Positions 1 through 64,000 of a DNA stretch of 64,000 nucleotides are shown here, one piece after another (the first letter of the stretch is position 1; every line of letters starts with the position of its first letter). Position numbers and translations under genes: made by a program. The stretch covers positions 42,210,329 through 42,274,328 of the forward strand of contig NW_023601212.1 in assembly GCF_014898055.3 (NCBI RefSeq), given 5' to 3'. The notes under the pieces are model-generated. The model saw nothing but the letters and a program-made list of their open reading frames with translations, was not told the origin of the DNA and ran no database searches. This stretch comes from Talpa occidentalis. Its lineage: Eukaryota > Chordata > Mammalia > Eulipotyphla > Talpidae.

Positions 1-222
1 AAATACCGGATGGTCTCACTCATAGCGGGAATCTAGAGAACTTAAATAAGGGACCAGGAAAATGAATAACTATAAGAAAGTGAAAATCAAAATCAACAAA
101 AAACTATGAACCAGAGACACTTTTTGGGGAGTGGGGGGCGGGAGGGGAGGGATTGAGGTCAGAATGGGGGGGTTGCAATTGTATGGGAAATATAAAAATA
201 AAATTTATTATTAAAAAAAAAA
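1..222 (+). repeat. L1 3' end (ORF2 tail and 3' UTR) with poly(A)
   Basis: The block matches the 3' ends of the other L1 copies in the window, for example 39,360-39,570. It has the end of ORF2, a G-rich 3' UTR run at 125-175, and an A-rich tail at 212-222. The element enters from the left edge, so its 5' part is not visible. Confidence 0.9.
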
Positions 223-639
223 GAAACTGAGAACAGACACAGCACTGTGAAAATTGATAGTCATGTTAAAAGAAAATGCTGACTTTTGAGCAGCAAGAGT
301 TCTACCGATTATCCCTTGAACATCCTTCCCTCCATCCTACCTTCCTGTTTCTGCTCTCACACGCTGCTCGCCCTGGGCTCACGCTGGTCTTGAGAGTTCT
401 TGCACTATCCGGGAAAGCTCCTGCTCAGGACCTTCCCGCCGACAATCCTACTGCTGAGAACACTCTCAGGCCCACATGGACCCGTGGCTCTGTTTATTCT
501 AGGCCCTAGAAGGACAAATCACTGAAGAGCAGGAGTAGCTTTTACAAAAGTAAATTAGATCTTGTCCTTCAAAGGGCACCTGCTCCCCCTAACAGTGGAG
601 TGAAATTCCATGCCCTCCTGAAGCCACTATGTAAACAGA
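223..639. other. No recognised feature
   Basis: I see no gene or familiar repeat here. The short open frame at 276-509 has no recognisable domain and no paralogue in the window. Confidence 0.5.
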
Positions 640-1020
640 GAGGAAGCACTCAAAAGGCAACTTGTACAACTACTCTATGACCCAGCAATCCTTTCTCAGA
701 GTATATTAAAGGGAAGTGAAAACAGGACGTTGCAGAAATACTTGCATTCACCAGTTCACTACAGCATTACTCACAATACAAAACATGGAAAGAGCCTAAA
801 TATCCATCCACGCATGAATGAATAAAGAAGCTGTGAGATTATATACATGTGACTATTATTCACCCAAGAGAAAGAAGGATATCAGTCTATTTATTATTCA
901 GTCAGGTGAAAGAAGAAAATCCTGCCATTTGAGACCACAAGGATGGAGCTTGAAATAAACCAGACAGTGAAAGACAAATTGGGCATGGTGTCATTTATAT
1001 TAGTATCTAAAAAAAACCCA
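640..1020 (+). repeat. Old L1 3' fragment
   Basis: Degenerate coding sequence of the ORF2 C-terminus is visible. It corresponds to the region around 11,110-11,330 of the younger L1 at 9,631-11,612 (bases for DPAI, then the segment before YSAF) but is strongly diverged. Confidence 0.65.
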
Positions 1021-1740
1021 GAAATTCTAAACCTCAAAGTACATCCTTTAGTGAGGGCCCTACTGACTTCACCGTTTTGGTGGGACCAGAACTCCTGCTA
1101 TAAAATTGGTGCTGCCTCAGGTCATTGTACTTGCTGATTCCTCTTCTTCTAACACTCTTTCCTCAGGAATTCATCCCAGCTCTCAATAGCTACCTCACAT
1201 CCACCTTCTCCAGTAGCTTATCCCAGAGAGGTCTCTGGAAACTGTTTTTCCCTTTACTTGCATTCTCTGGATATGGAGAGGTGCTTGTCCCTGTTTCCTT
1301 TGGACTGGAAATCACACTGTAATATCATTTAATATCACTAGACTAAGCCATTATCTGACCTACCAGCCTGACTTACATAGAAACAAGAGGAAGGTTCACA
1401 CACACCAGGGACTTTCTGCATTGTACAAACACCACTTTGGAAAGGAACTGTAGTATCCAATTATGTGAGTGATGAGTGTTATATGACTCAGAAGTTCCAC
1501 CACAGAGGAATTCTCTGGAAAGTGCAGCATGAGGCACATTCAAGGACATTTGGTAAGTGAAATGTTCCTGATCCACAGTAGGGTGAATACCCTAAATGTG
1601 ACACCCACTAGGTGGACGCTGCCATTGTCAGAGGAATGGGAGAGACATGCAACTGCTCCTACCAACCTAGATGAATCTCAGAAGCATGAACAGAAGAAAC
1701 CGGAGCTGCCATCATGGAAAGCCACTGGATTTACCTTAAA
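1021..1740. other. No recognised feature
   Basis: Unique-looking sequence between two old L1 fragments. It may include a diverged L1 segment, but I cannot place it. The short open frames here are not convincing. Confidence 0.4.
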
Positions 1741-1744
1741 AAGC

Positions 1745-2215
1745 TAAAACTGGAAATACTATATACCCAGTGATCCCACTCTTGGGCTTATATCCAGAGA
1801 ATACAAATCATCAACTCAAAATAATTACATGCTCCACAATGCTCAGAGTGACACTGTTCACAATAGCAAGGACATAATGGCACCTAAATGCACATAATCA
1901 GATGATTGGATCAATAAGTTATGGTCTATCCACTCCTATTCAGCCAAAAGGATAGATGAAATGCAGCCCATTTCCCACAAAATGTTGAGAAATTAGGGAA
2001 TTATGTACAGTAAAGTAAGTGGGAATGATAAAAACAAGTATTGGGTATTTACATAGCAGACAATTCAGTAAAGTGGAAATACTTCCAAAAACTAGTGGAC
2101 TCAGTAATCATGTGAGGGCTCTGATGTTAACAGGGGGGTGGGAGAGGAAGGGACAGTAGGATATAAGGGATGGGGAAGAAATTCAAAACAATAAAAAGAG
2201 TGTTATCTCTCCTCA
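1745..2215 (+). repeat. Old L1 3' end
   Basis: The order resembles the end of L1 ORF2 followed by a 3' UTR: a segment resembling PSDPTLGLISR-type coding, then a purine-rich G run at 2,130-2,170 and an A-rich end. It is very diverged from the younger L1s in this window. Confidence 0.55.
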
Positions 2216-2360
2216 CAGCACTCCCATATTGTCACTCTGAAAACCAAGAAAATATTTTATAAAGAAAACCTGGAGAAAAGGAAACAAACATAGAAATATA
2301 TGCACAGAGAATTCCATTTATATGAAGTGTTAAAAAAAAAAGCAACAGTTGTATATATTT

Positions 2361-2615
2361 GTGGCCTCTCTGGTGCCTAGGGGTTAAGTCTCAGTGCTCT
2401 GGCCTGGAAGGCTTACCAGAGTACCATGAGTTCGATCCCAGGCTAAGGAGCTAAACCACATATGGCTCAGTAGACCTCTCTTGTCTCACCTGCTGCTCCC
2501 CTCGGCAGTGTATTTAAGTGGATCAACTGAGCTGCTCCCCACTCTGCCTCTGGTCAATCAACTGACCACCTGCCTCTCTGGCCTACACCCCAGTTCTTCT
2601 AAGTGAAAAGAAATA
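2361..2615 (+). repeat. tRNA-derived SINE
   Basis: It opens with a tRNA-like head (ggttaag at the A-box position, gttcgatccc at the B-box position) and a body ending in the Pol III-type SINE tail shared with 63,460-63,740. A copy lacking its 5' head lies at 17,547-17,665. It is more diverged from the SINEs at 11,917, 22,490 and 60,292, so it is a second subfamily. Confidence 0.8.
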
Positions 2616-2681
2616 AGATTTTTGAAAACCAATTATATAAATTTCTCCAGACATTCTATAGCATAAAAGTGAAAATATGTA

Positions 2682-3090
2682 TGTAGGGTAAGGTAAAAGG
2701 TATCAGGCTTTTCTGCCCCCTGCCATCAGGATAGATGACGGAACCCTGCGGGCCTGAATGCATGCCTGATGGCGGGCACCTGGAGTAGGGTGTGGGCCTA
2801 GGTAGATGGGATTTGACTGGGCTTTTAAGGGCGGCATCACGGGGACACCAGCAGGAGAAGCCAAGAACCAACAGAAGTCGAGAGCGAAGCAGAGAAGAGA
2901 GCCCAGATAGAGTGAAGGCTTGCTGGGGGCTGGGAGGCCTGCCAGCCTCCCGGCCTCCCAGCACCCTTGCCTGCTGTGTAGCTGGTAATCCCAATAAAAG
3001 ACCTGCAAAAACCACTGAGGACTCTGATTCCTACTTTACCCGGTCTGCTGGATCAGAAAACCTGCACTGTGTCCTGTCCAGCCCTTTACA
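2682..3090 (+). mobile_element. Solo LTR 1 of an endogenous retrovirus-like family
   Basis: A 409-bp insertion starting TGTAGGG and ending CTTTACA (TGTA...TACA ends), with a 5-bp target duplication ATGTA at 2,677-2,681 and 3,091-3,095. The paralogous site at 17,730-17,734 is empty with a single ATGTA, which proves insertion. Inside is an aataaaa polyadenylation signal near 2,993. It belongs to the same family as 3,679-4,029. Confidence 0.9.
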
Positions 3091-3678
3091 ATGTATAAAA
3101 GGATGTTGATGATAGACAGAGAGAGGCAAAGAGGGAAAGACAGACAAATGGGAGTGTGGGAGTGGGGAGATGCACTTGGATGTTTAATTGCTTAAGTTGG
3201 GTGGTGAATAGATGTAATATTCCTGCTTGAAATATGGTCTATGCTATTTTGAATGGCTAAATCATCACACACTCACACAACATCCTCCCCACACACCTTA
3301 AGGAACTCACAGGAGAGACAGAGCTGGATAGCTGCTCAGGTATTGGTAGAGTCTACTCCCATCCTCTGGTCAAGGTCACTGTGACCCCGGGGTTCCTACA
3401 CTGGAGTTTCAGTTACACCTCTGTGTGTCCCACCTCTGCTGAACTTTCTTGGCTCCCAAGATCCTGTGTCAAACCCAGCTCAGCACCTGTCCCAATCTTA
3501 TTCTTTCTCTGCACCCAGCTTGTTGCTGGTACCACCTACAGCCCCATCACCCTGGCCAGATGTGGGCAGCAGCCAGTCCTCCTGCCACACTCACTGTGTT
3601 TTAAGGCTTTACCTGATGCCTCTTCTTCTATTGCCTCCTCTCCTTCTCAGGCACCACCTGATTCTCATCTTGACATTC

Positions 3679-4029
3679 TGTAGGATATACGATTTTCAGG
3701 CTTTTCTGCCCTCCAGCCATTAGGATTGCATGCCTGATGGTAGGCACCTGCATTTTGTTACATTGTTATATTCAGTTGTATTGTTTACTTTATGAGCCAT
3801 GGCTACAGTATATATATTAGCCAAGAGAAGCAGAGGAAGGAGAGAGAGAGCACCAGAGAGCCCAGAAAGAGGAAGAAGCAAAGACTTGATAGGGCCTGAG
3901 AGGCCTGCCTGCCGTGTACCTGGTAGAATCCCAATAAATCCCTGAAAAATTCACTGAGGGCTCCAGGACTCTCCTTCACCTGTCTGCTCCAATCATAGAA
4001 AACCTGCTCTGTGCCTTCCTGGCACTACA
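3679..4029 (+). mobile_element. Solo LTR 2, same family as LTR 1
   Basis: A 351-bp insertion with TGTAGGA...ACTACA ends and the target duplication CATTC at 3,674-3,678 and 4,030-4,034. The paralogue has one CATTC at 18,319-18,323 and no insert. It shares with LTR 1 the opening pyrimidine-rich motif, a block around gcatgcctgatgg, an aataaa signal, and the closing segment before the terminal TACA. A TATA-like run lies near 3,810. Confidence 0.9.
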
Positions 4030-4969
4030 CATTCTTAGACATCAAACCTGGCCCTCCTCTGGTCTCTTGGGGTCCAGGATTGCTCTGCTAGACCAACCTC
4101 CACAGTGGCCACCACCACAGTGAAATGACCTGACTCTCCCCTGTTCAAATCCTGCACTGACTTCCCGCCATCCTGCTTCTACTACCCAACATTTCTTACC
4201 TGTTTTGTGTACCTGGTGCCTTGGCAGGGAATTGACAAGCTTCATTGTTTTTCATTTTCTAGGATTGGCAGTGCTACCTCCATTACAGGACAAAAAGGCT
4301 TGGAGAGAACAATCAACTACCAAGTATCTCCTTGTGTGTCTTGTTGCAAAGCCCTTAATACTCTGTGATGTAAGATCCAGAAGCTGCAACTGTTAGCAAG
4401 TTTACACACAAGGTGTGCCTCTATTGAATTTTGATTTTATTTGACAGATGAGTGAACTGAGTTCAGAGAGGCAAAGTCACTTCCCCAAAGCCACCCAGCA
4501 GGTCTGGATGTCCCATTTCCTGATCCCTTTCCCTGTATCTGGCCTCCCTCCCTCCCCACTGACCTGTGGAAGTAACCACTCTGGGTGTGGGTGATGTCTT
4601 GAGGGAGGTGAGTGAGCTCTTGAGTGGAGATCATCCTGGATTAAGAGGGGTGTGGAGGCAGGTCTGGCTTCACAGGAGAATCCTGATGTCCTGGTAGAGC
4701 CAATTTATCCCTCATCCCCACTCTTTGGGCTCAGTCCCTCATGTCTTATTAGGGCTCCTGGTAATTGCTGCACAGGTTGCTCCTGCTGAGCCTGCCTCTT
4801 TGGAGCAGAGGCTGGGGAATTAGCTCTGGGTTTCCCTCTGCTGCTGAACTCTGTGTGCTGGGACCTCCATCTTTAGGGGACCGCCCAGCTCTGTTAGGCC
4901 TGCCCATCACTGGGTATGTTGGTGGTTCCTCACTGCTCGGAGCAATATCTTGCTAATTTTTGTTTTAAC

Positions 4970-5222
4970 TTTTAATTGAGGTGAAATTCATATAGTATAA
5001 AATCAACAATTCATGCTTAATTGTGCTTTCTTCTGAAGTCATGTGGTTTATAACATTGTAGACATTTCAGGTGTACAGCTGAATACTGTGTGATCCCTAC
5101 ACTCTTCATTCTAATCACTTCTAAAAGCCTAGTTTCCATCACCTTAAAATTGACCCCATCTACCTGTTTCACCCATCAGATCCTCCTTCCCCTCTGGAAA
5201 TGACCATTTTTCTTGTCAAAAT
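4970..5222 (-). repeat. Old L1 3' UTR-like fragment
   Basis: This AT-rich block resembles antisense 3' ends of old mammalian L1s. It is conserved in the duplicated copy at 19,262-19,535, so it was there before the duplication. Confidence 0.55.
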
Positions 5223-5445
5223 GTAAAAATTTATTTTTTCTTTCTTTTTTTTCTTTCTTTTTTAAATAATAAATTTTATTTTTATATTCCCCATACATTT
5301 GCAACCCCCCAATTCTGACCCCAATCCCTCCCCTCCTGCCCCCCACTCCCCAAAAAGTGTCTCTGGTTCATAGTTTTTGTTGATTTTGATTTTCACTTTC
5401 TTATAGTTATTCATTTTCCTGGTCCTTTATTTAAGATTTCTAGAT

Positions 5446-8400
5446 TCCTGCTATGAGTGAGACCATCCGGTATTTTTCTTTTTCTTTCTGGCTTATTTCA
5501 CTGAGCACGATCCCTTCCAGCGCCATCCATGTTGCTGCAAATTGCATGTGTTTATCTTTTTTGAATGCTGAGTAATATTCCATGGTATATATGTACCACA
5601 TCTTCTTGATCGAGTCATCCACCTTTGGGCATTTAGGCTGTTTCCAAAGCTTAGCTATTGTAAATAGTGCTGCTATAAACATATGGGTGCAGGTGTTCTT
5701 TGGAATGGATGTTTCTGTGTCCTTTGGGTAAATACCTAGGAGTGGAATTGCTGGATCATCTGGAAGGTCTATGTTTAGTAGGTCCAGAAACCTCCACACA
5801 CAGCTCTCCATAGTGGTTGGACCAGTTTGCACTCCCACCAACAGTGCAGGAGAGTTCCTTTTTCTCCACACCCTCACCAACATTTGTTGTTGCTAGTTTT
5901 TTTAATATGTGCCATTTTCACTGGTGTAAGATGTTATCTCATGGTAATTTTGATTTGTGTTTCCCTGATTACAAGTGATGTTGAACATTTTTTCATATGC
6001 CTGTTGGCCATTTGCATTTCCTGTTCAGAGAAGTTTCTTTTTAGCTCTTCTGCCCATTTTTTGACTGGATTATTTTCTTTGTTGTTGTTGAGTCTCATCA
6101 GCTCTTTGCAGATTTTTGTGATCAGTCCTTTATCATTAGTGTTGTGTGCAAAAATGTTCTCCCAGTCGGTGGGGTTTCACTTTGTTTTTGTTATTGTCTC
6201 TTTTGCTGTGCAGAAGCTCTTTAATTTGATGTAGTCCCAGCTGTTTATCTTTGCCTTCACTATCACTGCTTTGGGTGATGTGTCTGTAAAGATGTCTTTG
6301 ATGTGCATATCACGTAGTGTTTCGCCTATATTTCCTTCTATGTATTTTATGGTTTCAGGTCTTATGTCTAGTTCTTTAATCCATTTTGAGATGGTTTTTG
6401 TGTATGGTGTGAGGTAGTGGTCAAGCTTCATTCTTTTGCATGTAGCGACCCAGTTTTCCCAGCACCATTTATTGTACAGACTAGTCTTTGCTCCTTTGTC
6501 AAATATTAGTTGACCATAAATCTGTGGGTTTATTTCTGGTTTTCTATTCGATTCCATTGGTCTTATGTCTGTTCTTGTTCCAATACCATGCAGTTTTGAT
6601 GATTATGGCTTTGTAGTATAGTTTGAAGTCTGGGAGTGTGATGCCTCCATTCCCTTCTTTTTTTTTTCAGGAGAGCTTTGGCTATTCGGGGTTTTTTGTG
6701 ATTCCATATGAATTTCATCAATAATTGTTCTATTTCTTTGAAATGACATTGAAATTTTGATGGGAATAGCATTGAATCTGTATATTTCTTTTGGTAGGAT
6801 GGCCATTTTAATAATGTTTATTCTTCCAATCCATGAGCAGGGGATGTCTTTTCATTTCTTTGTGTCTTCTTCTATTTCTTTTAACAGTGTTTTATAGTTT
6901 TCCTTGTATAGGTCCTTTACCTCTTTTGTTAGATTTATTCGCAAATACTTGTTTTTTTTGTTTTGATAATAAAAGGGATGTTTTTTTTTTATTACTTCTT
7001 CAGATTTATTGTTTGTGTATAGGAAGGCTACTGACTTTTGTGTATTGATTTTGTATCCTGCCACTTTACTGAACTGATTGATGAGTTGAATTAGTTTTTC
7101 TGTGGAGTTTTTGGGGTTCTCTATGTATATTATCATATCATCTGCAAATAGTGATAGTTTGACTTCTTCTGTTCCTATTTGGATTCCTTGTATGTCTTTC
7201 TCTTGTCTTATTGCTCTGGCTAGGACTTCCAGTATTATATTGAAAAGCAGTGGTGAGAGTGGACATCCTTGTCTTGTTCCAGATCTTAATGGAATTGCTT
7301 TCAGCTTTTCGCCATTGAGAATGATACTGGCTATTGGCTTGTCATATATGGCCTTCATGATGTTGAGGTACGTTCCTTGTATCCCAAGAATTTCAAGGGC
7401 TTTTATCATGAATGGGTGTTGCACTTTGTCGAAAGCTTTCTCAGCATCTATTGATATTATCATATGGTTTTTTTATTTCTTTTTGTTGATGTGTGGGATA
7501 ACGTTGATTGATTTTTGGATGTGAAACCATCCTTGTGTCCCTGGCATGAATCCTACTTGGTCGTGGTGAATTATCTTATTGATACTTTGTTGGATTCTGA
7601 TAGCTAAAATTTTATTGAGGATTTTTGCATCAGTGATCATTAGGGAGATAGGCCTATAGTTTTCCTTTTTTGTGTTGTCCTTGTTCGGTTTTGGTATTAG
7701 TGTAATGTTGGCTTCATAGAACATGTTTGGTATTGTCCCTTCCTTCTCAATTTTTTTGAAGAGTTTGTGAAAGATAGGCACTAATTCGTCTCTGAATGTT
7801 TGGTAGAATTCATTTGTAAATCCATCAGGTCCTGGGCTTTTGTTTTTGGGGAGGTTTTTGATTACCAATTCAATTTTGCTGCTTGTAATTGGTCTGTTTA
7901 GGTGTTCTATTTCTTCTTTATCTAGCTTTGGGTGATTGTAGAGTTGTTGGAATTTGTCCATCTCCTCTAGATTGTTGAACTTGTTTCCATATAACTGTTC
8001 ATAGTAGTTACTGATTATTCTTTTGATTTCTGCTGTGTCTGTTGTGATTTCTCCTCTTTCATTTTTGATCCTGTTTATTTGTGCTTTCTCCCTTTATTCC
8101 TTTGTGAGCCTGGCTAGGGTTTTGTCTACTTTATTGATTTTTTCAAAGAACCAGCTCTTGGTTTCATTGATCTTTTGGATTATTTTTTTATTTTCAATTT
8201 CATTTTTTTCTGCTTTGGTTTTTATTATTTCTTTTCTTCTACTGGTTTTGGGGTTTTTATGTTTTTCTTTTCTAGATCTTTGAGCTTCGAGATTAGGTTG
8301 TTTCTTTGAGTTCTTTCTTATTTCTTGGTGTGAGCTTCTATTGCTATATATTTTGCTCTTATTACTGCTTTTGCTGCATCCCATACATTTAGGAAATTGG

Positions 8401-9243
8401 TGTCCTCCTTGTCATTCAATTCAAAGAATTTTTTAATTTCTTCTTTGATCTCCTCATTAGTCCAATGGTCTTCCAGTAGTGTGGTTTTCAATCTCCATGA
8501 GGTAGGAGATTTCCTTGCCTTCTTTTTATGGTTTATTTCTAGTTTGATGCCTGCATGGTCAGAAAAGATGGTTGGTATGATTTCAATCTTGGTGAATCTG
8601 TTGATATTTGTCATGTGCCCCAGTATGTGATTGATCCTGGAGAATGATCCGTGTGCGCTTGAGAAAAATGTGTACTCCGTTTTTTGGGGGTTTAGTGTTC
8701 TATAGATGTCTGTTAAGCCCCAATGCTCTAGGTCCTTATTTAGAGCTTTAGTTTCTTTACTTATTTTTTGTCTTGTTGATCTATCCATTGTTGATAGTGG
8801 TGTGTTGAAGTCTCCCACTACGTATGTGTTTTCTCTGATGTCTGTTTTCAGAGATGACAACAGTTGTCTAATATATTTTGGTGCTCCTTCGTTTGATGAG
8901 TATATGTTAATGAGTGTTATTTCTTCTTGAACTATTGTCCCTTGATCATAATGTAGTGACCATTGGGGTCTGTCTTTATTTTTTCGAGTTTGAAATCTGT
9001 TTTATCTGATATAAGTATAGCTGTTCCTGCTTTCTTTTTTGGTCCATTTGCTTGTAGGATTATTTTCCATCCTTTAACTTTGAGTCTATTTTTATCTTTT
9101 GTAGCTAAATGTGTTTCCTGGAGACAGCAAAAGGTTGGGTTTTGTTTCTTAATCCAGGCTGCAACACTGTGTCTTTTTATTGAAGAGTTTAGTCCATTGA
9201 CATTTAGAGTTAATATTGATATGTTAGCATCTGTATTTGCCAT
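5446..9243 (-). pseudogene. L1 A ORF2 (endonuclease-reverse transcriptase), disrupted
   Basis: This is the remnant of the L1 protein that nicks target DNA and reverse-transcribes L1 RNA. The start at 9,243 gives the typical ORF2 N-terminus (MANTDANISILTLNVNGLN). The endonuclease part runs to about 8,320. The reverse-transcriptase fingers and palm lie at 7,961-6,852, with the catalytic FADD motif near 7,150. The C-terminal domain with a Cys-poor WxxH-type tail runs to 5,446. It is split into at least seven frame segments by frameshifts and stops, so it cannot encode an active protein. The length from start to stop fits about 1,270 codons, the usual L1 ORF2 size. Confidence 0.9.
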
Positions 9244-9312
9244 TGTGTTTGTCTTTCCTTTGATTTTATTTATTTATTCTTTTTATAACTTTTTTTTGGC
9301 CTTCTTTCGTTG

Positions 9313-9630
9313 TTATTCATCCCTCTGAGGTTCTGGCTTTAGGACTCCTTGTAGTATTTTTTGGAGTGGGGGTTTAGTCGTAATGAAATTCCAGAGTTTC
9401 TGTTTGTCTGGGAAGGTCCTTATTCTTTCTTCATAGAGGAAGGAGAGATTTGCAGGATAGAGTATTCTTGGTTGGCATCTGTTTTCTTGGAGTCTGTTGA
9501 CTATGTCCCTCCATTCTCTGCTTGCCTGTAGTGTTTCTTTGGAGAAGTCTGATATCAGCCTGATTGGTTTTCCTTTGAATGTTATATGTTTCTTCCCTCT
9601 TGTCAGCTTCATTATTTTTTCCTTGTCCTG
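9313..9630 (-). pseudogene. L1 A ORF1 C-terminal fragment
   Basis: The open frame encodes the C-terminal domain of the L1 RNA-binding chaperone, with recognisable [10 protein letters not shown] and FPDKQKLW segments, ending at 9,313. The coiled coil and RRM are missing because the element is cut at 9,630. Confidence 0.85.
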
Positions 9631-11612
9631 GAAGTCCTAGCCAGAGCAATAAGACAAGAGAAAGACATACAAGGAATCCAAATAGGAAAAGAAGAAGTCA
9701 AACTATCACTATTTGCAGATGATATGATAATATACATAGAGAACCCCAATAACTCCATAGAAAAACTAATTCAAATCATCAATCTGTTCAGTAAAGTGGC
9801 AGGATACAATTCAACATGGAAAAGTCAGTAGCCTTCCTATACACAAACAATAAATCTGAAGAGGAAGAAATAAAAAAAAACATCCATTTTATTATCAAAA
9901 CAAAAAAAAATCAAATACTTGGGAATAAATCTAACAAAGAGGTAAAGGACTTATACAAAGAAAAGTATAAAACACTGTTAAAAGAAATAGAAGATGACGC
10001 AAAGAAATGGAAAGACATACCCTACTCATGGATTGGAAGAATAAACATTATTAAATGGCCATCCTACCAAAAGCAATATACAGATTCATTACTATTCCAA
10101 TCAAAATTTCAATGTCATTCTTCAAAGAAATAGAACGATTATTGATGAAATTCATATGGAATCACCAAAAACCCCAAATAGCCAAAGCTCTCCTGAAAAA
10201 AAAAGAAGGGAATGGTGGCATCACACTCCCAGACTTCAAACTATATTACAAAGGATAATCTTCAAAACTGCATGGTATTGGAACAAGAACAGACATAAGA
10301 CCAATGGAATCGAATAGAAAATCCAGAAATAAACCCACAGATTTATGGTCAACTAATCTTTGACAATGGAGCAAAGACTATGCATCGGAGCAAAGAAAGT
10401 TTGTTCAATAAATGGTGCTGGGAAAACTGGGTCGCTACATGCAAAAGAATGAAGCTTGACCACTACCTCACACCATACACAAAAATCAACTCAAAATGAA
10501 TTAAAGATCTAGACATAAGACCTGAAACCATAAAATACATAGAAGGAAATATAGGCGAAACACTACGTGATATGCACATCAAAGACATCTTTACAGACAC
10601 ATCACCCAAAGCAGTGATAGTGAAGGCAAAGATAAACAGCTGGGACTACATCAAATTAAAGAGCTTCTGCACAGCAAAAGAGACAATAACAAAAACAAAG
10701 TAAAAACCCCACCGGCTGGGAGAACATTTTTGCACACAACACTAATGATAAAGGACTGATCACAAAAACCTGCAAAGAGCTAATGAGACTCAACAACAAC
10801 AAAGAAAATAATCCAGTCAAAAAATGGGCAGAAGAGCTAAAAAGAAAATTCTCTGAAAAGGAAATGCAAATGGCCAACAGGCATATGAAAAAATGTTCAA
10901 CATCACTTGTCATCAGGGAAACGCAAATCAAAACTACCATGAGATACCATCTTACACCAGTGAGAATGGCACATATTAAAAAAACTAGCAACAACAAATG
11001 TTGGCGAGGGTGTGGAGAAAAAGGAACTCTCCTGCACTGGTGGTGGGAGTGCAAACTGGTCCAACCACTATGGAGAACTGTGTGTGGAGATTTCTGGACC
11101 TACTAAACATAGAGCTTCCATATGATCCAGCAATTCCACTCCTAGGTATTTACCCAAAGGACACAGAAACAGTAATTCCAAAGAACACCTGCACCCCTAT
11201 GTTTACAGCAGCACTATTTACAATAGCTAAGCTATGGAAACAACCTAAATGCCCAAAAATAGATGACTGGGTCAAGAAGATGTGGTATATATACACCATG
11301 GAATATTACTCAGCATTCAAAAAAGATAAACACATGCAATTTGCAGCAACATGATGGCGCTGGAAGGGATCATGCTCAGCGAAATAAGCCAGAAAGAAAA
11401 AGAAAAATACGGGATGGTCTCACTCATAGCAGGAATCTAGAAAACTTAAGGGACCAGGAAAAAGAATAACTATGAGAAAGAAAATATCAAAATCGACAAA
11501 CAACTATGAACCAGAGACACTCTATGGCGGGTGGGGGCCGGGGAAAGGAGGGCTTGGGGTCAAAATAAGGGGGTTGTAATTGTATGGGGAATATAAAAAA
11601 TAAAATTAAAAA
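9631..11612 (+). mobile_element. L1 element C, 3' part from the RT domain to the A-tail
   Basis: It begins in the ORF2 reverse-transcriptase domain ([17 protein letters not shown] frame, FADD motif) and runs through a frameshifted ORF2 C-terminus to a 3' UTR and A-rich end at about 11,600. It lies head-to-head with L1 A: base 9,631 pairs with 7,229 of L1 A in inverted orientation. The inner part (from about 10,700) matches 55,310-56,200 almost exactly; the outer part is closer to L1 A. Confidence 0.9.
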
Positions 11613-11905
11613 TATATTTAGTATTTTCTCATCTTACATCATCTTCCTAACAGTCATGTATATGCTACAGTTTTACTCTTATTCCAAACATTTGTGCCAC
11701 TAAATTTGTGGTATTTAGTTACAGAAGCACTAGAAAACTAACACCAAATGAACTATTCATTCAAAATAATACATAAATAGTTAACATCAAAAAAAAGGAA
11801 ATTCAGTTTCATTTACTCAGTGTGCATTGGTAAAACACAAATATTACAAACTAGTTAGCTGGCTTGTGCTATGCCAAGGAACATAATTGGGAAATACCAT
11901 CCCCT
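11613..11905. other. Old interspersed-repeat debris
   Basis: At about 11,695-11,745 there is a short piece resembling a MaLR LTR 3' end (compare 59,820-59,870: ttgtggtatttagttacagaa-like). The rest is not recognised. The mirrored copy is at about 55,010-55,300. Confidence 0.45.
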
Positions 11906-11916
11906 GTGATAACTTA

Positions 11917-12191
11917 TTTTTTTTTAAGATTTATTTATTTATGTATACAAGAACGGGGGTACTGGCCAGATGTGCGGTAGGGTGAGAGGTTTCACCAGAG
12001 ACAGATAGGGGAACAGAACAGGAAGACTGATGAAATACACTGCTGAGGGGAGCAGCAGGCATGACAGGAGAGGTCTGCGGTGCCATATGGGATCCTCGCC
12101 GGCCAGCTGGGATGGAACCTGCGTGCAGAGGCTGTGGACAGCTTCACAGCGCTGCGCTCAACTGCCTGCGCCAGCAGGGAAGGCCCCTTCC
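11917..12191 (-). repeat. tRNA-derived SINE with target duplication
   Basis: Antisense SINE with its A-rich tail at the left (ttttttttaagatttatttattt). The 11-bp target duplication gtgataactta is at 11,906-11,916 and 12,192-12,202. It is mirrored at 54,723-54,997. Confidence 0.9.
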
Positions 12192-12417
12192 GTGATAACT
12201 TATATCCCCGTGATCACTTTCTAGAAGTGATCAACAACACCAAGAATTTACTGAAGTTGGCTGTTCTTCGTGCTTCTCTGAAGGAATTACAAGAAAGTAT
12301 TAATGAGAGTTATGAGTCAGAAACATATTATCAGAAGAGCCAACAGAATCCTTCCCCCCCAAAGAATATAAATAGGGCTTTTGCCATTTGCTCAAGAATT
12401 TTTTTACATCATAGTTG

Positions 12418-13270
12418 CCGGGGACCAACCTCCGGCAAAATGTCATGTCAGGGGTTCCTGAAAGGATGAGAAGGCCTTGGCGACCTGTAAGGGGCTGAAA
12501 GGAAGGGGATTAAGGAAACTCTGATACTGGATGGGGTGCAAGTATATTCTGCTGAGAGACTCAGCAGGTCTTTATTTATTCATTTTTAGTAATCAGAAAA
12601 ATTACATCATCATGTGCAAAGCACATTAGTGTATTTTACTCCAATGGACACTGGCTCCTACAGGTCCCAGCTAGACGGTAGCCTTCAAGGTTAATAGATG
12701 AAAAACCAGACCCTAACACTAAAACTTATTATTTTAGCTAGACAATTACCTAAGACAGCTGATAGCCGCCACTACATCCCTATCCGCTAAAGCCTAAGCA
12801 TCAAAAGACTATTCTACTCATATGGCCTTCAGGCGGAAACCAGCTGCTACTCAGCTATCAGAACTATTTCTACCTAGAAACTCCTTAACACAGTTAACTT
12901 TATTTAAAACTTTCCTAAGAAACTTCTAAAAAAGCAAAAGAAGGATTTCCTATAATTGTTGTGCTGGATTGCTTGTCAGATATGTACAATAAATTGTTTC
13001 CCATTGTCAAGTGGGCCAAATTGTTTAATAACTAATTTTCTAAACAGATAATTTTCCATGCCATTTACTTACAGTATGCTGATACATGTAATTTATTGCC
13101 TAATGTACTTTTTGGGAATTTTTTCTCTTTTTATGACCAAGAACAAAAAATAAAGGGATGTTAGATTTTCAGCCCCACAGAGTGAGGCACAAGGAATCTT
13201 CAGCCCCACGGTGTGAGGCCCTTTAACTTAGCTGCTTTCCAGTGTCTTATCTGGCTGGGGCAACAAGGCC
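12418..13270. repeat. Probable endogenous retrovirus remnant
   Basis: Tentative. There is a short inverted motif at 12,418 (tgccggggacc...ctccggca), a purine-rich stretch aaaaaataaaggga at 13,147-13,160 followed by tgttagattttcagcccc, and a repeated cagccccac...gtgaggc motif at 13,170-13,225. These look like an LTR edge with a polypurine tract. No open retroviral frame survives. It is mirrored at about 53,640-54,495. Confidence 0.35.
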
Positions 13271-13539
13271 CCCTGCAGCACATAGTGACATTAATAAAGA
13301 CATTGCAGTTCAAGGAAACAAGCACTGCACGTTAATAGATACAAATTAAATTAAATACATTAAAGAACCTGTGTAGAATAGAACATTGTTTGCGATTCCT
13401 ATCATTAGGAGGACTGGCATCTGATCCTTAAGACAACTGGAACTTAAATCCTAACTGGTTTTCTAGGCATGTACTATTAATCATTTTAAGTTCCTATGAC
13501 TTCAGTGTCAGTACCACAACATCAAGGTTTTCTATGCTC

Positions 13540-13615
13540 TCTGCTGTATTTAGCACTTATATGAGTTATTGAAGGTAAAAGATGCTCAATAAATAGCTGT
13601 TGGAAGAATGAAGTA
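13540..13615 (+). repeat. MIR-like fragment in the OR 3' flank
   Basis: The ending agatgctcaataaatagctg is typical of a MIR 3' part. A diverged counterpart sits at 60,950-61,025 at the same distance from the third OR gene. The fragment therefore predates the OR duplication. Confidence 0.6.
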
Positions 13616-14657
13616 AAAAAAACAGTGATCTGAATCCAGTAAGAAGTAAATAATAACCAAGATTAGGATAGTGCTGGGCTCTATATTTAGACAGACATCC
13701 CATGTGGTGTTCATGCAGTAAAAGCTGTCTTCCTACTGATGAGGGCTCCCAAGGCCCCTTCAAGTCATTGTTGCGAAAACTGTAGATGAAGGGATTCAGC
13801 ATGGGTGTGACTATAGTGTACATCACTGCAGCAACTGTGTCCTTCTGGGCCATGTGGGAGGATGTGGGGTTGAAATAAATCCCAATTATAGTCCCATAGA
13901 AGAGGGACACCACAGAGAGATGAGAGCCACAGGTGGAGAAAGCTTTCCACTTGCCTTTTGTGGATGGGATCCTCATCACGGCAGCAACGATGAGCATGTA
14001 GGAGACCAGGATGCCCACAAAGGGGAAAAATATTGGCAGGGTACCCACAGTATTTACCATAGCATAATTGAGAAAGGTATCAGAGCAAGCCAGCTTCAGA
14101 ATATCGCTGAGGTCACAGAAGAAGTTAGGAACCTGGTTGTTGGTGCAAAATGAAAGGTGGGTCAGCGATAGTGTGTGAGTCAGGGCATTCACCAAGGCTG
14201 CAGTCCAGGATGCTGACACCAGGAGTATACACAACTGTGGTGTCATAGACATGGCATAATGCAGGGGGTGACAGATGGCAGCATAGCGGTCATAGGCCAT
14301 GGCACCCAGAAGGAAGCTGTCTATGCTGCCAAACAACACAAAAAAGAATGTCTGAGTCAGGCACCCAGCATAAGAGATTCCTTTGTGTCCTGTGATATGG
14401 TTGACCAGCATCTTGGGGATGGTGGTGGTAGTGAAACAAATGTCCATGCAGGCCAGGTTAGCCAGGAAGAAGTACATGGGATTATGAAGTCGAGTATCTG
14501 TGGTGATGGCCAGGATGATGAGTAGGTTCCCCAACCCCGTGACTAGGTACATGCTCAGGAAGAGTATAAACAGTAGCTGTTGTTGCTTGGGGTTCTCTGA
14601 AATACCCAATAGGATGAATTCAGACACCAGGGTGAGGTTTTCCCCCTCTGTGGTCAT
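13566..14657 (-). CDS. Olfactory receptor, family 1-like, left-arm copy with a 3' frameshift
   Basis: A seven-transmembrane odorant receptor of the sensory-neuron membrane, in an intronless coding exon. The first 301 residues are identical to the intact right-arm gene. They include LHNPMYFF (57-64), [15 protein letters not shown] (120-134), [10 protein letters not shown] (238-247) and PMLNPFIYS (285-293). A run of four C at 13,755-13,758 (five G in the right copy at 53,154-53,158) shifts the frame after KG. The normal stop at 13,711-13,713 is missed and the frame runs on to 13,566, giving 363 residues with a foreign, partly hydrophobic tail. In normal frame the gene would span 13,711-14,657. 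The cause is either a real disabling change or a homopolymer sequencing error. A pyrimidine tract and CAG lie just before the ATG. Confidence 0.88.
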   Translation of the reverse strand: MTTEGENLTLVSEFILLGISENPKQQQLLFILFLSMYLVTGLGNLLIILAITTDTRLHNPMYFFLANLACMDICFTTTTIPKMLVNHITGHKGISYAGCLTQTFFFVLFGSIDSFLLGAMAYDRYAAICHPLHYAMSMTPQLCILLVSASWTAALVNALTHTLSLTHLSFCTNNQVPNFFCDLSDILKLACSDTFLNYAMVNTVGTLPIFFPFVGILVSYMLIVAAVMRIPSTKGKWKAFSTCGSHLSVVSLFYGTIIGIYFNPTSSHMAQKDTVAAVMYTIVTPMLNPFIYSFRNNDLKGPWEPSSVGRQLLLHEHHMGCLSKYRAQHYPNLGYYLLLTGFRSLFFLLHSSNSYLLSIFYLQ

Positions 14658-14863
14658 CCTGGGTCAATGAGAAAGGAAGTAGGTCCCTGTTCCTAACAAG
14701 GCAAGCCCCTGCCCTGCCATATACCTGGATCTCATCCCACTGGTTAGTTCACATTCATCATTTCTTCTGACTCTCTCTTAAAATGATATCCCTTCATACA
14801 TTTTCTATATTACTTCCATCACTGAACACAGCATTCATTACACTCTGCCCAGCAAAAGGTTGG

Positions 14864-16255
14864 AAAAGAATCCTACAAGCAAATGTACCAAAAAAGAGGG
14901 CAGGAACAGCTATACTTATAGAAGATAAAATAGACTTCAAAGTAAAAAAGGTGAAAAGAGACATAGAGATCACTACATTATAATTAAGGGGGCAATACCT
15001 CAGGAAGACATAGCACTCAGCAACATATACTGCCCAAATGAAGGAGCGCCAAACTATATGAGCTCTGAAAACAGACATTAAAGAAAATACATATATAGTA
15101 GGAGATTTTAACACCCCACTCTCACCAATGGATAGATCAACAAGACAAAATATAAACAAGAACACTGGAGCTCTAAATAAGGGCCTAGACTTGATTGGCT
15201 TAACAGGCATCTATAGACCACTGCACCCAAAAAAAAAAAAAAACAAAACCCTGATTACAAATTTTTCTCTAGTGCACACAGATCATTCTCCAGGAATGAT
15301 GACATATTGGGTCACAAGACAAACCTCAACAGATACATGAAAATCAAAATCATACCAACTATCTTCTGTGATCATAAAGGTATCAAACTAGGAATAAACA
15401 ATGAAAAAAGAAAGCAAAGAACCCTCCTACTTCATGGAGATTGAATCCACACTACTGGAAGGCCACTGGATTAATGAGGTGACTAAAGGAGAAATAAAAA
15501 ATATATATACCTAGAGACAAATGTAAACAAGGACACAACTTTCCAGAATATATTGGACATAGCAAAAGTAGTAATAACAAGAAAGTATATATCAATACAG
15601 GCTCACATCAAGAAACAATAAACAACCCAAAGAACCAACATAATCTTCAATCTCAAAGAACTAGAAAAAGAACAAAAAAAAATCTGAAAAGCCAGTAGAA
15701 TAAAGGAAATAATAAAAATAAAAGCAGAAATAAATGAAATAGAAATTTTAAAAAAATCCAAAAGATCAACAAAATCAAAAGTTGGTTCTTTGAAAAAATA
15801 AACAAAATACACAAATCTCTAGCGAGGCTCACAAAGAAAAAATGAGAGAAAAAACCAAAGTAATATGATTATAAATGAAATAGGAGAAATTACAACAAAC
15901 ACAGCAGAAATGAAAAAATAATCAGTGATTATTATGAACAGTTATATGTAAACAAGTTCAACAATCTAGAAGAGATGGACAAATTCCTAGAACTATACAA
16001 TCATCCAAAGCTAGAAAAAGAAGAAATAGAATACCCTAACAGACCCATTACAAGCAGCGACATTGAAACAGTATTCAAAACTCTTTGGAAAACCAAACCT
16101 CCAACCAGATAGTTTCACAAATGAATTCTACCAAATGTTCAGAAACAAACTAGTGCCTATCTTCTACAAACTCTTTCAAAAAATTGAGAAAGAAGGAATA
16201 CTACCCAATATGTTCTATGAGGTCAACATTACACTAATACCAAAACCAAACAAGG

Positions 16256-16299
<44 letters not shown>

Positions 16300-17546
16300 G
16301 GGCCAATCACTCTAATGAACACTGTTTCAAAAATCCTCAACAAAATCTTAGCCAACAACTCCAACAATGCATCAAAAGATAATGCATCTTGACCAAGCGG
16401 GATTTATTCTACGGGCACAAAGATGGTTCAGCATCCAAAAATCAATTAATGTAGTCCAACATATCAACAAAAAGAAAAAGTCATATGATCATATAAATAG
16501 ATGCTGAGAAAGTTCAACATCTGTTTATGATAGAAGGAAATCCTTGGGATACAAGGAAGATATCTTAACATAATAAAAGCCATATATGACAAACACACAG
16601 CTAATATTATCCTCAATGGTGAAAAGCTGAAAGCCTTTCCCTTAAGATATGGAGCAAGACAAAGGATATCCACTCTCACCACTGCTTTTCAATATAATAC
16701 TAGAAGTCCTAGCCAGAGTGTTAAGTCAAGGGAGAGACATTCAAGGAATCCAAATAAGAAAAGAAGTAGTAAACCTATCACTATTTGCAGTCAATATGAT
16801 AATATACATAGAGAATCCTAAAAACTCCACAGAAAAACTAATCAAGATAATCAACCAGTTTGGTAAAGCAGGATACAAAATCAAAACACAAAAATCAGTA
16901 GCTTTCTATATCAAACAATCAATCTGAAGAAGAAGAACTTAAGAAAACCACCCCTTTCACAATTGAAACAAAAAAAAAATCAAATACTTGGGAATAAACC
17001 TAATAAAAGAGGTGAAGGACCTATACAAAGAAACCTATAAGACAATGTTAAAAGAATAGAAGAAGACATAGAGAAATGAAAAGACACCCTTTGCTTACGG
17101 ATTGGAAGAGTTAACATTATCACAATAGGTAAGATATGGAAACAACCCAAATGCCCCAAAATACAGGACTGGATCAAGAAGATGTGGTATATATAAAAAA
17201 ATGGAATACTATTCAGCAATCAAAAAAAGATAAATCAAAGTTATTTGCAGCACCAATCACGGAGCTAGAAGAGATTAGGCTCAGTGAAAGAAATCAGAAG
17301 GAAAAATAAAAATACTGATAGTTTCTCAATGGGATGAATATAGGGGAACCAAATAAGGCATCAGGAAAATAAATAATAATATAAAAAACAAAACATAGCA
17401 CAACAAAATTAACAGACAATCATAAATCAGATACATTCTGCAGGGGTAGGAGAGAGGGATCAAAACAAGTGTAGAAAGAGCACAAGGGACTATGGTAATG
17501 GTGCATGGGTGAATGGGTGGTGGGAATTCTATGGGGACTACACCTG
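14864..17546 (+). mobile_element. L1 element D, rearranged and truncated
   Basis: It starts inside ORF2 (endonuclease part, near the AKGWKRILQAN segment) and runs through the RT domain. At about 17,118 a deletion jumps from the post-RT segment to a C-terminal KIWKQPKCPK-like segment. It ends in 3' UTR-like sequence near 17,546, joined directly to a SINE truncated at its 5' end. Many frameshifts; no coding capacity. It begins only about 200 bp upstream of the OR start codon. Confidence 0.85.
16259..16293. repeat. (CA)n microsatellite inside L1 D
   Basis: An uninterrupted CA run within the RT-domain sequence. The mirrored run (50,620-50,651) has a different length and an adjacent T-run difference. 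Confidence 0.95.
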
Positions 17547-19540
17547 ACTCCCCTCGACAGTGTATTTAAGTGGATCTACCTGAGCTGCTCCCCACTCTGC
17601 CTCTGGTCAGTCCACTGACCACCCGCATCTCTGGCCTACACCCCAGTTCTTTTAAGTGAAAATAAGTAAAATTTTTGAAAACCAATTATATAAATTTCTC
17701 TAGACATTCTATAGCATAAAAGTGAAAATATGTATAAAAGGATGTTGATGATAGACAGAAAGGGGCAAAGAGAGAAAGACAGACAAATGGGAGTGTGGGA
17801 GTGGGGAGATGCACTTGGATGTTTAATTGCTTAAGTTGGGTGGTGAATAGATGCTATATTCCTGCTTGAAATATGGTCTATGCTATTTTGAATGGCTAAA
17901 TCATCACACACTCACACAACACCCACACACACACACCTTTAGGAACTCACAGAGTGACAGAGCTGGATAGCTGCTCAGGTAAATGATAGAGTGCACCCCA
18001 TCCTCTGGTTAAGGTCACTGTGTCCCTGCGGTTCTGACCCTGAAGCTTCAGACACACCTCTGAGTGTCCCACCTCTGCTGAGCTTGCTAAGTTCCCACAG
18101 ACCCCGTGTCAAACCCAGCTCAGCACCTGCACCTGATCTTACTCATTCTCTGCACCCAGTTTGTTGCTTGTCCCACCTACAGCCCCATCACCCAAGCCAG
18201 ATGTGGGCAACAGCCAGCCCTCCTGCCACACTCACTATTATCTTGATGGCTTTACCTGACACTTCTCTTCTTCTGATGCCTCCTTTCCTTCTCAGACACC
18301 ACCTGATACTCATCTTGACATTCTTAGACATAAAATCTGGCCATCCTCTGGCCTTTGGGGGTCCAGGATTGCTCTACTAGTCAAACCTCTACAGTGGCCC
18401 CCACCACAGTGAAATGATCTGCCTTTCCCTTGCTCAAATCCTGCACCAACTTCCTGTCATCCTACTTCTATTACCCAACACTCTTACCTGTTTTGTGTAC
18501 CTGATGCCTTGGCAGGGAATTGACATGCTTCATCTTATTTCATCTTCTAGGACTGGCAGTGCTACCTCCATTACAGGACAAAAAAGGCATGGAGAGATCA
18601 AGAAAAATGGTCATACTACCAAGTATCTCATTGTGTGTGTTGTTGCAAAACCCATAATACTCTGTGATGCAAGACTCAGAAGCTGCAACTATTAGCAAAC
18701 TTACACACACAGTTTTCTTTCATTTGATTTTGATTTTATTTTGCAGACAAGTGAACTGAGTTTGGAGAGGCAAAGTCACTTCCTCAAAGCCACACAGCAG
18801 GTCTGGATGTCCCTATTTGTGGGTTCCTTTCCTTGTATCTGGCCTCCCTCCCTCCCCACTGACCTGTGGAAGTAACCCCTCTGGGTGCAGGCGATGTCTT
18901 AGGGGAAGTGAGTGAGTTCTTGAGGGGAAAGCATCCTCGATTGAGAGGGATGTGGAGGCAGGTCTGGCTTCACAGGAGGATCCTGAGGCTCTGGCAAAGC
19001 CAGATTTATCCTTCATCCGCACTCTTTGGGTGCAGTCCCTCATGTCTTATTAGGGCTCCTGCTAATTGTCTGCTGCACAAGTTGTTCCCACTGATCCTGC
19101 CTCTTTGGAGCAGAGGCTGGGGAATTAGCTCTGGGTTTCCCTCTGCTGATGAACTCTGTATTCTGGGGCCCGGGTCTTTATGGGATCTCCCAGCTCTGCT
19201 AGGCCTGCCCATCACTGGGTACATTGGTGGCTCCTCACTGCTCCGAGCACTGCCCTGCTAATCTTTATTTTAACTTTTAATTGAGGTGAGATTCATATAC
19301 TATAAAATCTACCATTCCTGTTTAATGGTGCTTTGTTCTGAAGTTACATGGTTTATAACATTATAGCCATTTGAGGTGTACAGTTGAATGCTTTGTGATC
19401 TCTACATACTTCATTATAATCACTTCTAAAAGTCTAGTTTCTGTCACCTTAGAATTGACCCCATCTACCTGTTTCACCCACCAGATCCTCCTTCCCCTCT
19501 GGAAATGACCATTTTTCTTGTCAAAATGTGTGGGTTTACT
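17547..19540. repeat. Duplicated non-coding block, copy B
   Basis: Direct-orientation paralogue of 2,504-5,228. It begins inside a SINE that has lost its head where L1 D abuts it. It contains the empty target sites of both solo LTRs (17,730-17,734 and 18,319-18,323). I find no convincing exon; the open frames on both strands are short and not conserved as protein. Confidence 0.85.
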
Positions 19541-19650
19541 TTTGTTTTATTTCTTATCCCTCTGCTCTGTTTCCTTGTGTTCCACATAGAGTGAAATCAT
19601 ATATTGTTTTCTCTCTTTCTGAGATCTTTCACGTAGCATAATACCCTCAG
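19262..19650 (-). repeat. Old L1 3' region
   Basis: Antisense old L1 3' UTR and ORF2 end. The stretch near 19,590-19,650 resembles the tail region that encodes the ISQ/KEK segment in younger copies. It continues the fragment seen at 4,970-5,222. Confidence 0.55.
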
Positions 19651-19768
19651 TTAATACACCCAACTGGACACTGTGCTAGTCAAGATATTTTATTTAAAGG
19701 TCTATAGATTTTCAAGACTTGTTTTTACCTTCAAATTCCTTGCTTATCCATAGTTTCCTACTTTTCTT

Positions 19769-20232
19769 TTTAAAAAACTTTTTTTATTTTTACATCATTG
19801 TTCATTTTTTAAATTTATTTTTTCATTATTTGTATCTTTATTAATTTAGTCTCTTTTCTAATTTCTTTTTTATTTAAATTTTATTTTTATATTCCCCATA
19901 CAATTACATTGTTCATTTTTAAACAATATTTGCTTCCCCCAACCCCTTCAGGTGTAGTCCCCATAAAGTTTCCTTCACCAATGCTCCCATGCACCATCAC
20001 CTCACTTCCCTGTGCTCCCCCCTCCTTCCCTCTGATGGCTCTCCCTCCTCCTCCCCTGCAGCATGTCTCTGATTTATAATTGTCTGTTTTGGCTTTGTTG
20101 TGTTTTGGATGGAACTAGAACTAATTATGCTTAGTGAAATAAGCCAAAAGGAAAAAGAAAAATATCGGATGGTTTCACTTATAGCAGGAATATAGGGGGA
20201 CCAAATAAGACATCAGTGCAAAAAAATAATAA
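19769..20232 (-). mobile_element. Short L1 insertion with 5' inversion (twin priming)
   Basis: A perfect 15-bp target duplication (tttcctacttttctt) is at 19,754-19,768 and 20,233-20,247. The left part is an antisense L1 A-tail and 3' UTR (to about 20,106). The right part (about 20,107-20,232) is sense L1 sequence from the ORF2 end and 3' UTR. This is the textbook product of twin-primed reverse transcription. Mirrored at 46,681-47,143. Confidence 0.9.
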
Positions 20233-20247
20233 TTTCCTACTTTTCTT

Positions 20248-21057
20248 GAACAATTTCAAGGACTTCTAAAGCCTAGGGGTGTGGTAATATATGGGTGCCC
20301 CCAGTGTCCAGACTGGGCAACACACCTGTGATGGTGCAGGGTCATCTCCACCCTGGGGCTGCAGAAAATTCAAGCTACAGTCCCCTCATCTCTTTGCTTG
20401 CAGCTATCCTGTCTCCACAAAACACAAACTCCAAGTAAAACTTAATGCAATTCTCTGCTGACCCAACATTCCTTTCCTACTTCTCTGCTTGCACTTGACA
20501 ATTTCTGTGTATTCCTTTATTTACTTTATTTTTATGATAGTTTGGTAAAGATTCCTCAAGATACAATAAATCACACATATTCAGAGTGTTCCATTTGATG
20601 AGTTTGACATGCACCTATGAAATGACCTGTTTTTAAATAAATTCATTTAAAATTATAATTTAAAATATGAAAATATAATAATATATATTTTAAATAATTT
20701 CTAAAATTAGTGAAGTATGGCAAGATTATTGCAAATAACTCATTTACACCCTTATTCCAGTTTCACCAATTGTTACATTCTTTCACGTTTTATTACTCCA
20801 TCTCTCTCCTTATATCCAGTGTTCCTCACTTAATTCCATCACAGATTCTTGGAATATGTAATTTGAAATGAAAGGACATCATGAAAGTCCTCGATTGACA
20901 TCGCTTCATTCAACATCAGTCAGGACATTTTTTCATATCAGTGTTATAACAAAATGGTGTTGTGCTAAATGATGTTATTCTAGGACCTGCAGAATATTTT
21001 CTTTTTAACTCTAACCAAACCCCACACTCTACATAGAAGACCTGAAACAAGGTGGCT
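20248..21057. other. No recognised feature
   Basis: AT-rich sequence (very AT-rich at 20,630-20,710) without a gene or repeat I can name. Confidence 0.4.
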
Positions 21058-22075
21058 TTGTTGGGGCTGAAGCTAACTGACCTCAGCCCAGGTTACACCC
21101 CCAAACCTCTCTAGCCCCATCAAGGCTCCCAGGAGCCAACAGCTGCTCCAGCCCGCATGGTCCAGAATGCAGACCAGGCTGGGCTTTTCTGCCTTGTATA
21201 TCTGTCTCTAGGACTCTAAAATGGACCTATCAGGGGCAAGCTAAATGGACCTATCATGTCAAGTTCACTTTGTTAATTTCTTATTGAGAAATGGAAAATG
21301 AGCTGATTGGTGCTATGTGACTCAATCGTTAGATTCTTAGGGTTGATAATAGCCCAAATAGGATTGTAGGGTAGGACAGGACACCCTGAAGGGCATATAA
21401 GGCAGAGCAACAGCCAGCTTGTCTCATTCTGCTATCAATGTTCAACAAAGGAGTCTTTCTACAGACAGCCTCTTAAGAAAAGGATTCCTTGGGCAACCTT
21501 CAAGGAATGGCTCTGCACCCAGCCTCTGGAGAGATATGTCGAGTTTTTGACATGTCCACCATGGAATTCACCAAATCTTTATAGGCTTTGTCAACTTGTA
21601 GACATGTACACCTCTCTAGAACTTCACAGAGACTCGGCAGTTGCTCCTGCCTCCAGCACTGCCTCTGACATCACCTTCAAGGAGCACTGTCGGGCTCAGC
21701 CAGCATTTTGAAGAGCTAAACATACCCTATAGTTTTCTGGTACACACCAGAGAAATGATGAGCCCATTTCACAACAGTGTTATAGTCTAGTCCCTTGCCA
21801 ACTATTCCAGCACCCGGCCCAGACTTTGGATTGTTGGTATGGGCTGCTGCATGTCACTTCATCTTTTACAAATGGCCTTTGTTGAGACTCTGTATGTTGC
21901 AGACACTATTTGGGGTGAGACAGCTAGCCACTTGTGGTTTTAGAAACTGTTTTTCTTTCCCCCAGTGTCCTATTTGTTAAGTAAATCCTGTTGTTTTTGG
22001 ACCCTGAGCTTGAGTGGGCTTCATTCTGTGCATGGGTGAGGACCCACTGACAGTCACCTGCCCCCACTTGCTGTC
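21058..22075 (+). repeat. Possible LTR of an endogenous retrovirus
   Basis: Tentative. A candidate TG start at 21,060 is followed by a TATA-like gcatataagg at 21,394-21,403. Further right there are R-U5-like features: a poly(A)-type signal-like aagtaaatcctg near 21,980 and a gggtgaggaccca motif near 22,035, which also occurs near the right end of the retroviral element at 32,772. Exact edges and target duplication were not found. Confidence 0.35.
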
Positions 22076-22475
22076 CCTTAGCCTTGGTTCTACTTTAAGT
22101 ATTCTTGAGCACTGTTTTCATACATTTATGAACCACTTAATGGTAAGGTGCAGATATAATACTCCTCTGCCTGTAAATGAATGCATTGTTTTTCCTAGGA
22201 ACAAGATATTCACTTATATAACCGCAGTGAATTTATCAAATTCAAGAAACTTATCACTTTCACATTTTATTTTGTTGAGATGTTGCAGGAACAAATGTTT
22301 CTAATAATCCCCAACAAATCTATAATATATACAATTATTTTCCTTTGCTTGGAGATCCAGTCCAGGTGTATCTGTTGTTGTCATGGACTTTTTCTTCATT
22401 CATTTGGACCATTCTCTCAGCTCTTTGGGTCTTTCATAACATTTAAAATTAAAAATATATTTATATTTACATTAC
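22076..22475. other. No recognised feature
   Basis: Nothing I can name. Short open frames lack domains. Confidence 0.4.
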
Positions 22476-22489
22476 AAATTATTCTAATG

Positions 22490-22737
22490 GGGACTCCCCC
22501 ATTAGAGGTTGAGCACTGGGCTGCGAAGCTGCCCGCAGCCTCTGCAGCACTGGTTCAATCCCCAGCGGGCCGGCGGGGGACTTCTCCTGTCTTGCCCGCT
22601 GCTCCCCTCAGCAGTGTGTTTCATAAGTCTGCCTGTTCTGCTCCCCGCTCTGGCTCTGGTGAATTCTCTCACCCTCCCGTGCTTCTGACTGTACCCAACT
22701 CTTGTATAAAATAAATATATAAATAAATCTTTTTAAA
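22490..22737 (+). repeat. tRNA-derived SINE with target duplication, shorter allele
   Basis: SINE with ggttgagcactgggctgcg head, ggttcaatcccc B-box-like motif and an (aaat)n tail. The 14-bp target duplication aaattattctaatg is at 22,476-22,489 and 22,738-22,751. Compared with the mirrored copy (44,158-44,423) it lacks a 17-bp internal segment just after the gcggggg motif. Confidence 0.9.
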
Positions 22738-22751
22738 AAATTATTCTAATG

Positions 22752-23460
22752 CTACAAACATTTGGAAAGTTTTCAGTGAACTCAATACCTTGATCATTGG
22801 ATTGAGCAATTCTCAGAGTCGACATTGACGTTTGAAGAATCCAGGCCAGATTGTTTAGAATATTTCTCAGTGTGGTTTTATCAGATGTTTCCTACATTAA
22901 ACTCAGTTGCACAATTTAAGCAGGAACACAGAAGGGATGTTGGCTTCTTCATTGTCATCATTTCAGGAAACACATATTATGTCTCCCTTCCTCTGAGCCT
23001 GGAAACTTCATGCTCTGATGTCTCTGAGGAGACCAAGCAGATGTCCCGAGGAAGAGCAGCAAAGGTTGTATGGGCAGGTGCCTTTCTGGGCAGAGTGTGT
23101 GTGGACTGCAGTTTGCTAGGCGGGGTCAGAAAGATGTGGCGTCTTCCAGGATGCAATGAGGGCCATATGCTCAAATTAAATTCTCACATTTCACTCTTTT
23201 TCTCTGATTCTGTGCCAACTCAGTTTCCAGCTGCTTTCAGACAGGGGCTCGTGAAAGATGAGAACTTTGGAAGAAAATGAAGCAGATGCACTTGACTGTG
23301 ATCATGCTAGAGGCTCTCGGGCTGCATGAGCAGGAGACTGGGGGTGATGGCATGGAGCTGACTATGGGCCTGATGGCAATAGTTTCAGTGGAGGTAACTC
23401 CTGACCACCTCCCTCCAAGCCCTACTCCACCACACACTGCCTCTTGCTGATATTTTTTTC
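22752..23460. other. Unidentified sequence with a 151-codon open frame
   Basis: A frame at 22,825-23,280 is open for 151 codons on the + strand and is preserved in the mirrored arm (44,071-43,616). It has no domain I recognise, no splice context and no paralogue. Identity between arms is expected from recent duplication, so it is not evidence of selection. I do not call it a gene. Confidence 0.4.
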
Positions 23461-23587
23461 TGCATTTGTTTCCTAAAAAGAAAAGATTATATATTTAAGT
23501 GGCAATATATAGAGTTGGTGATTTCTTTTTATTGCAGAATAATATAGGAATATATATGAAATTGTGGTTATATATGTGTATATATAC

Positions 23588-23626
<39 letters not shown>

Positions 23627-23925
23627 AAATGTTGGTATTATATAACAACATCTTCATCATTCATTCATCCACCCATCAATGGAGACTTAGGTTGTTTCCA
23701 GATCTTGGTTATTGTAAAATACTGCTATGAATGGTGTCAGATAGTTTTTCAACTCAATGTTTTCTATTCCTTTTCTTATATTCATATTCCTGTATTGCAA
23801 GGTAACTCCAGTTTAAGATTTTCATTGAATCTTGATAATATATTTCATAGTGGCTGTAACAATTTACAAACTCACCAATAGCACAGAGCACACCATCTTC
23901 ATCACACACACCCCTCCATTTGTTA
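23461..23925 (-). repeat. Old L1 ORF2 3' part, host of later insertions
   Basis: Degenerate antisense ORF2 C-terminus (compare the segment decoding to YSAF/IYKQPK in younger copies). It is interrupted by L1 E and resumes at 31,184-31,325, then again after a retroviral insertion at 32,824-33,000. Joining across the target sites restores a continuous old L1 order. Confidence 0.75.
23588..23628. repeat. (TG)n(TA)n microsatellite
   Basis: An alternating TG run passing into TA. Mirrored at 43,268-43,310. Confidence 0.9.
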
Positions 23926-24243
23926 TCTATTGTCTTTTTTTTTTTTTTTTTTGGTATCTCATAGTGGTCTTTATTTGCATCTTCTTTTTTTATTTTTTAT
24001 TTTTTATTTTAACATTTATCATATTTTACATTTTTAGACAATATTTGCTTCCCCCCAACCCCTCATAGAATTTCCTTCCCCAAGGCCCAATACACAGTCC
24101 CCTGTGCTCCTCCCTCCCTTCCTCTCACCCCTCTCCCTCCTCCTCCCCTGCAATATGTCTCTGGTTTATAATTGTCTGGTTTTGCTTTGCTGTGTTTAGT
24201 ACTGTTATTATTTTTTTTTACACTGATGTCTTATTTGGTTCTC

Positions 24244-27200
24244 CTATATTCCTGTTATAAGTGAAATCATCCAATATTTTTCTTTTTCCATCCGACTTAT
24301 TTCACTGAGCATAATTCCTTCTAGCTCCATCCACGTTGCTGCAAATGGCACGAGTTTATCTTTTTTTTGATTGCTGAGTAATATTCCACTGTATGTATAT
24401 ATATATATATATATATATACCACATCTTCTTGATCCAGTCATCTGTTTTTGGGCATTTGGGTTGTTTCCAGGTTTTACCTGTTGTAAATAGTGCTGCAGT
24501 AAACATAGGTGTACAGGTGCTCTTTTGAATCACTGTTTTTGTGTCCTTTGGGTAGATCCCTAGTAGTGGAATTGCCGGATCTTATGGTAGCTCCATTTTT
24601 AGTAGACCGAGGAACCTCCAGACAGCTTTCCAAAATGGTTGGACCAGTTTTCACTCTCACCAGCAATGTAGGAGAGTTCCTTTTTCACCGCATCCTCACC
24701 AGCATTTGTTGTTGCTTGTTTTTTTCATATGTGCCATTCTTACTTGTGTAAGGTGGTGTCTCAGTGTGATTTTGATTTGCATTTCCCTGATGATAAGGGA
24801 TGTTGAACATTTTTTCACATACCTGTTGGCCATTTGCATTTCCTCTTTGGATAAATGTCTTTTGAGTTCTTCTGCCCATTTCTTGACTGGATTGTTTATT
24901 TTGTTATTGTTGAGCCCTGAGAGTTCTTTGCATATCATTGTGACCAGTTCCTTATCAATTGGATGGAGTGCAAAGATTTTTTCCCAATCAGAGAGGTGTC
25001 TCTCTGTTTTGGTTAATGTCTCTTTTGCTGTGCAGAAGCTTTTCAGTTTGATGTAATCCCAGGTGTTTATCTTTGCCTTCACTATCACTGCTTTGGGTCA
25101 TGAGTCTTTAAAGGTGTTTCTGAGATGTATGTCTTGTAGTGTTTTACCTATATTTTCTTCTATATATTTTATGGTTTCACGTCTTATGTCCAGTTCTCTT
25201 ATCCATTTTTGAGTTGATTTTTGTGCATGGTGAGAGGTAGTGGTCTAGTTTCATTTTTTTGCATGTGGAAGTCCAGTTTTCCCAGCACCATTTATTGAAC
25301 ACACTGGCCGTGTTCCATTGCATATTCTTTGCTCCTTTGTCAAAGATTAGTTGTTCATATAAGTGCGGCTTTATTTCTGGGCTCTCTATTTGGTTCCATT
25401 AGTCTGTGTGTCTGTTTTTGTTCCAATACCAAACTGTTTTAATTATTATGGCTTTGTAGTAATAGCTTGAAGTTTGGAAGTGTGATACCTCCTTTCTCCT
25501 TTGTTTTCATCAGTAGGGCTTTGGCTATTCGTAGTTTTTGGTGGTTCCATATGAATTTCACCAGTATTTGTTCTATTTCTTTGAAGAATGTCTTTGGGAT
25601 TTTTATTGGAATAGCATTGAATCTGTATATTGCTTTTGGGAGGATGGCCATTTTAATAATGTTGATTCTTCCAATCCATGAGCAGGGGATGGCTTTCCAT
25701 TTCTTTGTGTTTTCTTCAATTTTTTTTAACAGTGATTTATAATTTTCTTTGTATAGGTCTGTCACCTCTTTTGTTAGGTTTATTCGCAAGTATTTGACTG
25801 TTTTGGTTTCAGTTGTGAAAGGGATGTTTTTTTTTTTTAATTTCTTCTTCTTCCAGTTGATTGTTTGTGTAAAGGAAGGCTACTGATTTTTGTGTGTTGG
25901 TTTTGTATCCTGCTACATTACTGAACTGGTTGATTATTTTGAGTAGTTTTTCTGTGGAGTTTTTAGGGCTCTCCATGTATAGTGTCATATCATCTGCAAA
26001 TAGTGATAATTTTTCTTCTTCTTTCCCTATCTGGATTCCTTGTATGTCTTTCTCTTGTCTTATTGCCCTAGCTAGGACCTCCAGTATTATATTGAAGAGC
26101 AGTGGTAAGAGAGGACATCCTTGTCTTGTTCCTGATCTTAGAGGAAAGGCCTTCAGCTTTTCACTATTGAGAATAATGTTGGCAGTGGGTTTGTCATATA
26201 TGGCTTTTATCACGTTAAGGTATGTTCCTTCTATCCCGAGAATTTCAAGGGCCTTCATCATAAATGGATGTTGGACTTTGTCGAACGCTTCCTCAGCATC
26301 TATGGATATTATCATATGGTTTTGGTTTTTCTTTTTGTTGATGTGTTGGATTACACTTATCGATTTTCGTATGCTGAACCATCCTTGTGCCCTGGGATGA
26401 ATCCCACTTGATCGTGGTATACTATCCCTTTGATGCATTGTTGGATTCTGTTGGCAAGGATTTTGTTGAGGATTTTTGCATCAGTGTTCCTTAGGGAGAT
26501 TGGGCTGTAATTTTCTTTTTTTGTCCTGTCTTTGTTTGGTTTTGGTATTAATGTTGGTTTCATAGAACGTATTTGGTAGTATTCCTTCTTTTTCAATTTT
26601 TTGAGAGAGTTTGTGTAAGATAGGCACTAATTCATAGCTGAACATTTGGTAGAATTCATTTTTGAAGCCATCTGGGCCTGTGCTTTTGTTTTTGGGGAGT
26701 GCTTTGATTACTGCCTCAATTTCACTGCTTGTAATTGGTCTATTTAGTTCCTCTATTTCTTCTTTGTCCAGCTTTGGATGATTGTATCGTTCTAGGAATT
26801 TTCCATCTCTTCTAGGTTGTTGAATTTGTTTGCATTTAAGTGTTCATAGTAATCTCTGATTATTCTTTTGATTTCTACTGAGTCTGTTGTGATTTCTCCT
26901 CTCATTTGTAATCTTATTTATGTGCTTTTTTCCCATTTTTTCTTTGTGAGCCTGGCTAAAGGTTTGTCTATTTTGTTTATTTTTTCAAAGATCCAACTTT
27001 TGGTTTCATTGATCTTTTGTATTTTTTTTTAATTTCCAATTCATTTATTTCTGCCTTGATTTTTATTATTTCCTTTCTTCTACTGGCTTTAAGGTTTTTT
27101 TGTTGTTCTCTTTCTAGCTCTTTGAGATGTGAGATTAGGTTGTTTCTTTGAGTTCTTTCTTGTTTCTTGATGTGAGCCTGTATTGCTATATATTTTCCTC

Positions 27201-28779
27201 TTATTACTGCTTTTGCTGTGTGCCATACATTCTGGAAAGTGGTGTCCTCCTTGCCGTTCAACTCAATGTATTTTTTTTTTTGTCTCTTGCACTTATTTTT
27301 ATTTTTTATTTTGTTAATTAAATAATAAATTTTATTTTTATATTCCCCATACAATTGCAACCCCCCCATTCTGACCCCAATCCCTCCCCTCCCGCCCCCC
27401 AACCCCCCAAAAAGTGTCTCTGGTTCATAGTTTTTTGTTGATTTTGATTTTCACTTTCGTAATAGTTATTCATTTTCCTGGTCCCTTATTTAAGTTTTCT
27501 AGATTCCTGCTATGAGTGAGACCATCCGGTATTTTTCTTTTTCTTTCTGGCTTATTTCGCTGAGCATGATCCCTTCCAGCGCCATCCATGTTGCTGCAAA
27601 TTGCATGTGTTTATCTGTTTTGAATGCTGAGTAATATTCCATGGTGTATATGGACCACATCTTCTTGATCCAGTCATCTATTTTTGGGCATTTGGGTTGT
27701 TTCCAAAGCTTAGCTATTGTAAACAGTGCTGCTATAAACATATGGGTGCAGGTGTTCTTTGGAATTGATGTTTCTGTGTCCTTTGGGTAAATACCTAGGA
27801 GTGGAATTGCTGGATCATATGGAAGCTCTATGTTTAGTAGGTCCAGAAATCTCCACACAGCTCTCCATAGTGGTTGGACCAGTTTGCACTCCCACCAACA
27901 GTGCAGAAGAGTTCCTTTTTCTCCACACCCTCGCCAACATTTGTTGTTGCTAGTTTCAATGTATTTTTTGATTTCTTCTTTGATCCCCTATTTAGTCCAG
28001 TGGTCTTGCATTAGTGTGATTTCAATCTCCATGAAGTGGGTGGGTTCCTTATTTTCTTTTCATGATTTATTTGTAGCTTGATGCCTTTATGATGGGAGAA
28101 GATAGTTGGAATGATTTTGATCTTCCTGTATCTGTTGATGTTTGTCTTGTAGCCCAGTATGTGATCGATTCTGGAGAATGATCCATGCGCACTTGAGAAA
28201 AATGTGTACTTGGATTTTTGTGGGTGCAGTGTCCTATAGATGTCTGTTAAGTCCATGAGTTCTATGTCTTTATTTAGGGCTCTAGTGTCTTTGTTTATTT
28301 TTTGTCTCGTTGGTCTGTCCATTGGTGAGAGTGGGGTGTGGAAGTCTCCCACTCTCTATGTACTTTCTTTAATGTCTGTTTTCAGAGCTGATAATAATTG
28401 CCTGATATATTTTGGTGCCCCTTCATTTGGTGAGCATATGTTGATGAGTGTTATATCTTCCTGATGTATTGTCCCCTTGATCATAATGTAGTGTCCATCT
28501 ATGTCTCTTTTTACCTTTCTTAATTTGAAGTCTATTTCATCTGATATAAATATGGCTGTTTCTGCCTTCTTTTTTGGTCCATTTGCTTGTAGGATTGTTT
28601 TCCAGCCTTTTAGTTTCAGTCTATGTTTATCTTTTGTGGTTAAATGTGTTTCCTGGAGACAGCAGAAGGTTGGATTTTGTTTTTTAATCCAGCCTGCTTA
28701 CTCTGTGTCTTTTTATTGATGAGTTTAATCCATTTACATTTAGAGTTAATATTGATATGTTGGCATCTGTATTGGCCAT
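24244..28779 (-). pseudogene. L1 E ORF2, disrupted and interrupted
   Basis: The start at 28,779 gives MANTDANISILTLNVNG. An extra base in the early GVAGWIK-like segment causes a stop near residue 35. Endonuclease segments continue to about 27,970. The L1 fragment at 27,277-27,955 then splits the gene. The RT domain is at 26,440-25,830 with the FADD motif near 25,990, and the C-terminus ends at 24,244. After removing the insert the length is close to 1,280 codons. Confidence 0.88.
27277..27955 (-). mobile_element. Nested 5'-truncated L1 fragment in L1 E ORF2
   Basis: The 14-bp target duplication tcaatgtatttttt is at 27,263-27,276 and 27,956-27,969. The insert holds the last ~120 codons of ORF2, the 3' UTR and an A-rich tail. 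Beyond the usual A-tail there are about 15 extra bases (gcaagagac side) before the T-run, a possible tiny 3' transduction. It is same-sense with its host and younger than it. Confidence 0.92.
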
Positions 28780-29179
28780 TTTTTGGTCTTTTTGTGATTT
28801 TTATTCCTTGCTTTAGTCTGTTCTTCTTGTTCATTCCTCTGTTGGTTTTGGCTTTAAGACTTCTTGTGGAATTTTTTGGAGTGGGGGGTTAGTTGTAATG
28901 AATTTCTGGAGTTTCTGTTTGAGAAGGTCCATATTTTTTCTTCATAGAGGAAGGAGAGCTTTGCAGGGTAAAGTATTCTTGGTTGGCATTTTTGTCTTGA
29001 AGTTTGCTGAATATGTTACTCCATTCTCTTCTTTCCCGTAATGTTTCTTTGGAGTAGTCTGAGATTTACTTGATTGGTTTTCCCTTATAAGTTATCTGTT
29101 TCTTCCCTCTTGCCCGTTTCATTATTTTTCCTTGTCTTGGACTCTTGCAAGCTTTACTATTAGGTGTCTTGTTGTAGTT

Positions 29180-29845
29180 TTATTTTTCATCGTGGTAAGT
29201 GGGAGTTCTTCTCACTTCTTGTATGTCTATATTCATCTTCTTTTTCATGACTGGGAAGTTTTCTTTAATTATCTCCTTGAATAATTTCTCAGTTCCTTTG
29301 TCTCTCTCCTCACCTTCTGGAATGCCTATAACTCTTACATTTCCTCTCTTCATGGAGTCTGATAATTGTCTAAGAGTATCCTCATATTGCTTCATTTGCA
29401 CTTCTCTCTCCATTTCTCTTTTGGCTCTTTTTATTTCTGTATCTTTGACAGTACTGATCCTTTCTTCCATTTCATTGATTCTGTTTTCATTGCTTTTCCC
29501 AGAGTTCCTTATCTCCTCTTGTAATCTTTTAATCTCCTGCATTTCTTTTCTTTCCTTTCTTAAGGTCTCAATTTCATTCTCCAGTTCAGTGATTATTTGT
29601 CTCAAATCATTTTTTTCCTTTTCGTTTTCTTTCTGCTTTTTAATCATGATGATCATTAGTTCTCTATCTGATAGGCCGAGAATTTTTTCCACGTCATTGT
29701 TGAGGTCTGGTGACTGTATTTCTTCTTGTGGTGTGTCCTTCTCTTGCGGGTTTGTTTGGTTATTTATGTTTATTCTTCTCCCTGTTGTTTGCTTTCTAAT
29801 TAGTTCTATGAGTTGGGACGTTGTGCCACTGGTGTTGGCAGGCAT
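29180..29845 (-). pseudogene. L1 E ORF1 (RNA-binding chaperone), truncated by a stop
   Basis: From the likely start MPANTSGTTSQLIE at 29,845 the frame stays open to 29,180. It shows the N-terminal region, a long charged coiled coil (KEKNDLRQIITELENEIETL onward) and the start of the RRM (VRVIGIPEGEE, IIKENFP). A stop after YHDEK removes the C-terminal domain, about a third of the usual ~340 residues. The frame also extends upstream to 29,914. Confidence 0.85.
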
Positions 29846-31325
29846 CTCTTTGGATTGCTGCTTTAGGGGTGTTGGAAACTCTTTACCAGACTGAGACCAG
29901 CCCTGGTAGGCCAAAACTCCACCAGGGTGTTGATGCTGTGTTGCTTGGCACTGTCCCTTACAGTTCCCTCCCTCTGTATTTACTCAGTTCCAGCATGGAG
30001 TCAGCTAGCTGGTGATTTTGTTCTGGTCACGTGGTGGCACCATAGACCTGTACTTGCTGACCTGTGCTTTTTCCCAGTGGTTCTCCGAGAAATGGAGGGG
30101 GGGCATAGGGCAGCGCCTCAACACAGGGGCTCTTAATCAAGCTGGGTGCTGTGTCTGCCCCAGGTTCACCTGGTGCTGCGCCCGCAGCTGTGTGATTTCT
30201 GTGCCCTGAATTCTGTACTCTAGGTCTCAGTTCCAGGGCTATCAGATCCAAAACACTGGCTGTCACCCTGTGCAGTGCCCACAGCTATGGCGCGTCCCAC
30301 TCCTTGGATTCTGCACCTGGCTCTCAGTTCCATAATGGGGTCTTGCTCCATGCCTTATTTCCCTCCTTACCCCAGTTTGCATGGCTCACCCTCTCTCAGA
30401 ACCTGAGGGTGTTTTGGGGATCCCTGGTTTCCTGCTATCAGGATTTGGTGATTTTTTTTTCCTGGTCGCTGGGTGGCAGCAGTGATCTTTATTAGTGTCC
30501 TTCCAGTACTGTTTTTTTTTCCCATGGGTCTTGGGGAACAGAGTGTAAGTGGCGTGGAGCGCCTTAATGGCATGGGGGTGTCATGTCTGCCTTGTGCCCC
30601 ACCATCGTAGGGTTCCCACGCCCCAAATTTTGTGCCCCTGGTCTCAGTTCCAAAGCCCTCAGGTCCAGGATGTGGGCTGTAGCCCAGTTCAGTGTCCGCA
30701 GAAATGACGCCTTTTGCATCCCACTCCCAAGTCCGGATGCCTGATTTCTGATTACTCAGTGAGGGACATTCACCTCAATGAGAGCTCCCGTGCTTCTCCC
30801 TGCAAGTCTAGGTCGCAGTCATGGGGACCTGGGCAGCCGGGAGCCCAGAGCCTTGATCCACATAAGATTTTCAAGAGCACTGCTTTTCCACACAAGCTTA
30901 CTGGCTGACCTTGGGCTATTTGTAGGTCTCAGGAGTCCTTGTTCTCCTCTAATGGCGCCTGGAGCCATTTGTTCACCTCCGCAGGGATTCCTGCACTGTT
31001 CCCCACAGTTCCAGTTCACAGGGTGCGGTGCCTGCAGTAGTTACTTTCCACTCACAGTCCCTCTCAATGTGTAGTTTGTTCTTATTTGTTGTTTTAGTTT
31101 GTTGTTGTTGTTGTTATTGTTGTTTTCCTCCATTCTGTTGGTCAGAGAGTGCCAACTTTATGGGAACTCTATTGTCTTTTTTTAATATTGCCTTTCTAAC
31201 TGGTATAAAATGATATCTCATTGTGGTTCTAATTTGCATTTTCCTGATTATTGGTGATATTAACATCTTTTCATTTTTCATTTGACCATTTGTATATCTT
31301 CTTTGAGAAATGTCTATACAGATCC

Positions 31326-32823
31326 TGTTACAGGGCAGGGAGAGGTGCACTCCAGACCCCCCAAAACCTGCCTGCTCTAAATGGGTTCTGCCATCCCGTC
31401 ACATCAACACAAAACATATGAGACTTTAATGTAAAGGAACTTTAATACAACTAGGAAACAATACAGGAAAGGCAAAGAATCTAGTTTCTAAATCAAGCAC
31501 CCAAAGTTACCCGTCCCCTCTTGGGTAAAACTCCATCCAAATGGGACTGGCCCAGAGCAAGGCCCCAAAGCCTGCCACAAGTCTAAAGCATCTTCGAGTG
31601 GGGACCTACAGAAAAGGGTCAGAAACAACCAGACAAGCCCTGAAGGAAAAGAGCAAAATCAAAATCAACATAAAAGCTGCCATTGTCACCTCCCCATGGG
31701 TCTCTCACCCACATCTGTGTCACCCAGTCTATAACCAAAAGGCAAGTATAGTTTCTTCACATGTCTCTCCACTCCATGTGCCTTCTCCAGGTCTCCTTCT
31801 GAGTCTCCATCCTGCTTCCTTCCTTCTTCAGTCTCCTCTGCAGCTGCTTCTCTCTCTGCTCAGCTCCACCCTCCTTATGGGGCAGGAAATCTGGAACCTT
31901 CCCCTTTCCTGGGGACCACCCTATTACAATCCCCCCTTTTAATTTTTATTTCACCATATCTATGGTGGCACAGATCTCAGGGTGTGGTCTTAGGAGAGAG
32001 TCTTTTTTTCAGGGTTACAATGTGTGTAAGAGAAGCAACAATTAGTTAGCAGCTTTGTCTATGAATGTCCAGTATGACAGTTTTCCATTACTGGAAAATA
32101 GTCCATTATCCAAGCCAAAAGAAAAAAATCTGGAGCATTAGTTAAAACAAGACAGCAAATATACATCAAAATCACAGGGAAAAAATCTTAAAATTGGTTG
32201 AACTGTTTTTCCAGGAATGGAGGACTTTTGCTTTCCACAATGAACAGTACCTGGAGGGACTGGTTTTCTTTCACACTGGAGCCCAGTAAAATTTTCGTCT
32301 GAGACTGCATCCCAGCATCCATGTATTCGATCTTCATCACCACGGAAATGGTGGCAAGAAGTGAAAGGGGGGAATTGCAAGGGGGAAAAGGATGTCCTAA
32401 AGCTAATTCCATACAGGCTCCACCCCCACTCCAGACCAAAGCCATCAGGACATTGGGAAAGACAAATCCCATCACCACCAAAGGGAAGGTTGCTGGAACC
32501 TGAGGGTGGAGGTAAGCAGCCAGGTTTGGTATAAAAACCAGACACATGGGCTTTGGGGGGGGGGTTTCCCTTTTTGGCTTTCCACCAGCTCAGAGCGCTC
32601 AGCCAGCTCTCAGGTCGGCGGGTCGGGTAGGACACATTAAAGACTTTATTCCCCTATTTTCTCCCTGAGTTGTACATTTCCTCATTTCTCTTTCCCTTGT
32701 AAATAAACCTTTTATTAACCTTTTGTGTGTGCCTGTAGTGGAGTATTAATAAGTCTCTTTTAAGTGCGCAGGTGAGGACCCACAGCCAGGCAACCCATTT
32801 TATATCGGGGCTGCTCTGTAACA
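31326..32823. mobile_element. Retroviral LTR-type insertion, 1.5 kb, composite
   Basis: Perfect 8-bp inverted ends TGTTACAG...CTGTAACA and a 4-bp target duplication ATCC (31,322-31,325 and 32,824-32,827), inserted into an old antisense L1. The right part looks like a + strand LTR: TATA box tataaaa at about 32,529, aataaa near 32,702, and a terminal CA. The left part looks like a - strand LTR ending TGTAACA at 31,326, with a pyrimidine run caatccccccttttaa near 31,928-31,943 that would be its polypurine tract. No intact viral gene is present; an open frame on the - strand at 32,188-32,547 is not identified. Confidence 0.7.
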
Positions 32824-33548
32824 ATCCTTTGCCCATTTTCAAATTGGGTTATGTGACCTTTTACTATTGAATTGTAAGAGAGTTTCTCAAAATAATTTTG
32901 CTTATGAATTCCTTATCAGATATATGGTTTTCAGTTTCACATGTTGTCTTTTCACTTAGTCATTGGTGAGGAGGGTTTTTTTTTTTGTTTGCACTAGAGA
33001 GTTCATAGAAAGAAAATGGTAAACTCAGGACTTTAACCTTCTTTAAAACCATGATCTCTGAATCACTGAGCCTCCAAAAGAAACTTAAAAAAAGTGCAGT
33101 TCTGAAAATCTAAGAGACATATCTGGTGCCACTTCATAATTAGAACAAAATCAAAAGCTGCTGATTGTTGGAAGACAGGGTCTCCAAGATGCCCTTTGGA
33201 AACTAAGGGATGGCTTCACAAAGTCAGGGACCTCATGATACCTTCTGGAACTGAGTTAATACAGAGGGAGGGAACCTAAGGGGCTGCACCCAGCAACAAA
33301 GCTACAGCATCAATATCCTTGTGGAGTTTTGGCATAGCAGTGTTGGATTCAGTCTGGTAGCCAGTTCCTGACATCCCTGAAGGAGTACCCTAAAGAGATG
33401 CCCACCAGCACCAATGGCACAATGTACCAACACATAGAACAAATTACAAAACAAACAACAGGGAGAAAGAAAAATACATATAACCAAGCAAGCCCACAAG
33501 GACACATCACAAAAAGAAAATCAGCCACTAGAATTCAACAATAATGAC

Positions 33549-33914
33549 ATGGAAGAAATTCTCTGCCTGCCAGATAGAGAATTCAAAAACATCATGATTA
33601 AAAAACATAAAGAATATGAAAAGGAAAAGAATGAAATGAGAAAAATAATTAATGAACTGAAGAATGAAATAGAGTCCCTAAAGAAGGAAATGAAAGAAAT
33701 GCAGGGGATCAAAAGATTATGGGAGGAGCTAAAGAACTCTGGGGAAAGCGACAAAAACAGAAATGATGAAATGGAAGAGTGGATCAGTACTCTGGAAGAT
33801 ACAGAAATAAAAATAACCAAAAAAGAAAAGGAAAGAGAAGTACAAAGGAAAAAGAAAGAAGAAACACTTCAAGAACTATCTGACAACATGAGGAAAGGAA
33901 ATATAGAGTTGTAA
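33549..33914 (+). pseudogene. L1 F ORF1 coiled-coil fragment
   Basis: Open frame of heptad-rich Lys/Glu sequence (EEIL, KEYEKEKNEMRKIINELKNE, KEMQGIKRLWEELKNSGES). It matches the coiled coil of L1 E ORF1. The frame is lost on both sides. Confidence 0.8.
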
Positions 33915-34559
33915 GAATTGCAGAAGATGAAGAGAGAAACCAAGGAACTGAGAATCTATTCAGCAGATAACCAAAGACAACTTCCCAAGCATGAAAAGTG
34001 AGGTGAATGTAGACATATAAGAAGTGAGAAAAACACCAAATTAATACAATGAAAAGAAAACTACAGAAATACACATAATAGTACAGCTTTCATGAGTCCA
34101 AGACAAGGAAAAAAAATAATGAAGCTGACAAGGGGCAAAAACAGATAACCTACGAAGGAAAAACAATCAAGCTGATATCAGACTTCTCTGAAGAAACACT
34201 ACAGTCAAGAAGATAATGAAGTAACATATTCAACAAACTCCAAGACAGCAAATGCCAGTCAAGAATACTTCACCCTGCAAAACTCCCTGTCTTCTATGAA
34301 GAAAAAATAAGACTTTTGCAGAAAACAAAAACTCCAGAAATTCATTATAACTAAATCCCAACTCCAAAAAATTCTACAAGAAGTCCTAAAACCAAAACCA
34401 ACTGAGGAATCACTAAGAACAATAGAATAAGGCAAGGAATAAAAATCACAAAAAGACAAACAAAATGGCAAATACAGACACCAACATATAAATATTAACT
34501 CTAAATGCAAAAAGACTAAATTCATCAATAAAAAGACAAGGAGTAGCAGGCTGGATTAA

Positions 34560-34837
34560 CATCTAATCCTGTTCTTTGATCAAATTTTGGCAAATTTTCA
34601 TGTTTCTTCTTCTTGTTAAAGTTAACATAATTTTATTTTAGAACAAAATTTTTTATGACTATGAACTCCAAATTCACTAGTACTAAGATTTCATTTTTCA
34701 TTACTTTTTCATTACCAGGAAGTTTGTTTCTTTAATATTCTGCCATATACCACCACATCACTTTGTAATTCAAAAGTTTTAATATGCTATTTTGCTTCAA
34801 TGATTTAATAAATAGAAAAGAGGGCAAAAAAAAAAAA
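34560..34837 (+). mobile_element. Retrocopied 3' UTR-like insert in L1 F
   Basis: The L1 ORF2 sequence is interrupted after ggctggattaa and resumes with ccatccttctgct near 34,856. The insert is AT-rich non-L1 sequence with an aataaa signal at 34,807-34,812 and a poly(A) run at 34,826-34,837, the spacing expected of a reverse-transcribed mRNA 3' end. I do not recognise its source gene. Only its first ~95 bp are repeated in the right arm (35,248-35,345). Confidence 0.7.
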
Positions 34838-35006
34838 CAAAACAAAAACAAAAGCCATCCTTCTGCTATCTCCAGGAACACATTTAACTACAAAAGATAA
34901 ACATAGACTGAAAGTAACAGGTTGGAAAATAATCCTACAGGCAAATGGATCAAAAAAGAAGACAGGACCAGCTGTGCTTATAACAGATTAAATGATCTTC
35001 AAATTT

Positions 35007-35240
35007 AAAAAAGGGAAAAAGAGACACAGATGACACTACATCATGATCAAGGGGACAATACATCGGGAAGCTTTAACACCCATCAACATATGCTCACCAA
35101 ATGAAGGGGCACCAAAATATATCAGGCAATTATTATCAGCTCTGAAAACAGACATTAAAGAAAGTGGGTGTTAAAGCTTCCCGATGTATTGTCCCCTTGA
35201 TCATGATGTAGTGTCATCTGTGTCTCTTTTTCCCTTTTTT
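35007..35240. repeat. Innermost inverted repeat and 82-bp loop (fold point)
   Basis: Bases 35,007-35,082 are the reverse complement of 35,165-35,240 with no mismatch that I found; paired positions sum to 70,247. The loop is 35,083-35,164, ordinary L1 endonuclease-domain sequence. The next seven bases (35,241-35,247) do not pair, after which pairing restarts against 34,653. Confidence 0.93.
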
Positions 35241-37052
35241 GATCCAGAAAAATTTTGTTCTAAAATAAAATTATGTTAACTTTAACAAGAAGAAGAAACA
35301 TGAAAATTTGCCAAAATTTGATCAAAGAACAGGATTAGATGTTAATCCAGCCTGCTACTCCTTGTCTTTTTATTGATGAATTTAGTCTTTTTGCATTTAG
35401 AGTTAATATTTATATGTTGGTGTCTGTATTTGCCATTTTGTTTGTCTTTTTGTGATTTTTATTCCTTGCCTTATTCTATTGTTCTTAGTGATTCCTCAGT
35501 TGGTTTTGGTTTTAGGACTTCTTGTAGAATTTTTTGGAGTTGGGATTTAGTTATAATGAATTTCTGGAGTTTTTGTTTTCTGCAAAAGTCTTATTTTTTC
35601 TTCATAGAAGACAGGGAGTTTTGCAGGGTGAAGATTCTTGACTGGCATTTGCATCTTGGAGTTTGTTGAATATGTTACTTCATTATCTTCTTGACTGTAG
35701 TGTTTCTTCAGAGAAGTCTGATATCAGCTTGATTGTTTTTCCTTCGTAGGTTATCTGTTTTTGCCCCTTGTCAGCTTCATTATTTTTTTTCCTTGTCTTG
35801 GACTCATGAAAGCTGTACTATTATGTGTATTTCTGTAGTTTTCTTTTCATTGTATTAATTTTCTACTTTTCTCACCGCATATGTCAACTGGAACTGTGGG
35901 GAACAGTGCAGGAATCCCTGCGGAGGTGAACAAATGGCTCCAGGCGCCATTAGAGGAGAACAAGGACTCCTGAGACCTACAAATAGCCCAAGGTCAGCCA
36001 GTAAGCTTGTGTGGAAAAGCAGTGCTCTTGAAAATCTTATGTGGATCAAGGCTCTGGGCTCCCGGCTGCCCAGGTCCCCATGACTGCGACCTAGACTTGC
36101 AGGGAGAAGCACGGGAGCTCTCATTGAGGTGAATGTCCCTCACTGAGTAATCAGAAATCAGGCATCCGGACTTGGGAGTGGGATGCAAAAGGCGTCATTT
36201 CTGCGGACACTGAACTGGGCTACAGCCCACATCCTGGACCTGAGGGCTTTGGAACTGAGACCAGGGGCACAAAATTTGGGGCGTGGGAACCCTACGATGG
36301 TGGGGCACAAGGCAGACATGACACCCCCATGCCATTAAGGCGCTCCCACGCCACTTACACTCTGTTCCCCAAGACCCATGGGAAAAAAAACAGTACTGGA
36401 AGGACACTAATAAAGATCACTGCTGCCACCCAGCGACCAGGAAAAAAAAATCACCAAATCCTGATAGCAGGAAACCAGGGATCCCCAAAACACCCTCAGG
36501 TTCTGAGAGAGGGTGAGCCATGCAAACTGGGGTAAGGAGGGAAATAAGGCATGGAGCAAGACCCCATTATGGAACTGAGAGCCAGGTGCAGAATCCAAGG
36601 AGTGGGACGCGCCATAGCTGTGGGCACTGCACAGGGTGACAGCCAGTGTTTTGGATCTGATAGCCTGGAACTGACCTAGAGTACAGAATTCAGGGCACAG
36701 AAATCACACAGCTGCGGGCGCAGCACCAGGTGAACCTGGGGCAGACACAGCACCCAGCTTGATTAAGAGCCCCTGTGTTGAGGCGCTGCCCTATGCCCCC
36801 CCTCCATTTCTCGGAGAACCACTGGGAAAAAGCACAGGTCAGCAAGTACAGGTCTATGGTGCCACCACGTGACCAGAACAAATCACCAGCTAGCTGACTC
36901 CATGCTGGAACTGAGTAAATACAGAGGGAGGGAACTGTAAGGGACAGTGCCAAGCAACACAGCATCAACACCCTGGTGGAGTTTTGGCCTACCAGGGCTG
37001 GTCTCAGTCTGGTAAAGAGTTTCCAACACCCCTAAAGCAGCAATCCAAAGAG

Positions 37053-37717
37053 ATGCCTGCCAACACCAGTGGCACAACGTCCCAACTCATAGAACTAATT
37101 AGAAAGCAAACAACAGGGAGAAGAATAAACATAAATAACCAAACAAACCCGCAAGAGAAGGACACACCACAAGAAGAAATACAGTCACCAGACCTCAACA
37201 ATGACGTGGAAAAAATTCTCGGCCTATCAGATAGAGAACTAATGATCATCATGATTAAAAAGCAGAAAGAAAACGAAAAGAAAAAAATGATTTGAGACAA
37301 ATAATCACTGAACTGGAGAATGAAATTGAGACCTTAAGAAAGGAAAGAAAAGAAATGCAGGAGATTAAAAGATTACAAGAGGAGATAAGGAACTCTGGGA
37401 AAAGCAATGAAAACAGAATCAATGAAATGGAAGAAAGGATCAGTACTGTCAAAGATACAGAAATAAAAAGAGCCAAAAGAGAAATGGAGAGAGAAGTGCA
37501 AATGAAGCAATATGAGGATACTCTTAGACAATTATCAGACTCCATGAAGAGAGGAAATGTAAGAGTTATAGGCATTCCAGAAGGTGAGGAGAGAGACAAA
37601 GGAACTGAGAAATTATTCAAGGAGATAATTAAAGAAAACTTCCCAGTCATGAAAAAGAAGATGAATATAGACATACAAGAAGTGAGAAGAACTCCCACTT
37701 ACCACGATGAAAAATAA
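37053..37717 (+). pseudogene. L1 E ORF1, right-arm copy, frameshifted
   Basis: Same gene as 29,180-29,845 but with one G missing near 37,280 (gaaaagaaaaaaa against gaaaaggaaaaaaa on the left), which ends the frame at 37,295. The coiled coil then continues in another frame to 37,717. This arm difference is again a homopolymer change. Confidence 0.85.
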
Positions 37718-38116
37718 AACTACAACAAGACACCTAATAGTAAAGCTTGCAAGAGTCCAAGACAAGGAAAAATAATGAAACGGGCAAGAGGGAAGAAACA
37801 GATAACTTATAAGGGAAAACCAATCAAGTAAATCTCAGACTACTCCAAAGAAACATTACGGGAAAGAAGAGAATGGAGTAACATATTCAGCAAACTTCAA
37901 GACAAAATGCCAACCAAGAATACTTTACCCTGCAAAGCTCTCCTTCCTCTATGAAGAAAAAATATGGACCTTCTCAAACAGAAACTCCAGAAATTCATTA
38001 CAACTAACCCCCCACTCCAAAAAATTCCACAAGAAGTCTTAAAGCCAAAACCAACAGAGGAATGAACAAGAAGAACAGACTAAAGCAAGGAATAAAAATC
38101 ACAAAAAGACCAAAAA

Positions 38117-41100
38117 ATGGCCAATACAGATGCCAACATATCAATATTAACTCTAAATGTAAATGGATTAAACTCATCAATAAAAAGACACAGAGTAAGC
38201 AGGCTGGATTAAAAAACAAAATCCAACCTTCTGCTGTCTCCAGGAAACACATTTAACCACAAAAGATAAACATAGACTGAAACTAAAAGGCTGGAAAACA
38301 ATCCTACAAGCAAATGGACCAAAAAAGAAGGCAGAAACAGCCATATTTATATCAGATGAAATAGACTTCAAATTAAGAAAGGTAAAAAGAGACATAGATG
38401 GACACTACATTATGATCAAGGGGACAATACATCAGGAAGATATAACACTCATCAACATATGCTCACCAAATGAAGGGGCACCAAAATATATCAGGCAATT
38501 ATTATCAGCTCTGAAAACAGACATTAAAGAAAGTACATAGAGAGTGGGAGACTTCCACACCCCACTCTCACCAATGGACAGACCAACGAGACAAAAAATA
38601 AACAAAGACACTAGAGCCCTAAATAAAGACATAGAACTCATGGACTTAACAGACATCTATAGGACACTGCACCCACAAAAATCCAAGTACACATTTTTCT
38701 CAAGTGCGCATGGATCATTCTCCAGAATCGATCACATACTGGGCTACAAGACAAACATCAACAGATACAGGAAGATCAAAATCATTCCAACTATCTTCTC
38801 CCATCATAAAGGCATCAAGCTACAAATAAATCATGAAAAGAAAATAAGGAACCCACCCACTTCATGGAGATTGAAATCACACTAATGCAAGACCACTGGA
38901 CTAAATAGGGGATCAAAGAAGAAATCAAAAAATACATTGAAACTAGCAACAACAAATGTTGGCGAGGGTGTGGAGAAAAAGGAACTCTTCTGCACTGTTG
39001 GTGGGAGTGCAAACTGGTCCAACCACTATGGAGAGCTGTGTGGAGATTTCTGGACCTACTAAACATAGAGCTTCCATATGATCCAGCAATTCCACTCCTA
39101 GGTATTTACCCAAAGGACACAGAAACATCAATTCCAAAGAACACCTGCACCCATATGTTTATAGCAGCACTGTTTACAATAGCTAAGCTTTGGAAACAAC
39201 CCAAATGCCCAAAAATAGATGACTGGATCAAGAAGATGTGGTCCATATACACCATGGAATATTACTCAGCATTCAAAACAGATAAACACATGCAATTTGC
39301 AGCAACATGGATGGCGCTGGAAGGGATCATGCTCAGCGAAATAAGCCAGAAAGAAAAAGAAAAATACCGGATGGTCTCACTCATAGCAGGAATCTAGAAA
39401 ACTTAAATAAGGGACCAGGAAAATGAATAACTATTACGAAAGTGAAAATCAAAATCAACAAAAAACTATGAACCAGAGGCACTTTTTGGGGGGTTGGGGG
39501 GCGGGAGGGGAGGGATTGGGGTCAGAATGGGGGGGTTGCAATTGTATGGGAATATAAAAATAAAATTTATTATTTAATTAACAAAATAAAAAATAAAAAT
39601 AAGTGCAAGAGACAAAAAAAAAATACATTGAGTTGAACGGCAAGGAGGACACCACTTTCCAGAATGTATGGCACATAGCAAAAGCAGTAATAAGAGGAAA
39701 ATATATAGCAATACAGGCTCACATCAAGAAACAAGAAAGAACTCAAAGAAACAACCTAATCTCACATCTCAAAGAGCTAGAAAGAGAACAACAAAAAAAC
39801 CTTAAAGCCAGTAGAAGAAAGGAAATAATAAAAATCAAGGCAGAAATAAATGAATTGGAAATTAAAAAAAAATACAAAAGATCAATGAAACCAAAAGTTG
39901 GATCTTTGAAAAAATAAACAAAATAGACAAACCTTTAGCCAGGCTCACAAAGAAAAAATGGGAAAAAAGCACATAAATAAGATTACAAATGAGAGGAGAA
40001 ATCACAACAGACTCAGTAGAAATCAAAAGAATAATCAGAGATTACTATGAACACTTAAATGCAAACAAATTCAACAACCTAGAAGAGATGGAAAATTCCT
40101 AGAACGATACAATCATCCAAAGCTGGACAAAGAAGAAATAGAGGAACTAAATAGACCAATTACAAGCAGTGAAATTGAGGCAGTAATCAAAGCACTCCCC
40201 AAAAACAAAAGCACAGGCCCAGATGGCTTCAAAAATGAATTCTACCAAATGTTCAGCTATGAATTAGTGCCTATCTTACACAAACTCTCTCAAAAAATTG
40301 AAAAAGAAGGAATACTACCAAATACGTTCTATGAAACCAACATTAATACCAAAACCAAACAAAGACAGGACAAAAAAAGAAAATTACAGCCCAATCTCCC
40401 TAAGGAACACTGATGCAAAAATCCTCAACAAAATCCTTGCCAACAGAATCCAACAATGCATCAAAGGGATAGTATACCACGATCAAGTGGGATTCATCCC
40501 AGGGCACAAGGATGGTTCAGCATACGAAAATCGATAAGTGTAATCCAACACATCAACAAAAAGAAAAACCAAAACCATATGATAATATCCATAGATGCTG
40601 AGGAAGCGTTCGACAAAGTCCAACATCCATTTATGATGAAGGCCCTTGAAATTCTCGGGATAGAAGGAACATACCTTAACGTGATAAAAGCCATATATGA
40701 CAAACCCACTGCCAACATTATTCTCAATAGTGAAAAGCTGAAGGCCTTTCCTCTAAGATCAGGAACAAGACAAGGATGTCCTCTCTTACCACTGCTCTTC
40801 AATATAATACTGGAGGTCCTAGCTAGGGCAATAAGACAAGAGAAAGACATACAAGGAATCCAGATAGGGAAAGAAGAAGAAAAATTATCACTATTTGCAG
40901 ATGATATGACACTATACATGGAGAACCCTAAAAACTCCACAGAAAAACTACTCAAAATAATCAACCAGTTCAGTAATGTAGCAGGATACAAAACCAACAC
41001 ACAAAAATCAGTAGCCTTCCTTTACACAAACAATCAACTGGAAGAAGAAGAAATTAAAAAAAAAAAACCATCCCTTTCACAACTGAAACCAAAACAGTCA

Positions 41101-42649
41101 AATACTTGCGAATAAACCTAACAAAAGAGGTGACAGACCTATACAAAGAAAATTATAAATCACTGTTAAAAAAAATTGAAGAAAACACAAAGAAATGGAA
41201 AGCCATCCCCTGCTCATGGATTGGAAGAATCAACATTATTAAAATGGCCATCCTCCCAAAAGCAATATACAGATTCAATGCTATTCCAATAAAAATCCCA
41301 AAGACATTCTTCAAAGAAATAGAACAAATACTGGTGAAATTCATATGGAACCACCAAAAACTACGAATAGCCAAAGCCCTACTGATGAAAACAAAGGAGA
41401 AAGGAGGTATCACACTTCCAAACTTCAAGCTATTACTACAAAGCCATAATAATTAAAACAGTTTGGTATTGGAACAAAAACAGACACACAGACTAATGGA
41501 ACCAAATAGAGAGCCCAGAAATAAAGCCGCACTTATATGAACAACTAATCTTTGACAAAGGAGCAAAGAATATGCAATGGAACACGGCCAGTGTGTTCAA
41601 TAAATGGTGCTGGGAAAACTGGACTTCCACATGCAAAAAAATGAAACTAGACCACTACCTCTCACCATGCACAAAAATCAACTCAAAAATGGATAAGAGA
41701 ACTGGACATAAGACGTGAAACCATAAAATATATAGAAGAAAATATAGGTAAAACACTACAAGACATACATCTCAGAAACACCTTTAAAGACTCATGACCC
41801 AAAGCAGTGATAGTGAAGGCAAAGATAAACACCTGGGATTACATCAAACTGAAAAGCTTCTGCACAGCAAAAGAGACATTAACCAAAACAGAGAGACACC
41901 TCTCTGATTGGGAAAAAATCTTTGCACTCCATCCAATTGATAAGGAACTGGTCACAATGATATGCAAAGAACTCTCAGGGCTCAACAATAACAAAATAAA
42001 CAATCCAGTCAAGAAATGGGCAGAAGAACTCAAAAGACATTTATCCAAAGAGGAAATGCAAATGGCCAACAGGTATGTGAAAAAATGTTCAACATCCCTT
42101 ATCATCAGGGAAATGCAAATCAAAATCACACTGAGACACCACCTTACACAAGTAAGAATGGCACATATGAAAAAAACAAGCAACAACAAATGCTGGTGAG
42201 GATGCGGTGAAAAAGGAACTCTCCTACATTGCTGGTGAGAGTGAAAACTGGTCCAACCATTTTGGAAAGCTGTCTGGAGGTTCCTCGGTCTACTAAAAAT
42301 GGAGCTACCATAAGATCCGGCAATTCCACTACTAGGGATCTACCCAAAGGACACAAAAACAGTGATTCAAAAGAGCACCTGTACACCTATGTTTACTGCA
42401 GCACTATTTACAACAGGTAAAACCTGGAAACAACCCAAATGCCCAAAAACAGATGACTGGATCAAGAAGATGTGGTATATATATATATATATATATACAT
42501 ACAGTGGAATATTACTCAGCAATCAAAAAAAAGATAAACTCGTGCCATTTGCAGCAACGTGGATGGAGCTAGAAGGAATTATGCTCAGTGAAATAAGTCG
42601 GATGGAAAAAGAAAAATATTGGATGATTTCACTTATAACAGGAATATAG
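38117..42649 (+). pseudogene. L1 E ORF2, right-arm copy
   Basis: Mirror of 24,244-28,779: the same early stop, the same nested L1 fragment, an RT domain at 40,456-41,085 with FADD near 40,900. One base more in a C run near 41,068 changes the frame compared with the left arm. Confidence 0.88.
38941..39617 (+). mobile_element. Nested L1 fragment, right-arm copy
   Basis: Target duplication aaaaaatacattga at 38,927-38,940 and 39,618-39,631. Mirror of 27,277-27,955. One substitution in the 3' UTR (gaggcac at 39,476 against gagacac) distinguishes it. Confidence 0.92.
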
Positions 42650-42964
42650 GAGAACCAAATAAGACATCAGTGTAAAAAAAAATAATAACAGTACTAAACA
42701 CAGCAAAGCAAAACCAGACAATTATAAACCAGAGACATATTGCAGGGGAGGAGGAGGGAGAGGGGTGAGAGGAAGGGAGGGAGGAGCACAGGGGACTGTG
42801 TATTGGGCCTTGGGGAAGGAAATTCTATGAGGGGTTGGGGGGAAGCAAATATTGTCTAAAAATGTAAAATATGATAAATGTTAAAATAAAAAAATAAAAA
42901 ATAAAAAAAGAAGATGCAAATAAAGACCACTATGAGATACCAAAAAAAAAAAAAAAAAAGACAA

Positions 42965-43267
42965 TAGATAACAAATGGAGGGGTGTGTGTGATGAAGATG
43001 GTGTGCTCTGTGCTATTGGTGAGTTTGTAAATTGTTACAGCCACTATGAAATATATTATCAAGATTCAATGAAAATCTTAAACTGGAGTTACCTTGCAAT
43101 ACAGGAATATGAATATAAGAAAAGGAATAGAAAACATTGAGTTGAAAAACTATCTGACACCATTCATAGCAGTATTTTACAATAACCAAGATCTGGAAAC
43201 AACCTAAGTCTCCATTGATGGGTGGATGAATGAATGATGAAGATGTTGTTATATAATACCAACATTT

Positions 43268-43308
<41 letters not shown>

Positions 43309-43430
43309 GTATATATACACATATATAACCACAATTTCATATATATTCCTATATTATTCTGCAATAAAAAGAAATCACCAACTCTATATATTGCCACTTA
43401 AATATATAATCTTTTCTTTTTAGGAAACAA
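42965..43430 (+). repeat. Old L1 fragment with microsatellite, right-arm copy
   Basis: Mirror of 23,461-23,925, with the TA/CA microsatellite at 43,268-43,310. Confidence 0.75.
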
Positions 43431-44143
43431 ATGCAGAAAAAAATATCAGCAAGAGGCAGTGTGTGGTGGAGTAGGGCTTGGAGGGAGGTGGTCAGGAGTT
43501 ACCTCCACTGAAACTATTGCCATCAGGCCCATAGTCAGCTCCATGCCATCACCCCCAGTCTCCTGCTCATGCAGCCCGAGAGCCTCTAGCATGATCACAG
43601 TCAAGTGCATCTGCTTCATTTTCTTCCAAAGTTCTCATCTTTCACGAGCCCCTGTCTGAAAGCAGCTGGAAACTGAGTTGGCACAGAATCAGAGAAAAAG
43701 AGTGAAATGTGAGAATTTAATTTGAGCATATGGCCCTCATTGCATCCTGGAAGACGCCACATCTTTCTGACCCCGCCTAGCAAACTGCAGTCCACACACA
43801 CTCTGCCCAGAAAGGCACCTGCCCATACAACCTTTGCTGCTCTTCCTCGGGACATCTGCTTGGTCTCCTCAGAGACATCAGAGCATGAAGTTTCCAGGCT
43901 CAGAGGAAGGGAGACATAATATGTGTTTCCTGAAATGATGACAATGAAGAAGCCAACATCCCTTCTGTGTTCCTGCTTAAATTGTGCAACTGAGTTTAAT
44001 GTAGGAAACATCTGATAAAACCACACTGAGAAATATTCTAAACAATCTGGCCTGGATTCTTCAAACGTCAATGTCGACTCTGAGAATTGCTCAATCCAAT
44101 GATCAAGGTATTGAGTTCACTGAAAACTTTCCAAATGTTTGTA
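43431..44143. other. Unidentified sequence, right-arm copy
   Basis: Mirror of 22,752-23,460, including the unassigned 151-codon frame (44,071-43,616, - strand). Nothing nameable. Confidence 0.4.
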
Positions 44144-44157
44144 GCATTAGAATAATT

Positions 44158-44423
44158 TTTTAAAAAGATTTATTTATATATTTATTTTATACAAGAGTTG
44201 GGTACAGTCAGAAGCACGGGAGGGTGAGAGAATTCACCAGAGCCAGAGCGGGGAGCAGAACAGGCAGACTTATGAAACACACTGCTGAGGGGAGCAGCGG
44301 GCAAGACAGGAGAAGTCTGCGTGTCATGTGGGACCCCCGCCGGCCCGCTGGGGATTGAACCAGTGCTGCAGAGGCTGCGGGCAGCTTCGCAGCCCAGTGC
44401 TCAACCTCTAATGGGGGAGTCCC
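44158..44423 (-). repeat. tRNA-derived SINE, longer copy
   Basis: Mirror of 22,490-22,737, but 18 bp longer. It keeps the segment reading ctgcgtgtcatgtggga at about 44,317-44,333 that SINEs elsewhere (60,385-60,405) also carry, so the left copy has lost it. Target duplications at 44,144-44,157 and 44,424-44,437. Confidence 0.9.
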
Positions 44424-44437
44424 CATTAGAATAATTT

Positions 44438-46665
44438 GTAATGTAAATATAAATATATTTTTAATTTTAAATGTTATGAAAGACCCAAAGAGCTGAGAGA
44501 ATGGTCCAAATGAATGAAGAAAAAGTCCATGACAACAACAGATACACCTGGACTGGATCTCCAAGCAAAGGAAAATAATTGTATATATTATAGATTTGTT
44601 GGGGATTATTAGAAACATTTGTTCCTGCAACATCTCAACAAAATAAAATGTGAAAGTGATAAGTTTCTTGAATTTGATAAATTCACTGCGGTTATATAAG
44701 TGAATATCTTGTTCCTAGGAAAAACAATGCATTCATTTACAGGCAGAGGAGTATTATATCTGCACCTTACCATTAAGTGGTTCATAAATGTATGAAAACA
44801 GTGCTCAAGAATACTTAAAGTAGAACCAAGGCTAAGGGACAGCAAGTGGGGGCAGGTGACTGTCAGTGGGTCCTCACCCATGCACAGAATGAAGCCCACT
44901 CAAGCTCAGGGTCCAAAAACAACAGGATTTACTTAACAAATAGGACACTGGGGGAAAGAAAAACAGTTTCTAAAACCACAAGTGGCTAGCTGTCTCACCC
45001 CAAATAGTGTCTGCAACATACAGAGTCTCAACAAAGGCCATTTGTAAAAGATGAAGTGACATGCAGCAGCCCATACCAACAATCCAAAGTCTGGGCCGGG
45101 TGCTGGAATAGTTGGCAAGGGACTAGACTATAACACTGTTGTGAAATGGGCTCATCATTTCTCTGGTGTGTACCAGAAAACTATAGGGTATGTTTAGCTC
45201 TTCAAAATGCTGGCTGAGCCCGACAGTGCTCCTTGAAGGTGATGTCAGAGGCAGTGCTGGAGGCAGGAGCAACTGCCGAGTCTCTGTGAAGTTCTAGAGA
45301 GGTGTACATGTCTACAAGTTGACAAAGCCTATAAAGATTTGGTGAATTCCATGGTGGACATGTCAAAAACTCGACATATCTCTCCAGAGGCTGGGTGCAG
45401 AGCCATTCCTTGAAGGTTGCCCAAGGAATCCTTTTCTTAAGAGGCTGTCTGTAGAAAGACTCCTTTGTTGAACATTGATAGCAGAATGAGACAAGCTGGC
45501 TGTTGCTCTGCCTTATATGCCCTTCAGGGTGTCCTGTCCTACCCTACAATCCTATTTGGGCTATTATCAACCCTAAGAATCTAACGATTGAGTCACATAG
45601 CACCAATCAGCTCATTTTCCATTTCTCAATAAGAAATTAACAAAGTGAACTTGACATGATAGGTCCATTTAGCTTGCCCCTGATAGGTCCATTTTAGAGT
45701 CCTAGAGACAGATATACAAGGCAGAAAAGCCCAGCCTGGTCTGCATTCTGGACCATGCGGGCTGGAGCAGCTGTTGGCTCCTGGGAGCCTTGATGGGGCT
45801 AGAGAGGTTTGGGGGTGTAACCTGGGCTGAGGTCAGTTAGCTTCAGCCCCAACAAAGCCACCTTGTTTCAGGTCTTCTATGTAGAGTGTGGGGTTTGGTT
45901 AGAGTTAAAAAGAAAATATTCTGCAGGTCCTAGAATAACATCATTTAGCACAACACCATTTTGTTATAACACTGATATGAAAAAATGTCCTGACTGATGT
46001 TGAATGAAGCGATGTCAATCGAGGACTTTCATGATGTCCTTTCATTTCAAATTACATATTCCAAGAATCTGTGATGGAATTAAGTGAGGAACACTGGATA
46101 TAAGGAGAGAGATGGAGTAATAAAACGTGAAAGAATGTAACAATTGGTGAAACTGGAATAAGGGTGTAAATGAGTTATTTGCAATAATCTTGCCATACTT
46201 CACTAATTTTAGAAATTATTTAAAATATATATTATTATATTTTCATATTTTAAATTATAATTTTAAATGAATTTATTTAAAAACAGGTCATTTCATAGGT
46301 GCATGTCAAACTCATCAAATGGAACACTCTGAATATGTGTGATTTATTGTATCTTGAGGAATCTTTACCAAACTATCATAAAAATAAAGTAAATAAAGGA
46401 ATACACAGAAATTGTCAAGTGCAAGCAGAGAAGTAGGAAAGGAATGTTGGGTCAGCAGAGAATTGCATTAAGTTTTACTTGGAGTTTGTGTTTTGTGGAG
46501 ACAGGATAGCTGCAAGCAAAGAGATGAGGGGACTGTAGCTTGAATTTTCTGCAGCCCCAGGGTGGAGATGACCCTGCACCATCACAGGTGTGTTGCCCAG
46601 TCTGGACACTGGGGGCACCCATATATTACCACACCCCTAGGCTTTAGAAGTCCTTGAAATTGTTC
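44438..46665. other. Right-arm copy of the unassigned region and possible LTR
   Basis: Mirror of 20,248-22,475. The possible LTR would lie at about 44,838-45,855 on the - strand. No gene recognised. Confidence 0.4.
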
Positions 46666-46680
46666 AAGAAAAGTAGGAAA

Positions 46681-47143
46681 TTATTATTTTTTTGCACTGA
46701 TGTCTTATTTGGTCCCCCTATATTCCTGCTATAAGTGAAACCATCCGATATTTTTCTTTTTCCTTTTGGCTTATTTCACTAAGCATAATTAGTTCTAGTT
46801 CCATCCAAAACACAACAAAGCCAAAACAGACAATTATAAATCAGAGACATGCTGCAGGGGAGGAGGAGGGAGAGCCATCAGAGGGAAGGAGGGGGAGCAC
46901 AGGGAAGTGAGGTGATGGTGCATGGGAGCATTGGTGAAGGAAACTTTATGGGGACTACACCTGAAGGGGTTGGGGGAAGCAAATATTGTTTAAAAATGAA
47001 CAATGTAATTGTATGGGGAATATAAAAATAAAATTTAAATAAAAAAGAAATTAGAAAAGAGACTAAATTAATAAAGATACAAATAATGAAAAAATAAATT
47101 TAAAAAATGAACAATGATGTAAAAATAAAAAAAGTTTTTTAAA
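46681..47143 (+). mobile_element. Twin-primed L1 insertion, right-arm copy
   Basis: Mirror of 19,769-20,232, with target duplications aagaaaagtaggaaa at 46,666-46,680 and 47,144-47,158. Confidence 0.9.
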
Positions 47144-47371
47144 AAGAAAAGTAGGAAACTATGGATAAGCAAGGAATTTGAAGGTAAAAACAAGTCTTGA
47201 AAATCTATAGACCTTTAAATAAAATATCTTGACTAGCACAGTGTCCAGTTGGGTGTATTAACTGAGGGTATTATGCTACGTGAAAGATCTCAGAAAGAGA
47301 GAAAACAATATATGATTTCACTCTATGTGGAACACAAGGAAACAGAGCAGAGGGATAAGAAATAAAACAAA

Positions 47372-49365
47372 AGTAAACCCACACATTTTGACAAGAAAAA
47401 TGGTCATTTCCAGAGGGGAAGGAGGATCTGGTGGGTGAAACAGGTAGATGGGGTCAATTCTAAGGTGACAGAAACTAGACTTTTAGAAGTGATTATAATG
47501 AAGTATGTAGAGATCACAAAGCATTCAACTGTACACCTCAAATGGCTATAATGTTATAAACCATGTAACTTCAGAACAAAGCACCATTAAACAGGAATGG
47601 TAGATTTTATAGTATATGAATCTCACCTCAATTAAAAGTTAAAATAAAGATTAGCAGGGCAGTGCTCGGAGCAGTGAGGAGCCACCAATGTACCCAGTGA
47701 TGGGCAGGCCTAGCAGAGCTGGGAGATCCCATAAAGACCCGGGCCCCAGAATACAGAGTTCATCAGCAGAGGGAAACCCAGAGCTAATTCCCCAGCCTCT
47801 GCTCCAAAGAGGCAGGATCAGTGGGAACAACTTGTGCAGCAGACAATTAGCAGGAGCCCTAATAAGACATGAGGGACTGCACCCAAAGAGTGCGGATGAA
47901 GGATAAATCTGGCTTTGCCAGAGCCTCAGGATCCTCCTGTGAAGCCAGACCTGCCTCCACATCCCTCTCAATCGAGGATGCTTTCCCCTCAAGAACTCAC
48001 TCACTTCCCCTAAGACATCGCCTGCACCCAGAGGGGTTACTTCCACAGGTCAGTGGGGAGGGAGGGAGGCCAGATACAAGGAAAGGAACCCACAAATAGG
48101 GACATCCAGACCTGCTGTGTGGCTTTGAGGAAGTGACTTTGCCTCTCCAAACTCAGTTCACTTGTCTGCAAAATAAAATCAAAATCAAATGAAAGAAAAC
48201 TGTGTGTGTAAGTTTGCTAATAGTTGCAGCTTCTGAGTCTTGCATCACAGAGTATTATGGGTTTTGCAACAACACACACAATGAGATACTTGGTAGTATG
48301 ACCATTTTTCTTGATCTCTCCATGCCTTTTTTGTCCTGTAATGGAGGTAGCACTGCCAGTCCTAGAAGATGAAATAAGATGAAGCATGTCAATTCCCTGC
48401 CAAGGCATCAGGTACACAAAACAGGTAAGAGTGTTGGGTAATAGAAGTAGGATGACAGGAAGTTGGTGCAGGATTTGAGCAAGGGAAAGGCAGATCATTT
48501 CACTGTGGTGGGGGCCACTGTAGAGGTTTGACTAGTAGAGCAATCCTGGACCCCCAAAGGCCAGAGGATGGCCAGATTTTATGTCTAAGAATGTCAAGAT
48601 GAGTATCAGGTGGTGTCTGAGAAGGAAAGGAGGCATCAGAAGAAGAGAAGTGTCAGGTAAAGCCATCAAGATAATAGTGAGTGTGGCAGGAGGGCTGGCT
48701 GTTGCCCACATCTGGCTTGGGTGATGGGGCTGTAGGTGGGACAAGCAACAAACTGGGTGCAGAGAATGAGTAAGATCAGGTGCAGGTGCTGAGCTGGGTT
48801 TGACACGGGGTCTGTGGGAACTTAGCAAGCTCAGCAGAGGTGGGACACTCAGAGGTGTGTCTGAAGCTTCAGGGTCAGAACCGCAGGGACACAGTGACCT
48901 TAACCAGAGGATGGGGTGCACTCTATCATTTACCTGAGCAGCTATCCAGCTCTGTCACTCTGTGAGTTCCTAAAGGTGTGTGTGTGTGGGTGTTGTGTGA
49001 GTGTGTGATGATTTAGCCATTCAAAATAGCATAGACCATATTTCAAGCAGGAATATAGCATCTATTCACCACCCAACTTAAGCAATTAAACATCCAAGTG
49101 CATCTCCCCACTCCCACACTCCCATTTGTCTGTCTTTCTCTCTTTGCCCCTTTCTGTCTATCATCAACATCCTTTTATACATATTTTCACTTTTATGCTA
49201 TAGAATGTCTAGAGAAATTTATATAATTGGTTTTCAAAAATTTTACTTATTTTCACTTAAAAGAACTGGGGTGTAGGCCAGAGATGCGGGTGGTCAGTGG
49301 ACTGACCAGAGGCAGAGTGGGGAGCAGCTCAGGTAGATCCACTTAAATACACTGTCGAGGGGAGT
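47372..49365. repeat. Duplicated non-coding block, copy B', inverted
   Basis: Mirror of 17,547-19,540. It also lacks both solo LTRs found in copy A, as expected if it was copied from B. Confidence 0.9.
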
Positions 49366-50616
49366 CAGGTGTAGTCCCCATAGAATTCCCACCACCCATT
49401 CACCCATGCACCATTACCATAGTCCCTTGTGCTCTTTCTACACTTGTTTTGATCCCTCTCTCCTACCCCTGCAGAATGTATCTGATTTATGATTGTCTGT
49501 TAATTTTGTTGTGCTATGTTTTGTTTTTTATATTATTATTTATTTTCCTGATGCCTTATTTGGTTCCCCTATATTCATCCCATTGAGAAACTATCAGTAT
49601 TTTTATTTTTCCTTCTGATTTCTTTCACTGAGCCTAATCTCTTCTAGCTCCGTGATTGGTGCTGCAAATAACTTTGATTTATCTTTTTTTGATTGCTGAA
49701 TAGTATTCCATTTTTTTATATATACCACATCTTCTTGATCCAGTCCTGTATTTTGGGGCATTTGGGTTGTTTCCATATCTTACCTATTGTGATAATGTTA
49801 ACTCTTCCAATCCGTAAGCAAAGGGTGTCTTTTCATTTCTCTATGTCTTCTTCTATTCTTTTAACATTGTCTTATAGGTTTCTTTGTATAGGTCCTTCAC
49901 CTCTTTTATTAGGTTTATTCCCAAGTATTTGATTTTTTTTTTGTTTCAATTGTGAAAGGGGTGGTTTTCTTAAGTTCTTCTTCTTCAGATTGATTGTTTG
50001 ATATAGAAAGCTACTGATTTTTGTGTTTTGATTTTGTATCCTGCTTTACCAAACTGGTTGATTATCTTGATTAGTTTTTCTGTGGAGTTTTTAGGATTCT
50101 CTATGTATATTATCATATTGACTGCAAATAGTGATAGGTTTACTACTTCTTTTCTTATTTGGATTCCTTGAATGTCTCTCCCTTGACTTAACACTCTGGC
50201 TAGGACTTCTAGTATTATATTGAAAAGCAGTGGTGAGAGTGGATATCCTTTGTCTTGCTCCATATCTTAAGGGAAAGGCTTTCAGCTTTTCACCATTGAG
50301 GATAATATTAGCTGTGTGTTTGTCATATATGGCTTTTATTATGTTAAGATATCTTCCTTGTATCCCAAGGATTTCCTTCTATCATAAACAGATGTTGAAC
50401 TTTCTCAGCATCTATTTATATGATCATATGACTTTTTCTTTTTGTTGATATGTTGGACTACATTAATTGATTTTTGGATGCTGAACCATCTTTGTGCCCG
50501 TAGAATAAATCCCGCTTGGTCAAGATGCATTATCTTTTGATGCATTGTTGGAGTTGTTGGCTAAGATTTTGTTGAGGATTTTTGAAACAGTGTTCATTAG
50601 AGTGATTGGCCCGTAG

Positions 50617-50655
<39 letters not shown>

Positions 50656-52050
50656 CCTTGTTTGGTTTTGGTATTAGTGTAATGTTGACCTCATAGAACA
50701 TATTGGGTAGTATTCCTTCTTTCTCAATTTTTTGAAAGAGTTTGTAGAAGATAGGCACTAGTTTGTTTCTGAACATTTGGTAGAATTCATTTGTGAAACT
50801 ATCTGGTTGGAGGTTTGGTTTTCCAAAGAGTTTTGAATACTGTTTCAATGTCGCTGCTTGTAATGGGTCTGTTAGGGTATTCTATTTCTTCTTTTTCTAG
50901 CTTTGGATGATTGTATAGTTCTAGGAATTTGTCCATCTCTTCTAGATTGTTGAACTTGTTTACATATAACTGTTCATAATAATCACTGATTATTTTTTCA
51001 TTTCTGCTGTGTTTGTTGTAATTTCTCCTATTTCATTTATAATCATATTACTTTGGTTTTTTCTCTCATTTTTTCTTTGTGAGCCTCGCTAGAGATTTGT
51101 GTATTTTGTTTATTTTTTCAAAGAACCAACTTTTGATTTTGTTGATCTTTTGGATTTTTTTAAAATTTCTATTTCATTTATTTCTGCTTTTATTTTTATT
51201 ATTTCCTTTATTCTACTGGCTTTTCAGATTTTTTTTTGTTCTTTTTCTAGTTCTTTGAGATTGAAGATTATGTTGGTTCTTTGGGTTGTTTATTGTTTCT
51301 TGATGTGAGCCTGTATTGATATATACTTTCTTGTTATTACTACTTTTGCTATGTCCAATATATTCTGGAAAGTTGTGTCCTTGTTTACATTTGTCTCTAG
51401 GTATATATATTTTTTATTTCTCCTTTAGTCACCTCATTAATCCAGTGGCCTTCCAGTAGTGTGGATTCAATCTCCATGAAGTAGGAGGGTTCTTTGCTTT
51501 CTTTTTTCATTGTTTATTCCTAGTTTGATACCTTTATGATCACAGAAGATAGTTGGTATGATTTTGATTTTCATGTATCTGTTGAGGTTTGTCTTGTGAC
51601 CCAATATGTCATCATTCCTGGAGAATGATCTGTGTGCACTAGAGAAAAATTTGTAATCAGGGTTTTGTTTTTTTTTTTTTTTTGGGTGCAGTGGTCTATA
51701 GATGCCTGTTAAGCCAATCAAGTCTAGGCCCTTATTTAGAGCTCCAGTGTTCTTGTTTATATTTTGTCTTGTTGATCTATCCATTGGTGAGAGTGGGGTG
51801 TTAAAATCTCCTACTATATATGTATTTTCTTTAATGTCTGTTTTCAGAGCTCATATAGTTTGGCGCTCCTTCATTTGGGCAGTATATGTTGCTGAGTGCT
51901 ATGTCTTCCTGAGGTATTGCCCCCTTAATTATAATGTAGTGATCTCTATGTCTCTTTTCACCTTTTTTACTTTGAAGTCTATTTTATCTTCTATAAGTAT
52001 AGCTGTTCCTGCCCTCTTTTTTGGTACATTTGCTTGTAGGATTCTTTTCC
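49366..52050 (-). mobile_element. L1 element D, right-arm copy
   Basis: Mirror of 14,864-17,546 with the same internal deletion near 49,796. The CA/GT run at 50,620-50,651 and an A/T homopolymer near 51,669 differ in length from the left arm. Confidence 0.85.
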
Positions 52051-52228
52051 AACCTTTTGCTGGGCAGAGTGTAATGAATGCTGTGTTCAGTGATGGAAGT
52101 AATATAGAAAATGTATGAAGGGATATCATTTTAAGAGAGAGTCAGAAGAAATGATGAATGTGAACTAACCAGTGGGATGAGATCCAGGTATATGGCAGGG
52201 CAGGGGCTTGCCTTGTTAGGAACAGGGA

Positions 52229-52253
52229 CCTACTTCCTTTCTCATTGACCCAG
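52229..52253 (+). promoter_or_regulatory. Probable 3' splice site just upstream of the OR coding exon
   Basis: A pyrimidine-rich tract (cctacttcctttctc) ends in CAG directly before GATG. The same arrangement precedes the third OR gene (antisense of 62,065-62,090) and the left-arm copy (14,658-14,683). OR genes usually have non-coding 5' exons spliced to a single coding exon; conservation of this tract in diverged paralogues supports it. Confidence 0.6.
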
Positions 52254-52254
52254 G

Positions 52255-53202
52255 ATGACCACAGAGGGGGAAAACCTCACCCTGGTGTCTGAATTCATCC
52301 TATTGGGTATTTCAGAGAACCCCAAGCAACAACAGCTACTGTTTATACTCTTCCTGAGCATGTACCTAGTCACGGGGTTGGGGAACCTACTCATCATCCT
52401 GGCCATCACCACAGATACTCGACTTCATAATCCCATGTACTTCTTCCTGGCTAACCTGGCCTGCATGGACATTTGTTTCACTACCACCACCATCCCCAAG
52501 ATGCTGGTCAACCATATCACAGGACACAAAGGAATCTCTTATGCTGGGTGCCTGACTCAGACATTCTTTTTTGTGTTGTTTGGCAGCATAGACAGCTTCC
52601 TTCTGGGTGCCATGGCCTATGACCGCTATGCTGCCATCTGTCACCCCCTGCATTATGCCATGTCTATGACACCACAGTTGTGTATACTCCTGGTGTCAGC
52701 ATCCTGGACTGCAGCCTTGGTGAATGCCCTGACTCACACACTATCGCTGACCCACCTTTCATTTTGCACCAACAACCAGGTTCCTAACTTCTTCTGTGAC
52801 CTCAGCGATATTCTGAAGCTGGCTTGCTCTGATACCTTTCTCAATTATGCTATGGTAAATACTGTGGGTACCCTGCCAATATTTTTCCCCTTTGTGGGCA
52901 TCCTGGTCTCCTACATGCTCATCGTTGCTGCCGTGATGAGGATCCCATCCACAAAAGGCAAGTGGAAAGCTTTCTCCACCTGTGGCTCTCATCTCTCTGT
53001 GGTGTCCCTCTTCTATGGGACTATAATTGGGATTTATTTCAACCCCACATCCTCCCACATGGCCCAGAAGGACACAGTTGCTGCAGTGATGTACACTATA
53101 GTCACACCCATGCTGAATCCCTTCATCTACAGTTTTCGCAACAATGACTTGAAGGGGGCCTTGGGAGCCCTCATCAGTAGGAAGACAGCTTTTACTGCAT
53201 GA
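52255..53202 (+). CDS. Olfactory receptor, family 1-like, intact right-arm copy
   Basis: A 315-codon intronless G protein-coupled odorant receptor expected in olfactory sensory neuron cilia, coupling to G-olf. An N-glycosylation site NLT lies at residue 7, GN in TM1 (43-44), [13 protein letters not shown] at 57-69, the conserved Cys at 99 and 181, [15 protein letters not shown] at 120-134, SY at 219-220, [10 protein letters not shown] at 238-247 and PMLNPFIYS at 285-293. Length and motifs fit an intact class II OR. The KGKWKAF and [11 protein letters not shown] segments suggest family 1, but I cannot assign a subfamily. An L1 ends about 200 bp upstream. The left-arm copy differs by the single G lost from 53,154-53,158. 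Confidence 0.95.
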   Translation: MTTEGENLTLVSEFILLGISENPKQQQLLFILFLSMYLVTGLGNLLIILAITTDTRLHNPMYFFLANLACMDICFTTTTIPKMLVNHITGHKGISYAGCLTQTFFFVLFGSIDSFLLGAMAYDRYAAICHPLHYAMSMTPQLCILLVSASWTAALVNALTHTLSLTHLSFCTNNQVPNFFCDLSDILKLACSDTFLNYAMVNTVGTLPIFFPFVGILVSYMLIVAAVMRIPSTKGKWKAFSTCGSHLSVVSLFYGTIIGIYFNPTSSHMAQKDTVAAVMYTIVTPMLNPFIYSFRNNDLKGALGALISRKTAFTA

Positions 53203-53639
53203 ACACCACATGGGATGTCTGTCTAAATATAGAGCCCAGCACTATCCTAATCTTGGTTATTATTTACTTCTTACTGGATTCAGATCACTGTTTTTTTTAC
53301 TTCATTCTTCCAACAGCTATTTATTGAGCATCTTTTACCTTCAATAACTCATATAAGTGCTAAATACAGCAGAGAGCATAGAAAACCTTGATGTTGTGGT
53401 ATTGACACTGAAGTCATAGGAACTTAAAATGATTAATAGTACATGCCTAGAAAACCAGTTAGGATTTAAGTTCCAGTTGTCTTAAGGATCAGATGCCAGT
53501 CCTCCTAATGATAGGAATCGCAAACAATGTTCTATTCTACACAGGTTCTTTAATGTATTTAATTTAATTTGTATCTATTAACGTGCAGTGCTTGTTTCCT
53601 TGAACTGCAATGTCTTTATTAATGTCACTATGTGCTGCA

Positions 53640-54495
53640 GGGGGCCTTGTTGCCCCAGCCAGATAAGACACTGGAAAGCAGCTAAGTTAAAGGGCCTCAC
53701 ACCGTGGGGCTGAAGATTCCTTGTGCCTCACTCTGTGGGGCTGAAAATCTAACATCCCTTTATTTTTTGTTCTTGGTCATAAAAAGAGAAAAAATTCCCA
53801 AAAAGTACATTAGGCAATAAATTACATGTATCAGCATACTGTAAGTAAATGGCATGGAAAATTATCTGTTTAGAAAATTAGTTATTAAACAATTTGGCCC
53901 ACTTGACAATGGGAAACAATTTATTGTACATATCTGACAAGCAATCCAGCACAACAATTATAGGAAATCCTTCTTTTGCTTTTTTAGAAGTTTCTTAGGA
54001 AAGTTTTAAATAAAGTTAACTGTGTTAAGGAGTTTCTAGGTAGAAATAGTTCTGATAGCTGAGTAGCAGCTGGTTTCCGCCTGAAGGCCATATGAGTAGA
54101 ATAGTCTTTTGATGCTTAGGCTTTAGCGGATAGGGATGTAGTGGCGGCTATCAGCTGTCTTAGGTAATTGTCTAGCTAAAATAATAAGTTTTAGTGTTAG
54201 GGTCTGGTTTTTCATCTATTAACCTTGAAGGCTACCGTCTAGCTGGGACCTGTAGGAGCCAGTGTCCATTGGAGTAAAATACACTAATGTGCTTTGCACA
54301 TGATGATGTAATTTTTCTGATTACTAAAAATGAATAAATAAAGACCTGCTGAGTCTCTCAGCAGAATATACTTGCACCCCATCCAGTATCAGAGTTTCCT
54401 TAATCCCCTTCCTTTCAGCCCCTTACAGGTCGCCAAGGCCTTCTCATCCTTTCAGGAACCCCTGACATGACATTTTGCCGGAGGTTGGTCCCCGG
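53640..54495. repeat. Probable endogenous retrovirus remnant, right-arm copy
   Basis: Mirror of 12,418-13,270, with the ccggaggttggtccccgg motif near 54,478-54,497. Confidence 0.35.
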
Positions 54496-54722
54496 CAACT
54501 ATGATGTAAAAAAATTCTTGAGCAAATGGCAAAAGCCCTATTTATATTCTTTGGGGGGGAAAGGATTCTGTTGGCTCTTCTGATAATATGTTTCTGACTC
54601 ATAACTCTCATTAATACTTTCTTGTAATTCCTTCAGAGAAGCACGAAGAACAGCCAACTTCAGTAAATTCTTGGTGTTGTTGATCACTTCTAGAAAGTGA
54701 TCACGGGGATATAAGTTATCAC

Positions 54723-54997
54723 GGAAGGGGCCTTCCCTGCTGGCGCAGGCAGTTGAGCGCAGCGCTGTGAAGCTGTCCACAGCCTCTGCACGCAGGTTCC
54801 ATCCCAGCTGGCCGGCGAGGATCCCATATGGCACCGCAGACCTCTCCTGTCATGCCTGCTGCTCCCCTCAGCAGTGTATTTCATCAGTCTTCCTGTTCTG
54901 TTCCCCTATCTGTCTCTGGTGAAACCTCTCACCCTACCGCACATCTGGCCAGTACCCCCGTTCTTGTATACATAAATAAATAAATCTTAAAAAAAAA
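54723..54997 (+). repeat. tRNA-derived SINE, right-arm copy
   Basis: Mirror of 11,917-12,191, with target duplications taagttatcac at 54,712-54,722 and 54,998-55,008. Confidence 0.9.
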
Positions 54998-55309
54998 TAA
55001 GTTATCACAGGGGATGGTATTTCCCAATTATGTTCCTTGGCATAGCACAAGCCAGCTAACTAGTTTGTAATATTTGTGTTTTACCAATGCACACTGAGTA
55101 AATGAAACTGAATTTCCTTTTTTTTGATGTTAACTATTTATGTATTATTTTGAATGAATAGTTCATTTGGTGTTAGTTTTCTAGTGCTTCTGTAACTAAA
55201 TACCACAAATTTAGTGGCACAAATGTTTGGAATAAGAGTAAAACTGTAGCATATACATGACTGTTAGGAAGATGATGTAAGATGAGAAAATACTAAATAT
55301 ATTTTTAAT

Positions 55310-57105
55310 TTTATTTTTTATATTCCCCATACAATTACAACCCCCTTATTTTGACCCCAAGCCCTCCTTTCCCCGGCCCCCACCCGCCATAGAGTGTCTC
55401 TGGTTCATAGTTGTTTGTCGATTTTGATATTTTCTTTCTCATAGTTATTCTTTTTCCTGGTCCCTTAAGTTTTCTAGATTCCTGCTATGAGTGAGACCAT
55501 CCCGTATTTTTCTTTTTCTTTCTGGCTTATTTCGCTGAGCATGATCCCTTCCAGCGCCATCATGTTGCTGCAAATTGCATGTGTTTATCTTTTTTGAATG
55601 CTGAGTAATATTCCATGGTGTATATATACCACATCTTCTTGACCCAGTCATCTATTTTTGGGCATTTAGGTTGTTTCCATAGCTTAGCTATTGTAAATAG
55701 TGCTGCTGTAAACATAGGGGTGCAGGTGTTCTTTGGAATTACTGTTTCTGTGTCCTTTGGGTAAATACCTAGGAGTGGAATTGCTGGATCATATGGAAGC
55801 TCTATGTTTAGTAGGTCCAGAAATCTCCACACACAGTTCTCCATAGTGGTTGGACCAGTTTGCACTCCCACCACCAGTGCAGGAGAGTTCCTTTTTCTCC
55901 ACACCCTCGCCAACATTTGTTGTTGCTAGTTTTTTTAATATGTGCCATTCTCACTGGTGTAAGATGGTATCTCATGGTAGTTTTGATTTGCGTTTCCCTG
56001 ATGACAAGTGATGTTGAACATTTTTTCATATGCCTGTTGGCCATTTGCATTTCCTTTTCAGAGAATTTTCTTTTTAGCTCTTCTGCCCATTTTTTGACTG
56101 GATTATTTTCTTTGTTGTTGTTGAGTCTCATTAGCTCTTTGCAGGTTTTTGTGATCAGTCCTTTATCATTAGTGTTGTGTGCAAAAATGTTCTCCCAGTC
56201 GGTGGGGTTTTTCTTTGTTTTGGTTATTGTCTCTTTTGCTGTGCAGAAGCTCTTTAATTTGATGTAGTCCCAGCTGTTTATCTTTGCCTTCACTATCACT
56301 GCTTTGGGTGATGTGTCTGTAAAGATGTCTTTGATGTGCATATCACGTAGTGTTTCGCCTATATTTCCTTCTATGTATTTTATGGTTTCAGGTCTTATGT
56401 CTAGATCTTTAATTCATTTTGAGTTGATTTTTGTGTATGGTGTGAGGTAGTGGTCAAGCTTCATTCTTTTGCATTTAGCTACCCAGTTTTCCCAGCACCA
56501 TTTATTGAACAAACTTTCTTTGCTCCAATGCATATTCGTTGCTCCTTTGTCAAAGATTGGTTGACATAAATCTGTGGGTTTATTTCTGGATTTTCTATTT
56601 GGTTCCATTGGTCTGTGTGTCTGTTCTAGTTCCAGTACCATGCAGTTTTGATGATTATGGCTTTGTAGTAAAGTTTGAAGTCTGGAGTGTGATCCCTCCA
56701 TTCCCTTCTTTTTTTTTCAGGAGAGCTTTGGCTATTCGGGGTTTTTTGTGGTTCCATATAAATTTCATCAATAATTGCTCTATTCTTTGAAGAATGACAT
56801 TGAAATTTTGATTGGAATAGCATTGAATCTGTGTATTGCTTTTGGTAGGATGGCCATTTTAATAATGTTTATTCTTCCAATCCATGAGCAGGGGATGTCT
56901 TTCCATTTCATTGTGTCTTCTTCTATTTCCTTTAACAGTGTTTTATAGTTTTCTTTGTATAGGTCCTTTACCTCTTTTGTTAGAGTTATTCCCAAGTATT
57001 TGATTTTTTTTGTTTCGATAGTAAAAGGGATTTTTTTATATTTATTCTTCTTCAGATTTATTGTTGGTGTATAGGAAGGCTACTGATTTTTGCGTGTTGA
57101 TTTTG
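55310..57105 (-). mobile_element. L1 element C counterpart, truncated in the RT domain
   Basis: Antisense 3' UTR, then ORF2 C-terminus to the end of the RT domain. Inside 56,200 it matches 10,700-11,612 almost exactly. Outside it is about 92% identical to the left arm and carries different diagnostic bases (ggttccattggtctgtgtg near 56,602). At 57,105 it is fused to another L1 3' end. Confidence 0.88.
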
Positions 57106-57200
57106 ACTCAATATGAGGGGTTGAGGGGAAGCAAGTATTGTCTAAAAAAGTGTAAAATATAATAAATTTTAAAATAAAAAAGAAATAATAAAAATATGTA
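57106..57200 (+). repeat. L1 3' UTR stub with A-tail
   Basis: The segment ggggttgaggggaagcaa then an A-rich tail matches the 3' terminus of L1 E (42,832-42,905) at lower identity. Only the last ~90 bp are present, fused to the RT-truncated L1 on its left. Confidence 0.8.
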
Positions 57201-57398
57201 AATAAAAACAAAATAAAATAAAGTAAAATTGTCTCATTTGCCAGTTATGTATCCACATTATCTTTTTTAATTCCTTAAACAGCATTATGTTCTAAGTGCT
57301 ATAAACTTAATTTTTTAATATATTGTTTTAAGCACTGATGTGTTTTCTATCTGAACACAAAACTAGACACTCCACTATCCCAGGAAGGGACAAGGCTC

Positions 57399-57955
57399 CT
57401 AATCTTCTTCCTCATCACTGCAGGAGCCTCACCCAGGCCCTTCTTGATTGTCTTGCTCTTCACAGAGTGGGATGGTGACCCCCCATAATGTGAGCAAAGG
57501 GAGAAGTCCACGTGCTTCCGTGAGTCCAGGCAGCGATGAGGACCTGCATGTTCATCACCCGCTCGGGGACCCACTGTGGTGCTTGCACCTCAGCACATGG
57601 GTGGATGGACTTGGACAAGCCCAGTTCTAAGCCCTGGGTTTGCAGAAGTCCTAATCTTCAGGCCCAGGTTGTAATCCAGCTTCAGCTTGCCCTCCTCCAG
57701 CACCCCAATCTTGACAAATGGGAGCATCAGGGAATTGCTTTCAAATACAGGCTGGCTCTTTCTCCTCCAGTGTCAGCAGCTCCCAGGCAGCTTTGTGGAC
57801 ACTGGCCTTGGTAAATTTGACCCTCCAGACCTCACCTTTGTTCCAACATCCATACTTGCTGATCAGCTTCAGCTCTTGGTTGAGGCAGGATTTCTTTAAG
57901 GGTCTCTGCAGGGTCACACAGGTTTTAGGACAAACCCAGCTCCAGGGCACCACAT
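57399..57955 (-). pseudogene. RPS9: RPS9 processed pseudogene (40S ribosomal protein S9)
   Basis: The - strand reads an intronless, degraded RPS9 coding sequence. The N-terminus has [10 protein letters not shown] and [19 protein letters not shown] follows, then [12 protein letters not shown], the IGVLEEGKLKLDYNLGLKI segment in another frame, SKSIH, HVDFSLCSHYGG, and an acidic end before a TAG stop at 57,399-57,401. It is 557 bp against 585 bp expected for 194 codons plus stop, with several frameshifts and lost residues. RPS9 normally binds 18S rRNA in the small subunit; this copy is dead. L1 machinery commonly creates such retrocopies, and an L1 tail lies just to the left. Confidence 0.9.
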
Positions 57956-58249
57956 CTTGGTGGCAATCACCCATCCAGTCCTATTAACTTTATATTTCAT
58001 TTGAGAAAATAAGCACAAAGGATTAAATGATTTGTTAAAGTCCTCACAATACCACTTCCCTGTGTGCACAGAGAAACCTGGATATGATGTTTGAGGACTA
58101 TTCAACAAGAGAATCTCCTTCCACATTGTCTTCAGACATGGCCACAAAGGGTGAATGTACACAGATGGCAAAACCAGAGACCACAGTCAAAATGGACAAT
58201 GTAGTCTTCCCAGAGAACTGAAGAATTTATTCCACTTTAAGCAAATTCT

Positions 58250-58740
58250 TCTAAAAATTTGAAATGGAGGGCAAGGTAAAAAATACATTTTATGAGGTCA
58301 ACAATTCCCTGATACCAAAAACAGAAGAGGATATTAAAAAAAGAGAGCTCTCTCTAATGAACTTAGATGAAAAATTCCACAGCAAGATACTAGCAAGCAC
58401 AATTTAATAATAGAAGAATCGTAGACCACGCTTAAATGGCTTTTACTCAAGGGATGCAAGAGTGGTTCAAACTATGCAAATCAATTGAAGTAATTTTCCA
58501 CTTCAGCACAAAAGGACAAAAACCACATGATAATGTCAATAGATCCAGGAAAAACACTTGACAAGTTCCAAATTTGATAAAAATATTCAATTTACAATAA
58601 AATCCATTTATGATAAAAATGCCAATTAAAACAGGTAAAGAAGGAATATATTTCACCATAATAAAGGACAGTGACAACTCAGAGTTAACATCATACTTAC
58701 TCAATGGTGAAAAATGAAAGCTTTTCCCTAATGTTTAAAT
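58250..58740 (+). repeat. Old L1 ORF2 fragment (RT region)
   Basis: Degenerate reverse-transcriptase coding sequence: a segment like YEVNNSLIPKTEED, then aaaatcctcagcaagatactagcaa-type sequence, a PHDNVNRSRKNT-like stretch, and an LLNGEK-like end near 58,710. Confidence 0.7.
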
Positions 58741-59439
58741 AAATCCTGCCACACAGGATTTGATTATTGTTGTGATTGCATAATATACACTGGGTAATGG
58801 GAGGGCAAAGTAAATGGTGTTTAAGTTTACAAATTATTAGATTTGGGGATAAACATTTCATCCTATATTTTAGTCAGATTGTGGGATACAAAACGAATGG
58901 GATCATATTCCTGGAGAAGTAGGACTTCTTCACAATCAGGTAGTGTGGATTCCATGGGTGGGGGAGGGGAAGAAGTATGCTTCTTGTGTAGTTGGTGGCT
59001 ATAGAGATGTATGGTGGAGTACTAGCTCTCCATGATAATCTACTTTTCCTTCTGTAATAACAGAATTACAGTCCAGAAACCTGGATGATCACATATTCCA
59101 CCTCCCTCACCGCTAGGTTAACCCATCATGGAATGTTTGAAATACATAGAACTTTAACATCGCAGCTTGCCTCCCCTGTGCTCTTATTTTTGTCTAATCC
59201 AGTGTTTGAGTTTTAACCTTCTAGACAACAATAATATACTTGGAAATGAACAAGACACAAGATGTTGAGAAGCTGGTCTCTGAATGATTTAAAGAAACAG
59301 TCACTCACTGACCTAGAACTCTTGGACGGGGAGGGGAAGGAAAGAAAGAGATAGAGAGAATACATGAGAGAGAATAAACTATGTTGCTTGAGCCATACTC
59401 CTTTAGTCTTTTTTCTTTAAAGGAAATTTTATTTTTTGA
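58741..59439. other. No recognised feature
   Basis: It may include more of the old L1 3' end (58,741-58,990), but it is too diverged to name. A short purine-rich tract lies at 59,325-59,365. Confidence 0.35.
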
Positions 59440-59870
59440 ATGATGTTTTCTTCCTAAATTCATGTGTTAAAGTCCTAACCCCAAATTGCAGCATGTGACC
59501 TAACTTGGAAACAGGACTGTTGCAAACATAATAAAGATGAGGTAATACTGGAGTAGGGTCAGCCCCAATCCAATATAGCTACTGTGCTTACAAGAGACAA
59601 CATTCATGAAATAAACAAGCACACAGGGATGATGCCATGTAAAGATGAAGGGATAACAACAGGTGGAGGAATTCTGCAGACGGCCAGTAAACAAGCAGAA
59701 GCTACAGGAGTGCATGGAACAGATTTCTCCCTTAAGGCTCAGAAGGAACCTTATTGCCAACCCACTGATTTTGGACTTCTGGTCTTCAGCAATGTGAGAC
59801 AGTAGATTTCCATTGTGTAAGCCACCAACTTTGTTGTATTTTGTTACAGAAGCCCTAGAAAACTATTACT
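59440..59870 (+). repeat. MaLR-type LTR (MLT1-like)
   Basis: Consensus-like pieces in order: ttcatgtgttaaagtcctaacccc, gaggtaatactggagtagg, ccaatccaatat, catggaacagattctccc-like, cttctggtcttcagcaatgtgagac, ttgttacagaagccctagaaaacta. This is an old LTR; target duplication not resolved. Confidence 0.7.
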
Positions 59871-60290
59871 ATATTTTCCTATAGAAGGTAAGCTATTCAT
59901 CTTAACTAATGTAGAAACCTGTACCAGAAATTGGGTATTCTCATCACAAAAAAGAGGGAATAGTTGTATTAGCTCAGTGGCCTCATGATAAAGACATAAA
60001 TATTGTAGATTGGTTAGCTAGTTGACGGTCCTTGTTATGCCAGAGGGTACCCTTGGTAATATCACCTGTAATAACTTGAAAAAGGGTCATATCTCCACTG
60101 AGTCTGTGTTTCTAGAAGTCATTGGAAATAGCTTAAACATCACTGTGAGTTGGTTACTCACTGCTGCTTGTAGTTAGGAACTACAAGAGAAAGAGGATCT
60201 TAGACAATTGGCTACTTTTCAGAATCAGAAACTTCTCAAGATTGAGTCAATAGCTTCCAGTCCTCCAAAATAGCAATAATCAGGCTCTAA
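59871..60290. other. No recognised feature
   Basis: No gene or named repeat seen. Confidence 0.4.
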
Positions 60291-60291
60291 T

Positions 60292-60557
60292 CGGGCCTCC
60301 CCTGGTGGCGCAGCGGTTAAGCACTGGGCTGCGAAGCTGCCCGCAGCTTCTGCAGCGCCAGTTCAATCCCCAGCCGCCAGTGAGGGTCCCACATGGCACG
60401 CAGACCTCTCCTGCTGTGCCACTGCTCCCCTCAGCAGTGTATTTCGTCGGTCTGCCTGTTTTGTTCCCCGCTCTGGCTCTGGTGAATTCTCTCACCCTCC
60501 CGTGCTTCTGACTGTACCCAGTGCTTGTATAAATAAATAAATACATCTTTAAAAAAA
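60292..60557 (+). repeat. tRNA-derived SINE, near-complete
   Basis: The best-preserved SINE of the window: gggcctcccctggtggcgcag head, ggttaagcactgggctgcg, gttcaatcccc B-box-like motif, body, and (taaa)n tail. Flanks ggctctaatc and ggctcttatc form a target duplication with one mismatch. Confidence 0.88.
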
Positions 60558-61115
60558 ATAGGGCTCTTATCTCCCACCTAAGGCTATTTATTATTTCAGA
60601 TGACCATAAACTGAGAGTGAGAACGACATAGGATTCAAGGAAGCAAATTCTGAAAATTAAATAGGCATACGAATGCGATTCCTAGCAATGGAAGGAACTA
60701 GAAGTAAGTAGAATGGATCCCTGGTGGCTTTGAAGATACTATTTTGCTAAAAAAAAAAAAAAAAGTAAAGTCTATGAAATGTTATTAACTTTGAGCCTTT
60801 GCATTTTGAGCCTGTATGTTACAGCAACTTAAAGTGAACTTTTATCCAAAGAATGACTTGATCTCACCTCTGGTTTTCAGGACACTCCCTTTTAATGATT
60901 ATATATTCTTCAAACTGCAGTATAAATGACATAGGTCAGGGATTTTATTTTCTGCTGGACCATCAACCCTTAGAAGAGTGCTTAAAATGCAGTAGATGTT
61001 CAATTAATAACAACTGAAGAATGAAGTTATAAACACGTGAAACAAAAATAAGAAAATAATCCAAGATTAGGCTGTGGTAAAATATTCAGGACACTTGGAC
61101 ATCCCAATGCAGTAG
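60558..61115. other. 3' flank of the third OR gene, with a MIR-like piece
   Basis: A MIR-like end (agatgttcaattaataac) at about 60,950-61,025 corresponds to 13,540-13,615 next to the left-arm OR. An A run lies at 60,750-60,764. Confidence 0.5.
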
Positions 61116-62063
61116 TCACCGAGAAGAAAATGACTTCTTGTTGATGAGGGCTCCCAAAGCACCTTTCATGTCATTGTTGCGAATGCTATAGATAAATGGG
61201 TTCAGCATGGGAGTGACCACAGTGTACATCACTGCTGCAGCTGTGTCCTTCTGGGCCGTGTGGGAGGATGTGGGGTTGAAATAAACCCCAATGAGTGTCC
61301 CATAAAACAGGGACACCACAGAGAGATGAGAGCCACAGGTGGAGAAAGCCTTCCACTTGCCTTTTGTGGATGGGATCCTCATCACAGCAGCAAAGATGCG
61401 CATGTAGGAGACCAGGATGCCCACAAAGGGGAAAAATAGGGGAAGAGTACCCACGGTGTTCACCATTGCATAGTTGAAAAAGGTGTCAGAGCAGGCCAGC
61501 TTCAGCATAGCGCTTAGGTCACAGAAGAAGTTTGGAACCTGGTTGTTGGTGCAAAATGAAAGGCGGGTCAGTGATAGCGTATGGGTCAGGGAATTCCCCA
61601 AGGCTGCAGCCCAGGATGCTGCCACCAGGAGAATACACAGCTGTGGTGTCACAGATGTTGCATAGTGTAAGGGGTGACAGATGGCAGCATAGCGGTCATA
61701 GGCCATGGCAGCCAACAGGAAGCTGTCAATACAGATGAACCAGATGAAGAAGAACATCTGTGTCAGGCACCCAGCATAAGAGATTCCTTTGTGTCCTGTG
61801 ACATGGTTGGCCAGCATCTTGGGGATGGTGGTGGAGGTGAAGCAAATGTCCACAAAGGCCAAGTTGGCCAGGAAGAAGTACATGGGAGTGTGGAGTCGGA
61901 TGTCGGTGACGATGGCCAGGGTGATGAGCAGGTTTCCCAGCCCCGTGACCAGGTACATACTCAGAAAGAGTATGAAGAGCAGCCGCTGCTGCTTGGGGTC
62001 CTCTGAGAGGCCCAAGAGGAGGAACTCAGAGACCTGGGTGAGGTTGTCCCCTTCCATGGTCAT
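61116..62063 (-). CDS. Olfactory receptor, family 1-like, intact third gene
   Basis: A 315-codon intronless OR. By eye it differs from the palindromic OR at 49 of 315 residues (about 84% identity). All hallmarks are present: NLT at residue 7, [23 protein letters not shown], Cys at 99 and 181, SY in TM5, [19 protein letters not shown]. Differences cluster at the N-terminus, around residues 103-118 (start of TM3, including [13 protein letters not shown]), in TM4 and at the C-terminus; TM3 changes could alter ligand choice. The start ATG lies just after a pyrimidine tract and CAG. It is a tandem paralogue transcribed in the same direction as the left-arm copy. Confidence 0.95.
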
Positions 62064-63455
62064 CCTGGATCAATCAGAAAGAAAAAGGAGGGGATGTCTA
62101 TGGATCCTGACCAAGGCAGCTCTTCCACTGCCCAGGTTAGTTCACATTAGTCAGTTCTTCCCATTTTCTCCTGAAACAGAATCCCTCCTGTCTTTGCTAC
62201 ACCATTTTTGTTAGTTAACACACCATTTTATCCACTATAACCTCCCTGAAAGATAACACCTGCATTTGGTTGACAGTTCCCATAAATGCTGACTATTTCT
62301 CACCTCTACCACTAGTGCCTTGATGCTCCAGGGCTTCATGTGATGCAGAGGTGGGCTCAGTCTGCCACAGGTAACATGGAACTAGAGGGAGTTGACACCC
62401 CAGGATCACCTTTTACCAGCAAGAGACAAAGAATCCTCTGGGCTCACCTCCCCTGAGTGAGGTTGTTCTAGGGTGCATTCTGTAGTCTCTCAAGGATCCC
62501 TAGAAGGATTACCCCTCAGTTTACCACAGCAAAAAATTGATCATCCACTACCACAAGTCCCTAATGCTATTGTGTCACCTGAGATTATGTCCTAAATAAG
62601 CTATTTGCACTCAGATCCTTGAATCAGGGCTTGCATTAGGGGGAATCCAAACTAAGTCAAGGATATTTGAAAGAATCCCTTTTTCATCCTAAATATCCAT
62701 CCAGCTATTGTACCTTTCTCTGGTTTGTTGACCAGTCCTCAACACTGGTCAAATACATCAACTGTGCTTTTATGTCAGGTGCAACCATGACTGCCTCTTT
62801 AACCCAAGAGCAATATACTGTCTGTTTAGTTGCCCTGTGCTGAAATCTGGCACATTCTGGCAAACACACTTATAGTACCTTCAAACATAGTCAAATTAAT
62901 TCAATAAAAATTATAATGTAAACTCAATATTTAAAACTGATGAAATGTGTTGCATGTGTGACATCTAAGAAACATTTGTGAAGCTTTTTGCTACTTTGGC
63001 CTTTTTTCCCTTTGAGAAGCATACCTGTTCATTATGAAATGCTCTGTCCTTTAGGAGAGAAACCAATTTATCATTATCCCATATTTTTAGCTTGGCACTG
63101 GTTTAAAATAATTAAGGCTTACTTTGATTTTTGTTGCCTGTACCTTGAATTTTTTCTGTTGTAAGTGTGTGGTGTTTTGATAATTGTATTATAATTTGAT
63201 AATTGTAATATATTCAGTAATTTATTATTAAACAGTTTTTAATATCATAATAAAAGGGAATAAAGTTTGGGTAAAATTTAAATGTTCTTATGAAATACCA
63301 TGTATATTACTCTTATATTTGTGAGAGCACAGAGAAGAAGTTACATTTACAATAAAAGGAAGCTCTGGAACTGTTGAATTTGTAGATGCTAGAGTAATCT
63401 AGAGTTTTGCTTCTGTGTGAGATTATCTGTAAATTATAACAATTAATTTGTATTT
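62064..63455. other. Upstream region of the third OR gene, no gene seen
   Basis: The first ~200 bp resemble the region upstream of the palindromic OR (14,658-14,860). The probable splice acceptor is at 62,065-62,090. The rest has no nameable repeat. Untranslated OR exons and a promoter could lie here, but I cannot locate them. Confidence 0.45.
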
Positions 63456-63459
63456 TGGG

Positions 63460-63740
63460 GGCCCTTCCTAGTGGCCTAGGGGTTAAGTCTCAGTGCTGTC
63501 ACTGCTAAGGCCAGTGTTCAATAATCAGCCAGGGAGCTAACCCACATATGCTGCAGCAGACCTCTCCTGTCTTGCCTGCTGTTCTCCTCAGCAGTGTATT
63601 CAGTAGATCTGCCTGTTCTGCTCCCTGCTCTGTCTCTGGTGAGTCCTCTCACCGCCACCCCAACATCTGGGCTATACCCTAATTCTTCTACACACACACA
63701 CACACACACACACACATGCACAAAGCAATTAATTATATTT
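63460..63740 (+). repeat. tRNA-derived SINE (same subfamily as 2,361-2,615)
   Basis: gggcccttcctagtggcctag head, ggttaagtctcagtgctg, SINE body, and a tail with a (CA)n run at 63,692-63,715. Confidence 0.8.
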
Positions 63741-63769
63741 TTGAAATAAAAAATAATTTTTAAATTAAA

Positions 63770-64000
63770 AATGGATATAGAAATATGGAAAACAGTATGG
63801 AAGTTTCTCAAATAATTAAAAATATAACTGCCACGTGATACAGAAATTACACTTCCAGGTATTTATCCAAAGAAAATGAAAACACTAACTCTTGTTGATA
63901 TCTGCACCCCCACGTTCAATACAGCATTATTTACAATAGCCAAGACAGAGAAACAATCACTGTCCACCAATACATGCATACATGAAAGACTATTATTCAG
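63770..64000 (+). repeat. Old L1 ORF2 3' fragment, cut by the window end
   Basis: Degenerate ORF2 C-terminal coding (WKFLK-like, then YPKKM/TLTLVDICTPTF-like, ALFTIAK-like, YYS at the end). Continues beyond the window. Confidence 0.65.

Follow-up and report, generated by a model that had tools for sequence, protein, structure and literature searches.

A 46-kb inverted duplication in an olfactory receptor cluster of Talpa occidentalis as a candidate product of recent fold-back replication

How did a stretch of more than 20 kb carrying an olfactory receptor (OR) gene come to be present twice, in inverted orientation, in the mole Talpa occidentalis? On balance, we favor one recent event of fold-back replication in an OR cluster, which would have produced a 46-kb inverted duplication around an 82-bp loop. 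Every result on this palindrome rests on one assembled sequence of the species, a 64-kb stretch of DNA referred to here as the window. Comparison of the window with itself by BLAST gave a single dominant inverted match between 9,808–31,030 and 57,103–35,873 (21,252 columns, 99.50% identity), which is too long and too nearly identical to have arisen by chance. In a base-by-base alignment, 49 of the 56 mismatches fell within the first kilobase of the match, where L1 is aligned with L1. The main arms, 10,439–31,016 and 56,474–35,887 (reverse complement), are ~20.6 kb each and differ in this alignment by six substitutions (at 10,691, 10,715, 13,511, 25,969, 27,218 and 27,417), making them 99.97% alike in substitutions, and by 20 small gap events, comprising 16 of 1 bp, three of 2 bp and one of 17 bp. 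A second alignment counted 11 substitutions in the main arm; the five extra ones reflected gap placement at 30,227–30,236, where the base-by-base alignment puts two indels, and that count was dropped in favor of six. With one dominant inverted match and main arms of this length and identity, the palindrome of ~46 kb with arms above 20 kb that a first-pass annotation had described from the sequence is borne out.

The symmetry continues inward past the main arms, through two more inverted stems, to the 82-bp loop at the true center (35,083–35,164, plus strand). The outer of these stems pairs 34,036–34,653 with 35,863–35,248, while the innermost pairs 35,007–35,082 (plus strand) exactly with 35,165–35,240 (minus strand) over 76 bp. 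Folded as a single strand, the innermost stem has a predicted free energy of −94.7 kcal/mol, compared with a mean of −25.1 for shuffled sequences, and none of 200 shuffles was as good. Although one-sided losses of 0.3–3 kb cut the inner stems off from the main arms, these stems contain only one substitution and two one-base gaps over 683 aligned bp. Because they are nearly as alike as the arms, identity shows no clear fall toward the center. The 98.1% BLAST identity of the 34,009–34,653 stem was considered as a sign of gene conversion and dropped, as most of its differences sit in a joint scar. The first-pass annotation had treated the ~4.9-kb center as unique sequence; since the extra stems reach the 82-bp loop, it is instead mostly arm-A sequence that is missing from arm B. 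That annotation missed the loop, the three one-sided losses, the change from one L1 to another at the outer edge and the polarity of the arms, with A as the original and B as the copy.

The three blocks of arm A that arm B does not have are 55 bp at 34,952–35,006, 292 bp at 34,654–34,945 and 2,996 bp at 31,028–34,023 (all plus strand). The joint of the 55-bp loss has a 7-bp repeat, AAAAAAG, whereas that of the 292-bp loss shares 0–1 bp and has one base added in B. The 2,996-bp loss left a scar in arm B at 35,854–35,892 (minus strand), a patchwork of ~30 bp in which short pieces matching either side surround a shared GTG; past the GTG, four of the five neighboring bases are unlike arm A. At the center junction the overlap is 1 bp (T), and a related L1 has GTGGG ~10 bp beyond this position. 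The overlaps are therefore 1 bp at the center and 7, 0–1 and 3 bp at the skips. All three losses are in arm B and near the center, starting at most 1.1 kb from it, for which the odds would be ~9e-5 had three independent losses been evenly placed. The pieces kept in B follow the order and orientation of arm A, and the length of arm B expected from the four collinear arm-A pieces is 21,301 bases, compared with the 21,310 observed.

Which arm is derived can be read from the L1 sequence at the sites of loss. The stretch around the 55-bp loss is retained in three other L1 copies of the window, the right end of the 292-bp loss takes out L1 sequence (34,844–34,945), and the 2,996-bp loss ends within L1 ORF1 sequence that runs unbroken through arm A. 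On the A side the loop, too, runs on as continuous L1 up to 35,165, where the sequence becomes reverse complement. Because arm A is unbroken L1 at all three loss sites, we read it (10,439–35,082, plus strand; 24.6 kb, including the three blocks) as the original and arm B (35,165–56,474, minus strand; 21.3 kb) as the inverted copy derived from it. A 17-bp stretch within a repeat element is absent from A, whereas B and related copies elsewhere in the window have it in slightly differing form, so that the loss is on the side of arm A. Among the three substitutions located in L1, 25,969 looks derived in A and 27,417 in B, while 27,218 is ambiguous. Either both arms have been altered since copying or they represent two haplotypes.

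At their outer edges both arms end in L1 sequence, at 9,628–11,607 (plus strand) in arm A and at 55,294–57,105 (minus strand) in arm B, where we read the element as a hybrid that is common to arm A up to ~56,199–56,474 and a different L1 copy beyond. The arms are identical over 10,716–11,600 (885/885), whereas over 9,808–10,438 they are 92.5% identical (578/625), i.e. ~7.5% apart, and a third L1, which lies in the left flank, is 93–94% identical there to each of them (6–7% apart). Such a difference beyond the edge, set against full identity inside it, indicates that the edge is a switch between aligned positions of two L1 copies ~7.5% apart. The position of the switch is imprecise: a run of 252 identical bases (10,439–10,690), which has a probability of ~3e-9 between L1s 7.5% apart, is followed by three differences in 25 bp. 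A search for target-site duplications that might tell which outer L1 is the original turned up no candidate at A and, at B, just two 7-base matches that are AT-rich and not usable. Both flanks run on within the window, and the outer joint is L1 to L1. In the 6.9-kb right flank (57,106–64,000) we found neither a third arm copy, the best match to arm A being an OR paralogue with 83.7% identity over 1.1 kb, nor an L1 ORF2 stretch able to complete the central L1.

Each arm carries an OR gene, as the first-pass annotation had stated. That of arm A (13,566–14,657, minus strand) has a 363-aa ORF, and that of arm B (52,255–53,202, plus strand) is intact, with 315 aa; the arm-B protein matches the PF13853 profile at 184.7 bits (cut-off 27), identifying it as a mammalian olfactory receptor. 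Of the 315 residues of the arm-B protein, the first 301 agree with arm A, which then goes out of frame at a C4/C5 run at 13,754. The earlier claim that the paired receptors are equal up to a one-base frameshift thus stands as to their agreement, while the frameshift, a difference of C4 versus C5, may be consensus noise and is not taken as real. Among 15 isolated one-base differences between the arms, 13 alter the length of a run of at least two equal bases and two do not; classed by the long allele, 11 of these gaps lie in runs of at least three equal bases, two in runs of two and two in none. Being mostly changes of run length, they look like residual consensus error, and the arm-A receptor should therefore not yet be called a pseudogene. 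The right flank holds a third receptor, at 61,116–62,063, a diverged paralogue (83.7% DNA identity). In a tree of 18 proteins, hand-picked from the 120 matches listed, the arm OR groups with Talpa P0002 with modest support (83/76), and this tree neither dates nor tests the duplication. A structure comparison of the receptor returned only consensus ORs and other receptors among its matches, which were uninformative, and Rfam gave no matches in the window at gathering scores. OR1F1 is autosomal in human (16p), and the mole palindrome is probably autosomal as well.

The simplest account of all of the joints, we infer, is a fold-back in which synthesis repeatedly skipped forward and was finally captured by a second L1. 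It would have begun with a DNA end, in the L1 near 35,165, that folded back and started to copy arm A toward the left. The forward skips of 55, 292 and 2,996 bp would all have come in the first 4 kb of template, and synthesis would then have run for ~20.6 kb without large error. In the L1 near 10.4–10.7 kb the new strand would have paired with the second copy of L1 and become joined to the right flank, and the sequence formerly between the fold and the second L1 would probably have been lost. As a product of these steps, one OR gene would have gained a second, inverted copy. The collinear pieces kept in arm A's order and orientation fit one strand skipping forward on one template. Against fold-back, the overlap at the center is only 1 bp, which is weak support for priming by pairing, and one skip shares just 0–1 bp; against a single event, a later deletion could yield the same three losses.

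The main rival builds on this last point and holds that a simple fold-back or a sister-end fusion gave a near-perfect palindrome, from which arm B lost its three blocks afterwards, as stabilizing deletions. Asymmetric deletions, believed to stabilize palindromes, are described at most inverted junctions of one transgene concatemer (PMC8701086), secondary rearrangement of a palindrome has been proposed to lengthen its spacer (PMC10766186), and a sister-end foldback junction requires no skipping polymerase (PMC12807874). In the mole, however, the three losses are collinear and confined to one arm, and they do not span the center, where the 82-bp loop and the exact 76-bp stem survive. Revision by breakage at the center is expected to remove the center of a palindrome, so that its exact survival speaks against later stabilizing deletions, and we regard this sequence of events as unlikely. 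The inverted copy might also be false, an assembly fault caused by an overlooked adapter, by a chimeric read that folds back on itself or by a haplotype put in the wrong place. Amplification has been described as a source of artificial palindromes in long reads, with missed adapters as another source in principle (PMC6218980), and the run-length changes at 13 of the 15 isolated one-base differences are typical of consensus noise. Yet a fold-back read would bring neither three collinear losses with joint scars nor a 17-bp difference inside a repeat element, nor would it give different flanks joined via a second L1. Changes that look derived in either arm (25,969 in A, 27,417 in B) point the same way, though two haplotypes could also explain them, and an assembly fault accordingly seems quite improbable to us.

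The first-pass annotation had offered two explanations for the palindrome in this OR cluster, an inverted duplication of very recent date and arms homogenized by gene conversion. Under the latter the palindrome would be older, its arms kept alike as in sex-chromosome palindromes. The gene-converted mammalian X/Y palindromes described in PMC8981503 resemble the mole locus in their long, gene-bearing arms that are >99% alike (99.97% here in substitutions), whereas the mole palindrome carries an OR gene, shows no need of conversion and is probably autosomal. Six substitutions in 20.6 kb suit active conversion equally as well as youth, but there is no clear decay toward the center, the isolated inner stems having a single substitution in 683 bp, and because these stems are as alike as the arms, long-term conversion is not needed. 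In addition, the three large one-sided losses and the 17-bp loss in A stay unconverted, and at the outer edge one L1 copy gives way to another without a gradient, leaving us with little belief in an older, converted palindrome. Very recent duplication is the one of the two explanations that our results support. With the edges excluded, four substitutions in ~20.9 kb give an age without conversion of ~44 kyr (12–111) at 2.2e-9 per site per year or 21 kyr (6–54) at 4.5e-9, neither rate being mole-derived. If conversion played no part, so small a number of substitutions points to an age of tens of thousands of years, young enough for polymorphism.

Fold-back replication with skips, the reading that we prefer, has likenesses to several known systems. 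In the human fold-back inverted duplications described by Hermetz et al. 2014 (PMC3907307), two inverted copies likewise surround a short single-copy loop, here 82 bp with its exact 76-bp stem; 13 of their 21 sequenced junctions have inverted homology of 2–8 bp, more than the 1 bp at the center here, and three have ~300 bp. Most of the spacers given for the human cases are a few kb, in contrast to 82 bp in the mole, and one human case has a hybrid L1 at the loop junction, whereas the hybrid L1 here is at the outer edge. The human duplications adjoin terminal deletions, translocations or rings, while that of the mole is internal to chromosome sequence: no terminal deletion, translocation or ring was found at the other end, both flanks continuing in the window. 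With continuing flanks and an L1-to-L1 outer joint, the mole duplication works like this disease class and is not placed in it. The MMBIR model, as set out in PMC2621351, envisages synthesis of low processivity with many switches followed by processive copying, and its complex products, which combine an inverted duplication with losses and with joints that have short sequences in common, resemble the several joints present here in one product (center, three skips and outer L1 switch). Against the 2–5 bp of microhomology associated with that model, only two of the four short joints in the mole share at least 2 bp (7 and 3 bp), and the outer joint is one of long L1 homology. Fold-back priming at breaks is supported by yeast work (PMC10622511). 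The breakage-replication/fusion route (PMC12807874), described from cancers, congenital disease and cell models, would also yield a foldback joint between nearby parallel breakpoints, which here lie 82 bp apart, although the ordered forward skips of the mole fit one template better than joined fragments. Finally, inverted triplication by ODIRA (Brewer et al. 2024, PMC10766186) resembles the mole locus in its palindromic junction with secondary loss nearby; the third, direct copy that it involves was not found in the right flank of the mole, 57,106–64,000.

This kind of rearrangement is already known, and the joints of the present case are unusually readable. No published report of this locus was found among the matches listed in searches of open-licence papers. 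The fold-back models considered here draw on patients, tumors, cell models and yeast; the mole locus would be a young natural example with all of its joints legible in one sequence. We suggest, tentatively, that the locus is a natural germline palindrome with an uneroded center, which would hold the full record of one fold-back event in a wild mammal: a turn-round in an L1, three skips of low processivity, 20 kb of clean copying and capture by a second L1. The order of skips and joins would thereby become testable in a wild population, as Iberian moles may to this day be polymorphic at the locus. If this reading is true, the locus illustrates a likely route for an OR gene to gain an inverted second copy, and OR repertoires would be able to grow by L1-assisted fold-back copying.

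The right flank carries a third olfactory receptor gene (61116-62063, minus strand), which is intact, encodes 315 amino acids and, when compared at the DNA level, is 83.7% alike to the olfactory receptor genes of the two palindrome arms (13566-14657, minus strand, in arm A and 52255-53202, plus strand, in arm B). On the opposite side, the left flank shares a collinear direct repeat with arm A (2496-5253 and 17548-19558) in three pieces that are 86-94% alike, and the left-flank copy contains two additional stretches relative to that of arm A. A minus-strand L1 (5241-9632) meets the outer L1 of arm A (9628-11607, plus strand) head to head at 9,628-9,632, forming a further abrupt L1-to-L1 joint.

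The central L1, located at the palindrome centre on the arm-A side, is broken by an insert of ~285 bp (34559-34844) that is A-rich at one end and whose first 95 bp are also present in arm B. Within the 2,996-bp block unique to arm A (31028-34023) sits a solitary LTR-like element of 1,498 bp (31326-32823), which has the ends TG...CA and is bordered on both sides by a 4-base duplication, ATCC. Dispersed elements, each ~270 bp long and carrying a motif similar to GGTTCAATCCC, are found at 11915-12186, 22483-22741 (an arm-A copy that has lost 17 bp), 44155-44430 and 60286-60559; they may represent a tRNA-derived SINE.
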